From: Bacteroidota bacterium
GTDB lineage: Bacteria > Bacteroidota > Bacteroidia > Palsa-948
Direction of reading: 5' to 3'
Assembly (NCBI GenBank): GCA_016213405.1
Contig: JACRAM010000011.1
Coordinates: forward strand, 1-45,691
DNA length: 45,691 nt
Shown here: piece by piece, positions 1-45,691 of the stretch
Layout: each line of letters starts with the position of its first letter
Numbering within the stretch: position 1 is the first letter of the stretch
The notes under the pieces: generated by a model
Databases searched by the model: none
Told to the model about the DNA's origin: nothing
Seen by the model: only the letters and a program-made list of their open reading frames with translations
Made by a program: the position numbers and the translations under genes

Positions 1-80
1 AGTTCATTGGCAGTTTTTCCTGCTTCATACTCCTTGAGTATGGTCAGAATTTGTGTTTCGTTGAATCGTGTTTTGTTCAT
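1..80 (-). CDS. IS3-family transposase OrfA, N-terminal fragment (cut by window edge)
   Basis: Reading the minus strand from the ATG at 80 gives 26 residues beginning MNKTRFNETQILTILKEYE and continuing AGKTANE before the window ends. This is the typical start of the small OrfA protein of IS3-family insertion sequences, a helix-turn-helix protein that binds the element's ends and joins with OrfB by frameshift to make the transposase. Only the first helices are visible. An inverted repeat follows directly upstream at 83-116. The family is recognised from the N-terminal pattern alone, so the IS subgroup cannot be given. Confidence 0.75.
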   Translation of the reverse strand, partial: MNKTRFNETQILTILKEYEAGKTANE

Positions 81-82
81 CG

Positions 83-144
83 GTTTAAAATTAGACCCAA
101 AAGTCTAATTTTAAACTGTACTAATTCAGGGGAAGCTTACAACA
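83..144. mobile_element. Probable terminal region of the IS3-family element
   Basis: A perfect 14-bp inverted repeat (83-96 against 103-116, loop CCAAAA) lies just upstream of the orfA start. The neighbouring helix-turn-helix reading frame loses family resemblance exactly where the minus strand reads TGTTGTAAGC (from 144 down). IS3-family termini usually begin with TG, so the outer end of the element is placed near 144. This boundary is inferred from where the interrupted gene stops making sense; no target-site duplication can be checked because the other end lies outside the window. Confidence 0.5.
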
Positions 145-381
145 GACATCGGACATTCGATAATAAACTTGCTTACCAATCTGGCTAAAGCGAATCAATC
201 CTTTGTCTCGGTAATTTTGTGCTGTTCTTTTTGAGATTTTCAGCATACCAACAAACTCTGTATTGCTAACCCATTTGTCGCTAAATGATTGATGCTCCAC
301 CTCTATTAATCGATCCTGTATTGCATCCAACTTTTGCATGAGTCTTTTGAAAACCTCAGATTCAATTGTTATAACATTCAT
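121..381 (-). pseudogene. Helix-turn-helix (excisionase-like) protein of a mobile element, C-terminus cut by the IS
   Basis: The 86-residue frame starts MNVITIESEVFKRLMQKLD, has a short helical N-terminus, then a winged-helix HTH_17-like core (residues about 38-78, with SNTEFVGMLKISKRTAQNYR and YYRMSDV). Small proteins of this form are common in Bacteroidota integrative elements, where they act as excision or transfer regulators. Family members normally continue after YYRMSD(V/I) with a helix of the EEFL type. Here the frame switches to CCKLPLN and stops. That tail is encoded by what looks like the end of the adjacent IS3 element, so the gene is probably broken by the insertion. It faces away from tRNA-Lys, which would be a usual integration site for such an element. 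Confidence 0.6.
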
Positions 382-584
382 TATTTCGAGTTGTATATTA
401 TATCTGTAATAATATTTCCATATAATACCACTATGCTCGAAATCAAACTTTGTTGCATAAAAAATTTTACTTTCGTTAAATTATTTTATGAAACAAAAGA
501 GTAAATTTGTATATACTAAGGTTGGATTATCTGAGTTGAGATCGTAGAATGTGATAGGGAGAGGGTGTTTTGTACCCTTATTTG

Positions 585-630
585 TACCAAAAACAAAAAC
601 GCCTCCATAATCTATTGATTATGAAAGCGT
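585..630 (-). terminator. Rho-independent-like terminator after tRNA-Lys
   Basis: On the minus strand, 16 nt beyond the tRNA, a hairpin forms from 606-612 with 617-623 (7 bp, loop TATT). It is extended by ACGC/GCGT pairing (599-602 with 627-630) across a small internal loop. The minus strand then reads GTTTTTGTTTTTGG. Position and T-rich tail fit termination of the tRNA transcript. Confidence 0.6.
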
Positions 631-645
631 GATGTTTGTAGGACG

Positions 646-718
646 TGATCCCGCTGGGATTTGAACCCAGGACCCCTACATTAAAAGTGTAATGCTCTAC
701 CAGCTGAGCTACGGGATC
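646..718 (-). tRNA. tRNA-Lys (anticodon UUU)
   Basis: The minus strand folds as a 73-nt cloverleaf. Acceptor arms are GATCCCG (718-712) and CGGGATC (653-647) with discriminator A at 646. The D arm contains GCTCAGCTGGTAGAGC, the anticodon stem encloses loop CTTTTAA (anticodon TTT), and the T arm contains GGTTCAAATCC. CCA is not encoded. A TATCTTTG promoter element lies 24 nt upstream and a terminator-like hairpin downstream. Mobile-element remnants lie beyond its 3' end. Confidence 0.96.
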
Positions 719-741
719 AATTTCGTTTTTAAAAAGGAGCG

Positions 742-749
742 CAAAGATA
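742..749 (-). promoter_or_regulatory. TAnnTTTG (-7) element for tRNA-Lys
   Basis: The minus strand reads TATCTTTG 24 nt before the tRNA 5' end, matching the Bacteroidota sigma-A -7 consensus TAnnTTTG. No good -33 TTTG is seen at the usual distance. It lies back to back with the aroK promoter. Confidence 0.6.
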
Positions 750-775
750 TAAGCATTTTGGAATTACGGAAAAAC

Positions 776-783
776 TAATTTTG
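776..783 (+). promoter_or_regulatory. TAnnTTTG (-7) element for aroK
   Basis: TAATTTTG ends only 6 nt before the aroK ATG, so the transcript would be leaderless or have a very short leader. A TTG occurs 15 nt upstream (758-760), slightly closer than ideal. Confidence 0.5.
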
Positions 784-789
784 CATTGA

Positions 790-1299
790 ATGAAGATATT
801 TCTTACAGGATACATGGGCAGCGGAAAATCAACCGTTGGAAAACGGCTTGCTGAAAAACTCAATCTTGATTTCATTGACTTTGACAGGCATATTGAGCAG
901 GAAAAGGGAAAAACCATTGCAGAAATTTTTGATGCTGAAGGAGAAGAAAAGTTCCGCCTGCTGGAGCGCGAACACCTGATAAAGCTTCTTGCAAAAGACA
1001 ATGCCGTGATTTCTCTTGGCGGAGGAAGTCCCTGCTTTCACAACAATATGGAGATCATCAACAAAAACGGAACTTCCGTTTATATTGAAATGGATGCGGA
1101 AGCGCTCGTGAAGCGTTTGGCTGATTCAAGAAACAAACGCCCGCTTATCCGCGGAATGAACGAAGTGGATTTAAAATTTTTCATTGAAACGAATCTGAAA
1201 AAGCGCCAGTCAATATACAGGCAAGCTCACCACACAATAAAAGTTGATAAGCAAAATAGTGATGATTTGGCTGCGCAAATCATAAAACTTATTTCATGA
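790..1299 (+). CDS. aroK: Shikimate kinase
   Basis: The product phosphorylates shikimate to shikimate-3-phosphate with ATP, the fifth step of chorismate synthesis, in the cytoplasm. The 169-residue length is normal for the family. Visible signatures are the Walker A loop GYMGSGKST (residues 7-15), the shikimate-binding Asp of DFDRHIE (D32), the conserved Arg of EEKFR (R56), the GGGSP loop (77-81) and the lid-region Arg of KRPLI (R117). The ATG at 790 is chosen because the protein begins at the strand leading into the P-loop and a TAnnTTTG element sits just before it. It is a single gene, divergent from tRNA-Lys. Confidence 0.95.
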   Translation: MKIFLTGYMGSGKSTVGKRLAEKLNLDFIDFDRHIEQEKGKTIAEIFDAEGEEKFRLLEREHLIKLLAKDNAVISLGGGSPCFHNNMEIINKNGTSVYIEMDAEALVKRLADSRNKRPLIRGMNEVDLKFFIETNLKKRQSIYRQAHHTIKVDKQNSDDLAAQIIKLIS

Positions 1300-1465
1300 A
1301 AGAGATTTTCATTACATCTGACTTCTTTCTTACTTACTTGCCCATGCAACCTTCTTCTCTTCTTTTACGTCTGCATTATCAGCCATCTCTTTGAAACAAA
1401 GCAATTAACAATAGCATACTGACAACTAATCTTTGAGCTGATTTTCGTTATCTAAAACATACTGC

Positions 1466-1473
1466 TATCTTTG
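1466..1473 (+). promoter_or_regulatory. TAnnTTTG (-7) element for the PKD-repeat surface protein
   Basis: TATCTTTG lies 20 nt before the TTG start at 1494. No convincing TTTG at -33 is visible. The rest of the 194-bp gap after aroK (1300-1493) shows only T/C-rich sequence. Confidence 0.55.
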
Positions 1474-1493
1474 TTTCGCTTAATCTTAGTGTA

Positions 1494-4400
1494 TTGACTC
1501 CTCATTACGCAAATAACTTATCGTCTGATTTTCTACTCAAAAAACTGGGGAGTTATTTTTTTTTACTTCTTACTTCTTACTTCTTACTTCTTACTTCTGC
1601 TTCGGCTCAAAACGCCAACTTTTCCGCTTCGCCTGTTACCGGCTGCGCCCCGTTGCAGGTGTACTTCACTGACCTTTCTACCGGTAATCCAACAGCATGG
1701 AACTGGAATTTCGGCAATAGCGTTACTTCTACTTTTCAAAATCCTACCGCCTTTTATTTTAATCCCGGAGTTTATACCGTAACACTGACTGTTACCGGAG
1801 CCAATACCGACACAGAAATTAAAACCAATTACATTGTTGTTTACGACAAGCCGCAAGCCAATTTCACGATGAGTACTGATACCGCTTGCGTAGGTCAAGT
1901 AGTAACGTTCACTGATGCAAGTGTGATTGCAACCAATCCCAATGGCGCTCCCATCGGAAGCTGGATATGGGATTTTGGCGATGGCAATACACAGGCAGCA
2001 ACTTCTTCTCCTGTAACCCATGCTTATTCTCTTCCCGGAAACTATCAGGTGAATGTAATTGTTACCGATGTGAACGGATGCGGTGGCGGCTCTATGGTTC
2101 ATAACATTGTGATTGTGCCATCTCCTACTCCCGCGTTCACTGCCGATACTTTATTTGCCTGCACTCCTCCGCTCACCGTTACATTCACAAACAATTCTAT
2201 TTCCAGCGGGCAAACTACTTACACATGGAATTTTGGTGACGGAAATACATCAACAGTGCCAAACCTAAATCCTACAGTACACACTTACACCACCTCAGGG
2301 TCATTTAACGTAACGCTCATCATCAATCAGAGCGGGTGCATTGATTCTCTGCTGATACCAAGCTATATTATCATTCAAAACATTACGGCAAGTTTTGTGG
2401 CAACGCCTACTGTGGTTTGTTCCGGACAATCCATATCATTCAACAATACATCTGCTCCTGCTGCAACAAGTGCAAGCTGGACTTTTGGCGATGGAAACTC
2501 TTCCACAACCATCAGCCCCGCCAACACCTACAACACAGCCGGAACTTATACGGTCACTCTTATTGCTGGCGAGAATGGATGCTTTGACACTACCACCGGA
2601 ACTGTTCTCGTTAATCAAACACCTGTTGCAAGTTTCACTGCCGACACCATGGTTGCCTGCAATGTTCCGTTCACTGTAACTTTTACCAGTACAGGATCGG
2701 GAGGAACAAATTATTCGTGGAACTTCGGAGACGGTGGAACTTCTGCTCTGCAAAATCCTGTTCACACCTATACGGCTTCGGGAGTTTATTCCGTTACGCT
2801 CACCGTTACAAACTCAAGCGGTCCTTGTGTAACTACCATCGTGATGCCGAACTATATTACTATTTCTCCCCCAATAGCATCCTTCGTTCACGCGCCCGAC
2901 AGCGGATGCGTTCCGCTCACAGTAAATTTTCTGAGCACGAGTACAAGTTTAATTGATCCGATTGCCACTTACAGCTGGAGTTTTGGCGATGGAAGTAATT
3001 CCACTACCGCTGCTACGGGGATTTCTCATACATACACTGCCACCGGTATTTACACTGTAACGCTCATCATTCAAACCGCAAACGGATGCTCTGATACCAT
3101 TGTTTGTCCAGGTTGCATACATGTAGGAACTCCTCCCTTTGCCAATTTTGGAATTGTAGAGGACACCGTTTGCTACGGATTGCCGGTAAATTTTCTTGAT
3201 TCATCCACCGGAAATGTAACCGGCTGGTACTGGAGTTTTGGCGATGGGGGCTCAAGCACTCAGCAAAATCCGACCTACACATATGGCGATACCGGAACCT
3301 ATCAGGTTTATCTCATCGCTTACAACAACGGATGCGCGGACACTTCGGTTATTAAAAACGTAGTGATACTTCCGCCCAAAGCAGTTTTCACTTATTCGCT
3401 TAGCTGCACCAATTATTATATTGTTCAGTTTTCCGATGCATCAGAAGGAGCTGATTCATTGTTCTGGGATTTCGGTGACGGCTCGCAGGATTCATCCAAC
3501 ATTCTCAATCCTGTTCATACGTATCCTGTTCGAGGTCCGTTCACGGTTACGCTCACCGCGTATAATTATTCCACTGGCTGTTTCAATTCAGCTTCTGCCT
3601 CATTCACCATTGCGGAACCGATAGCGAGTTACACGGTAAATCCGGATGGATGCTATCCGTTCACCGCCAACTTCACCAGCACATCGCAGGATGCAAATAC
3701 CTATTGGTGGAACTTTGGCGACCCTTCAACAATTCTTGACACTTCGCTCATTTCAAATCCTTCTTACACGTATAACAATCCTGCCGCCTACACCGTCACC
3801 TTCATCATCACCGATGTGAACGGATGCAAAGACACGCTGCAGGATACCGTGAAATCACTGGGACCCCTGCCCTACTTTTTTGCCGACACGCTCACAGGTT
3901 GCCGCCCGCTTCCGGTCACTTTCATTGATACTTCTATTTCTGATTCCGTGCTCGTGCAATGGATATGGGATTTCGGTGACGGCACAATTGATACTACAAA
4001 CAATGATTCCATCATTCACATTTATACTACTCCGGGCAATTATGCTGTAACCATGACAGTAAAAGACACAAACGGGTGCATGAAAATAATCACCATCAAC
4101 AATTACATTCAGCCCACTTTCCCCTATCCTGCTTTCACAGTGGATACCTTTGCCTGCAAAGGCGATTTGCTCACCTATACTTATACAGGAACCGCTGTGG
4201 TACCCAATACTTATCTATGGGATTTTGGTGATGCCAATACTTCCACATTACAAAATCCCACGCACGCTTATACGAATGATGGCTTATACATTGTCTCGCT
4301 CACCGTAACTGACATTAACGGATGCGACAGCACTCTCACCGATACGGTTCGCATTCTCAAACCCACTGCCAACTTCAGCTGGGCGATTGATACCATGTTA

Positions 4401-5408
4401 TGCAATAATCTGGTAATTGATTTCACAGATTTATCCACCGGGTTTGTAAATGCATGGTCATGGAATTTCGGCAACGGAGGAACATCCACCGGGCAGAATC
4501 CTTCTGCCATTTATTCTTCGGGAGGAATTTACAGCGTTACGCTGATCGTCACCAATGCAGGTGGCTGCATAGACACCATTGTGATGGACAGTATTATCAA
4601 TGTGCCGTTTCCTACCGGAAGTTTTTCTCTTACACCTACATCAGGATGCAATCCGCTCACCGTATGTTTTAACTCCATCAGCATTAACACCATTAATTAT
4701 TTCTGGGATTTTGGAGATGGGGGAACAGCCAGCATTCAGAATCCCTGCCACTTATATACGAATGCAGGACAATGGATTCCGCATCTTATACTTGAAGATA
4801 CTTTGGCAGACGGCTCACCATGTCAAACGGTTGTGTACCCACCCGATACTGTATTAGTAACAAACATCATTAACGTTTCTCTCAGCGGTCCTTCTGTTAT
4901 TACCGTTCCTGCCGACAGCATCATTGCTGTTACTGCCACCTACAGCGGAGGTGTTCCTCCTTATACATATTACTGGACACCGGCAACAGGATTAAACTGC
5001 GACACCTGCACCAGCGTTTTGATCATCGGAACCGGAGACACAATTGTGTACACTTTTATCATTTATGATTCATCGGGCTGCATTGGTAAGGATTCCATTT
5101 TTATTTTATCCGAGCCCTGCTTGCAGGAAAAATTAATTCCGAACGTGTTCACTCCTAATGGCGATGGATATAACGATATCTTTTACATTCCGGGAGTTTG
5201 TCCGGGCGATAAATATTCCCTTCAGATTTATGACCGGTGGGGCGTGCTCCTGTTCACAACCACCCTGCGCAACAACGGATGGGATGGCAGAACCAACGCG
5301 GGCATTCAGGCGAAAGACGGCACTTATTATTATGTGGTGAGCATGCATGTTAAACAGCCAACTGAAGAAGACAGAATTTACAAGGGATTTGTGGAGTTGA
5401 TAAGGTAA
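1494..5408 (+). CDS. Giant secreted PKD-repeat protein with T9SS type B (CHU_C) C-terminal domain
   Basis: A 1304-residue cell-surface or secreted protein, probably an adhesin or matrix protein. Residues about 15-38 form a hydrophobic signal peptide ending ASAQ. About a dozen PKD-type domains follow, each with the SWNFGDG(N/G)xSTxQNPxHxY pattern and a YxVTLTVT strand, for example WNFGNS, WDFGDGNTQ and WSFGDGGSS. The last 90 residues (from about 1215) carry IPNVFTPNGDGYNDIF, YDRWG and WDGR, typical of the gliding-motility CHU_C domain exported and anchored by the type IX system. No ATG is available before residue 127, so the TTG at 1494 is used. The signal peptide is encoded by a run of nine T and a five-fold heptamer, which could change the frame by slippage. 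The ligand is unknown. Confidence 0.88.
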   Translation: MTPHYANNLSSDFLLKKLGSYFFLLLTSYFLLLTSASAQNANFSASPVTGCAPLQVYFTDLSTGNPTAWNWNFGNSVTSTFQNPTAFYFNPGVYTVTLTVTGANTDTEIKTNYIVVYDKPQANFTMSTDTACVGQVVTFTDASVIATNPNGAPIGSWIWDFGDGNTQAATSSPVTHAYSLPGNYQVNVIVTDVNGCGGGSMVHNIVIVPSPTPAFTADTLFACTPPLTVTFTNNSISSGQTTYTWNFGDGNTSTVPNLNPTVHTYTTSGSFNVTLIINQSGCIDSLLIPSYIIIQNITASFVATPTVVCSGQSISFNNTSAPAATSASWTFGDGNSSTTISPANTYNTAGTYTVTLIAGENGCFDTTTGTVLVNQTPVASFTADTMVACNVPFTVTFTSTGSGGTNYSWNFGDGGTSALQNPVHTYTASGVYSVTLTVTNSSGPCVTTIVMPNYITISPPIASFVHAPDSGCVPLTVNFLSTSTSLIDPIATYSWSFGDGSNSTTAATGISHTYTATGIYTVTLIIQTANGCSDTIVCPGCIHVGTPPFANFGIVEDTVCYGLPVNFLDSSTGNVTGWYWSFGDGGSSTQQNPTYTYGDTGTYQVYLIAYNNGCADTSVIKNVVILPPKAVFTYSLSCTNYYIVQFSDASEGADSLFWDFGDGSQDSSNILNPVHTYPVRGPFTVTLTAYNYSTGCFNSASASFTIAEPIASYTVNPDGCYPFTANFTSTSQDANTYWWNFGDPSTILDTSLISNPSYTYNNPAAYTVTFIITDVNGCKDTLQDTVKSLGPLPYFFADTLTGCRPLPVTFIDTSISDSVLVQWIWDFGDGTIDTTNNDSIIHIYTTPGNYAVTMTVKDTNGCMKIITINNYIQPTFPYPAFTVDTFACKGDLLTYTYTGTAVVPNTYLWDFGDANTSTLQNPTHAYTNDGLYIVSLTVTDINGCDSTLTDTVRILKPTANFSWAIDTMLCNNLVIDFTDLSTGFVNAWSWNFGNGGTSTGQNPSAIYSSGGIYSVTLIVTNAGGCIDTIVMDSIINVPFPTGSFSLTPTSGCNPLTVCFNSISINTINYFWDFGDGGTASIQNPCHLYTNAGQWIPHLILEDTLADGSPCQTVVYPPDTVLVTNIINVSLSGPSVITVPADSIIAVTATYSGGVPPYTYYWTPATGLNCDTCTSVLIIGTGDTIVYTFIIYDSSGCIGKDSIFILSEPCLQEKLIPNVFTPNGDGYNDIFYIPGVCPGDKYSLQIYDRWGVLLFTTTLRNNGWDGRTNAGIQAKDGTYYYVVSMHVKQPTEEDRIYKGFVELIR
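1556..1597 (+). repeat. T9 run plus (TTACTTC)x5 heptamer array inside a signal-peptide coding region
   Basis: Nine T residues (1556-1564) run into five perfect copies of TTACTTC (1563-1597). Seven is not a multiple of three, so gain or loss of a unit shifts the frame of the 1304-residue protein. The same period and copy number recur at many other sites in the window. Confidence 0.9.
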
Positions 5409-5642
5409 TTTTTTTGAATGTACCCTTTTTGAGATAAAGTGTGTCTTTGCATTAATTGGAATTACTGACTTCCTCGCGCATTAATAATTTAATTTTGTCT
5501 TGTCTTTTTGAAACCTTTCCAAACTTTCTCACGTTAGAAGCAACAATATCTTTCACCCATGAATCCGCTCCCAATCATCTGCCTTTCTTCCGCTCATTTA
5601 TTTCTTTTGCATTCAACCACTAATCCATTATAAACAACTATC
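5409..5642. other. Intergenic region between two surface-protein genes
   Basis: No gene is seen in these 234 bp. TAATTTTG at 5490-5497 could be a distant -7 element for the next gene, but it is about 145 bp before its start. No clear terminator hairpin follows the upstream gene. Confidence 0.4.
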
Positions 5643-8597
5643 ATGAAAAAATTAATTACACAAGTATCGGTTCTTCTGACGATTGGCTGCGCTTTTACAT
5701 TTAATGCAAAGGCACAGCACAGCGATACATTATATCCGGCTGCCGATGCATATGCGGTAACATTCGGAGGAGGGCAAGGCAAGAACTCGTTTATGAAATT
5801 TGATATTTCATCCCTGCCTGCCAATAGCGTAGTAGGAAATGTTACGCTGCAGGTGAATGTTACCCAGGTAGGCATAAGCTGGGATGGCGATGTTAAGTTC
5901 ATGAATGTAAATAATCAGGCATGGACAGAAAGTGATTTGCAAGCAACGCTGATGGGATTTACCCGCACGGATACCGTTCTGCAGTTGCTGGGTTTCGGAA
6001 TGGCACCGGGGCTTGCTTCCTCAGCAGATATAAAGCAAATTCTTTTAAAGGATTATAATCTTTCCAACAATTTCTGCACGGTGATGCTGAAAGATTTCGA
6101 TGACCCGACCTGCTGCACCGGAGGCGGAAATGCCGTGAACTCGCCCGATAGTTTAATGACCGGAAATATTTTTAATGATTACATCGTTTACACTCCGCGC
6201 GAAACACCGGCTTCAAAACCAAGGTTAGTGGTAACCTATACGGTTGCACCCACTATTACCACACAGCCGGTTAACGCAACAGCATGTGTTGGAACCTCTG
6301 CCACTTTCAGCGTTACCGCTTCAGGCGATGCGCCACTTTCTTACCAATGGCAAAAAAACGGTGTTGATATTGGCGGTGCTACTTCTGATATTTATTCTAT
6401 TGGTTCTGTTGTAGTAACTGATGCCGGAAATTACAGATGCTACGTTACCAATGCAGTTGGTTCAGATACCAGCAATGCGGCTTCTTTAACTGTAAATACA
6501 AACCCTGTTGTTACTCTGAGCGGCAACCCTGACATTTGCACAGGAGGAAGCACTATCCTCACTGGCTCTTCTGGCGGAACACGTCAATGGTACAAGAACG
6601 GGCAAATTATTGTTGGAGAAGTCAACACTACTTATACAGCCACCACGGCAGGAATATACAATATGATAAAGACCAATGTCACTGGCTGCAGCGATTCCGC
6701 TTCAACAGGGATTACTGTTATTGTACATCCACTTCCGGTAGTTAACTTAGGCGCGGATGTAACTCAATGTGGCGGCACTGTTATTCTCAATGCAGGAAAT
6801 CCGGGTTCCACTTATGCATGGACTCCTGCAGCTACAACACAAACGATTAGTGTTTCTTCTATAGGAAATTATTCTGTAATCGTTACGGATGCAAACGGAT
6901 GTACGGGTTCTGATGCAGCTACCGTAACCATTAATCCTCTTCCTTCCATAACGCTTGACAGCACATTTGATGTAAACTGCAACGGAGGAGCGGATGGAGA
7001 AATTTATACTACCTCTTCTGGCGGAACTGCGCCTTACACGTATTTGTGGATGCCCGGTGCCGGATTGACCGGAGATTATATTGGAGTAAGTGCGGGAGCC
7101 TACACGCTCACCACTACCGATGCCAATGGATGCACCAAAACAAAGAATGCAACTGTTAATGAACCTACTGCTATTTCTGTTACGGTTGACAGCGTTTTTG
7201 ATGCAACAAGTTGTAATTCTTCTAACGGAAAAATTTATACCACTTTATCAGGAGGAACAAGCGCCTTCACCTATGTGTGGGCGCCTTCAGGAGGAACAAC
7301 GGGTGATGCCACCGGACTTGCCATCGGAACCTATACCCTCAATGTGATTGATGCCAACGGATGCGCCTCTTCTGCAACGTCAGCAATAATCAATGCAGGG
7401 CTCATTACGCTCGCTTTTGATTCCTCGTTCAACGTAACCTGCAACGGAGGCAGCGATGGAGAAATTTATACCACCGCAACAGGCGGTGCAGGCGCACTCA
7501 CTTACAACTGGAATCCCGGAAACGGAAATGCAGATGACACTACGGGCATTCCTGCAGGAACTTATACGCTCCTTGTCACCGATGCAAGCGGATGCACTCA
7601 GTCAGTAACCGCCTCTTTAACCCAGCCGGCAGTTCTTTCATCCTCCGTAACCGGAACATTTCCTTCCTGCGCGGGAGATAACAACGCCACTGCCAACCTC
7701 ACCGTTAATGGCGGCAGCGGAAATTTTTCTTACCTCTGGTCGAATGGAGCCACCACGCAGGATCTTACAGGGATTGTTGCCGGTCAATACATTGTTACGG
7801 TAGTGGATTTATCCTGTGCAGATACGGTGAAAGATACCATCCTGATTATTGACCCGGACCCGCTGGCAGCTTTCGGAAGCATTACAAATGTTTCCTGCAA
7901 TGGAGGAAGCAATGGCTCAGTTAATCTTACTGCCATTGGCGGAAGCACGCAATATGTTTATTTATGGTCGCCTGGCGGAGCCACCACGCAGGATGTTTCC
8001 GGCTTAACAAGCGGAACGTATACGGTGCAGGTAATTGATACCGTTTGTATTGATACGGTAATTAAATTTTTTACCATTACCCAGCCAACTGCTCTCGCTG
8101 CCACCTTCAGCATCAACGCTCCTATATGCGGCAACAGTAACGGAACAGCACAAGTAAACCCAACGGGTGGAACTCCGCCATTAACTTATTTATGGAACAC
8201 CGGCTCAACACAGTCGTTTGTTTTCGGACTGACAGGGCTGCCCACCAATACACTTATTGTAACCATCACTGATTCTAAAGGATGCACGTTCACAGATACT
8301 ACCTATGTGAGTTGTATATCCGCTGTCAATGAAGCATTTCTTGAAATAACCGATGTTGCGGTCTACCCGAATCCGAGCAATGGCGATTTCAGCATCACCC
8401 TGAATGCCCCAGCAAAAGGAAATTATGTGATTGAAATAAATAATGAACTCGGGCAAAAAGTGTATGCGTATGAACTGAAAAACTTCTCAGGAAACTTCAC
8501 AAAGAAATTTTCTGCCGCAGATTTCAGCAGCGGAATCTATATGCTCAGCATCAAAAATGAGAATAACAGGATTATAAGAAAGGTGATGGTGCAGTAA
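5643..8597 (+). CDS. Secreted DNRLRE / Ig-like / SprB-repeat protein with T9SS type A signal
   Basis: A 984-residue surface or secreted protein. A signal peptide begins MKKLITQVSVLL and ends NAKAQ near residue 25. Residues about 30-200 resemble a DNRLRE-type beta-sandwich (DTLYPAADAYAVTF, FMKFDISSLP). An Ig-like domain follows (SYQWQKNGVDI, DAGNYRCYVTN). Residues about 290-900 hold repeated modules, many of SprB type, with the pattern CNGG(A/S)DGEIYTT, SGGT.PYTYLW and AGTYTLxVTDANGC. The last 80 residues begin VYPNPSNGDF and end GIYMLSIKNENN, a classic type A sorting domain that is cleaved during T9SS export. SprB repeats are known from the mobile gliding adhesin. Its first 25 residues nearly match those of the protein at 28752-31286. 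Confidence 0.88.
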   Translation: MKKLITQVSVLLTIGCAFTFNAKAQHSDTLYPAADAYAVTFGGGQGKNSFMKFDISSLPANSVVGNVTLQVNVTQVGISWDGDVKFMNVNNQAWTESDLQATLMGFTRTDTVLQLLGFGMAPGLASSADIKQILLKDYNLSNNFCTVMLKDFDDPTCCTGGGNAVNSPDSLMTGNIFNDYIVYTPRETPASKPRLVVTYTVAPTITTQPVNATACVGTSATFSVTASGDAPLSYQWQKNGVDIGGATSDIYSIGSVVVTDAGNYRCYVTNAVGSDTSNAASLTVNTNPVVTLSGNPDICTGGSTILTGSSGGTRQWYKNGQIIVGEVNTTYTATTAGIYNMIKTNVTGCSDSASTGITVIVHPLPVVNLGADVTQCGGTVILNAGNPGSTYAWTPAATTQTISVSSIGNYSVIVTDANGCTGSDAATVTINPLPSITLDSTFDVNCNGGADGEIYTTSSGGTAPYTYLWMPGAGLTGDYIGVSAGAYTLTTTDANGCTKTKNATVNEPTAISVTVDSVFDATSCNSSNGKIYTTLSGGTSAFTYVWAPSGGTTGDATGLAIGTYTLNVIDANGCASSATSAIINAGLITLAFDSSFNVTCNGGSDGEIYTTATGGAGALTYNWNPGNGNADDTTGIPAGTYTLLVTDASGCTQSVTASLTQPAVLSSSVTGTFPSCAGDNNATANLTVNGGSGNFSYLWSNGATTQDLTGIVAGQYIVTVVDLSCADTVKDTILIIDPDPLAAFGSITNVSCNGGSNGSVNLTAIGGSTQYVYLWSPGGATTQDVSGLTSGTYTVQVIDTVCIDTVIKFFTITQPTALAATFSINAPICGNSNGTAQVNPTGGTPPLTYLWNTGSTQSFVFGLTGLPTNTLIVTITDSKGCTFTDTTYVSCISAVNEAFLEITDVAVYPNPSNGDFSITLNAPAKGNYVIEINNELGQKVYAYELKNFSGNFTKKFSAADFSSGIYMLSIKNENNRIIRKVMVQ

Positions 8598-8632
8598 TCC
8601 CTGTCATGAATTAGAGAATTTCTTTGTTACGA

Positions 8633-8669
8633 TTGGAGGAAAAACTCATTTACCTGGAGGAAAAGAGCG
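8633..8669 (+). repeat. Left 37-bp direct repeat flanking the minisatellite
   Basis: The sequence from TTGGAGGAAAAACTC to AAGAGCG recurs at 9096-9132 with one mismatch. The pair brackets the 21-bp tandem array. Confidence 0.85.
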
Positions 8670-8691
8670 CCTTCTTGTAACAAAAATATTT

Positions 8692-9017
8692 AACACAGGA
8701 GCAAAATGGTTCAACACAGGAGCAAAATGGTTCGACATAGGAGCAAAATGGTCTGACAAAGGAACAAAATGGTCTGACACAGGAACAAAATGGTCTGACA
8801 AAGGAACAAGATGGTCTGACAAAGGAACAAAATGGTCTGACACAGGAGCAAAATGGTCTGACAAAGGAGCAAAATGGTCTGACAAAGGAACAAAATGGTC
8901 TGACAAAGGAGCAAAATGGTCTGACAAAGGAGCAAAATGGTCTGACAAAGGAACAAAATGGTCTGACACAGAAGCAAAATGGTCTGACAAAGGAACAAAA
9001 TGGTCTGACACAGGAGC
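8692..9017. repeat. 21-bp minisatellite, about 15.5 units
   Basis: Fifteen full units and one partial unit follow the pattern GACA(A/C)AGGA(G/A)CAAAATGGTCT. Units differ mainly at two positions (A/C and G/A). The left-hand units read AACACAGG and TTC instead of GACAAAGG and TCT, as expected for ageing at an array edge. On the minus strand two frames stay open, one giving repeated SDHF(V/A)P(L/V). Confidence 0.92.
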
Positions 9018-9095
9018 TATGTCAGATGGATTTTTATCGAAATTATTAATGTAGGTTTAAAATCTGTCTGTTTTTATAAATCAAACAACTTTTTA

Positions 9096-9132
9096 TTGGA
9101 GGAAAAACTCATTTACCTGAAGGAAAAGAGCG
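9096..9132 (+). repeat. Right 37-bp direct repeat flanking the minisatellite
   Basis: It matches 8633-8669 except for one G-to-A change (ACCTGGAGG against ACCTGAAGG). A degenerate third copy containing GGAAACAAAGAGCGTAAAT follows near 9160-9179. Confidence 0.85.
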
Positions 9133-9322
9133 TAAATTCCCCTACAAACGACTGATGTAAGGAAACAAAGAGCGTAAATGCCCTTACATTTCTCTTGCGG
9201 GAACTCCTACCACTTTTGTATTTGCTTTTACGGTGCGGATGACAACACGCTGGCATTGCCAGTGATGAGAATATGTTGCATAATGTTGTATCTGTTTTAT
9301 CAAAAAGGAGATTAAAAATGGT

Positions 9323-9330
9323 TAATTTTG
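9323..9330 (+). promoter_or_regulatory. TAnnTTTG (-7) element for the kelch-like surface protein
   Basis: TAATTTTG lies 21 nt before the ATG at 9352. No strong TTTG is seen at -33. Confidence 0.5.
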
Positions 9331-9351
9331 CTTATGTGAAAATATCTTCCA

Positions 9352-11691
9352 ATGTTTTATATAAAATTAAATTTTAAGATATTTTTTTTATTTGCAGTAT
9401 TATTTCTTCTTCATCCTTATTCTATCATATTCTCTCAAGGTACTTGGACGCAGAAAGCAAGTTTACCAGCACAAGGAAGACGAGGCTCTTCCGGTTTCTC
9501 AATAGGAAATAAAGGATATATTGGTTGTGGACTAAATAACTCTGGCAGCGCAATGAGTGATTTTTGGGAGTGGTACCAGTCTTCCAACACTTGGACTCAA
9601 ATGGCAAATATTCCAACTGCAAGAATTGATGGCATTGGTTTTTCTATAAGTACAAAAGGATATATTTCTACAGGTTATTTAAATGGCTCAACATATCATA
9701 ATGATTTATGGGAATGGGATCAAAGTACAAATACATGGAGTCAAAAGGCAAATATGCCTGCGGGTGCAAATAGCAGAGCAACTGGAGTTGGGTTTGTGAT
9801 TGGAACAAACATATATATTGTTACTGGTTATTACAATCCCTCCGTAAGTTATTATAGCGATATGTGGGAATGGAATCAAGCAACCAATACATGGACACAA
9901 AAAACGAATTTCAGTGGCACAATCAGAGCTTACGCAACTGGATTTTCAATAGGCACGAAAGGATATTTAGGAACTGGAGCATATCTTCCTTCTTCATCAT
10001 TCTATAATGATTTTTGGGAATGGGATCAATCTACAAATACGTGGACGCAGAAAGCAAATTTTTCTGGCTCCCAAAGATTTGAAGCAGTTGGATTTTCAAT
10101 TGGCAATAAAGGGTTCATAGGTACTGGTGGAACAATTGGGACATACACAAATGATTTTTGGCAATGGGACCAAACGACAAATACATGGAGCACAATACCA
10201 ACTCTTCCATCCTCTGCACGTGCTGATGTAGACAGAGGAACATTTGTGATTTGTTCTAAAGGATATATCTGTGGAGGATGGGACGGTGGTACATACTTTA
10301 ATGATTTATGGGAATATTCATCTAACAATGTTTCAATTAATATTAATGGACCCTCTACAATTTGTATCGGTTCTTCATCTACAATAAGCGCTTCAGGCGG
10401 GATAAATTATTCGTGGAGCACTGGCGCTACCACTTCTTCAATCAGTATTACTCCTTCAACTACTACTGCTTACAGTGTAACCGTTACAGAATCGGGCGGA
10501 TGCACATCCATTTTATCTGCAACCGTTACTGTTAATGCATTACCGACTCCAACAATTTCTCCTTCAACTACTATTTGCAGCGGAGATGCCGTTACGCTTA
10601 CCGTTACCGGAGGCAACTCTTATTCATGGAGCAACGGCTCTTCCGCTTCATCAATTGTTGTCAGCCCGACATCAACCTCTTCGTACAGCGTAACAGTGAC
10701 TAATGCAAGCGGGTGCACGAAAACTGCCACCACGTTTGTTACTGTCAATAATTCTGTTTCAGCATTAATTACCGGAAACAATTTACTTTGTTCGGGAGAT
10801 TCAACTGCTCTTATTGCTTCGGGTGGAAATTCTTTTTTATGGAGCACCGGAGCCACCACTTCCTCCATCATTGTTTCACCAGCGAATAACACCGGTTACG
10901 CTGTGCTGGTTTCTTCGGGCAGTTGCAGCGATACCGCATCTGTTTTAGTAACAGTTTCTCCTCCTCCGAACGCAATCATTTCACCGAACACCACCCTTTG
11001 TGCCGGAGAAAACAGTACGCTTACCGCATGGGGTGGCGGGAATTATTTGTGGAGCAACGGAACAACTACTGCTTCAATTATAATTGCACCTGCATCAACT
11101 GTTTCTTATTCGGTAATTGTATCCATCGGCTCTTGTTCCGATACCGCAAGCACAACTATTACTGTTGTTCCCCAAACAACTGTTAACGCATGTTGTAATA
11201 CTACCATCACTTCGGGCAATACAACCACTCTTTCCGCATCAGGAAGCGGAACTTATTCATGGAGCAACGGGGCAACTGCGAGTATAATTACAGTAAGCCC
11301 TACCTCTACTACTGTTTACTATGTTATTACAACCAACTCATGGGGCTGCAGTGATGTTGACACCGTCATTGTATTTGTTGTTGAACCCGATTGCGGCAAT
11401 CCGGAAAAGGATTTGTTTATCCCCAATGCATTCAGCCCGAACAATGACGGAGAGAATGATGTTCTTGTTATCTCTTATATAAAAGGAATCAGTTGCATAA
11501 AAAATTATTACCTGGCAATATTCAATCGCTGGGGAGAAAATATTTTTGAAACAGAAAAAATATCAGATGCCTGGGATGGAAAACTGAATGGAAAAGTTTT
11601 TGACCCTGCCGTATTTACTTATTATTGTAAAGCAACAACACTTGCAGGGCAGGAAGCGATTAAAAAAGGAAATATTACTTTGTTGCGGTAA
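9352..11691 (+). CDS. Secreted kelch-like / Ig-like repeat protein with T9SS type B (CHU_C) domain
   Basis: A 779-residue surface or secreted protein. A signal peptide spans residues 1-29 (hydrophobic, ending FSQG). Residues about 30-325 hold six kelch-like blades with the pattern NTWTQKA(N), GFSIG(N/T)KGYIGTG and (N)DFWEWDQ, predicting a six-bladed propeller. Residues about 330-680 hold Ig/PKD-like modules of about 75 residues (TICSGD, GGNSYSWSNGSS, SYSVTVTNASGCT). The C-terminal 90 residues contain IPNAFSPNNDGENDV, FNRWGE, DAWDGK and FTYYCKA, the CHU_C module for type IX export and anchoring. The ATG follows a TAnnTTTG element. The kelch blades probably bind carbohydrate or protein, but the ligand is unknown. 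It is the third large surface protein in a row, each with its own upstream region. Confidence 0.87.
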   Translation: MFYIKLNFKIFFLFAVLFLLHPYSIIFSQGTWTQKASLPAQGRRGSSGFSIGNKGYIGCGLNNSGSAMSDFWEWYQSSNTWTQMANIPTARIDGIGFSISTKGYISTGYLNGSTYHNDLWEWDQSTNTWSQKANMPAGANSRATGVGFVIGTNIYIVTGYYNPSVSYYSDMWEWNQATNTWTQKTNFSGTIRAYATGFSIGTKGYLGTGAYLPSSSFYNDFWEWDQSTNTWTQKANFSGSQRFEAVGFSIGNKGFIGTGGTIGTYTNDFWQWDQTTNTWSTIPTLPSSARADVDRGTFVICSKGYICGGWDGGTYFNDLWEYSSNNVSININGPSTICIGSSSTISASGGINYSWSTGATTSSISITPSTTTAYSVTVTESGGCTSILSATVTVNALPTPTISPSTTICSGDAVTLTVTGGNSYSWSNGSSASSIVVSPTSTSSYSVTVTNASGCTKTATTFVTVNNSVSALITGNNLLCSGDSTALIASGGNSFLWSTGATTSSIIVSPANNTGYAVLVSSGSCSDTASVLVTVSPPPNAIISPNTTLCAGENSTLTAWGGGNYLWSNGTTTASIIIAPASTVSYSVIVSIGSCSDTASTTITVVPQTTVNACCNTTITSGNTTTLSASGSGTYSWSNGATASIITVSPTSTTVYYVITTNSWGCSDVDTVIVFVVEPDCGNPEKDLFIPNAFSPNNDGENDVLVISYIKGISCIKNYYLAIFNRWGENIFETEKISDAWDGKLNGKVFDPAVFTYYCKATTLAGQEAIKKGNITLLR

Positions 11692-11696
11692 CTTTT

Positions 11697-12356
11697 TTAT
11701 TCCTTATTCTCTTTAATAACCTTAGCAGGAATTCCAACAGCAGTAACATTAGCAGGAATATTTTTATTTACAACAGCGCCAGCTCCGATAATTGAATACT
11801 TTCCTATTGTTATTTTTTCGAGTATGGTTGCGTTTGTGCCAATCAAAACTCCTTCTTCTAATATTACGTCACCGGAAATATTTACTCCGGGATTAATGGT
11901 GCAGTAATCATGAACAACTGAATAGTGTCCGAGTGTACAAGCAAGGTTGAAAATTACATGGTCAAGTATGTTAATATTTGTTGTGAAAATATTTCCAGCA
12001 GTAACTACTGTTCCCTCCCCAATGGTTGTTGTCTCTGACATAATAACTGATGGATGAACTCCGGTTGCAAATTTGACATTAAAACTTTTCAAATGTTGAA
12101 CTACTTTTGATTTTGCTTTAGGACTTCCGATACAACATACATAGTTATAATCGCTTTTGTGATTATCCTTCAGCCAATCCTTGCCTCCTAAAACGGGGAC
12201 TCCATTTCTGATTTTACCTTTCATATCAGGATTGTCATCAAGAAAACCAGCAATATCCCATTGAGTGTCTTTGCCTGCTTTATTTATGTCTCTGAACAAT
12301 TGGACAATTTCATCTCCAAAATTTGAAGCCCCGAATAAGATTAATTTATTTGCCAT
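11697..12356 (-). CDS. NeuD/PglD-family sugar O-/N-acyltransferase
   Basis: A 219-residue left-handed beta-helix acetyltransferase of the sialic-acid O-acetyltransferase NeuD / PglD family, which acetylates nucleotide sugars for surface glycans. The N-terminus has a Rossmann-like PglD_N domain (LILFGASNFGDEIVQLF, residues 4-20; FLDDNP). Residues about 105-215 are hexapeptide repeats (TIGEGTVVTAG, VILEEGVLIGTNATI, IGAGAVVNKNIPANVTAVGIPAK). The His of TLGHYSVVHD is the likely catalytic base. It is 11 bp downstream of the glycosyltransferase on the same strand, so the two are probably co-transcribed. The exact sugar substrate cannot be told from sequence. Confidence 0.85.
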   Translation of the reverse strand: MANKLILFGASNFGDEIVQLFRDINKAGKDTQWDIAGFLDDNPDMKGKIRNGVPVLGGKDWLKDNHKSDYNYVCCIGSPKAKSKVVQHLKSFNVKFATGVHPSVIMSETTTIGEGTVVTAGNIFTTNINILDHVIFNLACTLGHYSVVHDYCTINPGVNISGDVILEEGVLIGTNATILEKITIGKYSIIGAGAVVNKNIPANVTAVGIPAKVIKENKE

Positions 12357-12367
12357 GAAAGATGGTA

Positions 12368-13651
12368 TTAGAGTACAAGTTTATTATAAAAATTTAACAG
12401 ACGCTTCGTATTATCCTTTAATGATAGTTTTTTCTGGGCTAAGATTACATTTTCAGCAAGTATTGTATAATCATCTTGAAAAAGAATTTTTCGCAAATCG
12501 AGCAAGTCTTGCTTGTCAATCAAAATACCTGATTTATATCGCTTTACTATCCACGACTGATAGACAATGTTCTCCGATATAATAACAGGTATTCCCGCTT
12601 CAATAAAATTAAAAAGCTTCAATGTTGTACAGTATTTGTATTTGTCATACGATTGTTTATGCAATTCTTTATTGACAAATCCAGTATGAAAACCAAAATG
12701 ATACTTCGATAATTCCTCAGCCAGTTTATCCTGCGCCACAGGTTCATGAAAATGAAAAAAGGAATTCTGCTTTGCAATTTGCTCGTACTCTTCATAATCA
12801 GCCCGTATATTTGAGGGGCTGGGATAAATATGAAAATGGATTTCTTGCTTTGAGAGAATGTTTATGATTTCATGGAACTGTATGTTGCCGTATTGTTTTG
12901 GATTGCGGTGAGAGCCCGCCACGCCTCCGGCATAGACCAGAGACCCCTCTCCATCTCTCCCCCAAGGGGAGAGGGAAGAAACCCCTTCCCTTCGGGAAGG
13001 AAGGGATGGGCTCTTCTGAAACACATCGTCATCGCAGTAAAGCGGGAAGAAAATGGTCTTGGGTTTTTTCTTTATGCCGTATTTTCTGAACGCCACATTG
13101 GGCTCGAGCGAATGAGCAACAAGTCCATCGGCTTTCTCCAAACATTCTCTTTCATGCGGCAGTTCTTTTTTCAGCCAGCCGAGCGCGGGATTCAAGCCGT
13201 AATAAATGGAATAAACATCCTGCATATCTAAAACAAACGGAACTTTCAGCGTTTGCCTTGCGATGTTGGGATAATAACTCTTGGGAGCAAAAGCGTGCAT
13301 GAGGGAAACTTGGGGAAGTTGTTTCAGAATCCGTTTCAGATGAAATGCGTTGCGGAAAAGAAACACGGCATCAAACTCATTGTTGCTGAACTTTTCAAAA
13401 TAACCGCGCTGGCTGCATACAAGAATGGTTGAATATTCTCCGCTTCGCTTCACCCACTTGGCTATTCTCGGAATCCGTGCAGGCAGTTGTTCTCCGAGAT
13501 AGACAATAACTTTCTTTTCGCTGCGTTTCAGCTTGCCGGTGCCTGTAACAGGAACATTCAGCGCGTATAAAATGAAATCAAATACTGAACTAAACTTTTC
13601 GTACAAAAACCATTTCAGTTTGACAAAAAATATTTTCGCTGATGCGTTCAT
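12368..13651 (-). CDS. Glycosyltransferase (GT4-like, GT-B fold), with an in-frame palindromic element insert
   Basis: A 427-residue protein resembling family 4-type glycosyltransferases for surface polysaccharide. Visible features are an N-terminal half with VIVYLGEQLPAR, SLMHAFAPKSYYPNIAR and VPFVLDMQDVYSIYYG, and a C-terminal half with SLVYAGGVAGSHRNPKQYGN and LKLFNFIEAGIPVIISEN. The latter is the usual nucleotide-sugar site with its acidic residue (FIEAG). The ATG at 13651 is preferred over a TTG at 13660. Residues about 214-237 come from a bipartite palindromic repeat (12941-13012, 72 bp = 24 codons) placed between the two halves just before the C-terminal domain, so it likely forms a loop. 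It is divergent from the flippase and precedes the acetyltransferase. Donor and acceptor are unknown. Confidence 0.8.
   Translation of the reverse strand: MNASAKIFFVKLKWFLYEKFSSVFDFILYALNVPVTGTGKLKRSEKKVIVYLGEQLPARIPRIAKWVKRSGEYSTILVCSQRGYFEKFSNNEFDAVFLFRNAFHLKRILKQLPQVSLMHAFAPKSYYPNIARQTLKVPFVLDMQDVYSIYYGLNPALGWLKKELPHERECLEKADGLVAHSLEPNVAFRKYGIKKKPKTIFFPLYCDDDVFQKSPSLPSRREGVSSLSPWGRDGEGSLVYAGGVAGSHRNPKQYGNIQFHEIINILSKQEIHFHIYPSPSNIRADYEEYEQIAKQNSFFHFHEPVAQDKLAEELSKYHFGFHTGFVNKELHKQSYDKYKYCTTLKLFNFIEAGIPVIISENIVYQSWIVKRYKSGILIDKQDLLDLRKILFQDDYTILAENVILAQKKLSLKDNTKRLLNFYNKLVL
12941..13012. repeat. Bipartite palindromic element, in frame inside the glycosyltransferase
   Basis: Hairpin 1 is CTCTCCCC/GGGGAGAG near 12955-12973. 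Hairpin 2 is CCTTCCC-TTC-GGGAAGG at 12984-13000. The element ends in GGATGGGCT at 13012, like the copy at 42879-42966. Its length of 72 bp keeps the reading frame. Confidence 0.8.
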
Positions 13652-13696
13652 TGCCTGCAAAGGTCAAAGTTTTTAAGATATGAGCGTTAAAAAAAT

Positions 13697-13731
13697 AATC
13701 TGTAATCTGTAATCTGTAATCTGTAATCTCG
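13697..13731 (+). repeat. Heptamer array (AATCTGT)x4 + AATCTCG before the flippase
   Basis: Five 7-bp units end 12 nt before the ATG at 13744, so the array would lie in the leader or promoter region of the flippase gene. Confidence 0.88.
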
Positions 13732-13743
13732 TTTCTTCGTAAC

Positions 13744-15243
13744 ATGGGCATCGTTCAGCGCGACAGCATACGCATCATGGTCATCTCTTATCTGGGAGCT
13801 GCCATCGGTTATCTGAACAAGATCCTGCTCTTCACCAACTTTCTTACGGCAGAACAGGTAGGTCTCTCCAATATTATCATCAGTATTGCAGCCGTGTACG
13901 CTCAGTTTTCAGGATTAGGAATGACAGGTGTTACCATAAAATTCTTTCCATATTTCAAGGACAAGGAAAAACATCATCACGGATTTTTATTCTGGACATC
14001 CCTCCTTTCCTTATTCGGCTTCCTGCTGCTGACCATTATCTTTTTGCTGTTTAAATCTCCCATCATAAATTATTATTCTGAAAAATCCCCTTTGCTCGTT
14101 GAGTATTCGTTTTACGTGATTCCGCTTGCGCTTGCCACTGTTTATTACAACCTGCTGGAAGTTTTCCTGCGCTCGCTGATGAAAACGGTGGTATTCTCGC
14201 TCGTCAACGAAATTGTTTTACGCCTGATGATCTCCGCCAGCATTTTGCTTTTCGCATTTAAGCTTGTTTCTTTTCACGAATTTGTCATCATTTATGTAGG
14301 AGTGAATTGTTCCGCCACGCTCATCCTGCTGGTGTACATGGCTTACCTGAAACAGCTTTTATTCAAACCCGAATGGAGCAGCACCACCAAACGTTTTTTC
14401 AAAATTGTTCTCCATTACGGTTCGTTTGCCATCGTTGGCAACATGAGTTACATTCTGATGAATAACATTGACGCGCTGATGGTAGCTGCCATGATCGGGT
14501 TGAAGGATACGGGAGTTTACACCACCGTGTTTTTTATAGCAACGGTCATGCTAATTCCCTACCGCTCGCTGGCAAGAGTGGCGAGTCCGCTGGTGGCGCA
14601 GTTCTGGAAAAACCGCGAGATGAAAAAAATGCACGACCTCTACAAAAAAGTTACGCTGATGAGTTTGATTACCGGATGTTTTATTTTCCTTGGATTGTGG
14701 GTGAACATTGATAATATTTTTCATTTCATTCCGGATGAATACGCATCGGGCAAATATGTTTTTCTTTTTCTCGGCATCGGGCGGTTGTTCGACATGGCAA
14801 CGGGCATCAACGGAATCATCCTTGTCACTTCAAAAAAATACAGATACGATCTGCTCTTCACCATTTTGCTGATTGGCGTAATGATTGCGCTGAACCTTGC
14901 CTTTATTCCAACATACGGCATTGAAGGCGCCTCGTTCGCTACCATGCTTTCCATTATCACGCTCAACACGCTTCGCATTATTTACATCTGGAGCGTGTTT
15001 GGCATGCAGCCCTTTGACTTTAAAAGTGTGTGGGTGATTCTTATCGGGGTTTTCACGCTCGGAGTGATTTATTTCATCCCTCCTATCCTGAATGTTTATG
15101 CCGACATGATTATCCGCTCGCTTATTTGCCTTGTGCTTTACGCTGCGCCTGTGTTATGGCTGAAACTTTCTGAAGAAGTGAATGAGAATGCAATAAAAAT
15201 TCTGAAGGCAGCCCACCTTTATCCTCCCGAAGGGAGGAAATAA
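13744..15243 (+). CDS. Polysaccharide/lipid-linked oligosaccharide flippase (Wzx-like, MOP superfamily)
   Basis: A 499-residue inner-membrane protein with about 14 hydrophobic segments, starting MGIVQRDSIRIMVISYLGAA. The N-terminus with the segment AEQVGLSNIIISIAAVYAQF is characteristic of Wzx-type exporters, which move undecaprenyl-linked sugars across the membrane. Later hydrophobic helices include IGNMSYILMNNIDALMVAAM-type and LPTYGIEGASFATMLS-type segments, also usual for the family. It is divergent from a glycosyltransferase-acetyltransferase pair, which supports a surface-glycan role. A heptamer array sits 12 nt upstream of the start. The last residues (YPPEGRK) resemble peptides encoded by the palindromic repeats, so the C-terminal tail may be repeat-derived. 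The substrate is unknown. Confidence 0.85.
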   Translation: MGIVQRDSIRIMVISYLGAAIGYLNKILLFTNFLTAEQVGLSNIIISIAAVYAQFSGLGMTGVTIKFFPYFKDKEKHHHGFLFWTSLLSLFGFLLLTIIFLLFKSPIINYYSEKSPLLVEYSFYVIPLALATVYYNLLEVFLRSLMKTVVFSLVNEIVLRLMISASILLFAFKLVSFHEFVIIYVGVNCSATLILLVYMAYLKQLLFKPEWSSTTKRFFKIVLHYGSFAIVGNMSYILMNNIDALMVAAMIGLKDTGVYTTVFFIATVMLIPYRSLARVASPLVAQFWKNREMKKMHDLYKKVTLMSLITGCFIFLGLWVNIDNIFHFIPDEYASGKYVFLFLGIGRLFDMATGINGIILVTSKKYRYDLLFTILLIGVMIALNLAFIPTYGIEGASFATMLSIITLNTLRIIYIWSVFGMQPFDFKSVWVILIGVFTLGVIYFIPPILNVYADMIIRSLICLVLYAAPVLWLKLSEEVNENAIKILKAAHLYPPEGRK

Positions 15244-15248
15244 AAAAC

Positions 15249-15418
15249 CTAATAACTCATGTTACGCAGAAAAGCAAATAACCGCAGAGAAAACAGAGAA
15301 AACAACACGCGGAGAGTCGCAGAGAAAATACAATACTGTATGTATTCTCAGCAGTTCTCTGCGTACAACCTCAGCGGACTCTGCGGTAAAAATGTATTTG
15401 CGTAACATGAGCTAATAA
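15249..15418. mobile_element. Foldback/MITE-like element with 13-bp TIRs and 7-bp target duplication
   Basis: CTCATGTTACGCA (15256-15268) and TGCGTAACATGAG (15399-15411) are perfect inverted repeats. They are flanked by perfect direct repeats CTAATAA (15249-15255 and 15412-15418). Inside, ACCGCAGAG (15281-15289) pairs with CTCTGCGGT (15379-15387), and GAGAAAATAC pairs imperfectly with GTATTCTC around the centre, so most of the 156 bp folds back. No coding frame is present. The structure matches a non-autonomous transposon; the transposase source is not in this window. Confidence 0.82.
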
Positions 15419-15433
15419 TAAAAATAGGATTAT

Positions 15434-15465
15434 ACTCCTTCCCTTCGGGAAGGTTGGGATGGGCT
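15434..15465. repeat. Half copy of the bipartite palindromic element
   Basis: CCTTCCC-TTC-GGGAAGG followed by TTGGGATGGGCT is one arm of the element. It ends 1 nt from the stop codon of the response regulator, where it could also act as a terminator. Confidence 0.7.
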
Positions 15466-15466
15466 T

Positions 15467-16162
15467 TCAATCTGTGAATTTATACCCCACTCCCCTCACC
15501 GAAAAAAAATGTTTCGGCTCTCGCGGGTTTTTTTCAAAGTACTTGCGGAAACTCACAATATAATTATCAATCGTTCGGGTGGAAGGATAGACATCATATT
15601 CCCATATGGTTCGTAAAATATCTTCGCGCGACACCACTTCATTCTTCCGTTCAATCAGCAGTTTCAGCAGTTGAATTTCCCGCTTGGAAATAGTCTGTTT
15701 TGTTCCGTCTCTTCCGATAATATCAAAAGTCAGGTAATTGATTTCGCATTTTCCGAATTTATAATTCTGATCGGAGATCCGGGATTCGGGATTTTGATTT
15801 TTTCTTTTCACAAGTTTGCTTACTCTCAGCAAAAGTTCTTCCAGGTTGAACGGCTTTGCCAGATAATCATCAGCTCCCAGTTTTAATCCGTGTATCCGCT
15901 CATCGCTTGCGCCTTTTGCAGTGAGAAAAATTACGGGCACTTCTGTATTCTCCAACCGGATTTTCTGACAAAGCGTATAGCCGTCCATTTCGGGAAGCAT
16001 TACATCCAGCACAATCAGATCAAAATGAGCTGAACGAAATGTTTCATAAGCAACTTTTCCATCACGGGCATCGGTAACATTATATCCTTCCATCTCCAGA
16101 TTCAAATGGATGGTGTTTCGTAGGTTTTCTTCGTCCTCAACTAATAATATTCTGTGTGCCAT
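15467..16162 (-). CDS. OmpR/PhoB-family two-component response regulator
   Basis: A 231-residue cytoplasmic transcription regulator. The receiver domain (1-117) has the acidic pair E9/D10, phospho-acceptor D53 in LIVLDVMLPEMDG, the Thr of FLTAKG and the Lys of YLAKPFNLEELL. The C-terminal winged helix (about 135-231) contains SKREIQLLKLLIERKNEVV, TRTIDNYIVSFRKYF and RGVGYKF. The linker (about residues 123-134) is encoded by a degenerate heptamer array (15769-15796). No sensor kinase is nearby; yraN lies 2 bp upstream on the same strand, so the two are likely one operon. The target genes are unknown. Confidence 0.93.
   Translation of the reverse strand: MAHRILLVEDEENLRNTIHLNLEMEGYNVTDARDGKVAYETFRSAHFDLIVLDVMLPEMDGYTLCQKIRLENTEVPVIFLTAKGASDERIHGLKLGADDYLAKPFNLEELLLRVSKLVKRKNQNPESRISDQNYKFGKCEINYLTFDIIGRDGTKQTISKREIQLLKLLIERKNEVVSREDILRTIWEYDVYPSTRTIDNYIVSFRKYFEKNPREPKHFFSVRGVGYKFTD
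15769..15803. repeat. Degenerate heptamer array inside the response-regulator linker
   Basis: On the plus strand the units are GATCGGA, GATCCGG, GATTCGG, GATTTTG and ATTTTTT. The array encodes part of the interdomain linker (around NPESRISDQN) without a stop codon. Confidence 0.65.
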
Positions 16163-16164
16163 AA

Positions 16165-16527
16165 TTATGCAATGGGATGAAAGGCATCTTCAATATGATT
16201 TATCCTGTGTTTTTTTCCTGTAAGAATCACGCCTATGATGTCAAACCTTGCTTCCAATTCAAGATTGTTTTTTTCAATGTATGCGTTTGCCGCTTTAATC
16301 AGATTCTTTTGCTTTTGCCGGTTCACAAATTCTTCGGGCTCGCCAAAAAAATTCCCGCTTCGGGTTTTAACTTCTGCAATTACAAGAATGTCGTTATGCC
16401 GGGCGATAATATCAATTTCTTCCCTTCCGAACCTCCAGTTTTTTTCAAGAATAGCATAGCCCTTTGCTTCAAGATAAACGGCAGCTAAGTCTTCTCCCTG
16501 AATGCCTGTATCGTTATGCTCAGCCAT
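16165..16527 (-). CDS. yraN: UPF0102 (YraN) family endonuclease-like protein
   Basis: A 120-residue protein of the YraN family, predicted to have a restriction-endonuclease-like fold with a Holliday-junction-resolvase-type core. Motifs include GEDLAAVYLEAKGYAILEKN, FGREEIDIIARHND and VIAEVKTRSG, giving the family's E-(x)-D-(x)-E-x-K active-site set. Length is normal. Its biological role is not settled. It is followed after 2 bp by the response regulator. A heptamer array lies 9 nt before its ATG. Confidence 0.92.
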   Translation of the reverse strand: MAEHNDTGIQGEDLAAVYLEAKGYAILEKNWRFGREEIDIIARHNDILVIAEVKTRSGNFFGEPEEFVNRQKQKNLIKAANAYIEKNNLELEARFDIIGVILTGKKHRINHIEDAFHPIA

Positions 16528-16536
16528 GGGGCAAAA

Positions 16537-16571
16537 TTACGAGTTACGAATGACGAATGACGAATATTACA
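16537..16571 (-). repeat. Heptamer array upstream of yraN
   Basis: On the plus strand the units are TTACGAG, TTACGAA, TGACGAA, TGACGAA and a degenerate TATTACA. It begins 9 nt from the yraN start codon. Confidence 0.8.
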
Positions 16572-16596
16572 GCCCTTTTTTTCATAGCATATGTAT

Positions 16597-16631
16597 TGCC
16601 ATCTGCCATCTTCCCTTTTACATCTTACATG
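16597..16631 (+). repeat. Degenerate heptamer array between yraN and the DUF4412 gene
   Basis: The units are TGCCATC, TGCCATC, TTCCCTT, TTACATC and TTACATG. It is a second array in the same 204-bp gap. Confidence 0.65.
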
Positions 16632-16697
16632 TTTTGGTATGATTGTTGAATTCTCCATGATATTGTTCTCAAAAAAACATTACTTTAGCAACCTCTC

Positions 16698-16715
16698 CCG
16701 AAGGGATTCCTTCGG
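16698..16715. repeat. CCGAAGG-GATT-CCTTCGG hairpin repeat
   Basis: A 7-bp stem with loop GATT lies 16 nt before the ATG of the DUF4412 gene. The same hairpin occurs twice at 28662-28703. Confidence 0.75.
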
Positions 16716-16731
16716 AAAAAAACAAAATACT

Positions 16732-17370
16732 ATGAAAAAATTATTTCTCACCGCATTATTCGGAATCTCAGGAATGCTGATGGTTTCCGCACAATCTTTT
16801 GAAGGCGTTATCGAATTCAAAAAGCAAACCGCCACCGATACGGTAAATTATATTTACTACGTTAAAGGAGATAAAATCCGCCTTGATGAAATTGGCAGCA
16901 AATCCAAAAAAGTGGAAGGCAGTTTTCTCATTGACCTGAAAACAAACAGCATGGTTTCGCTCAGCCACGAACGCAAACTTTATATTGAACAGGCATCGGG
17001 CACACCGGCAACTATTACCGGAAAACCAGAAGTGAAGAAAACGGGAGCTACAAAAACCATTCAGGGCATGAAGTGCACCGAATATGTTGTAAAGAATCCT
17101 GATGAAAAAGTGCAGGTAACGTACTGGATGGCGAACGGAAAATTTGATTTCTTTTTCAGACTTCTGAAAGTGCTTAACAGAAAAGATAAATCAGCCGTAT
17201 ATGTGCAGCAAATCACAGGCGCTGAAGGTTCGTTTCCATTCCTTTCCAGTCAGGTAAATCTTGAGACCAATAAAGAAGATGTAAAAATGGAAGTAACTAA
17301 AGTTGACAAGAAATCTGTTGATGCGAATTTGTTTGAGATTCCGAAAGATTATCAGAAGTTTCAGAAATAA
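16732..17370 (+). CDS. Secreted DUF4412 family protein
   Basis: A 212-residue periplasmic or outer-membrane-associated protein. The ATG at 16732 gives a clean signal peptide (MKKLFLTALFGISGMLMVSA, then QSFEG); the longer frame starting at 16591 adds non-signal residues encoded by repeats. The mature part has the DUF4412 pattern: FEGVIEFKKQTA, YYVKGDKIRLDE, a central KTIQGMKCTEYVV stretch and a C-terminal VTKVDKKSVDANLFEIPKDY. Proteins of this group are widespread in Bacteroidota, with no assigned activity; an outer-membrane lipid-carrier type fold has been suggested for related domains, which I cannot test here. Its stop overlaps the 3' end of the convergent LD-carboxypeptidase gene by 10 bp. 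Confidence 0.8.
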   Translation: MKKLFLTALFGISGMLMVSAQSFEGVIEFKKQTATDTVNYIYYVKGDKIRLDEIGSKSKKVEGSFLIDLKTNSMVSLSHERKLYIEQASGTPATITGKPEVKKTGATKTIQGMKCTEYVVKNPDEKVQVTYWMANGKFDFFFRLLKVLNRKDKSAVYVQQITGAEGSFPFLSSQVNLETNKEDVKMEVTKVDKKSVDANLFEIPKDYQKFQK

Positions 17371-18251
17371 AGAGATACTTTCTTACCCACACTAAGCTTA
17401 GCCCTTCTGCCAAACGGAAGGGCTAAATTTTTTGTCTGATGTCCGGCAGGAAATCCAAAGCATACAGGATAATCATATTCTTTTACAGCATCCAGAATAA
17501 TTTCTTCAGCAGTTTTGCCGAATGGGATTGTGTTGTCCTTCATATCAGACATTCCGCCCACAATTAATCCTGCGAGATGAGAAAGTTTTCCTGCACGTTT
17601 TAATGAAACCATCATTCGGTCAATATGATAAAGGTATTCGTCCAGGTCCTCAATGAAAAGAATTTTCCCGGAAGTAGAAATTCCTGACTTGCTCCCCTTC
17701 AAAGCATAAAGCAAAGAAAGGTTTCCCCCCACTAAGCTTCCTTCTGTTTTTCCTTTTCGATTCAGGGGATGTGAGCTGATTTTGTAAGAAATTGTTTCTC
17801 CGAATAAAGCTTGTCTTAGCATTTCTACAGATTCTTCGTCCTTAGAAAAATTGATTGGCATTGTGCCATGAATTGTTTCTATCTCAAAATTCTGATGAAT
17901 GTGCGAATGTAAAACCGTTATGTCGCTGTAACCAATGATCCACTTTGGGTTGTTCTGAAATTTCTTGAAATTAAGTTTATCAATGATTCTCAACGTGCCG
18001 TATCCTCCCCGCGCGCTGATGACAGCACGAATGGAAGTATCATCCAGCATCTCTTGTAAATCTTTTTCCCGTTGTTCATCACTTCCGGAATACTGATTCT
18101 CACATCCGAAAAGATTTTTTCCAGGAATAACTTTCAATCCCCATTTTTCAAAAGTATCAATGGCAAACTGAATTTCTTCCCTGGAAATTTTTCTCGCGGG
18201 AGCAGTGATTCCTATCTTGTCGCCTTTCTTTAAGTAAGGAGGTGCGGTCAT
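17361..18251 (-). CDS. LD-carboxypeptidase (peptidase family S66)
   Basis: A 296-residue enzyme that removes the terminal D-alanine from tetrapeptide murein stems in cell-wall recycling. The S66 pattern is clear: GDKIGITAPARKIS (residues 10-23), ISARGGYGTLRIIDKL, nucleophile Ser in WIIGYSDITVLHS, the catalytic Glu region LFIEDLDEYLYHIDRM and the His region FPAGHQTKNLALPFG. The ATG at 18251 gives normal family length. Its coding end contains a strong terminator for the convergent DUF4412 gene (17398-17433). It is divergent from metG. Confidence 0.93.
   Translation of the reverse strand: MTAPPYLKKGDKIGITAPARKISREEIQFAIDTFEKWGLKVIPGKNLFGCENQYSGSDEQREKDLQEMLDDTSIRAVISARGGYGTLRIIDKLNFKKFQNNPKWIIGYSDITVLHSHIHQNFEIETIHGTMPINFSKDEESVEMLRQALFGETISYKISSHPLNRKGKTEGSLVGGNLSLLYALKGSKSGISTSGKILFIEDLDEYLYHIDRMMVSLKRAGKLSHLAGLIVGGMSDMKDNTIPFGKTAEEIILDAVKEYDYPVCFGFPAGHQTKNLALPFGRRAKLSVGKKVSLYF
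17398..17433 (+). terminator. Rho-independent terminator of the DUF4412 gene, inside the convergent coding region
   Basis: TTAGCCCTTC (17398-17407) pairs perfectly with GAAGGGCTAA (17417-17426) around a 9-nt loop and is followed by ATTTTTT. It lies 28 bp after the DUF4412 stop but within the last codons of the opposite LD-carboxypeptidase gene. Confidence 0.8.
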
Positions 18252-18256
18252 TTATT

Positions 18257-18264
18257 TATCTTTG
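18257..18264 (+). promoter_or_regulatory. TAnnTTTG (-7) element for metG
   Basis: TATCTTTG lies 60 nt before the GTG start, so the heptamer array at 18279-18313 would be in the transcribed leader. Confidence 0.5.
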
Positions 18265-18278
18265 TCACGAAAATAAAA

Positions 18279-18313
18279 CAGTTTACAGTTTACAGTTTAC
18301 AGTTTACAGTTTT
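18279..18313 (+). repeat. Heptamer array (CAGTTTA)x4 + CAGTTTT in the metG leader
   Basis: Five units end 11 nt before the GTG start of metG, between a TATCTTTG element and the start codon. Confidence 0.9.
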
Positions 18314-18324
18314 ATTACCAACAA

Positions 18325-20382
18325 GTGAATTACAAACGCCATACAGTTACAGCTGCTTTGCCTTACGCGAATGGTCCCGTGCACATTGGCCATTTGGCAG
18401 GATGCTATTTGCCTGCTGATATATATGTACGCTATCTCCGTTCAAAAGGCGAGGATGTGAAATTTATCTGCGGTTCGGATGAACACGGAGTTCCTATTAC
18501 TATTAAAGCAAAAAACGAAGGAATTACTCCTCAGCAAGTGGTGGATAAATACCACAAGATGATGGGCAATTCATTTAAGGAATTCGGAATTTCATTTGAT
18601 ATTTATTCGCGCACTTCTAACAAAGTTCATCATGAAACAGCTTCGGAGTTTTTTAAAACACTTTACGATAAAAAGATTTTCACGGAAGAAATAACGGAAC
18701 AGTATTTTGATGAAAAGGCAAATCAGTTTCTTGCTGACAGATATATTATAGGAACTTGCCCTAAATGCGGAAGCGAAAATGCCTACGGAGACCAGTGCGA
18801 AAAATGCGGCACCTCGTTGAGTCCGACTGAATTGATAAATCCAAAATCAACTTTGTCTGGTGAAAAACCTGTGCTGCGAAAAACCAAGAATTGGTTTCTT
18901 CCTCTTGATAAAATGCAATCTCAGATTGAAAAATACATTGAATCGCATAAAGACTGGAAAGTAAATGTGTACGGACAATGCAAAAGCTGGCTTGACCAAA
19001 AATTACAGTCCAGAGCAATGACACGTGATCTGGATTGGGGAGTGAAAGTCCCATTGAAAGATGCAGAAGGAAAAGTTTTGTATGTATGGTTTGATGCGCC
19101 TATCGGGTATATTTCTGCCACAAAAGAACTTTTGGGTAACGACTGGAAAAAATACTGGCAAGACAAAGAAACAAGATTGGTTCACTTCATCGGCAAAGAC
19201 AATATTGTTTTCCATTGCATAATTTTTCCTGCCATGCTGATGGCGCACGGAGAATATATTTTGCCTGACAATGTTCCGGCAAATGAATTTCTGAATCTGG
19301 AAGGAGATAAAATTTCCACTTCGCGTAACTGGGCGGTGTGGCTGCATGAGTATTTGAAAGACTTCCCGAACAAACAGGATGTTCTTCGCTACGTACTCAC
19401 GGCAAATGCGCCCGAAACAAAAGACAATGATTTTACCTGGAAGGATTTTCAGCAGAAGAACAACAGCGAATTAGTTGCCATTCTCGGAAATTTTGTGAAC
19501 CGCACGATGGTGCTCACGCAAAAATATTTTGAGAATAAAGTTCCACTTGCCGAAGAGTTTACAAAAGGTGATGTTTTATTGATGGAAGAGATAAGTAAGT
19601 TTCCTAAAAAGATTTCTGCCGCGCTGGATGCTTTTAAATTTCGAGAAGCACTAACTGAGATGATGAACCTAGCCCGGTCGGGAAATAAATATCTTGCAGA
19701 GAACGAGCCGTGGAAATTATCTGACCAAAAAAGAATCGGAAGTATTTTGAATATCTGTCTGCAGATTTGCGCGAACCTTGCTGTGGCAGTTGAACCGTTT
19801 TTGCCAAATACTTCTGTGAACTTATCTTCCCTTCTCAATATTGGAAAATTAAACTGGCGCGATGCGGGTAGAACAGATATTTTAAAATCAGGACATCAAC
19901 TTGGACAGGCAAAACTTTTGTTTGATAAAATTGAAGATGAAACAATAGAAAAACAAATGGAGAAACTAAAAAAAAGCCCACCCCCAACCCCTCCCATTAG
20001 GAGGGGAGACAAATCTCAAGTCCTCCCTAATGGGGAGGATTTAGGAGGGGCTGTAACTATTGACGACTTTAAGAAACTCGATATAAGAGTTGGAAGAATT
20101 ATTGAAGTGCTGGATTTTCCGGAAGCGAAAAAACCTGCCTACAAACTGAAAATAGATTTCGGAAAAGAGATTGGCACAAAAAACTCCAGTGCACAAATCA
20201 CAAAGAACTATTCCAAAGAGCAGTTGAAAGGAAAATTAATTCTTGCTGTAGTGAACTTCCCTCCACGTAAAGTTGGGCCTTTTGTTTCAGAAGTACTCAC
20301 TCTTGGTGTTCCTGACAAAAACAATGAAACGATTCTCGTTGAGCCGGGGAAAGATGTGGAGATTGGGGGAAAACTTTCCTGA
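18325..20382 (+). CDS. metG: Methionyl-tRNA synthetase fused to a CsaA-like tRNA-binding domain
   Basis: A 685-residue class I synthetase charging tRNA-Met. It starts at GTG ([17 protein letters not shown]); the HIGH motif is PVHIGHLAG and the second signature is KISTSR, usual for this phylum. A zinc knuckle CPKCGS...CEKCG lies near residues 148-164. The helical anticodon domain ends near residue 549. Residues about 551-576 are encoded by a bipartite palindromic repeat. The last about 105 residues ([63 protein letters not shown]) match the stand-alone tRNA-binding chaperone CsaA more closely than the usual MetG C-terminal domain. The stop codon abuts that of the convergent TPR gene. Confidence 0.93.
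19975..20052. repeat. Full bipartite palindromic element, in frame at the MetG-CsaA joint
   Basis: The element runs from AGCCC to GGGGCT. Arms are CCCCTCC-CATTA-GGAGGGG and CCTCCC-TAAT-GGGGAGG, separated by ACAAATCTCAAG. Its 78 bp are 26 codons and contain no stop. Read on the minus strand it aligns with 42879-42966 through AGCCC(C/A)TCCTAAATCC and the shared GGACTT after hairpin 1. Confidence 0.88.
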
Positions 20383-22398
20383 TTATTTTTTCAAGGAAGG
20401 ATCCATCTGAAACGCCTTTTGAAAATTCTCATCTGCCTTTTGTTTGTCTCCTTTGCTCTGCCAGCTCAAAGCAAGATTCATAAATATCCGCGCATCTTCT
20501 TTTTTAAGTTCAGGTTTTAATTTAATAGCAGTCTCAAACTCATTGATTGAATTGTCATAATCCTTCTTCATCGCATAACAGATACCAAGATTTTCGTGAT
20601 AGCCAGTATCATCGGGTTTGTTGGCGAGCGCTTCTTTCAGCAGGGGAATCGCCTTATCCACATCTCCTTTTAATTTTCCATAAACCAAACCCAGTGCGCC
20701 TTTCGCCATGTATTGCGCCATCGAATTATCTGGTTTGAGATCAATGGTTTTCTGCTGATATACAATGGCTGAATCCGGGTTTCCAAGTTTTTCCCAGATG
20801 AGACCGATGTTGTAATAGCAGTAATGGAAATATGGATTTATTTCCATCGCTCTTCTGAATTCCCTTTTCGCCTCTATGAAAAGTGAATCGCGCTTCGGAC
20901 CTTGCTCATCGTTAATATGGTCAGTGAACATTGTATTGGCATTGTAATAATGCGCATTGGCACTTCCTGTGCTGGTCTTTACATCGGTGGTGAAAAGAGT
21001 TTTGTTGTCCTTCCAGGCAGGATTTCTTGTTAAGGTTTTATAAGAATACGGAACGAGAATCAGTAAAAGTGGAATTGATAGTTTGGCATTTTTGTAAAAG
21101 TCTGTTCGTAATTCGTAATTCGTTGTATTCGTAATTCGTAGGAGAGCAGCGGCAAGCGCAAGACAAAATCCCAATGAAGAAATATAAGCGAAGCGTTCTC
21201 CCATAGTTGTTCCGATAAGGAAGAAAAGATTTGATACGATTGAGATAGTGATTAGGAAATATAAAATTGAAAAAGAGAAAACCAAAGATTCTGAATTCTG
21301 AATTCTATATTCCGGATTCTTTCTCGCCTTTATTTCTTTCATTAATATTTTTCCCGCATAAAAAAATAATCCTCCATAAATTAAAAGTGAAGCTAGTGCC
21401 TTCGGATTAGCTAAGCTCATGGCAGGAATCTGGTTGAACCCATAATCACTTGTTAGCGGATGAGGAAAGATAAGAAGCAAAAGATATTTCAGAAGTATCC
21501 AGCAGATGGTGGCAAATTTCTCCACAAACGGCAGAGCAGTCGGGAGGGCGGGAAAATTCAACTGAAGAAATGGATTGTCTGTAATGTCATTGCTTTCCCT
21601 GTCGCCAATCATTCCGACCAAAGAAGTTCTGATGGCTAAATAAATTCCTGCCGTGATGAAAAAGGGAATCGTAAACATTAAACTATGCTTGATATTTTTT
21701 CCGGCAAAGCAAAATAGCGTAAGAGGAATAACAGCGATAAATGTTATTCCGTTTTCCTTAGATAAAAGGGCGAGAAAATAACAAACACAAGCCCCACCTA
21801 TCCTCCGCCAAGGGGAGGGACTTTGCTTTAATGCTTTAAACAAAAGGATTAGTGCCAGACAAAGAAAAAGAAACGAAACTATTTCATCCATGCTTTTTAT
21901 ATTAGCGACAACTTCTGTATGAATCGGATGAGCGATGAAAAAAAGTGTGGCAATAAAAGCCAGTAAATGATTTCTTGGAAAAAATTCTTTGAGTGTCAGA
22001 AATAAAACTATTGCCGTGATTCCGTAAAGAAAAATGTTGATGAAGTGATAAGGATGCGCATTGTCACCAAAGAAATGATATTCCACAGCAAACATCACCA
22101 GCGTTAGTGGACGCCATCTCCCGCCTTCCAAATCAAGTGCGTTTCCGTAAATCCCATAGAATAAATCTTTAGTGGCGAGCGTTTTTATTCCATCAAAGCC
22201 CTGCTTGGTGTATTTATTTCCGGTGATGACCACTGAATCATCAAAAGCGAATTCGTGATTGAAGGTATTGATATATAGTCCGCAGGCGAAAAGAAAAAGA
22301 AAAATGTAAGCCCAGTGAAATGATGGTTGATGGTTAATGGTTAATGGTTGATGGCTCTTCTTAGATATATTTTTATTTTTCTTGCTCATTCGTGTCAA
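20383..22398 (-). CDS. Multi-pass membrane protein with C-terminal TPR repeats (TMTC/GT-C-like)
   Basis: A 671-residue membrane protein. After a basic N-terminus there are about 10 hydrophobic helices (residues about 28-470). The first loop has FAFDDSVVITGN and a later one has FFIAHPIHTEVVANI, the pattern seen in TMTC-type (DUF1736) GT-C glycosyltransferase-like proteins. Residues about 490-671 hold at least four tetratricopeptide repeats (AKREFRRAMEINPYF, PDSAIVYQQKTIDLKPDN, AIPLLKEALANKPDD, SINEFETAIKLKPE). A protein O-glycosyltransferase role is possible but unproven. The gene contains four repeat tracts: heptamer arrays at 22321-22355, 21288-21322 and 21104-21140, and a half palindromic element at 21789-21823. 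An in-frame ATG at 22389 (MSKK) is an alternative start. Confidence 0.8.
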   Translation of the reverse strand: MTRMSKKNKNISKKSHQPLTINHQPSFHWAYIFLFLFACGLYINTFNHEFAFDDSVVITGNKYTKQGFDGIKTLATKDLFYGIYGNALDLEGGRWRPLTLVMFAVEYHFFGDNAHPYHFINIFLYGITAIVLFLTLKEFFPRNHLLAFIATLFFIAHPIHTEVVANIKSMDEIVSFLFLCLALILLFKALKQSPSPWRRIGGACVCYFLALLSKENGITFIAVIPLTLFCFAGKNIKHSLMFTIPFFITAGIYLAIRTSLVGMIGDRESNDITDNPFLQLNFPALPTALPFVEKFATICWILLKYLLLLIFPHPLTSDYGFNQIPAMSLANPKALASLLIYGGLFFYAGKILMKEIKARKNPEYRIQNSESLVFSFSILYFLITISIVSNLFFLIGTTMGERFAYISSLGFCLALAAALLRITNTTNYELRTDFYKNAKLSIPLLLILVPYSYKTLTRNPAWKDNKTLFTTDVKTSTGSANAHYYNANTMFTDHINDEQGPKRDSLFIEAKREFRRAMEINPYFHYCYYNIGLIWEKLGNPDSAIVYQQKTIDLKPDNSMAQYMAKGALGLVYGKLKGDVDKAIPLLKEALANKPDDTGYHENLGICYAMKKDYDNSINEFETAIKLKPELKKEDARIFMNLALSWQSKGDKQKADENFQKAFQMDPSLKK
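21104..21140. repeat. Heptamer array inside the membrane-TPR gene (ATTCGTA type)
   Basis: The units are GTTCGTA, ATTCGTA, ATTCGTT, then a 2-nt break, ATTCGTA and ATTCGTA. It encodes the NTTNYELRTD loop between hydrophobic helices. Confidence 0.8.
21288..21322. repeat. Heptamer array inside the membrane-TPR gene (ATTCTGA type)
   Basis: The units are ATTCTGA, ATTCTGA, ATTCTAT, ATTCCGG and ATTCTTT. It encodes NPEYRIQNSES, similar to the linker encoded by the array at 15769-15803. Confidence 0.8.
21789..21823. repeat. Half palindromic element inside the membrane-TPR gene
   Basis: AAGCCCCACC is followed by TCCTCCGCC-AA-GGGGAGGGACTT, one arm of the bipartite family. It encodes QSPSPWRRIGG between two helices. 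Confidence 0.65.
22321..22355. repeat. Heptamer array near the 5' end of the membrane-TPR gene
   Basis: The units are TGATGGT, TGATGGT, TAATGGT, TAATGGT and TGATGGC. It encodes residues about 15-26 (SHQPLTINHQPS), directly before the first membrane helix. Confidence 0.88.
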
Positions 22399-22407
22399 TT
22401 CGTGTAA

Positions 22408-23178
22408 TTAGTGGCTAAATATTTCTTCTGCATTTTTTGTTGTTATTTCCGCAACTTCTTCAATTGAAATTCCTTTTATCTCCGCAACCTTCTGCGCCAC
22501 AAAAGTAATGTAAGAACTTTCATTGCGCTTTCCTCGGTGTGGAACAGGTGTTAAATAAGGAGAATCTGTTTCAAGGACGATGTGTTTCAAATCAATCTGC
22601 TTCAGCACTTCAGGAAGTTCTGATTTCGTGTAGGTAACCGCTCCACCTATTCCCATTTTAAATCCATCGAGAGAAATTACTTTATTCGCCTGCTCAATAG
22701 TTCCTGTAAAGCAATGAAAAATTCCTTTCAAGGAATTATCATGCTTTGATTTCACCATCTCAAATAAATCATCAAAACATTCTCGCTGGTGAATTATTAT
22801 TGGCAAAGAATATTTTTTTGCTAAATCAATCTGCCTTGCGAAAGCATCTTTCTGCTGATTTATAAAAGTCTTATCCCAGTGATAATCCATTCCTATTTCT
22901 CCGATGGCTCTGAATTTTCTTTTGCTTAACCAATGTTCGACAACCGTTAACTCATCTGTATATTTTTCATTCACTGAGCAAGGATGCAAACCCATCATGG
23001 AAAAACAATTTTCAGGAAACTCTGCTTCAAGTTTCAGCATGGAGGAGATGTACGAACTGTCAATATTCGGCAGGAACATTTTTTTTACTCCTGCAGAAAT
23101 TGCGCGCTTGACGACTTCTGTTCTGTCAGAATCAAATTCTTCTGCAAAGAGATGTGTGTGGGTATCTATTAAGTTCAA
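22408..23178 (-). CDS. tatD: TatD family metal-dependent hydrolase / DNase
   Basis: A 256-residue TIM-barrel hydrolase. The metal site is clear: IDTHTHLF near the N-terminus, GEIGMDYHW (Glu and following Tyr-His), IIIHQRE, IFHCFTGT and LETDSPYLTP. Family members act as 3'-5' nucleases or related hydrolases in the cytoplasm. Starts further out exist (ATG 23220, and an even longer frame), but TatD proteins normally begin two to four residues before the IDTHTHL motif. The TTG at 23178 fits this, and a TATCTTTA element lies between it and the ATG at 23220. The upstream stretch is a heptamer array, so residues from the longer start would be repeat-derived. Confidence 0.88.
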   Translation of the reverse strand: MNLIDTHTHLFAEEFDSDRTEVVKRAISAGVKKMFLPNIDSSYISSMLKLEAEFPENCFSMMGLHPCSVNEKYTDELTVVEHWLSKRKFRAIGEIGMDYHWDKTFINQQKDAFARQIDLAKKYSLPIIIHQRECFDDLFEMVKSKHDNSLKGIFHCFTGTIEQANKVISLDGFKMGIGGAVTYTKSELPEVLKQIDLKHIVLETDSPYLTPVPHRGKRNESSYITFVAQKVAEIKGISIEEVAEITTKNAEEIFSH

Positions 23179-23207
23179 AAGTTGAAAGTTAAAAATCAAA
23201 AGTAAAG
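23173..23207 (-). repeat. Degenerate heptamer array at the tatD start
   Basis: On the plus strand the units are GTTCAAA, AGTTGAA, AGTTAAA, AATCAAA and AGTAAAG. It overlaps the proposed TTG start at 23178. Confidence 0.65.
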
Positions 23208-23231
23208 ATATTAAAGGCATGCTATTTGTAG

Positions 23232-23261
23232 TTTGAATTCTCAAATGAAATTCTATCTTTG
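23232..23261 (+). promoter_or_regulatory. Full Bacteroidota promoter: TTTG - 18 bp - TATCTTTG
   Basis: TTTG (23232-23235) and TATCTTTG (23254-23261) are 18 bp apart, close to the -33/-7 consensus. The ATG of the next gene is 20 nt downstream. Confidence 0.75.
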
Positions 23262-23281
23262 GACAATAAATCCATTTCATT

Positions 23282-23986
23282 ATGAAAACAAATATTTCAA
23301 TCGGTGTAATCGCTGTTCTCTTTATCGGTGTAATCACCGCAGCGTCAGCCCAAAAAGTAAAAATCAAAGTAGATGAATCTAATGAGCACATAGGCGGAAA
23401 TAAAAACCCCGCACTTGTGGTAAGCATTTATGATGCAACTCCCGATGAAGTGGCGAACAAATGGAAGTCGCTGATGAAAGATTACAAAGGTAAAATGTCT
23501 ACTAACGATGGAGTGTTTGCCGACAATGCGGTGATTCAATCCATTAATGGAAACAATACCATTGATGTGTATGCTAAAACGGAAAAAGTAAAAGACGGTG
23601 AAACAAAACTCATCGTGGCGTTTGATTTAGGAGGCGCTTTTCTGAGCTCTTCCAACAACAATGAGAAATTAAAGGAAGCAAAAAAAATAGTTAATGATTT
23701 TGCTATAAAAACCACCAAAGATGCTATTACGGGACAGCGCAAGGCGGCAGAAAAAGTGCTTGGCAGTATTGAGGATGACCAGCACAGTCTGGAGAAAAAA
23801 CAGGAGAAGCTGAATTCAAACATTGAGGATTACAAAGCAAAGATTGAAGATTATAACAAGCGCATCAAAGAAGCACAGGATGATTTAGCAAAAAATAAAA
23901 CTGATCAGGAAAAAAAGAAAGGTGAAGTGGATGCTCAGAAAAAAATTGTGGATGCGGTGACGGCTAAGGAGAATGCGGTGGAATAA
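23282..23986 (+). CDS. Secreted coiled-coil protein of unknown function
   Basis: A 234-residue protein with a signal peptide (MKTNISIGVIAVLFIGVI, cleavage after ASAQ). Residues about 25-140 form a globular part (ALVVSIYDATPDEVANKWKS, INGNNTIDVYAKTE, IVAFDLGGAFLS). Residues about 155-230 are a strongly charged coiled coil (EKKQEKLNSNIEDYKAKIED and following). I do not recognise a named family. It is probably periplasmic. It has its own strong promoter and converges with the next gene, the two stop codons being adjacent (23986/23987). Confidence 0.75.
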   Translation: MKTNISIGVIAVLFIGVITAASAQKVKIKVDESNEHIGGNKNPALVVSIYDATPDEVANKWKSLMKDYKGKMSTNDGVFADNAVIQSINGNNTIDVYAKTEKVKDGETKLIVAFDLGGAFLSSSNNNEKLKEAKKIVNDFAIKTTKDAITGQRKAAEKVLGSIEDDQHSLEKKQEKLNSNIEDYKAKIEDYNKRIKEAQDDLAKNKTDQEKKKGEVDAQKKIVDAVTAKENAVE

Positions 23987-24673
23987 TTATTCTCCATAAA
24001 CATCATCAGCAATTTTATTTTTCTTCTTCTTTTCTATCTTAGATTTTTTATTTTCAGGAGAAAAGACAGGAGGAGTTTGGGTTGAATCTTGTTTAGGAGA
24101 TGTTTCCTGTTTAGTCCCCTCTCCTTCAGAAGAGGGTTGGAGTGAAGCAACTATGCTTGCATTCCAATCCCGATAATTTCGGACACGCACCGCATGGTCA
24201 AACGGGCAGGCTGCCCAATCAAATGCATAACCCAATCCGGCAACAAACGCTCCTGCAAGCCAAATCGTTCCGCCAATGGGCCAATAATAATAGCTATCGC
24301 TGTATGCGAAAAAATCCAGCCCACAATCAAAAACAGCTGTGCCGGCAATAATAAGCGCATCTCCAACAACATTGGCAACTTTACCGGCAACTACTTTCCC
24401 TCTTGTGCTTCCTGCAAGAATTGTTATTTGTGAAAGAGAAACCTGAGCTTGAAACATGATGTCATCAAACGCAAGTGAAGAGTCTTCAATATCCCGTATA
24501 AATCCTTCGTGAATGGATTTGTCCGTTTTCAGTTCAAACACAAGAAAGGAACCCATGCGGAAAACTTCCGTTTCCTGCGTTTTAGGATTTGTAAGCAGTA
24601 GAATATTTTCAGCAGATGCGCTGAATATAAAAACTGAAAAGAGGAATGAAAAAAGGAGTATTGTTTTTTTCAT
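23987..24673 (-). CDS. Exported protein of unknown function with two hydrophobic segments
   Basis: A 228-residue protein with a signal peptide (MKKTILLFSFLFSVFIFSASA). The next about 90 residues carry FRMGSFLVFELKTDKS and LSQITILAGSTRGK, a small-domain pattern reminiscent of proteins that sense or bind at the envelope. Two hydrophobic stretches follow (VANVVGDALIIAGTAVF and IGGTIWLAGAFVAGLGYAF). The C-terminal 50 residues are low-complexity, Lys/Pro/Ser-rich. The tail begins with QPSSEGEGT, encoded by a half palindromic element (24114-24143). Function is unknown. Confidence 0.7.
   Translation of the reverse strand: MKKTILLFSFLFSVFIFSASAENILLLTNPKTQETEVFRMGSFLVFELKTDKSIHEGFIRDIEDSSLAFDDIMFQAQVSLSQITILAGSTRGKVVAGKVANVVGDALIIAGTAVFDCGLDFFAYSDSYYYWPIGGTIWLAGAFVAGLGYAFDWAACPFDHAVRVRNYRDWNASIVASLQPSSEGEGTKQETSPKQDSTQTPPVFSPENKKSKIEKKKKNKIADDVYGE
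24114..24143. repeat. Half palindromic element in an exported-protein gene
   Basis: GTCCCCTCTCC-TTCA-GAAGAGGG-TTGGAGTGAAG is one arm of the dispersed family. It encodes LQPSSEGEG at the start of a low-complexity tail. Confidence 0.6.
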
Positions 24674-24722
24674 CTGATAAAGATTTTGGTTACTTAAACA
24701 TTATCAGAAATTGTACCACCTG

Positions 24723-26060
24723 TCACTCTAAAGGGGTATAAGTGATTTTCAGGCGCATTCGGTTTGAATTTGCTTTATCTCCGCCCATGAGCTGAACCCG
24801 ATTGGCTGTAGTAGGTCGGGAATTTGTGATAATATATAAGCCCTGGTTTTGCTTTGTTCCATTTAATACCTGCTGAACATATCGCGCAATATTGAATTTG
24901 TATACTTTATTGGTCGCATCATAATCACCGCCAAAATAAGTTGCTCCTTCAAAATAATCGGGCATGATGAGGGGACCAAGCGTGGGGTCTGCAATGGTTA
25001 CTACTAATTTAGAATGCGCTGTAAATATTGAATCTACCGATGATGCTTCAACAGGCAAAATCAACTCTGCTTTATTAATAGCTACTTTTCGGTTTTTGAA
25101 AAAATCTTGAATGTATGGCAGAGTGATTTTTGTTCTCACTCCCGCCATCGGCTGCACAAAAACTTTGTCTTCCTGAATAGTAACAGCCGTGCTTAATTGA
25201 TTGTTAATGTCGGCAGAAGAAGTATAATCATGCTCAAAGTGTGAAAACCGCGCGCAGTCATTTGCACTGATATTAAAATAATAGGATAGAGAATCGTCAG
25301 AATCATTTTTGTAATAAAGTGTCAGGCGGGTGTATGCATTGGTCAAGTTCATATATAATATGGCTCCTTCACCAGAAGGAGGAACAACGGAACTCTTAAT
25401 ATAAATTCCTTTGAATACACTTTGAAAATTTGAATTGCTGTTATAGGAAGAAGCGAAAGAAGAAGTGTCGAGAAAATTCTGAAACATTCCTTTACTGAGT
25501 TTTATTCTCAAATGGGGAGGAAACTTCAACGTATCTACCAGCAAAGAATCTGTGAGATCAGGAGTGATAGTTGCGCTTCCGATTTGCTGAGTAGTGTAAA
25601 TTTTCACCGTATCATTAGAATAATAAGTAGTGGTTGTGCTCATCGGTTCTGATACTTCGTACACATCAAACTTCTGAGGATATAAAGTGCCGTAATGCTG
25701 TCCGCTATTGTAAACAAGAGAAAGCACCGCAGAATCCAAAATCGGGTTAGCTCCGAAGGATGGATTGGTTTTAGAAAGAGAAAGCTGCGTGAAGACGGAC
25801 GATTTGGTAATTCCGAAAACCGGATCGTTTATGGTGCCGAGCAAAAGAGGTGAAATGCCGCAAACCGAGCAGTATGTTTTAAGCGAATCATCTTTAACCG
25901 TGTGGGTTATTAATGTGGCTGTATCTGTAAACTCAGCATTTAATAAATCCCCTTCAGGAAGAAAAGCAAGCCCGATATCCTCAGGAGTTTTCTTTTTGCA
26001 GGAAGAAATCAATCCGGCAATCAGCAGTAAAAAGAAAATGTGTTGTATGTATTTAGTCAT
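24723..26060 (-). CDS. DUF4270 family lipoprotein
   Basis: A 445-residue outer-membrane-type lipoprotein. The ATG at 26060 (MTKYIQHIFFLLLIAGLISSC) is chosen over an upstream TTG because it yields a proper lipoprotein signal ending at Cys21. The mature protein begins KKKTPEDIGL and has the DUF4270 features LGTINDPVFGITKSSVFTQ, a DSAVLSL strand and a C-terminal GLYIITNSRPTTANRV...RMRLKITYTPL. In Bacteroidota this family is often found next to a starch-synthase-like gene and panC, the same order as here. Function is unknown. Confidence 0.87.
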   Translation of the reverse strand: MTKYIQHIFFLLLIAGLISSCKKKTPEDIGLAFLPEGDLLNAEFTDTATLITHTVKDDSLKTYCSVCGISPLLLGTINDPVFGITKSSVFTQLSLSKTNPSFGANPILDSAVLSLVYNSGQHYGTLYPQKFDVYEVSEPMSTTTTYYSNDTVKIYTTQQIGSATITPDLTDSLLVDTLKFPPHLRIKLSKGMFQNFLDTSSFASSYNSNSNFQSVFKGIYIKSSVVPPSGEGAILYMNLTNAYTRLTLYYKNDSDDSLSYYFNISANDCARFSHFEHDYTSSADINNQLSTAVTIQEDKVFVQPMAGVRTKITLPYIQDFFKNRKVAINKAELILPVEASSVDSIFTAHSKLVVTIADPTLGPLIMPDYFEGATYFGGDYDATNKVYKFNIARYVQQVLNGTKQNQGLYIITNSRPTTANRVQLMGGDKANSNRMRLKITYTPLE

Positions 26061-26126
26061 AAAAAAATTGTCCCCCAAAACTTTCAGGGGACAACGTTAC
26101 GAAAAACTATTTATTTGATGATGGCA

Positions 26127-26948
26127 TTATGCCAATTCAGGTTCTTCTTCAAGAACTGCATCGTAAAAATCATTATACATGTCAATATAATCGTCTCCGG
26201 GATGATCAAGAACTGGTTTGCCGCATTTCTTCAGGTACTTTTCAATTTCAGAGTTGGTGTTCTTGCCAACTTTGATAACTGCATCAGAGAAATCAACCGC
26301 TGTCTTAATCAATCCTGAATAGGTTCCGCTCCTGAGGTGTTTGGTATCGTCTTTTGTGATTCCTTCAAACTGAACCTTGCTAACAAAATCCTTATTCAGC
26401 GTTTGTTTGAATTCATCGTCATAGATTGAAAAAACAATTCTGCTTTCGCCAAAGAGAGGATCATCTCCAAAAGAGCGCCTGAGATACATCGGCATAAGTG
26501 AACTCATCCAGCCCGCACAATGAATAATGTGCGGAGCCCATCCTAATTTTCTTACGGTTTCAATAACACCACGGCAGAAGAAAATAAGGCGTTCATCAGA
26601 ATCGGCAAATATGTTTCCGTTCTTATCGGTTACCATTGCTTTGCGGCTGAAGTAATCATCATTGTCTATGAAATAAACCTGCATGCGTGCCGCGGGAATA
26701 GAAGCAACTTTTATGATAAGCGGATGGTCAAAATCATTAATGATAAGATTCATCCCCGAAAGGCGAATCACTTCGTGAAGCTGATGCCTGCGCTCATTGA
26801 TGGTTCCGTAGCGGGGCATGAAGGTGCGTATTTCTTTTCCTGCCTCCAGGATTCCCTGCGGGAGCTGTCGGCTGATAATACTCATGTGCGACTCTTCCAC
26901 ATAGGGAGTAATTTCCTGCGAAACAAATAACATTCTGGCTTTTTTCAT
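26127..26948 (-). CDS. Glycogen/starch synthase N-terminal domain protein (no GT-B C-terminal half)
   Basis: A 273-residue protein matching only the N-terminal (GT5) domain of glycogen/starch synthases. Features are MLFVSQEITPYVEESHMS, RTFMPRYGTINERRHQLHEV, DNDDYFSRK, IIHCAGWMSSLMPMYLRR and a tail with SEIEKYLKKCGKPVLDHPG. Full enzymes of about 480 residues have a C-terminal domain holding the ADP-glucose site; it is absent, so this protein probably does not make glycogen alone. Short homologues of this type are a known Bacteroidota feature. The ATG at 26948 (MKKARMLFVSQE) is preferred over an upstream alternative. It is divergent from panC and upstream of the DUF4270 gene on the same strand, possibly co-transcribed. 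Confidence 0.85.
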   Translation of the reverse strand: MKKARMLFVSQEITPYVEESHMSIISRQLPQGILEAGKEIRTFMPRYGTINERRHQLHEVIRLSGMNLIINDFDHPLIIKVASIPAARMQVYFIDNDDYFSRKAMVTDKNGNIFADSDERLIFFCRGVIETVRKLGWAPHIIHCAGWMSSLMPMYLRRSFGDDPLFGESRIVFSIYDDEFKQTLNKDFVSKVQFEGITKDDTKHLRSGTYSGLIKTAVDFSDAVIKVGKNTNSEIEKYLKKCGKPVLDHPGDDYIDMYNDFYDAVLEEEPELA

Positions 26949-27093
26949 AGGAAGGAGTTGGATTAAGAGGTTCTTATTAAAGGAGTCCAAAGATACTAAT
27001 AAAATTTCTATAACTGAACAAATATTTGAAGTAGTTTTGTTTTAATGTAATAGTATTTTTTCTGACTATTCCAAAATTTTACACAGATATTAT

Positions 27094-27981
27094 TTGAAAA
27101 TATTTACCACGATAACAGAAACAAAAGATTGGCTCATTAATGTCAGAAATGAAGCTGAATCCATTGGATTTGTGCCTACCATGGGCGCATTACACAGAGG
27201 ACACATTTCGCTGTTAGAAAGAGCAAAAAGAGAGAATGATATAGCAGTTGCCAGCATCTTTGTAAACCCCCTTCAGTTCAACGATAAGAAAGACCTTCAA
27301 AAATACCCACGCACTCTTGAAGAGGATATTGAAAAACTTATACAATCCCGTTGTGATATGCTTTTTTCGCCAAGTGTGGAAGAGATGTATCCGCCCCCCC
27401 TCTCTAACTCTCCCCAAAGGGGAGAGGACATGGAGGTTATGTTAAATAAATTATTCCCCCCTTCGGGGGGATTCAGGGGGGGTGAAGTAATGGAAGGCGC
27501 TCATCGTCCCGGACATTTTCAGGGGGTTTGCCTGGTAGTGAAAAAACTGTTTGATATTATTGAACCAGCCAAAGCCTATTTTGGAGAAAAAGATTTTCAG
27601 CAGTTGGCAATAATCAAGCACATGGTGAAAATACTGCAGATGCCTGTAGTAATCATTCCCTGCCCCACCGTGCGTGAAGCAGAAGGGCTGGCGATGAGTT
27701 CGCGCAACGCTCTCCTGAACTCAGATGAAAGAAAAAACACTTCTCATATTTATAAAACTCTGCAAGGAGCAAGGGATAAGGAAAGAGGAACAATACAGGA
27801 ACTCAAAAAATGGGTTTCATACAAAATCAACGAGAACCCTTTTCTTCAATTGGAATATTTTGAAATTGTAAATTCAGAAACGCTCATCCCTATTCAAGAT
27901 TGGAAAGAAAGTAAAAACCTGCAAGCGTGTATTGCCGTAAAGGTTGGAACTGTGAGATTGATAGATAATATTGCTTTCTGA
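27094..27981 (+). CDS. panC: Pantothenate synthetase, with an in-frame palindromic repeat insert
   Basis: The enzyme condenses pantoate and beta-alanine with ATP in the last step of pantothenate synthesis. Clear motifs are FVPTMGALHRGHISLL (residues 27-42, HIGH-like), SIFVNPLQFN, HRPGHFQGV, AYFGEKDFQQL and EGLAMSSRN. The start is TTG at 27094 (MKIFTTITE); no ATG is suitable. Length 295 is slightly more than the usual about 280. Residues about 100-130 are encoded by a bipartite palindromic element lying between MYP and the conserved HRPGHF motif. The insertion site is a surface loop in known PanC enzymes, so activity may be kept. panD is 3.4 kb away and on the same strand. Confidence 0.94.
   Translation: MKIFTTITETKDWLINVRNEAESIGFVPTMGALHRGHISLLERAKRENDIAVASIFVNPLQFNDKKDLQKYPRTLEEDIEKLIQSRCDMLFSPSVEEMYPPPLSNSPQRGEDMEVMLNKLFPPSGGFRGGEVMEGAHRPGHFQGVCLVVKKLFDIIEPAKAYFGEKDFQQLAIIKHMVKILQMPVVIIPCPTVREAEGLAMSSRNALLNSDERKNTSHIYKTLQGARDKERGTIQELKKWVSYKINENPFLQLEYFEIVNSETLIPIQDWKESKNLQACIAVKVGTVRLIDNIAF
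27393..27482. repeat. Bipartite palindromic element, in frame inside panC
   Basis: Hairpin 1 is CTCTCCCC-AAA-GGGGAGAG (around 27408-27426). Hairpin 2 is CCCCCC-TTC-GGGGGG (around 27456-27470), followed by ATTCAGGGGGGG. The spacer codes MEVMLNKLF. The 90 bp hold a whole number of codons. Ends are approximate. Confidence 0.8.
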
Positions 27982-28016
27982 AAACTCTTATTCGATATAA
28001 ACTTCAATGTTGTTAC

Positions 28017-28367
28017 TTATTTTTTTCCTCTCAACACATCAATGACAAAACTCTGCTCCTGCATGGTTTTTTTCATCTCCTCCGCCTGCTTTTGGAGTTC
28101 ATCAATCTGATTTTGCTTTTGGTCAATCACCTTCTGCATTTGCTGTTTGATGTTTTCGTTCTTCTGCAACGCATAGTGCTGGAAAAAATCATAGTTGAGC
28201 GCAACGCAAAACTTTCGAAGCATATCTACCTGAATGCTTTTGCGGTAGGTAATCATCGTCACGTTCTCGCGCGAAGTGCCAACACGCCTTGCCAGTTCCA
28301 CTTTCTTGATTGATAATTCTTTTCTTTTTTTCTCAATCAGTTGACCAATGTGAATTTCATTTTCCAT
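28017..28367 (-). CDS. Small XRE-family HTH regulator with coiled-coil tail
   Basis: A 116-residue cytoplasmic DNA-binding protein. Residues about 7-62 form a Cro/C1-type HTH (IGQLIEKKRKELSIKKVELA, VGTSRENVTMITYRKSIQVD). Residues about 70-110 are a Gln/Lys-rich coiled coil (QMQKVIDQKQNQIDELQKQ) that probably drives oligomerisation. It resembles HTH proteins of Bacteroidota mobile or chromosomal loci, without a named target. Its 5' side faces a 384-bp region of tandem repeats, so these repeats may overlap its promoter. It is convergent with panC. Confidence 0.82.
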   Translation of the reverse strand: MENEIHIGQLIEKKRKELSIKKVELARRVGTSRENVTMITYRKSIQVDMLRKFCVALNYDFFQHYALQKNENIKQQMQKVIDQKQNQIDELQKQAEEMKKTMQEQSFVIDVLRGKK

Positions 28368-28426
28368 GATAAAGAGGTTTTACAAATTCCTTCTATTCTT
28401 ATGAATTATTACTGTTTTTACTAAGA

Positions 28427-28636
28427 CATCATAATAAACTTTTTCGTTTGCATTATATTGTACGAACCTGTGATAATAATCCTTTTCGTTTGCCCTAACC
28501 TGAATGAAAGGATGATAACAATACTTTTCGTTTGCCTCAACCTGAATGAAAGGATGATAACAAAGCTTTTCGTTTATGCCAATCCGTACGAAGGGATGAT
28601 AACAAAGTATTTCGTTTACCTCAATCTGTTTCCCGG
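28427..28636. repeat. 42-bp minisatellite, five units
   Basis: Units start near 28427, 28470, 28511, 28553 and 28595, with pattern GATGATAACAA...TTTTCGTTTGCC and AACCTGAATGAA. The central copies are the most alike. The minus strand would read CYHPF(I/V)QV.ANEKY repeats, 14 residues each. Confidence 0.88.
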
Positions 28637-28639
28637 AAA

Positions 28640-28715
28640 ACAAAAAACCCCGAACATTTTCCCGAAGGGATTCCTTCGGAACTTCCCGAAGGGATTCCTT
28701 CGGAACTGCTCAGGG
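28640..28715 (-). terminator. Terminator of the cupredoxin surface protein, built around two CCGAAGG hairpins
   Basis: On the minus strand CCCTGAGCA (28715-28707) pairs, with two G-U wobbles, with TGTTCGGGG (28656-28648) and is followed by TTTTTTGTTTT. The loop holds two copies of a CCGAAGG-type hairpin (28662-28679 and 28686-28703). The wobbles favour termination on the minus strand. Confidence 0.6.
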
Positions 28716-28726
28716 TTTTCTTTATC

Positions 28727-28750
28727 TCTCTCCTTAAGGGAGGGGGAGGT
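28727..28750. repeat. Short half copy of the palindromic family
   Basis: CTCTCTCCTTAAGGGAGGGGGAGG sits directly after the stop codon (28752) of the surface-protein gene. Confidence 0.5.
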
Positions 28751-28751
28751 C

Positions 28752-31286
28752 TTATTCAATCACAATCTTTCCCGTTCCAACTGTTCCTTCTGAATCGTTC
28801 ACACGGTAGAAGTAAACACCAGCAGGGGTATTATTGCGGCTGAGATCAAAAGTGTTGGTTTCAATCTTCATTTTCTTTATCTCTCTTCCAAATAAATCAA
28901 AGAGCATGAAGTCAGCACCGTTATGAATATCTGCTCCTGCTACAACAACCGTTGCTGTTGAAGTGAACGGATTAGGATAAACATTCACGCCTCTTTCTAA
29001 TGTAATAAGATTGTCTTGTGTGCCCACTGGACCAGAGCAATAGTGAATGATTCCGTTCCAGATGCGGGGCTGGAAGTTTGATCCGAAAGGATAAGCAACT
29101 CCTTTGCCTTCCTTAATCTGAATATTTGCATCCTGCACATAAATATTTCCAACCGCAGTGCCGTTGGTATAATTCTGGCTTATGCCGGCACTGGTGCAGG
29201 TTGCGTAAAGCGCATAAGTTTGTCCCGCAGGAACGTTTATGTTTAACGCGATAGGAATAGGCGTTGGGGTTGGCGATACCTGAGCCACTACACCGGTAAC
29301 ACTTCCTGCAAGTGTCCAAGCGCCAGCAGTAGTTTCAAAGCCAACATGGGTGCCGGTCTTATAATAAATCTCATAGTCGGTGTTTGCCTGCGGATGTCCG
29401 TCAATACCTGTAATAATAAGGTTGTTGATTGCAGTAACATCAAACATATTTCCGTTTTGCGCATTGCCAGCCGCAAAAGTGGTTTGCAAACTGCTGCTGC
29501 CAGAAGTAGTAACAGCAGCTTGAGAGCAGGACTGACACCCGCCTGCATCTGTTACACAAACGGTATAACTACCCGCGGCAAGTCCTGTTACTGTTTGAGT
29601 GGTTTGCCCACTTATCCACACATATACATAAGGAGGAGTTCCGCCCGAAGGATTTGCCGTTGCTGTTCCATCGTTTTGCCCGCAAGCAGAGGGGGTTGAA
29701 GAAGTTGTAACAACTGGTCCGTTGTTAACTGTAACCGCAACCACTGCTGTATTTGAACATCCGTTAGCATCGGTGCCTGTTACAGTATAAGAAGTTGTTG
29801 AAGGGGGAGAAACTACAATGCTTGCGGTAGTTTGTCCGCCCGGTACCCATGCATAGGTTATTCCGCCAGAACCTGTAAGTGTGGTTGAAGAGCCGCTGCA
29901 AATGGTAACGCTGCTTCCGGCAACAATAACAGGAAGAGCATTAATAGTAACAATCACGGTATCCGAACCCGTGCATCCATTAACATCGGTTACTAAAACA
30001 GAATAGGTTCCGGGAGCAGAAATGGTGAGTGTTTGATTGGTTGACGCATCTGACCATAAATAGGTAGAACCCGGATTTCCAGCATCCAGCATTGTGCTTC
30101 CGCAAACGGTTGCATCAGCTCCTAAGCTGACTACCGGAGGCGTGTTGATGGTAATTACCGCGCCATCGGAACCTGCACAACCCGTAGCAGGATTAGTAAC
30201 AACTACTGAATAGTTTCCAGAAACAGAAACGGTAAGCGTTTGATCGGTTGAAGCATCTGACCAAAGATAAGTATCGCCCGGATTTCCTGCATCGAGCAGA
30301 ACTGTTCCACCGCATTGAGTTACATCAGCAATACTTACGGTTGGAAGAGTATTGATAGTAACATCCACCGTGTCTGAAGAAGTGCCGCAACTATTTGTTA
30401 CCACCACAGAATAAGTTCCTGAAGCAGAAACTGTGAGTGTTTGATCGGTGGATGCATCTGACCAAAGATAAGTATCGCCTGGATTTCCTGCATCCAATAG
30501 AACATTTCCCCCACATTGGGTAACATCGGCTCCAAGATTTACAACAGGAGACGTGTTGAATGTTGCCAGGATGGTATCTGAACCCATACATCCGTTTCCA
30601 TCGGTAACATCCACATAATATGCTCCTGAAGCAGTAATAGAAATTGTTTGCGTGCTTTCGCCCGTTGACCACAAATAAGTGGGTCCGGCATTCATAGCAT
30701 CAAGCACTACGCTTGCAGCACAAGTAATAGTATCAGGTCCGAGATTTATTACAACTCCCGGATTTATAGTTACCATCACTGTATCGGTATCAGCACCGCA
30801 CATATTTGTTGCGATAACAGAATAAGTTCCTGAAGAAGATACGGTAAGGGTTTGACTGGTTGAAGCATCCGACCATAGATAGGTGGAACCCGGATTGCCT
30901 GCATCAAGTAAAGCACTTACGCATTGCGTTACATCGGCACCGAGATCAACTGAAGGAGGCACGTTAACAGTAAAAGTACCCGACATCATGGAACCATGAA
31001 TACCGCATTCGTAGGTATAAGTTACGGCAGATGTAGGTGTAAAATCATATGTATCTCCTGCACCGGTTAAATTGTTTGATGTGCTGTCAATAGGAGTCAG
31101 AATATGTACGTTATGAGTTCCGCTCGCCCATACAAAACGAATGGTGTCACCTAAACATAAGGTCAGAGAATTGGGTGTAAAGGAAAAATTGGCTACCTGA
31201 ACAGTATCAATGTTTGCCTTTGCATTAAATGTAAACGCACAGAAAGTTGAGATCAGGATTGCAGCTCTTGTAATTAATTTTTTCAT
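28752..31286 (-). CDS. Secreted cupredoxin-headed Ig-like repeat protein with T9SS type A signal
   Basis: An 844-residue exported protein. The signal peptide starts MKKLITRAAILIS and ends NAKAN, nearly matching the protein at 5643. Residues about 28-110 form a plastocyanin-like domain: FSFTPNSLTLCLGDTIRFVW, GTHNVH and YECGIHGSMMSG, i.e. a His plus Cys-x2-His-x2-Met type I copper set. Residues about 110-560 hold five or six Ig-like modules (VDLGADVTQC, LLDAGNPGSTYLWSDAST, TVSASGTYSVVVTN), some almost identical at DNA level. An SprB-like module follows (GTPPYVYVWISGQTTQTVTG). The end has VYPNPFTSTATV and GVYFYRVND, a type A sorting domain. Electron transfer or copper binding at the cell surface is suggested but not shown. 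Confidence 0.88.
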   Translation of the reverse strand: MKKLITRAAILISTFCAFTFNAKANIDTVQVANFSFTPNSLTLCLGDTIRFVWASGTHNVHILTPIDSTSNNLTGAGDTYDFTPTSAVTYTYECGIHGSMMSGTFTVNVPPSVDLGADVTQCVSALLDAGNPGSTYLWSDASTSQTLTVSSSGTYSVIATNMCGADTDTVMVTINPGVVINLGPDTITCAASVVLDAMNAGPTYLWSTGESTQTISITASGAYYVDVTDGNGCMGSDTILATFNTSPVVNLGADVTQCGGNVLLDAGNPGDTYLWSDASTDQTLTVSASGTYSVVVTNSCGTSSDTVDVTINTLPTVSIADVTQCGGTVLLDAGNPGDTYLWSDASTDQTLTVSVSGNYSVVVTNPATGCAGSDGAVITINTPPVVSLGADATVCGSTMLDAGNPGSTYLWSDASTNQTLTISAPGTYSVLVTDVNGCTGSDTVIVTINALPVIVAGSSVTICSGSSTTLTGSGGITYAWVPGGQTTASIVVSPPSTTSYTVTGTDANGCSNTAVVAVTVNNGPVVTTSSTPSACGQNDGTATANPSGGTPPYVYVWISGQTTQTVTGLAAGSYTVCVTDAGGCQSCSQAAVTTSGSSSLQTTFAAGNAQNGNMFDVTAINNLIITGIDGHPQANTDYEIYYKTGTHVGFETTAGAWTLAGSVTGVVAQVSPTPTPIPIALNINVPAGQTYALYATCTSAGISQNYTNGTAVGNIYVQDANIQIKEGKGVAYPFGSNFQPRIWNGIIHYCSGPVGTQDNLITLERGVNVYPNPFTSTATVVVAGADIHNGADFMLFDLFGREIKKMKIETNTFDLSRNNTPAGVYFYRVNDSEGTVGTGKIVIE

Positions 31287-31369
31287 TGTGTAAAAAAGGT
31301 TATGTAATTGTTAATTTTGATTTTTGGGAGCACGAAGGTAATATAAATATTCAGAACGAACACGCGAAA

Positions 31370-31377
31370 TATATTTG
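31370..31377 (+). promoter_or_regulatory. TAnnTTTG (-7) element for panD
   Basis: TATATTTG lies 28 nt before the panD ATG. No clear -33 TTTG is visible. Confidence 0.5.
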
Positions 31378-31405
31378 TTTAACTTCGCCCGCTTAATAGA
31401 TTATT

Positions 31406-31756
31406 ATGGAAATACAAATTTTAAAATCAAAAATTCACCGTGCACGGGTTACCGAAGCCGATTTGAATTATGTGGGCAGCATTACCATTGACGAAAACCT
31501 GATGGATGCAGGCAATCTCATCGAGAACGAACAAGTGCATGTGTTGAATTATAGGAACGGTGAGCGCATAATTACTTACGTAATAAAAGGCGCGCGCGGT
31601 TCTGGAATCATCTGCATGAACGGACCTGCTGCACTCAAGTTTGCAGTGGGCGATGATGTGATTGTTCTTTCTTATGCCACTATGAATTTTGAAAAGGCAA
31701 AAACCTTTAAGCCAAAACTTGTATATCCTGACAGCAGCACGAACAAAATCAAGTAA
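31406..31756 (+). CDS. panD: Aspartate 1-decarboxylase
   Basis: The enzyme makes beta-alanine from aspartate for pantothenate synthesis and is a self-processing pyruvoyl enzyme. The 116-residue length is normal. The cleavage site is Gly-Ser in YVGSITID (Ser25 becomes the pyruvoyl group). Other signatures are [25 protein letters not shown] and VIVLSYA. The ATG at 31406 fits the family start. Its stop codon overlaps the beginning of a 70-bp heptamer array that leads to the next gene on the same strand. Confidence 0.96.
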
Positions 31757-31822
31757 TCAGTAATCGGTGAACGGTAATCGGTGAATTACCAACTGATAAC
31801 CGTTAACTGATAACCGTTAACC
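31753..31822. repeat. Double heptamer array (ten units) between panD and the next gene
   Basis: First block: GTAATCA, GTAATCG, GTGAACG, GTAATCG, GTGAATT. Second block: ACCAACT, GATAACC, GTTAACT, GATAACC, GTTAACC. The second is roughly the reverse complement of the first, so the 70 bp can fold. It begins in the panD stop codon and ends 9 nt before the TTG start at 31832. Confidence 0.88.
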
Positions 31823-31831
31823 ATTACTATC

Positions 31832-32836
31832 TTGAAGCAATATATTCTTCCCGCATTAAAGTTTCTTGTTTTCCTCGGACTTGGCATTCTTCTTATCTGG
31901 CTGGTAGTGAAAAACCTTTCTGAAAAAGATAAAACAGAAATTTTTAAATCGCTTTCAGAAGCAAATTATTTATGGATTATTCTTGCAATGGGTTTAGGAA
32001 TTATTGCCCATCTCAGTCGCGCCATCCGATGGAAAATGCTTCTTGCCCCACTTGGTTTCAAACCTAAAACCACCAACACTTTTTACGCTGTGATGGTTGG
32101 CTATCTCGGCAATCTGGCACTTCCGCGTTTAGGGGAAGTGCTCAGATGCGGAATCCTTAAACGCTACGAAAAAATTCCGCTCACTCAATCCTTCGGAACG
32201 GTGATAGCTGAACGGGTGATTGACTTATTCACGCTCCTTGTGCTTTTCATCATCAGCGCATGGATTGAATATGCCAGAATGCATGAATACATTTCCGAAA
32301 ACATAATTACTCCAATAAAAAACAAACTTCATGGGCTTACGGAAAATAAACTCTTACTGATTGCGCTGATTGGAATTATTCTCGGAGGGGTATTTCTTTT
32401 TTATTTTTTCCGAAAAAAGATTCTTCAGAATCCAATCGCTCAAAAGATAAAAGCATTACTGCTGGGTTTTCTTGACGGAATCAGAACAATAGCTAACGTA
32501 AAAAGTCCGTTGCTTTTTCTCTTTCATTCACTTTTCATCTGGGTAATGTATCTGATGACGGTTTATGTTTGTGTGTTCGCATTCAAAGAAACTGAATCGC
32601 TATCGTTTACCGACTGCCTTGCCATCATGTGCTTCGGAAGTTTAGGCGTGATTGCCACACCGGGTGGAATTGGCGCTTATCAATGGATTGTTTTGCAGAT
32701 AATGCTTCTTTGGGGATTCACCACCGCTATGGGGGTTGCGTTCGGATGGGTAGTGTGGCTGGCGCAGACAGTGGTTGTATTACTTGGCGGACTATTATCT
32801 TTTGGATTGCTGGCGATAAATAATAAAGAGAAGTAA
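31832..32836 (+). CDS. Flippase-like membrane protein (UPF0104 / LPG synthase TM domain family)
   Basis: A 334-residue inner-membrane protein with about eight hydrophobic helices, belonging to the lysylphosphatidylglycerol synthase transmembrane (PF03706) family. Matching features are YLWIILAMGLGIIAHLSRAI, RWKMLL, GYLGNLALPRLGEVLRCGIL and TPGGIGAYQWIVLQIMLLWG. Only the membrane part is present, with no aminoacyl-transferase domain, so lipid flipping or an unknown transport role is more likely than lipid modification. The start is TTG at 31832. It is likely co-transcribed with panD, with the heptamer array in between. Confidence 0.85.
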   Translation: MKQYILPALKFLVFLGLGILLIWLVVKNLSEKDKTEIFKSLSEANYLWIILAMGLGIIAHLSRAIRWKMLLAPLGFKPKTTNTFYAVMVGYLGNLALPRLGEVLRCGILKRYEKIPLTQSFGTVIAERVIDLFTLLVLFIISAWIEYARMHEYISENIITPIKNKLHGLTENKLLLIALIGIILGGVFLFYFFRKKILQNPIAQKIKALLLGFLDGIRTIANVKSPLLFLFHSLFIWVMYLMTVYVCVFAFKETESLSFTDCLAIMCFGSLGVIATPGGIGAYQWIVLQIMLLWGFTTAMGVAFGWVVWLAQTVVVLLGGLLSFGLLAINNKEK

Positions 32837-33151
32837 TTACTTTACATTCTCCAGTAGCCACTTAACGTATTCCTTATTTCCATCTGCAATTGGTATTTGC
32901 AAAATGCAGGGAACAGAATAACTGTGAATTGATTTTACTTGAGCAGAAAGTTTTTGAAATAATTTTTTTGTTGTCTTGGCGATGAGAACGGTTTCATTTG
33001 CTTCTTCAATCTTTCCTTTCCACCAATACAAGGATTGCATGTGGTCAAAAATATTTACGCAAGCTGCTAATTTCTCCTCCAAAAGAACCCTGCCAATTTT
33101 TTTTGCTTCAGATTTGTTTTTACAAATGATATACGCGAAAATGATTCCCAT
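32837..33151 (-). CDS. cutA: CutA1-family divalent-cation tolerance protein
   Basis: A 104-residue trimeric cytoplasmic protein. Family marks are GIIFAYIICKNKSEAKKIG, LLEEKLAACVNIFDHMQSLY, WWKGKIEEANETVLIAKTT and YSVPCILQIPI. The ATG at 33151 is chosen over the TTG at 33157. It follows the exonuclease gene on the same strand with 2 bp between, so the two are likely an operon. The exact function of CutA1 is debated. Confidence 0.92.
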   Translation of the reverse strand: MGIIFAYIICKNKSEAKKIGRVLLEEKLAACVNIFDHMQSLYWWKGKIEEANETVLIAKTTKKLFQKLSAQVKSIHSYSVPCILQIPIADGNKEYVKWLLENVK

Positions 33152-33153
33152 GA

Positions 33154-33873
33154 TCAAACTATTACAACATCTTTTTCTTCAATCGATTTTTCCCCTTTGA
33201 ATTTAAGAAACACCTGCGCAACAGTTAAAACATCTTTCTGATTATACTTTACAATTCTATCCCAGTCTTTGTTTTCCCAATACACTTTATACATCATGCT
33301 TCCGTCCATGTCGCCTTTGGGAGAAGGAATGCCAAATAGTTCGGCAAGAAGATTTAAAGAAGTATAACTTTTATAATCGCCAAACTTCCAAAGTTCCATG
33401 GTATCCAAATGTTTTATTTCCCATGGCTTTTTGCCTGCGTTATCAAGTATGTGGGGGATTTTTATTCCGTTCACAAGAATTCTTCTGGCGAGAAAAGGGA
33501 AATCAAATTCTTTTCCGTTGTGCGCGCAAAGAAAATGATCTTCGGTGTTGTAATACTTATTTAAGAGAGCAGAAAATTCTTCCAGCATGAGTTTTTCGTC
33601 ATCCCCGTAAAATGATTTCAGGCGGAAAGATTTTCCGCTGAACATTCCCACCGTAATACACACTACCTTTCCGTATTCTGCATAAATGCCAGCACGTTTG
33701 TATACATCAGCAGGTGTTTCATTATTTTCTTTTAATTCTTTAAAGTATTTCGCTTTGCCATCCCATAATTTTTTAAAATCATCGGACATACTGTTGTAAT
33801 CAGGATACTGAGGCGCTGTTTCAATATCAAGAAAAAGAATTTTTTCTTTATCTATATTATTTAATACCTGCAT
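33154..33873 (-). CDS. PolB-related 3'-5' exonuclease (DEDDy)
   Basis: A 239-residue protein matching the predicted 3'-5' exonuclease group related to the PolB proofreading domain (PF10108). Motif I is ILFLDIETAP (Asp/Glu metal ligands), motif II is FLCAHNGKEFDFPFLARR, and motif III is IVKYNQKDVLTVAQVFLKF with Tyr and Asp in the DEDDy arrangement. The ATG at 33873 is chosen over a TTG at 33900. It overlaps the DUF4153 gene by 17 bp and is followed by cutA, forming a tight cluster. A DNA-repair or RNA-trimming role is plausible but unproven. Confidence 0.87.
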   Translation of the reverse strand: MQVLNNIDKEKILFLDIETAPQYPDYNSMSDDFKKLWDGKAKYFKELKENNETPADVYKRAGIYAEYGKVVCITVGMFSGKSFRLKSFYGDDEKLMLEEFSALLNKYYNTEDHFLCAHNGKEFDFPFLARRILVNGIKIPHILDNAGKKPWEIKHLDTMELWKFGDYKSYTSLNLLAELFGIPSPKGDMDGSMMYKVYWENKDWDRIVKYNQKDVLTVAQVFLKFKGEKSIEEKDVVIV

Positions 33874-35782
33874 GGATTGTATCTGATTGAGATGAACCAA
33901 GTTTCAAAAGCATCATTCCGCTTATCTGGGTTATTTTAATTTCCTGTTTTGATTTCGTTCCTGATATATTTGTCATGTACAATTTCATTTTTACAGAATC
34001 ATTTTTGGCTTCAAAAAGCGTCATCTCATTTGGAATGTTCTGGTCGTACTGATGTTTTTTGTGTTCTTTATTATACGATGCAATCTTTTTTACATAAGCG
34101 TTTAAATCAAAACGTAAAATATCTTTTCCGTTCTTCACAAAAACAAAATCTGTTGACTCTTTGGAATATTTTATAATCCCGGAATCTTTTCCGAAATATA
34201 TCTTGTAATAACTGTCATTATAATAAGAGTTATCTCCCTCATAAAAAGATCGGTTGAAATTGCACGAATAATCAAATCCCGCCACTGAAACTGCCTGCTG
34301 GCTTTCATTCCGTGCGTAGTAATAAAAATTCTTTATAGTGGCAGTGTCATCCTCATCACGTTCATCATCGCGGTAGCCGTAATAATAATTGTCTTCCAGC
34401 CCCATCAGCGCAAGAATTTTTCCTGTTTCATACACATAATCATTTGAATCTTTCGGAGCGAGAATGGAATCGAGATTTTCTTTAAACCACGACTTGATAG
34501 CATCGAAGTGATGATGTTCGTCCAGATAATGTACGATGGACACAATCTGCCTTCCCTTTTTATCTGAAATCGTATCGGTTGTCTTTTTTATTTTTCCATC
34601 CACAAGAATTTTTTCTTCGATGAGAAGTTTTTCCAATCTATTCACCTGGCTTTTCTCTGAAACGCTGAATGCTCCCCACGGACCGAAGGAGGAAAGAAAG
34701 GCAATAAAGAAAAGTGTAACAGGAATCACTTTGATATTTTTTGTTTTGCTCAGCAGAAAATAAGTGGCGATGCCGGCAAGCCACAAAGCGACAATCAAAA
34801 CAAAATACCTGTTCTCGGTAATTCCATATTGCATGACTCGCTTGCCGATTGCAACTCCAAGTAAAACAATAAGCGGAAACAGCGCGCGGTAAAACCATCT
34901 TGAAAAAATCTTTATCCATGTGTTACCTTCATCATTTCTTACAGGATAAATCAGCAGAAGAGAAAGAATTCCGAAAACAGAAAACGCATTTACCAGCCAC
35001 GAAACCCATCCTTTGGGAAGTTCCCATTGAATGATGATCTTAATTCCATATGCGTAAAGAATCAACAAGTAAACAGCAAGTAGTGGGAGCAAAATAAACT
35101 GCGTAAAAATTTTTAATCCTTTCGGGTAATCGGTAACAGATTCAAGTTCATTAAGGTTTTTCGGTACGCCAGCAAGAAAAAACCATGTATTGAAAACTCC
35201 GGAAAGAAAAAACCAAAGTTGTCCGTAACGTTCACCTTTTATATCAGCGTTAAAAAGTTGGTCAACGGCAAGCAAGGCAAGAGCAAGTCCAAGATAAAGC
35301 ACTCCTGAATACAAAACAGAAAGCAAAAAACGCAGGAACAAAGTTTTGTTGAATTGCCAGAAACCGTTTATTTCTCCGCGCGCGATGAAAGGTGAAAATG
35401 CCACCAGCAGGTGCAATCCGGTGCTGAACAGTGAATAGCGCGCACCATCCGTAACCGTCATCCTCCTGAATTCCGGAAGAAGAAAATAATATCCGACAAG
35501 AAGAAGCAATCCGGCAAACTGCGCTAAATATTTCTGAACAGCGCCATGATTTCTTCTTTCAGAAATCAGCGACATGGATAAAAACAAATTCAGCCCGAGC
35601 CCGCAGCACATCACCATTTTCCATAGGTGTTCAAAATCTTTTTGCACGTCCCATTTCAGTTCAAGCATGTAAATGCAGATTCCGCTCCCGATTATCGCGG
35701 AAAGAAGCGGAAGAGGAAACCTTTTTAATGTGTCAAGAGTGCCTTTTATTACTGCGGAGACGGAGGGAAATCGGAAAGCCAT
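33857..35782 (-). CDS. DUF4153 family multi-pass membrane protein
   Basis: A 641-residue protein with about 10-12 hydrophobic helices in the first 375 residues, then a soluble domain of about 260 residues. The DUF4153 pattern is seen in LKRFPLPLLSAIIGSGICIY, FNTWFFLAGVPKNLNELE and YPKGLKIFTQFILLPLLAVY. The C-terminal part (KIKKTTDTISDKKGRQIVS and later) is predicted outside the membrane. Function is unknown. A heptamer-like array lies 1 nt before the start codon. Its stop overlaps the start of the exonuclease gene. Confidence 0.85.
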   Translation of the reverse strand: MAFRFPSVSAVIKGTLDTLKRFPLPLLSAIIGSGICIYMLELKWDVQKDFEHLWKMVMCCGLGLNLFLSMSLISERRNHGAVQKYLAQFAGLLLLVGYYFLLPEFRRMTVTDGARYSLFSTGLHLLVAFSPFIARGEINGFWQFNKTLFLRFLLSVLYSGVLYLGLALALLAVDQLFNADIKGERYGQLWFFLSGVFNTWFFLAGVPKNLNELESVTDYPKGLKIFTQFILLPLLAVYLLILYAYGIKIIIQWELPKGWVSWLVNAFSVFGILSLLLIYPVRNDEGNTWIKIFSRWFYRALFPLIVLLGVAIGKRVMQYGITENRYFVLIVALWLAGIATYFLLSKTKNIKVIPVTLFFIAFLSSFGPWGAFSVSEKSQVNRLEKLLIEEKILVDGKIKKTTDTISDKKGRQIVSIVHYLDEHHHFDAIKSWFKENLDSILAPKDSNDYVYETGKILALMGLEDNYYYGYRDDERDEDDTATIKNFYYYARNESQQAVSVAGFDYSCNFNRSFYEGDNSYYNDSYYKIYFGKDSGIIKYSKESTDFVFVKNGKDILRFDLNAYVKKIASYNKEHKKHQYDQNIPNEMTLFEAKNDSVKMKLYMTNISGTKSKQEIKITQISGMMLLKLGSSQSDTIHAGIK

Positions 35783-35783
35783 G

Positions 35784-35818
35784 ATTTACGGATTACGAAT
35801 TAGTGCGAATGTACGAAT
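35784..35818 (-). repeat. Degenerate heptamer array at the DUF4153 gene start
   Basis: On the plus strand the units are ATTTACG, GATTACG, AATTAGT, GCGAATG and TACGAAT. It lies 1 nt from the ATG (35782) and between two divergent genes. Confidence 0.6.
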
Positions 35819-35874
35819 GAAAACTTATTGATTCGTAAATAAGTATAAATTCGTATTTTATAAAATAAAAAATA

Positions 35875-37200
35875 ATGTCAAAGATTTCCATCATCATAAA
35901 ACGCGAATACTTTTCAAGGGTGAAAAAGAAATCGTTTATCATCATGACGATTCTTGGACCGTTTCTTTTTGCCGCCATCGGAATTATTCCCATCTGGTTT
36001 TCCATGCAGGATGAGGCAAAACACTTTATTGAAGTGATTGATGATTCAAAACTGGTGGATGGATTTCTGAAAGACAGCAAGAATGTAAAATATGATTACC
36101 CTCCCGTTACTCTTGAAGTTGCACAAAGAGATTTTTACAAAACTAATTACACCGCCATACTCTGGGTACCTGAAAATATTCTTATCTCAAAAAAATCCAT
36201 CCTTTATTTCAAAACCAATCCTGGCATTATGGTGCAGGAGCGCATTCGTTCAGAAATAGAAGACATACTTTATGAAAATCAATTGGAAGGACAGGGCATT
36301 GATATGAAAAAAGTAGATGCAGCCCGCATTCCGATTAATGTTCTTACAGAAAAACAATCCGAGTCTGGGACTTCTGAAAGAACGAATACGGGCGTGAGCA
36401 TGGTGATTGGTTTCGGTGCGGGCTTCCTGATTTATATTTTTATTTTTCTGTACGGAATTCAAGTCATGCAAGGTGTGATTGAAGAAAAAACTAACCGAAT
36501 TGTAGAGGTAATTATTTCTTCCGTACGTCCGTTTCAACTCATGATGGGAAAAATCATTGGTGTTGCAATGGTTGGATTGACGCAATTTATTTTGTGGGTC
36601 GTACTCACCATGATTCTCTTTGGAGTCGGGCAAGTAACTTTCCTGAAAGATTTTTCTCAACTGAAAAATTCTGCCGTTCAACAAAATGTAATTCCCAGCA
36701 TGCCGAACCAACTTCCTAATCAGAACAACATAAGTTATTCCGAAGCAGCTGATTTGATAAGAGGATTTGAGCATATAAACTTTGCACAGATATTATTTTG
36801 CTTTTTGTTTTATTTCCTCGGAGGTTATTTGCTTTACAGCGCCATGTTTGCCGCTATTGGGTCTGCGATTGACAGTGAAGCCGACAAGCAGCAGTTCATG
36901 ATGCCCGCTACTATTCCGCTCATCATCGCTTTCATTGCCGCACAGTTCATCATGCAAAATCCTGAAAGTCCGCTTGCATTCTGGTTTTCTGTCATTCCCT
37001 TTACATCGCCCATCGTGATGATGGTGCGTTTACCTTTTGGCGTTCCGATGTGGGAACTCGCTTTGTCAATGACCTTGCTTGTTGTGGGTTTTATTTTTAT
37101 GACCTGGCTCGCAGGAAAAATTTACCGTACAGGAATATTAATGTATGGCAAAAAAGTTTCTTACAAAGAATTGTGGAAGTGGCTTCGTTACTCAGGCTAA
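35875..37200 (+). CDS. ABC-2 type transporter permease (NatB-like)
   Basis: A 441-residue inner-membrane permease. It has a first helix near residues 22-45 (FIIMTILGPFLFAAIGIIPI), a soluble loop of about 130 residues, then five helices from about residue 180. Typical ABC-2 features are GIQVMQGVIEEKTNRIVEVIISSVRPFQLMMGKIIGV and the later GGYLLYSAMFAAIGSAIDSEAD. Export of Na+ or another substrate is the family's usual role. No ATPase gene is adjacent; the only one in the window is gldA, 7 kb away, and whether they pair is unknown. The downstream Ppx/GppA gene begins 15 bp after the stop, so the two may be co-transcribed. Confidence 0.87.
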   Translation: MSKISIIIKREYFSRVKKKSFIIMTILGPFLFAAIGIIPIWFSMQDEAKHFIEVIDDSKLVDGFLKDSKNVKYDYPPVTLEVAQRDFYKTNYTAILWVPENILISKKSILYFKTNPGIMVQERIRSEIEDILYENQLEGQGIDMKKVDAARIPINVLTEKQSESGTSERTNTGVSMVIGFGAGFLIYIFIFLYGIQVMQGVIEEKTNRIVEVIISSVRPFQLMMGKIIGVAMVGLTQFILWVVLTMILFGVGQVTFLKDFSQLKNSAVQQNVIPSMPNQLPNQNNISYSEAADLIRGFEHINFAQILFCFLFYFLGGYLLYSAMFAAIGSAIDSEADKQQFMMPATIPLIIAFIAAQFIMQNPESPLAFWFSVIPFTSPIVMMVRLPFGVPMWELALSMTLLVVGFIFMTWLAGKIYRTGILMYGKKVSYKELWKWLRYSG

Positions 37201-37215
37201 CTGTTTTTCTTTTCA

Positions 37216-38172
37216 ATGAAGATTGCGATTATAGATTTAGGTACCAACACTTTCAATATTTTTATTGCTGAACTTTTCCCTGATAAAACTTACCGGAAAC
37301 TTTACAAAAGCAAAATTTCCGTCAAACTTGGCGAAGGCGGAATCAATAAAAATTTTATAAAGAAAAAACCTTTTAAACGCGGGATCAAAGCCCTGAAGAA
37401 ACACAAAAGAACCATTGAAGAATTTGGCGCTGAAAAAATTATTGCCTTCGCAACTTCCGCCATCCGTGGGGCAAGCAACAGGGAAGATTTCATCCGTGCG
37501 GCAAAAGAAAAAACAGGGATAGATATACAAATTATCTCAGGCGACAAAGAAGCCGAACTGATTTATTATGGTGTGCGTTCTGCTGTGAAGATGAACGACA
37601 AGTCCTCTTTAATACTGGATATTGGAGGAGGCAGCACCGAATTCATCATCGCGAACAAAAAAGAAATTCTATGGAAACAAAGTTTTCTGCTTGGTGCCGC
37701 TCGCCTGCTGGAAAAATTCAAACCCTCCGATCCGATAAAAAAAGAAGAAATAAAACAAATTGAAAATTATCTTGAAGAAAATCTTCAGCCGCTGTTTGAC
37801 ATGATGAAAAAAAATCCAGCAGTTGAACTAATTGGCTCATCGGGCTCTTTTGATTCACTGGCAGAAATGATAGCTTACCGCTTTTATGACATCAGCATCC
37901 TGAAAGGAAAAACAGAATATGATTTTAATTTTGATGATTGCGAAAAAATGTATGAAGTCATCCGGAAGTCAACTGCTAAAGACCGGTCACACATGAAAGG
38001 ACTTTCTAAAATGCGAGTGGACATGATGGTGGTCTCTGCTATTTTTGTTGACTTCATCATCCTCCGACTCAGATTAAAGAAAATGCGCCTCTCCAAATAT
38101 TCGCTGAAGGAAGGAGTGTTGTGGGAGTTGTTGAATTCTTCTTCTGAATCTTTGAATATTGTTCGCAGTTAA
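37216..38172 (+). CDS. Ppx/GppA family exopolyphosphatase/pppGpp phosphohydrolase
   Basis: A 318-residue actin-fold phosphatase acting on polyphosphate or pppGpp. Motifs are IAIIDLGTNTFNIFIAEL (phosphate-1 loop), ATSAIRGASNREDF, LILDIGGGSTEFI (phosphate-2) and IGSSGSFDSLAEM. Length is typical of the single-unit form without the C-terminal HD domain. The C-terminal 33 codons overlap the end of the convergent membrane-protein gene (38074-38172). It is close downstream of the ABC permease. Confidence 0.9.
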   Translation: MKIAIIDLGTNTFNIFIAELFPDKTYRKLYKSKISVKLGEGGINKNFIKKKPFKRGIKALKKHKRTIEEFGAEKIIAFATSAIRGASNREDFIRAAKEKTGIDIQIISGDKEAELIYYGVRSAVKMNDKSSLILDIGGGSTEFIIANKKEILWKQSFLLGAARLLEKFKPSDPIKKEEIKQIENYLEENLQPLFDMMKKNPAVELIGSSGSFDSLAEMIAYRFYDISILKGKTEYDFNFDDCEKMYEVIRKSTAKDRSHMKGLSKMRVDMMVVSAIFVDFIILRLRLKKMRLSKYSLKEGVLWELLNSSSESLNIVRS

Positions 38173-39639
38173 AACAAAAAGCCCAATATAACCTGTCGCA
38201 AAATAATGGTAATGTGATAAGTCAATAAGAAAACCAAAAGTGCCGACAAGAAGCAGAATATTTGCAATTATCATCCATTCGAATGCCGAATAAATTTTCC
38301 ATAACCAAGGAAGAGTGATTATTACCAGCAATCCGCTGATGAGAAAAAAATAATATAAAAACAAGCTGGCAATTTTCAAAGCCATATACAACAAAGGTGG
38401 TTTGCCAAACAAAGGAGCCCTCCAATCCTGAGTTACATTTTTTATTAAAAAGTTTTTTATTCTCAATAAAGGAGAAAAAAAGTAGTAGTGAATTTTATTT
38501 TCGCTTATGTATGTTCTTCTGAATCTTTCCGACCTGCTGATAATTGCTTCTTCAAGCGAGTCCTTCCGTTCTCTTGAAAAATTATTATTAAATGACAATT
38601 GCAGATTTTCTTTTAAAAGACTAATTGAATCTTTTGTAAATCCATTGCAAAAAACATAATTCTTAAATTCAAATTTGTTTGATTTTATTTTATCGTTTTC
38701 AAAAAACCATCCCATTTCACTTCCCTGAAAATACCAGGCGCAATCACCACCCCAGGCAGAAACGAGTTTCCGGATTACTGTTACCGAATATTTACTTGTG
38801 CTTCCATAAGAATAATCCGACCCGGATTGTGCGAACGGAACAAGGGATGTTTGCAGAGGAATGAACTGCTTAAAGGCAAAATAATTTCTCACTGCCCATG
38901 CCGATTCAATAATTACTAATGGTAAAAGGAATAAAAATATTCTGAATGCTATATTCTTCATTTTTGCTTTTTTCACCAATGAAACAATAACAATTAAAAT
39001 CAAAACGCTGATAAAATATATTCCAAGGAAGGGTCTCAGAAAAAAAATCCATGCCATGCAAAATCCTGCAAACAAAACATACGCATATCTGCCATCCGGA
39101 ATAAATTTTTTCTTGATTATGTAGAGAAGCAAAACATAGAGCATTACTGATAGAGAAGCAGGATGATAATAAAAATCCCACTGCCAGAAATAGGGAAGAA
39201 ACAAAGAAACAAGAAAAACAAATAAGAAGAATCTGATATTATTGTTTGCTGATTCACCGGCTAACCGCGCAAGCAAATAGGCAGTAACAGCAGAGGAAAA
39301 AATCTGAAACAATCCCAATAACAATAAACTTATTTTCTCAGTGAATAATATCCGAAAAAGAATATAAGGGAAGATATATCCGGGAAGCCGTCCAGCGTAG
39401 GGTCCGCTTCCTTCAAAGAGAGAATAACTTCCTTTTTCTACTAAGTTATTGGTTGGATTAAAAAATTCATAATGGTCTCCAGAGATTAGAAAAAAATAAT
39501 TAGAAGGTTCTCTTCCGTTATCAAAAAGAAACACATTGTAATGAAGATAGACTCCGAATAATAATTTCAGAATAATTCCGAAAATTATCCATGACAAATA
39601 TTTATCGATTCTGCAAAGTGCTATAAAATTGCCTCTCAT
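38074..39639 (-). CDS. GT-C-type glycosyltransferase-like membrane protein
   Basis: A 521-residue inner-membrane protein with about 10-12 hydrophobic helices. The first periplasmic loop contains ISGDHYEFFNPTNNLVEKGS, then AGRLPGYIFPYILF. These resemble the GD.xxY and R.PGYP motifs of mannosyltransferase-like (PMT_2/ArnT) proteins that use polyprenyl-phosphate sugars. A GT-C function is likely, with unknown substrate. Its ATG follows a TACTTTTG element (39664-39671). The last 33 codons overlap the opposite Ppx/GppA gene, an unusually long antisense overlap; the Arg/Gln-rich tail there may be a recent extension. Confidence 0.75.
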   Translation of the reverse strand: MRGNFIALCRIDKYLSWIIFGIILKLLFGVYLHYNVFLFDNGREPSNYFFLISGDHYEFFNPTNNLVEKGSYSLFEGSGPYAGRLPGYIFPYILFRILFTEKISLLLLGLFQIFSSAVTAYLLARLAGESANNNIRFFLFVFLVSLFLPYFWQWDFYYHPASLSVMLYVLLLYIIKKKFIPDGRYAYVLFAGFCMAWIFFLRPFLGIYFISVLILIVIVSLVKKAKMKNIAFRIFLFLLPLVIIESAWAVRNYFAFKQFIPLQTSLVPFAQSGSDYSYGSTSKYSVTVIRKLVSAWGGDCAWYFQGSEMGWFFENDKIKSNKFEFKNYVFCNGFTKDSISLLKENLQLSFNNNFSRERKDSLEEAIISRSERFRRTYISENKIHYYFFSPLLRIKNFLIKNVTQDWRAPLFGKPPLLYMALKIASLFLYYFFLISGLLVIITLPWLWKIYSAFEWMIIANILLLVGTFGFLIDLSHYHYFATGYIGLFVLTANNIQRFRRRIQQLPQHSFLQRIFGEAHFL

Positions 39640-39663
39640 ATTTATACTTACATGTTACTCTGC

Positions 39664-39671
39664 CAAAAGTA
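39664..39671 (-). promoter_or_regulatory. TAnnTTTG (-7) element for the GT-C-like gene
   Basis: The minus strand reads TACTTTTG 24 nt before the ATG at 39639. A TTGACG lies upstream, but with spacing shorter than usual. Confidence 0.45.
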
Positions 39672-39731
39672 GAGATTTAACGTCAATTCAGAATCCTTTG
39701 TAAATTCGTGGACACAAATTGAAAATCACCG

Positions 39732-40898
39732 ATGCCAAAAATTTTAATCATTGACGATGAAAAATCCATCCGCAAAACCTTGCGTGAAATTTTAGAATAC
39801 GAAAATTTTAAAGTGGATGAAGCCGCTGATGGCGCGGAAGGTTCTTCCATGGCGGAGAAGGAAGATTACGATATTGTTTTATGCGACATAAAAATGCCAA
39901 AAGTGGACGGCATGGAAGCACTCGACAGAATTCAAAAATCAAATCCAGATACTCCCATTGTAATGATTTCGGGGCACGGCACTATTGAAACCGCTGTGGA
40001 AGCCGTGAAGAAAGGAGCGTTTGATTTCATAGCCAAACCGCTTGATCTCAACCGCCTGCTCGTTACCATCCGCAACGCGATGGATAAGACAAGTTTGGTT
40101 TCGGATGTAAAAGTTCTTAAGAAAAAAATCTCCAAGACCTACGAAATGATTGGCGAATCGAAAGCCATTCAGGAGATTCAGGAAATGATTGAAAAAGTTG
40201 CGCCAACAGATGCGCGTGTTTTGATTACGGGCGCGAATGGAACAGGAAAAGAATTAGTGGCAAGATGGGTTCACGAAAAAAGCAACCGCGCGAACAACGC
40301 TTTCATTGAAGTAAACTGCGCTGCCATTCCGAGCGAACTGATTGAAAGCGAACTTTTCGGACATGAAAAAGGAGCATTCACATCGGCAGTTGCTCAGCGA
40401 AAAGGGAAATTTGAACTGGCAGAAGGCGGAACAATTTTTCTGGATGAGATTGGCGACATGAGTTTATCGGCACAGGCAAAAGTGTTGCGCGCATTACAGG
40501 AAAATAAAATCACACGTGTAGGAAGCGAGAAAGAAGTGAAAGTGAATGTTCGCGTGCTTGCCGCTACCAACAAAGAACTGCAAAAAGAAATTTCTAAAGG
40601 AAATTTTCGGGAAGACTTATATCACCGTCTCAGCGTAATTATAATCAAAGTTCCTTCCCTGAATGAACGAAAAGATGACATTCCGCTTTTGATAGAACAT
40701 TTTGGAAAAATGATTTGCGAAGAGCAGGGCATTCCGCAAAAAACTTTTTCCAAAGACGCGCTGAAAGAACTTCAGAAAGTAAGCTGGACAGGAAATATCC
40801 GCGAACTAAGAAACGTAGTGGAGCGCCTCATCATTCTCGGAGATAAAACTATTTCCGCAAAAGATGTGCAGACCTTTGCGCAACCGCTGAAGAGTTAA
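39732..40898 (+). CDS. NtrC-family response regulator without a DNA-binding domain
   Basis: A 388-residue regulator that activates sigma-54 RNA polymerase. The receiver (1-120) has D8/D9, phospho-acceptor D52 (VLCDIKMPKVDG) and the Lys of DFIAKPLDL. The AAA+ domain has Walker A GANGTGKE, the loop ELFGHEKGAFTSA, Walker B GGTIFLDEIGDM and the arginine-finger region NFREDLYHRLSVI. The sigma-54 contact loop is GAFTSA instead of GAFTGA, a variant often seen in this phylum. The protein ends LKS after the C-terminal AAA+ helices; the usual Fis-type HTH (about 50-60 residues) is missing. It precedes the GT9 gene by 3 bp. Confidence 0.9.
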   Translation: MPKILIIDDEKSIRKTLREILEYENFKVDEAADGAEGSSMAEKEDYDIVLCDIKMPKVDGMEALDRIQKSNPDTPIVMISGHGTIETAVEAVKKGAFDFIAKPLDLNRLLVTIRNAMDKTSLVSDVKVLKKKISKTYEMIGESKAIQEIQEMIEKVAPTDARVLITGANGTGKELVARWVHEKSNRANNAFIEVNCAAIPSELIESELFGHEKGAFTSAVAQRKGKFELAEGGTIFLDEIGDMSLSAQAKVLRALQENKITRVGSEKEVKVNVRVLAATNKELQKEISKGNFREDLYHRLSVIIIKVPSLNERKDDIPLLIEHFGKMICEEQGIPQKTFSKDALKELQKVSWTGNIRELRNVVERLIILGDKTISAKDVQTFAQPLKS

Positions 40899-40901
40899 TA
40901 C

Positions 40902-42095
40902 ATGCATCCTCAAACAATTCGCAAGATAGACTATTGGTTCGGTCAGCCGATTTGTTTTTTGCTTTCACTTTTCAGTTCTGCATCAAATAAAGTTGAGAAG
41001 CCAAAAAAAATTATTTTCCTGAAATTTATTGAACAGGGCGCAACGGTTCTTGCATACAGCGCGATTAAACGTGCAGCAGAATTAGTTGGAAGAGAAAATG
41101 TTTACTTCTGCGTTTTTTCAAATAACCGCCCGATACTGGATATTTTTGATGTGATTCCGGAAAAAAATATTATCACGCTCAGCGACAAATCATTTTTCAG
41201 TTTTATTTTTGATTCGGTGTCTGCGCTGAGGAAAATACGCAGAGAAAAAATTGATACAGTGATTGATATGGAATTTTTCTCCCGCGCTTCGGCTATTTTT
41301 TCTTTTATGACCGGAGCAAATACCCGCGTTGGCTTACATCGTTTTTCCAGCGAACTCCCCTACAGGGGAAATTTAATGACGCACCGCATACAGTATAATC
41401 CATATCTGCATACTTCGATTTTTTACCATTCACTTGTTGAAGCGACTCTGCAAAATCCTGCTGAAGTGCCGATGATGAAGATTCCGAAGAACAATCTCAC
41501 TTCCGCTCTTTCTGTTTTTTCTCCGAGTGAAAGAGAAAAAAAAGAAATGAATGAAAAGATAAAAGAGGCATTTGGTTCTGAACCGAAAAAAATTATCGTT
41601 CTCAATCCAAACGCAAGTGATTTGCTTCCTCTGAGAAAATGGGATAAGCAGAACTTTATTGAACTTGGAAAAAATATCATTGCTGAAAATCCAAACACAT
41701 GCATTGCAATCTCTGGCGCTCCTTCCGAACAAAAAGAAGCAGAAGAAATTTGCAAGCAGATTGGTTCTTCAAAAGCGGTTTCCTTTGCCGGAAAAACTAC
41801 GCTAAGAGAATTGCTTACCCTTTATTTTCTGTCTGCTATTCTTGTAACTAACGACAGCGGACCAGGTCATTTTTCTTCGCTCACAACTATTCGCACGATA
41901 ATTTTATTCGGACCTGAAACACCAAAATTATTTGGACCTATTTCTCCTAATGCGCATGTCATCTGGAAAGAACTCACGTGTAGTCCCTGTGTGAATGTTT
42001 TCAATCATCGCTTTTCACCCTGCAATAATAATGTGTGCATGACATCAATTTCTGTAGATGAAGTTTATTCTGCGGTAAAAAACTATCTGAACTAA
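40902..42095 (+). CDS. Glycosyltransferase family 9 (heptosyltransferase-like)
   Basis: A 397-residue GT-B enzyme of the ADP-heptose:LPS heptosyltransferase family. The N-terminal domain has KIIFLKFIEQGATVLAYSAI. The C-terminal domain holds KKIIVLNPNASDLLPLRKW, CIAISGAPSEQKEAEEI and LVTNDSGPGHFSSLT (the DSGP.H nucleotide-sugar site). The end has PCVNVFNHRFSPCNNN, a Cys-rich stretch also seen in some homologues. It likely adds a core or surface sugar at the inner membrane. With only 3 bp after the NtrC-like gene, the two are surely co-transcribed. Confidence 0.88.
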   Translation: MHPQTIRKIDYWFGQPICFLLSLFSSASNKVEKPKKIIFLKFIEQGATVLAYSAIKRAAELVGRENVYFCVFSNNRPILDIFDVIPEKNIITLSDKSFFSFIFDSVSALRKIRREKIDTVIDMEFFSRASAIFSFMTGANTRVGLHRFSSELPYRGNLMTHRIQYNPYLHTSIFYHSLVEATLQNPAEVPMMKIPKNNLTSALSVFSPSEREKKEMNEKIKEAFGSEPKKIIVLNPNASDLLPLRKWDKQNFIELGKNIIAENPNTCIAISGAPSEQKEAEEICKQIGSSKAVSFAGKTTLRELLTLYFLSAILVTNDSGPGHFSSLTTIRTIILFGPETPKLFGPISPNAHVIWKELTCSPCVNVFNHRFSPCNNNVCMTSISVDEVYSAVKNYLN

Positions 42096-42131
42096 AAACA
42101 TTTTTGTAAGTTAGATTTAGAATTTGAAAGC

Positions 42132-42878
42132 ATGTTAAGAATAGTATCGCTTATAGTAAGTTTATTTTTCTGCTCATCATTTGTTGAGATACCACAACTA
42201 AGTCCTCAATCCGTGAAAACAATTACTTTCCCCGCTTCCGATGCCTTACTTGTCACAGCTGATTTATATTTCGTAAATGATTCTCTGCCGTACATGGTTC
42301 TTTGCCATCAGGCGGGTTACAGCAGAGCTGAATACGCAGAAACAGCAGGAAAATTTTGCCATCTCGGTTATAACTGTCTTGCTGTTGATGCGCGATCCGG
42401 CAACGAAGTGAATGGAGTAAAGAATGAAACTGCCGCACTCGCGGTTCAAAAAAAGAAACCCACTACTTATCTTGATGCTGAAAAAGATATCCTTGCCGCA
42501 ATTGACTATGCCTATACAAAAAGCGGAAAAAAGGTTTTTCTGGTGGGAAGTTCCTATTCCGCATCACTTGTTTTGAAAATTGCCACAACAAATAAAAAAG
42601 TGAGCGCGGTAATGGCGTTCAGCCCCGGGGAATATTTCGGAACCAAACTAAAACTGAAGGATGCGATAAAAAATCTAACCCTTCCTGTTTTCGTCACTTC
42701 AGCTAAAGAAGAAGCAAATGATGTCTCTACGCTCATGAGCGATGTGAAATCTAAAATCAAAAATCAATTTGTGCCGACTTCAAAAGGGAAACATGGTTCT
42801 TCCTGCCTGTGGAAAGATAATCCCGGCTACCACGAATATTGGTTTGCGATAATGCTGTTTGTGAAGCAGATGAAGTGA
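42132..42878 (+). CDS. Exported alpha/beta-hydrolase
   Basis: A 248-residue alpha/beta-hydrolase. An N-terminal hydrophobic segment (MLRIVSLIVSLFFCSSFV) suggests export or a lipoprotein-like anchor. The fold shows VLCHQAGYSRAEYAE (oxyanion region), nucleophile elbow VGSSYSAS (Ser near residue 142), an Asp-bearing or Glu-bearing strand FVTSAKEEANDV and the His of GKHGSSCLW. It resembles dienelactone-hydrolase-like proteins, but the substrate is unknown. Its stop codon directly abuts a full palindromic element. Confidence 0.8.
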   Translation: MLRIVSLIVSLFFCSSFVEIPQLSPQSVKTITFPASDALLVTADLYFVNDSLPYMVLCHQAGYSRAEYAETAGKFCHLGYNCLAVDARSGNEVNGVKNETAALAVQKKKPTTYLDAEKDILAAIDYAYTKSGKKVFLVGSSYSASLVLKIATTNKKVSAVMAFSPGEYFGTKLKLKDAIKNLTLPVFVTSAKEEANDVSTLMSDVKSKIKNQFVPTSKGKHGSSCLWKDNPGYHEYWFAIMLFVKQMK

Positions 42879-42966
42879 AGCCCATCCTAAATCCTTCCCA
42901 AAGGGAAGGACTTCATACACCATAAGATTTTTCTCCCTTCCCTTGGGGAAGGGACGGGGATGGGCT
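42879..42966. repeat. Full bipartite palindromic element between converging genes
   Basis: It runs from AGCCCATCC to GGATGGGCT. Arms are CCTTCCC-AAA-GGGAAGG and CTTCCC-TTGG-GGAAG around a spacer of about 20 bp. It abuts the hydrolase stop codon on one side and lies 1 nt from the dtd stop codon on the other, so it could serve both genes as a terminator. Confidence 0.88.
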
Positions 42967-42967
42967 T

Positions 42968-43420
42968 TTATTCTCTTTGTTTGGAATCAATAATTATAGT
43001 CACCGGTCCATCGTTCAGCAGTTCCACTTTCATGTCGGCACCAAAAGTACCCGCCTGAACATTCTTGCCTAAATCTTTTTCCATTTGCTGAATGAATTTT
43101 TCATAGATAGGAATGGCGATTTCAGGTTTTGCTGAACGGATATAAGAAGGGCGATTCCCTTTTTTCGTAGAAGCATGTAATGTGAATTGTGAAACAATTA
43201 AAACTTCACCACTCACTTCTTTTACACAAAGATTCATCACTCCATTTGCATCACCAAAGATTCTCAGATTAGAAATTTTTGCGGAAAGCCATTCAATATC
43301 TTCATTCTCATCTGCGTCTTCAATGCCCAACAGAACAAGCAAACCACCTTTGATAGATGATTTTATTTTTTCATCTATTATTACACTTGCGTGCTTTACT
43401 CTTTGGATAACTGCTCTCAT
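42968..43420 (-). CDS. dtd: D-aminoacyl-tRNA deacylase
   Basis: The enzyme removes D-amino acids wrongly attached to tRNA. The 150-residue length is exactly the family norm. Marks are MRAVIQRVKHASVIID, the catalytic SQFTLHAST segment and the cross-subunit NDGPVTIIID Gly-Pro motif. The ATG at 43420 fits the family start. A 10-bp inverted repeat with heptamer units (43422-43455) lies just before it. The stop is next to a palindromic element. Confidence 0.96.
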   Translation of the reverse strand: MRAVIQRVKHASVIIDEKIKSSIKGGLLVLLGIEDADENEDIEWLSAKISNLRIFGDANGVMNLCVKEVSGEVLIVSQFTLHASTKKGNRPSYIRSAKPEIAIPIYEKFIQQMEKDLGKNVQAGTFGADMKVELLNDGPVTIIIDSKQRE

Positions 43421-43421
43421 T

Positions 43422-43455
43422 AATTCACAAGGGATTTACTTGTGACTTGTGAATT
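43422..43455 (-). repeat. Inverted repeat with heptamer units just before dtd
   Basis: AATTCACAAG (43422-43431) pairs perfectly with CTTGTGAATT (43446-43455). On the minus strand the outer arm contains TCACAAG twice. The hairpin would end 1 nt before the dtd start codon. Confidence 0.7.
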
Positions 43456-43470
43456 TTCTCTCTTAAGAAT

Positions 43471-44412
43471 TTAGTCATTGTATTCTTTTATGACTTCTTC
43501 TCCACTCATGATGCTGAGATAAGAATGATAGCGTGAAAGTGCAATCTCTCCTTTCTCTACTGCTTCGATCACCGCACACTTTGGTTCGCTTATATGAAGA
43601 CAGGTGTTGAACTTGCATTCACTTCCTTTTTTGAAAATTTCCGGGAAGAAATGATACACTTCGTACTTATCCATATTTATCACACTGAACTCTTTGATGC
43701 CGGGCGTATCTATGATGAACCCACCGAAGCTTAACGGATGCATTTCCGTGAAAGTGGTCGTATGCATTCCTTTCGTATGAGTTTCGGAAAGATTCTGAGT
43801 TTTCAAATCAAGCAACGGCTCAATAGCGTTTACAAAAGTTGATTTGCCGACTCCTGAATGTCCAGAAAGTAAAGTTGTTTTGTCTTTCAGCAGTGCAACC
43901 ATTTTTTGTTTTGTTTCAGTTTTCATTTTTGTGGAACAGACGCTGAAACATTGATAACCGATTTTTTCATAAAGGCTCATCGTATTTTTCAAATCTTCAT
44001 ACAGCACTTCGTCATCTTCAAAAATATCTGCCTTATTGAAAATAATTATTGCCGGAATCTGATACGCTTCGGCAGTTGCTAAGAATCGGTCAATGAACCC
44101 AAACGAAGTTTTCGGAACTGCAAGCGTAACTACCAGCATTGCCTGATCAACATTGGTAGCGAGGATATGAGATTGCTTGCTGAGATTTTTCGATTTACGG
44201 ATAATGCAGTTTTTTCTTTTTCCTACATCACTGATAATTCCGTTTCCATCTCCTTCAAGAGAAATAGAAACACTATCTCCAACCGCAATGGGGTTTGTAC
44301 TTTTATATCCGTCAATACGCAAACGCCCTTTGATGCGGCAGTTTATTTTCTCCCCTCCTTCAGCGAGAACAAGATACCAGTTGCCTGTAGATTTTATAAT
44401 CGTTCCTTTCAC
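43471..44412 (-). CDS. rsgA: Ribosome small-subunit-dependent GTPase A
   Basis: A 313-residue circularly permuted GTPase that assists late 30S assembly. An N-terminal OB domain (KGTIIKSTGNWYLVLAEG) is followed by G4 NKAD, then G1 SGHSGVGKST, a G2-like threonine region (HTTTFTEMH), G3 DTPG and a C-terminal zinc site CKFNTCLHISEPKC. The longer frame (to 44451) adds residues encoded by a palindromic repeat. The GTG at 44412 directly before KGTIIKSTG is the true start, because a TATTTTTG promoter element ends 5 nt upstream. It is divergent from gldA. Confidence 0.94.
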   Translation of the reverse strand: MKGTIIKSTGNWYLVLAEGGEKINCRIKGRLRIDGYKSTNPIAVGDSVSISLEGDGNGIISDVGKRKNCIIRKSKNLSKQSHILATNVDQAMLVVTLAVPKTSFGFIDRFLATAEAYQIPAIIIFNKADIFEDDEVLYEDLKNTMSLYEKIGYQCFSVCSTKMKTETKQKMVALLKDKTTLLSGHSGVGKSTFVNAIEPLLDLKTQNLSETHTKGMHTTTFTEMHPLSFGGFIIDTPGIKEFSVINMDKYEVYHFFPEIFKKGSECKFNTCLHISEPKCAVIEAVEKGEIALSRYHSYLSIMSGEEVIKEYND

Positions 44413-44416
44413 AAGA

Positions 44417-44424
44417 CAAAAATA
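44417..44424 (-). promoter_or_regulatory. TAnnTTTG (-7) element that sets the rsgA start
   Basis: The minus strand reads TATTTTTG, 4 nt before the GTG at 44412. Any start further upstream would lie outside the transcript. Confidence 0.6.
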
Positions 44425-44429
44425 GTAAA

Positions 44430-44531
44430 AGCCCCTCCTTACCTCCCCCAAGGGGAGGAAAAGAAAATATCTTTGTTGCCAATCATTTTTACCTTTGAAA
44501 AAAGTTCCCTCTCCTTGCGAGAGGGTTAGTG
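44430..44531. repeat. Two palindromic half elements flanking the gldA promoter
   Basis: AGCCCCTCC...CTCCCCC-AA-GGGGAGG (44430-44458) and CCCTCTCC-TTGC-GAGAGGG (44507-44525) lie on either side of a TATCTTTG element. Their order and distance match a full bipartite element with an enlarged spacer. Confidence 0.6.
44468..44475 (+). promoter_or_regulatory. TAnnTTTG (-7) element for gldA
   Basis: TATCTTTG lies 65 nt before the ATG at 44541, between two palindromic half elements. The leader would contain the second hairpin. Confidence 0.5.
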
Positions 44532-44540
44532 AGAAAAAAT

Positions 44541-45446
44541 ATGTCCATCAAAGTTCAGAACATAACAAAGATTTACGGCAAGCAAAAAGCGCTGAACGAT
44601 GTTTCATTTGAAGTAAAGTCAGGCGAAGTAATTGGCTTTCTCGGACCGAACGGTGCCGGAAAATCCACGATGATGAAAATCCTTACGGGGTTTATTCCGC
44701 AGACATCCGGCACCGCAAGCGTTTGCGGATTTGATGTGAGCGAGCAGAGTTTGGATGTGAGGAAAAATGTGGGCTATCTCGCTGAAAGCAATCCATTGTA
44801 TTACGACATGTTCGTGAAAGAATATCTTTCATTTGTTGCCGAACTTCACCAGTTGAAAAACACGAGCAAGCGGGTAAAAGAAATCATCGCCATCACCGGA
44901 CTTGAAATCGAACAAAGAAAAAAAATTGGCGCACTGTCGAAGGGATACAAACAACGGGTTGGATTGGCACAAGCACTCATCCACGATCCGAAAGTTCTCA
45001 TCCTTGACGAGCCCACTTCAGGTCTTGACCCGATTCAGTTAGTGGAAATCAGAAATGTGATAAAAGAAATCGGCAAAGAAAAAACAGTAATGCTCTCTAC
45101 ACACATCATGCAGGAAGTGGAAGCCATGTGCGATAGAGTAATTATCATTAGTAAAGGAAGTATTGTTGCAGACAAGCCAACACAGGAGTTGAAAAAATCT
45201 TCTTCAAATAAAACAATTATCACCGTTGAATTTGACAAGCCGGCATCACACAACCCGCTTTTAACTATTTCCGGAGTACACAGCGCGAAAAATATTTCCG
45301 GAAATGTATGGCAGATTACCGCTTCATCAGGTAAAGATATACGCGCTGATATTTTTCAGTTTGCGGTTCAGCATCAACTGGCTGTGCTCACTCTTCAAAA
45401 GGAAGAACAGAATCTGGAAGATGTTTTCAGGGAACTGGCAGGGTGA
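44541..45446 (+). CDS. gldA: GldA-type ABC transporter ATP-binding protein
   Basis: A 301-residue ABC ATPase closely resembling GldA, which with GldF and GldG is needed for gliding motility in Flavobacterium. Motifs are Walker A GPNGAGKST, Q-loop replaced by LAESNPLYYDMFVKEYL (similar in GldA), signature LSKGYKQRVGLAQAL, Walker B VLILDEPTSGLDP and switch STHIMQEVEAMCDR. The C-terminal about 70 residues form the extra domain of this type. The ATG at 44541 (MSIKVQNI) is preferred over a GTG at 44529. gldF and gldG are not in the window, and a terminator follows, so gldA stands alone here. An ABC-2 permease at 35875 is a possible but unproven partner. Confidence 0.9.
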   Translation: MSIKVQNITKIYGKQKALNDVSFEVKSGEVIGFLGPNGAGKSTMMKILTGFIPQTSGTASVCGFDVSEQSLDVRKNVGYLAESNPLYYDMFVKEYLSFVAELHQLKNTSKRVKEIIAITGLEIEQRKKIGALSKGYKQRVGLAQALIHDPKVLILDEPTSGLDPIQLVEIRNVIKEIGKEKTVMLSTHIMQEVEAMCDRVIIISKGSIVADKPTQELKKSSSNKTIITVEFDKPASHNPLLTISGVHSAKNISGNVWQITASSGKDIRADIFQFAVQHQLAVLTLQKEEQNLEDVFRELAG

Positions 45447-45450
45447 GACA

Positions 45451-45478
45451 GTTAATAGTTATTAGACATTATTCAGAA
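45451..45478 (+). repeat. Possible degenerate heptamer array after gldA
   Basis: The units GTTAATA, GTTATTA, GACATTA and TTCAGAA follow the gldA stop codon. The similarity is weak. Confidence 0.35.
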
Positions 45479-45487
45479 TAAGGGTTT

Positions 45488-45523
45488 ACCCCGTTGGATA
45501 AAATCCAATATCCTACGGGGTTT
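45488..45523 (+). terminator. Terminator after gldA
   Basis: ACCCCGT (45488-45494) pairs with ACGGGGT (45515-45521), with an inner TGGAT/ATCCA stem, followed by TT. The stem is GC-rich but the T tract is short. Confidence 0.55.
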
Positions 45524-45656
45524 ATGTGCTTGATTTCAGATATAGTGCGAATGAAAAAAATATTTAACACAGAGAACACCGAGCAGACAGATTCTGTGTT
45601 ATCTCCAAATTTTTTTTGAAGATTTTTATATACTATTTCACTATTTAAAACTTTTC

Positions 45657-45664
45657 TATTTTTG
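45657..45664 (+). promoter_or_regulatory. Possible TAnnTTTG element for a gene beyond the window
   Basis: TATTTTTG occurs 27 nt before the window end. The rest of 45524-45691 shows no gene. Confidence 0.35.
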
Positions 45665-45691
45665 CCCTTGCAAGACCAATTTAATTTCTTG

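What the first reader, a model, noticed from the sequence alone, without database searches (positions are those of the whole stretch)
1556..35818. A genome-wide-looking family of 35-bp heptamer arrays (five 7-bp units, each site a different unit)
At least twelve sites have a strict 7-bp period: 1563-1597, 13697-13731, 15769-15803, 16537-16571, 16597-16631, 18279-18313, 21104-21140, 21288-21322, 22321-22355, 23173-23207, 31753-31822 (ten units) and 35784-35818. Most have five units. The unit differs between sites (TTACTTC, AATCTGT, CAGTTTA, ATTCTGA, TGATGGT and others), so the period and length are conserved rather than the sequence. Heptanucleotide repeats (STRR) are known in cyanobacteria; I know of no described equivalent in Bacteroidota. 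A common mechanism that writes or maintains five heptamers is suggested.
Basis: seen in the sequence. Interest (0 to 1): 0.82.

Follow-up and report, generated by a model that had tools for sequence, protein, structure and literature searches.

The report
Five-unit heptamer arrays that drift
This uncultured Bacteroidota genome is dotted with short runs of up to about five copies of a seven-letter DNA word, and related species often keep such a run at the same spot and of similar length but spell it with a different word, which points to an unusual way of copying or maintaining DNA in seven-letter steps.

Summary
The arrays are real. Among exact arrays of three or more copies period 7 dominates here and in four of five same-genus genomes sampled. 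Length is capped near five units: 75 of 76 imperfect arrays measure 24-40 nt, and no exact array in 1.19 Mb reaches six copies. At orthologous positions other species often carry an array of similar length with another unit: 16 of 26 loci with aligned flanks. Examples are the metG leader (18278-18312), a second leader, and a 66-bp stretch of waaA written in heptads in all seven genus genomes without net length change (one weakly). Units are most alike in the closest species pair, so they appear to drift together. The pattern fits birth by 7-nt misalignment, a cap near five copies, and homogenisation at nearly constant length where sequence is tolerated. Phase variation is not supported. The claim that Bacteroidota lack an equivalent is wrong: heptamer bias is described widely, including TAACTGA repeats in five Bacteroidetes. 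Verdict: a new, unusually length-limited variant of a known repeat class; molecular cause unknown.

The parts
1563..1598 (+). exact array TTACTTC x5.1 in the N-terminal hydrophobic core (signal peptide by eye) of a PKD/CHU_C (type IX secretion signal) protein, ORF 1494-5408
13696..13729 (+). exact array TAATCTG x4.9 ending 14 nt before the ATG of a Polysacc_synt-family gene (13744-15243)
   Evidence: no orthologous stretch found in five relatives
15769..15803 (-). imperfect array (20/28) between the two domains of a response regulator gene (15467-16162); the aligned gaps in five relatives have equal length and other sequence
16537..16571 (-). imperfect array (21/28) of the TTACGAA type
16597..16631 (+). 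imperfect array (21/28) TGCCATC/TTACATC
18278..18312 (+). exact array ACAGTTT x5.0 in the metG leader, ending 12 nt before the GTG start (18325-20382); other units at the same place in G001, G003, G004, G002; only a weak array in a longer gap in G006
21104..21140 (-). imperfect TTCGTAA-type array inside a TPR protein gene (20383-22398)
21288..21322 (-). imperfect array (20/28) in the same gene; G001 has GAGAGTT-type and G006 AGATCTT-type units there
22321..22355 (-). array TGATGGT (25/28) near the N-terminus of the same gene; G006 has GATTGCG-type units at equal length; G001 has none and is 28 nt shorter
23173..23207 (-). weak imperfect array (18/28)
31753..31822 (.). two five-heptad halves in imperfect inverted orientation, intergenic; the G001 gap is 21 nt against 83

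Best explanation
The arrays are heptanucleotide simple-sequence repeats made by a replication or repair process that mispairs in 7-nt register and is more active in this genus than in most Bacteroidota sampled. Arrays are born by adding a few units (inferred, with mixed evidence), are held at up to about five units (shown), and then drift: point mutations spread among the units while length and position change little (shown by orthologues; the enzymology is inferred, most simply out-of-register copying that returns to register). They persist where sequence matters little: just before start codons, in signal-peptide cores, and in fixed-length linkers or helices. No function specific to the arrays is needed.
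For: Period 7 dominant with many units. Same place, other unit: 16 of 26 loci with aligned flanks have a strong array (score >=14) in more than one genome. Strong arrays in 5 of 6 genomes at the metG leader, 5 of 5 at a second leader, 5 of 6 at the L025 coding site; in waaA 7 of 7 genus genomes at score 11-27, G001 lowest. Random anchored sites: score >=16 in 63 of 2040 pairs. Length: 39 of 51 coding both-array pairs differ by 0 nt; of 38 other pairs 19 differ by <=2 nt (pairs counted from both sides). Units most alike in the closest pair. Unit variants in blocks or alternation, such as CCTGATA2-CCTTATT2 and AAATCTC/AAATCCC. At mismatches inside arrays, the species not used to define the array matches its own +/-7 neighbour in 67-69% against 44% outside. 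Locations.
Against: waaA arrays show no net insertion against array-free outgroups (66 bp in 31 of 34 rows). Counterparts without an array are shorter in 9, equal in 6 and longer in 4 of 19 coding pairs, and shorter in 9 and longer in 6 of 15 others, so birth by insertion is only partly borne out. Ordinary slippage predicts +/-7 variants and a long tail; few of either are seen (2 of 51 and 3 of 38 pairs differ by a nonzero multiple of 7). Unit distance is not monotonic: G000-G002 averages 1.8 at 74.2% identity, G000-G001 3.0 at 75.9%. Outside arrays no 7-nt templating is detectable. Intergenic length constancy rests on two loci, one of which also shows differences of 9-22 nt. In 10 of 26 loci only one genome has a strong array.
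Confidence: 0.5

Rival explanations
1. The arrays are functional cis-elements kept by selection: a 7-nt-spaced ladder of sites, or an unstructured leader, read by an RNA- or DNA-binding protein that cares about spacing rather than sequence.
For: The 12 leader arrays examined end 1-26 nt before a start codon (starts read by eye); position and length are often kept across species at about 72-80% nucleotide identity. MacGregor 2015 suggested a translational role for TAACTGA repeats just upstream of start codons.
Against: The same arrays lie inside genes and in signal peptides where a leader function cannot apply; no common consensus was seen among units; 10 of 26 loci have a strong array in one genome only.
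Confidence: 0.16
2. A dedicated writer lays down patches of about 35 nt of heptads in place, as in gap filling that stutters every 7 nt.
For: Narrow patch length; fixed-length overwriting in waaA; equal gap lengths with different units.
Against: Units most alike in the closest pair, which repeated fresh writing would erase; block and alternating variants suggest stepwise change; no writer gene was looked for.
Confidence: 0.15
3. Phase-variable contingency repeats: gain or loss of one unit switches the frame or promoter spacing of surface proteins.
For: Heptamers in neuO (5' coding) and hmw1A (promoter) do this (passages read); N-terminal cores of exported proteins are frequent sites.
Against: neuO ranges from 3 to 53 units and 65.6% of 64 genomes are OFF; here exact arrays stay below six. 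Where an N-terminal array has an orthologue scoring >=12 with clean anchors, gaps differ by 0, 3, 9 or 18 nt; differences of 18-19 at L309/L310 and of -2 and -17 against array-free gaps at L023 7618 are not all multiples of three but may include non-coding flank. Housekeeping genes (metG, waaA) carry arrays too.
Confidence: 0.07
4. The arrays are pieces of dispersed hairpin elements that spread through the genome.
For: 31753-31822 is an inverted pair; L020 and L021 share a bipartite CCAAATT element; TTACGAA-type sites recur; other palindromes are multi-copy.
Against: By eye the perfect arrays have site-specific units and no shared flanks; orthologous sites keep the array but not its sequence.
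Confidence: 0.07
5. Chance or assembly artefact.
For: The genome is a draft in 127 contigs.
Against: Shuffles give 0.08 clusters against 13; genomes tied to different public records agree on positions; the same assemblies hold 22 exact tandem runs of >=45 nt at periods 8-59 and none of >=42 nt at period 7.
Confidence: 0.02

Closest known systems
Heptanucleotide long simple-sequence repeats (Mrazek 2007, not seen; as cited in PMC4679880 and PMC4692102)
   Same: period 7 dominant, many units
   Different: here length is capped near five units, and orthologues often keep place and length while changing the unit
TAACTGA repeats of Beggiatoaceae, cyanobacteria and five Bacteroidetes (PMC4679880)
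   Same: heptamers close upstream of start codons, Bacteroidetes included
   Different: one fixed unit and up to 43 copies there; many units and no exact array of six copies in the sampled genus sequence here
G-rich GGGAATC heptamers of Xanthomonas and Nostoc (PMC4692102)
   Same: heptamer arrays, four units commonest; in two Xanthomonas most lie between the same genes with length and sequence variation, a precedent for place kept and sequence changed
   Different: one G-rich quadruplex-forming family of 2-26 units; not in coding helices at fixed length in the passages read
Phase-variable heptamers neuO and hmw1A (PMC13001214, PMC8262952)
   Same: heptamers in 5' coding sequence or promoter
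   Different: copy number highly variable and switching expression; not seen here
STRR of cyanobacteria
   Different: not compared here

Membership tests
Heptanucleotide simple-sequence repeats | tandem 7-nt units beyond chance | tested here: met
Heptanucleotide simple-sequence repeats | length variable by whole units (usual, not defining) | tested here: inconclusive
   between species 2 of 51 coding and 3 of 38 other both-array pairs differ by a nonzero multiple of 7; strain level not testable
TAACTGA repeat family | unit TAACTGA | tested here: not met
   no array among the units listed has that unit as the majority
Phase-variable contingency locus | repeat number changes switch frame or promoter | tested here: inconclusive
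   cleanly anchored N-terminal orthologue arrays differ by multiples of 3; variation within a population not testable
Cyanobacterial STRR | the published consensus heptamers | not tested
   consensus units were not retrieved
REP-like palindromic element | inverted arms | tested here: inconclusive
   met at 31753-31822; not examined array by array for the perfect ones

The most novel reading that the evidence does not exclude
A lineage-specific DNA transaction copies in strict 7-nt register over patches of about 35 nt and returns to register, so that it overwrites and homogenises sequence without changing length. Such length-neutral, sequence-blind concerted evolution of five-heptad patches would be a new kind of genome-shaping process, and its enzyme would explain why heptamers dominate bacterial repeats.
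Probability: 0.2. Interest if true: 0.85.

Novelty: new variant of a known kind. Interest (0 to 1): 0.6.

Why it matters
Why seven is a favoured repeat unit in bacteria has, in the papers seen, only a conjecture behind it (the length of DNA held by the polymerase). A genus with matched arrays across species, a cap near five units and units that change at nearly constant length makes the question testable: which polymerase or repair step has a 7-nt register, and why it stops near 35 nt. It also warns annotators that signal peptides and linkers in these genomes are partly repeat-written, so their residues say little about ancestry.

Tried and rejected
General 7-nt templating of point mutations: no excess of bases matching the +/-7 neighbour at 10,118 G001-G004 and 101,519 other mismatches outside arrays (mismatch/match ratio 0.97 and 1.00, in line with other shifts), so the process is confined to existing arrays. 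The 76-81% figure inside arrays is partly circular, since arrays were defined by period 7 in one of the two species; one search used only the other species and gave 67-69%. Bulk heptad structure of intergenic DNA: small (lag 7 at 0.296-0.313 against medians of 0.280-0.297). Chance and assembly limits: rejected. Phase variation: not supported. Fresh rewriting: not favoured. Start codons in my scripts are mechanical, so the classes (12 first 30 codons, 10 no ORF, 10 body, 9 before first ATG, of 41) are rough. Signal peptides were judged by eye, with no predictor. No structure prediction, RNA-family, phage or plasmid search was made, and no search for a responsible enzyme. G005 (78% complete) had no metG match and enters only waaA.

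Papers: PMC4679880, passages plus sections 3 and 12; PMC4692102, PMC13001214 and PMC8262952, passages; Mrazek 2007 not seen. I found no report of length-kept, unit-changing heptamers of many units in the listings, which show only a part of the hits; PMC4692102 comes closest.

Biases: 16 own-genome stretches (of 20) were chosen for TTACTTC hits and are left out of the unselected counts but are in the 850,297 bases. Most relatives' stretches were chosen for synteny with array loci, and loci because the query stretch held arrays; whether the orthologue had an array was not used for choosing. Of 119 arrays 70 lacked both flanks aligned within limits and were dropped; the 49 left are 26 loci counted from several genomes. 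Outgroup waaA rows are the best 26 of 107 outgroup genomes with a match (115 searched), so the lower-scoring ones were not read.
Full report
Setting. The window is contig C11 of a 3.65-Mb draft Bacteroidota genome in 127 contigs. The nearest named relatives by MetG are uncultured Bacteroidetes, 83-87% identical in the best segment. The searchable set holds six other genomes of the genus; family and order searches returned the same seven. Contig length and position tie G001 to PLUL01000053, G004 to JACRAL010000181 and G006 to JAHEYJ010000016.

Is it there? Three of the twelve sites are perfect arrays of three or more copies; the rest are weaker. By lag-7 matches over 35 nt, 11 of 12 reach at least 18 of 28; 35784-35818 does not. 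At 20 of 28 or more the window has 13 clusters against 0.08 in dinucleotide shuffles and none at periods 5, 6, 8, 9, 10 or 11. In 437,350 own-genome bases not chosen for repeats, exact arrays of three or more copies number 9 at period 7, at most 1 at any other period from 2 to 20, and 3 at period 21. In all stretches held, counts at period 7 against periods 5, 6 and 8-12 together are 34 to 5 in G000 (850,297 bases), 10 to 1 in G001 (195,700), 10 to 3 in G003 (155,587), 4 to 3 in G004 (170,390), 2 to 1 in G006 (101,010) and 0 to 1 in G002 (31,031). Like for like, imperfect arrays per 100 kb are 4.8 in unselected own sequence (21), 7.9 in the relatives' stretches (28; chosen around metG and synthetase-like hits), 2.5 in 323,052 outgroup bases (8) and 1.2 in 77 named Bacteroidota loci taken to lie outside the genus (8 in 689,434). 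The outgroups too have 16 at period 7 against 2 at periods 5, 6, 8 and 9. So the bias to seven is general and the density is raised, roughly two- to sevenfold.

Five units. In 1,192,355 bases (window, unselected own stretches, relatives' stretches) exact runs of three or more copies fall 6, 11, 7, 11, 5, 1 in half-unit bins up to 6, none longer; below three copies there are 225 and 33 runs, many of them expected by chance; 76 imperfect arrays span 24-40 nt, with one of 54. In the unselected own part alone exact arrays have 3.0-4.4 copies and imperfect ones 24-37 nt plus that of 54. The longest exact array listed in any genus stretch has 5.9 copies (L023); outside the genus one of 7.0 was seen (L110). 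The same assemblies hold 22 exact tandem runs of 45 nt or more at periods 8-59, so assembly is an unlikely cause of the cap.

Same place, other word. Upstream of metG the window has ACAGTTT x5.0; G001 has AGAATTC x4.9, G004 AGAATAA x4.7, G003 GTTAATC x3.9 exact, G002 an imperfect CAGATTG array, and G006 only a weak one in a longer gap. The aligned gap is 65 against 65 nt in G001 and 58 against 58 in G004, but 9 nt longer in G003, 22 in G002 and 72 in G006. A second leader has AACCATC, AAGTTAA, AAATTAA, AAAGTTT and AAGTTAA in G000, G001, G003, G004 and G006, with gap differences of 0 or 1 except about 202 nt for G006. In waaA (KDO transferase family) the stretch between the EFEQ and FFSPSGYE motifs is 66 bp in 31 of 34 rows; all seven genus genomes score 11-27 at lag 7, G001 lowest, with different units; 3 of 26 outgroup rows score 12, 24 and 25 and the other 23 score 1-7. 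A coding site in L025 is strong in 5 of 6 genomes (G001 scores 9), with all gap differences zero. Over 119 arrays, 49 had both flanks aligned in another species and 38 of these had at least one orthologue array of score 14 or more; the 49 are 26 loci, of which 16 have a strong array in more than one genome. Of 51 coding pairs with arrays on both sides 39 differ by 0 nt and 2 by a nonzero multiple of 7; of 38 other pairs 13 differ by 0, 19 by at most 2, and 3 by a nonzero multiple of 7 (pairs are counted from both sides). Random sites score 16 or more in 63 of 2040 anchored pairs.

Drift, not rewriting. Unit distance (best rotation, of 7) averages 1.22 for G001-G004 (9 directed pairs; 80.4% identity) and about 2.5 for the other 80 pairs (71.8-76.5% identity), against 3.46 for random units. 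Among those others there is no clean trend: G000-G002 averages 1.8 at 74.2%, G000-G003 3.0 at 76.5%. Variants occur in blocks or alternation. At mismatches inside arrays, the species not used to define the array matches its own base 7 nt away in 67% (102 cases) and 69% (1821) against 44% outside and 44-56% at other shifts inside. Outside arrays shift 7 is not special.

Birth and death. The G003 metG-internal array has no counterpart array: G000 and G001 are 24 nt shorter there, G004 and G006 longer by 36 and 51 nt. At 22321 G006 has an array of equal length and G001 none and 28 nt less. Over all pairs whose counterpart lacks an array, coding counterparts are shorter in 9, equal in 6 and longer in 4 of 19, others shorter in 9 and longer in 6 of 15. 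This fits birth by addition and decay in place at some loci but does not prove it, and waaA needs a compensating deletion or a length-neutral origin.

Where they sit. Seventeen N-terminal arrays that I picked and translated look like hydrophobic signal-peptide cores by eye, for example MkkiFFWLLASGFWLfvac and MqiryfsisFLLSSVFCLLSSVFSfsq. The window array at 1563 lies in such a core of a PKD/CHU_C protein. Twelve leader arrays end 1-26 nt before a start codon read by eye. Others lie in linkers or helices of fixed length (helix placement in waaA is inferred, no structure was made). What these sites seem to share is tolerance of sequence (inference).

What it is. I file it as a heptanucleotide simple-sequence repeat system in which whole-unit length variation between species was tested and rarely seen. 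Closest in print: TAACTGA repeats in Beggiatoaceae, cyanobacteria and five Bacteroidetes, with up to 43 copies (PMC4679880, sections and passages); GGGAATC repeats of Xanthomonas, which mostly lie between the same genes in two species with length and sequence variation (PMC4692102, passages); and the phase-variable heptamers of neuO and hmw1A (passages).

Limits. The genus genomes are drafts, and no two compared are closer than about 80% identity over the aligned stretches; intergenic length constancy rests mainly on two loci; no strain-level or experimental data were available; the enzyme is unknown.

Noticed in passing
19954-20055 (metG), 12943-13012 (ORF 12368-13660), panC-like ORF 27094-27981: Proline- and glycine-rich in-frame inserts that look like dispersed palindromic elements (SPPPTPP...DLGG type). 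The metG and 12943 ones match many places in relatives and, for metG, several in the own genome; the panC-like one was seen by eye only.
   Followed up: partly
16696-16715, 28660-28679, 28684-28703: The 20-mer TCCCGAAGGGATTCCTTCGG occurs three times exactly in the window (0 expected), twice as a 24-bp tandem at 28659-28707.
   Followed up: partly
8692-9017: Tandem 21/42/63-bp repeat of about 326 bp between two large ORFs.
   Followed up: no
16537-16571, 21104-21140 and orthologous gaps in G006 and G002: TTACGAA/TTCGTAA heptads recur at several sites and look hairpin-forming in the relatives by eye, possibly a separate dispersed family.
   Followed up: partly
L020:9097-9200 and L021:10288-10400: Two loci share a bipartite element: a CCAAATT array followed some tens of bases on by GGGACTT-type heptads in opposite sense (by eye).
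   Followed up: no
28471-28628: 42-bp tandem repeat, 3.8 copies.
   Followed up: no

Follow-up and report, generated by a model that had tools for sequence, protein, structure and literature searches.

What is the short foldback that separates two convergent genes in this contig, and where did its interior come from? The stretch lies in a window of 45,691 nucleotides, the whole of the DNA analysed, which belongs to the assembly of a Bacteroidota bacterium (G000, 95% complete). Upstream, on the forward strand, is a polysaccharide biosynthesis gene (Polysacc_synt, 13744-15243), with its stop codon just ahead of the insertion, and downstream, on the reverse strand, is the convergent gene for an OmpR-type response regulator (15467-16162). 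On the forward strand a CTAATAA heptamer (15249-15255) leads into the left terminal inverted repeat (TIR), CTCATGTTACGCA (15256-15268), an end of the ISAba11 group, and an identical heptamer (15412-15418) follows the right TIR, TGCGTAACATGAG (15399-15411), which reads as CTCATGTTACGCA on the reverse strand. The left half of the interior (15269-15333) is an arm of CGCAGAG-type words and the right half (15354-15398) an arm of CTCTGCG-type words, both on the forward strand, while the foldback centre between them (15334-15353) is the place that in a cassette relative is occupied by a 378-bp GxxExxY gene. The preliminary description of this DNA had reported perfect 13-bp TIRs with CTAATAA on either side, and the sequence is exact on both counts. 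A scan of the whole window gave no second pair of exact 13-bp inverted repeats set this far apart, and exact 7-bp direct repeats at the same spacing were found 7 times among 45,491 positions. The same description gave a 156-bp interior that folds on itself and has no gene. The fold is strong relative to shuffled sequences (RNA -63.8 kcal/mol, z = -10.2; DNA z = -8.1) and no open reading frame of at least 80 amino acids is present within the 156-bp element, but the 156 bp include the TIRs and the interior proper is 130 bp.

A strong fold placed between convergent genes, and within an older inverted repeat, would also suit a structured RNA or a bidirectional terminator that is not mobile. This is very improbable, and as the sole explanation it is refuted by dispersed copies that differ in their flanks and target duplications; moreover, an Rfam scan of the window found only one tRNA and no match for the element. 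A secondary influence of the mobile element on transcription is possible. The older repeat is of an interspersed AGCCCA...CCTTCCCGAAGGGAAGG type, with arms at 15210-15245 and 15430-15465 between which the insertion fell; it has a relative at 12988, and most of the genus mates searched contain many more. Comparison with relatives lacking the element, which had been proposed as a check, was unsuccessful: in six genus mates no empty site was found. The response regulator is conserved in them and the upstream neighbour is not, the upstream gene not being collinear.

Since further copies exist in the genome, the element is not a chance palindrome. A genome-wide search, also proposed at the outset, was productive: a BLAST search of the host genome with the element gave 32 matching pieces, among them about a dozen complete or partial copies of 77-92% identity, and a pattern search with the TIRs gave 23 matches as against none for the reversed control. 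Two TIR-like singletons, at C9:22990 and C70:5571, are unpaired and were put down to chance. Many copies stop at contig ends, which suggests that the assembly broke on the element; as such copies may have been collapsed in assembly, the copy number and the identities of 100% are rough. Other copies have the same ends and exact 7-bp duplications of their own, as the reading of a MITE with a 7-bp duplication had anticipated: TGACTAA on C124, TTAGTAA on C116, TACTTGA on C50 and TTACTCC at the copy near 84.7 kb of C16 (C16:84.7k). A second copy on C124 has TTAGTAA, exact once a 1-bp register shift arising from a deletion in the left TIR is applied. Contig ends can also be paired by inference through their duplications, C23 with C16 by TGATTAA and C14 with C35 by TTATTAA. 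Copies lacking the duplication or having different ends had been named as evidence against this reading; what was found is a few one-base mismatches (6/7 at C36 and C16:44.8k) and a 4/7 match at C23:39.6k, as expected of older or recombined copies, and the reading is kept. Short, geneless, bounded by TIRs and present in multiple dispersed copies with site-specific duplications, the element belongs among the MITEs. Its age is another matter. The exact duplication is in keeping with the recent transposition first proposed, but that proposal is weakened by the identities, which are 92-96% between the window copy and its siblings and 93-100%, mostly 98-100%, among the siblings themselves. The recent burst is therefore that of a neighbouring subfamily, which the copy in the window seems to predate. 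A copy 86% identical to the element was found in a Flavobacteriales MAG, so the MITE is distributed beyond the host genus; a scan of viral contigs gave no match to its ends. The sequence near 45577 (ACACAGAGAACACCGAGCAGACAGATTCTGTGTTA), which had been put forward as a possible relic of another copy, does contain words of the same kind, but it has no TIR and is not such a relic. In that region (45480-45600) a CCCCGTTGGATA...TATCCTACGGGG hairpin repeat adjoins CACAGAG words, and hairpins of this kind are nested within several MITE copies (C36, C19, C53, C54 and C16).

The ends were found in 24 of 395 genomes of the class and, besides G000, are at high copy number in four. In two genomes (G314 and G346) matching ends enclose units of approximately 1.12 kb with one transposase gene each, and four of the G346 units carry exact 7-bp duplications. 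The G314 transposase matches the IS701-family model NF049921 of NCBIfam with 295 bits, above the curated cut-off of 250, and DDE_5 in Pfam. Its plasmid-borne relatives, from Stanieria, Cyanobacterium HL-69, Polaromonas, Acinetobacter schindleri and Thiothrix, without exception have the ends CTGATGTTACGCA, and that of Cyanobacterium HL-69 is annotated as 'group ISAba11'; exact 7-bp duplications flank the Polaromonas and Acinetobacter insertion sequences and are absent from those of Stanieria, Cyanobacterium and Thiothrix. The element is placed in the ISAba11 group of IS701 by the match of its TIRs to these autonomous members, which encode IS701-family transposases. It shares the 13-bp ends with the members in Bacteroidota and with the five plasmid records from other phyla, but differs in having no transposase and, relative to the 4-5 bp reported for the group, in its 7-bp duplication. 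The search for a transposon with the same ends thus succeeded in other Bacteroidota and on plasmids but not in G000: a search of that assembly, 95% complete, turned up no ISAba11-group transposase. Movement in trans is for this reason the best reading, and the enzyme supplied in trans that had been postulated from the element alone is supported by inference from the same-ended insertion sequences.

The length of the duplication deserves comment, as reported values are 4 bp for IS701 (PMC2266710) and 5 bp for ISAba11 (PMC7885321), while the direct repeat here is 7 bp both in the window copy and in the autonomous copies with matching ends. The 7-bp repeats are mostly of the form T-N5-A. It is conceivable, though unlikely, that the true duplication is 5 bp next to a 14-bp TIR (ACTSATGTTACGCA), with the extra matches reflecting target preference or chance. 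The T that comes first and the A that comes last in nearly all of the repeats would then be the fourteenth TIR base, in line with the 5-bp repeats published for ISAba11 (PMC7885321), and at C16:44.8k the first outer base is mismatched while the inner five bases are identical. Against this, the window copy has C as the first base on both sides and C16:84.7k has C as the last base on both sides, each predicted by a 7-bp duplication alone; the outer bases agree in 13 of the 13 copies listed, these having been picked for 7/7 matches. From their sequences, the two copies with equal outer bases other than T or A would favour a duplication of 7 bp.

The interior matches, in order, both flanks of a GxxExxY gene elsewhere in the genome (C88:42030-42407; BLAST E-values 2e-12 and 8.5e-8). 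Alignment of the left half runs through the 5' flank to the last base ahead of the ATG, and that of the right half starts in the 3' flank directly past the stop codon. With both flanks matched, what lies within the ISAba11-type ends is a cassette devoid of its gene, and the interior would represent the residual frame of a small GxxExxY (PD-(D/E)XK-like) cassette from which the gene has gone. At the C88 cassette the sequence AACATGA looks like what is left of a TIR, but it proved to be the start codon of the gene that follows. The words could instead belong to a generic low-complexity hairpin, terminator-like or REP-like, that uses CGCAGAG by chance and has no GxxExxY origin. CGCAGAG hairpins do occur in two further TIR shells of this genome, with the arms reversed in some, but the match is two-sided, to one particular GxxExxY gene, and bounded by the start and stop codons of that gene. 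It also continues past the words into AATGTATT, and syntenic orthologues of the C88 gene in two other genomes (G001 and G004) have similar arms. A chance origin of the words is accordingly judged improbable. For an origin from a cassette the sibling at C16:84.7k is instructive: amid TTCAATATTC words, and within the TTACTCC duplication, it retains an ORF of 122 amino acids for a four-helix-bundle protein (TIGR02436; S23/IVP). As this copy has both a gene and its own duplication, the same shell also moves gene-bearing cassettes. No intact TIR-arm-GxxExxY-arm-TIR unit with the ends of the element was found, although the four-helix-bundle equivalent was.

Other shells carry related material. CGCAGAG hairpins (L096, L097 and L100, on C36, C54 and C110 of G000) are enclosed by two kinds of ends, AGGACTTACGCA, where the duplication is 7 bp, and GGRTGTACGACAA, where it is 9 bp, and in G013 a GxxExxY gene (L196; C46:9025-9375) lies in a 537-bp TIR unit with GTTACTGTTCRGG ends and an exact 8-bp duplication, AAATAGTT. 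The cassettes are therefore carried by several IS-like shells. In the AGGACTTACGCA shell the order of the arms is reversed, as if the outer ends of the cassette had been joined. Two loci of a genome from an unrelated family (L149 and L135, G072) have a hairpin enclosed by ISAba11-type ends and lacking an intact gene; it is built of AAATTTG/CAAAT words, which resemble four-helix-bundle arms.

G000 contains 34 such genes (L058-L091), 11 of the GxxExxY and 23 of the four-helix-bundle type. Each gene generally lies between two arrays of short words in inverted orientation to each other; the words are specific to the cassette, and its two arms match. The complementarity of own arms averaged 36 in G000, where mismatched arms gave 19.8 (P = 4e-22) and shifted controls 18.8. 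Across 84 cassettes from eight genomes the corresponding values were 34.4 for own and 18.4 for mismatched arms, and in 50 of the 84 the 5' arm picked its own 3' arm as the best. Between cassettes with protein identity below 60% the arms were near background, whereas own arms gave 34-36. Repetition of 7-mers in the arms also exceeds that in controls. Judged by these comparisons, the paired arms undergo concerted change. In the GxxExxY proteins E27, D67, E77 and K79 are kept in 34/34, the pattern of a predicted PD-(D/E)XK nuclease site; sequence matching to solved structures gave no match.

MITEAba12 (PMC6382973) is a bacterial MITE that, like this element, is short and geneless, has IS-type TIRs and target duplications, is multicopy and is presumed to be mobilised in trans, but it belongs to another IS family and has a 9-bp duplication. 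Where the present element differs from bacterial MITEs is in its interior, which comes from the flanks of a gene cassette. Mobile insertion cassettes consist of a passenger gene between MITE-type ends (cf. PMC5444012). C16:84.7k is similar in having one passenger gene between the ends of the element; what it carries, however, is no resistance gene but a four-helix-bundle gene with word arms of its own. The intervening sequence of Coxiella 23S rRNA has an S23p four-helix-bundle ORF, terminal inverted repeats and GACAGAT tandem heptamers ahead of the start codon (PMC4990558). In this anatomy it is the same as the cassettes, but it lies within rRNA whereas the cassettes here are intergenic and some have GxxExxY genes.

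Taken as a whole, the element is with high confidence an ISAba11-group (IS701) MITE that was moved in trans, with an interior made of the flanking arms of a gene-less GxxExxY cassette. In a possible history, ISAba11-type ends would have captured a GxxExxY cassette, the gene would then have been lost, and the short foldback would have been amplified, as it could be without a gene because the ends alone are required. A DDE transposase acting in trans, since gone from the assembly, would have cut the element and inserted it at an A+T-rich, TTANTAA-like target. As a MITE it is of an ordinary kind and adds another non-autonomous derivative to a known IS group; new are the derivation of the interior from GxxExxY cassette flanks and the system of paired word-arm cassettes that this exposes. 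Searches of the open-licence literature on GxxExxY, PF13366 and four-helix-bundle repeats found no account of the word arms. That the GxxExxY and four-helix-bundle genes form undescribed minimal mobile cassettes, whose arms co-evolve and which ride with or without their gene in unrelated IS ends, the window MITE being a gene-less one, is a wider proposal that we hold to be evenly poised. The interest lies in this cassette system more than in the MITE. GxxExxY (TIGR04256) and four-helix-bundle (TIGR02436) proteins are common, unexplained families that are here housed in paired-arm cassettes, and the finding ties the intergenic genes to the long-known intervening sequences of 23S rRNA. The arms stay complementary while their sequence turns over, which offers a testable link between the protein, the flanking repeats and mobility.
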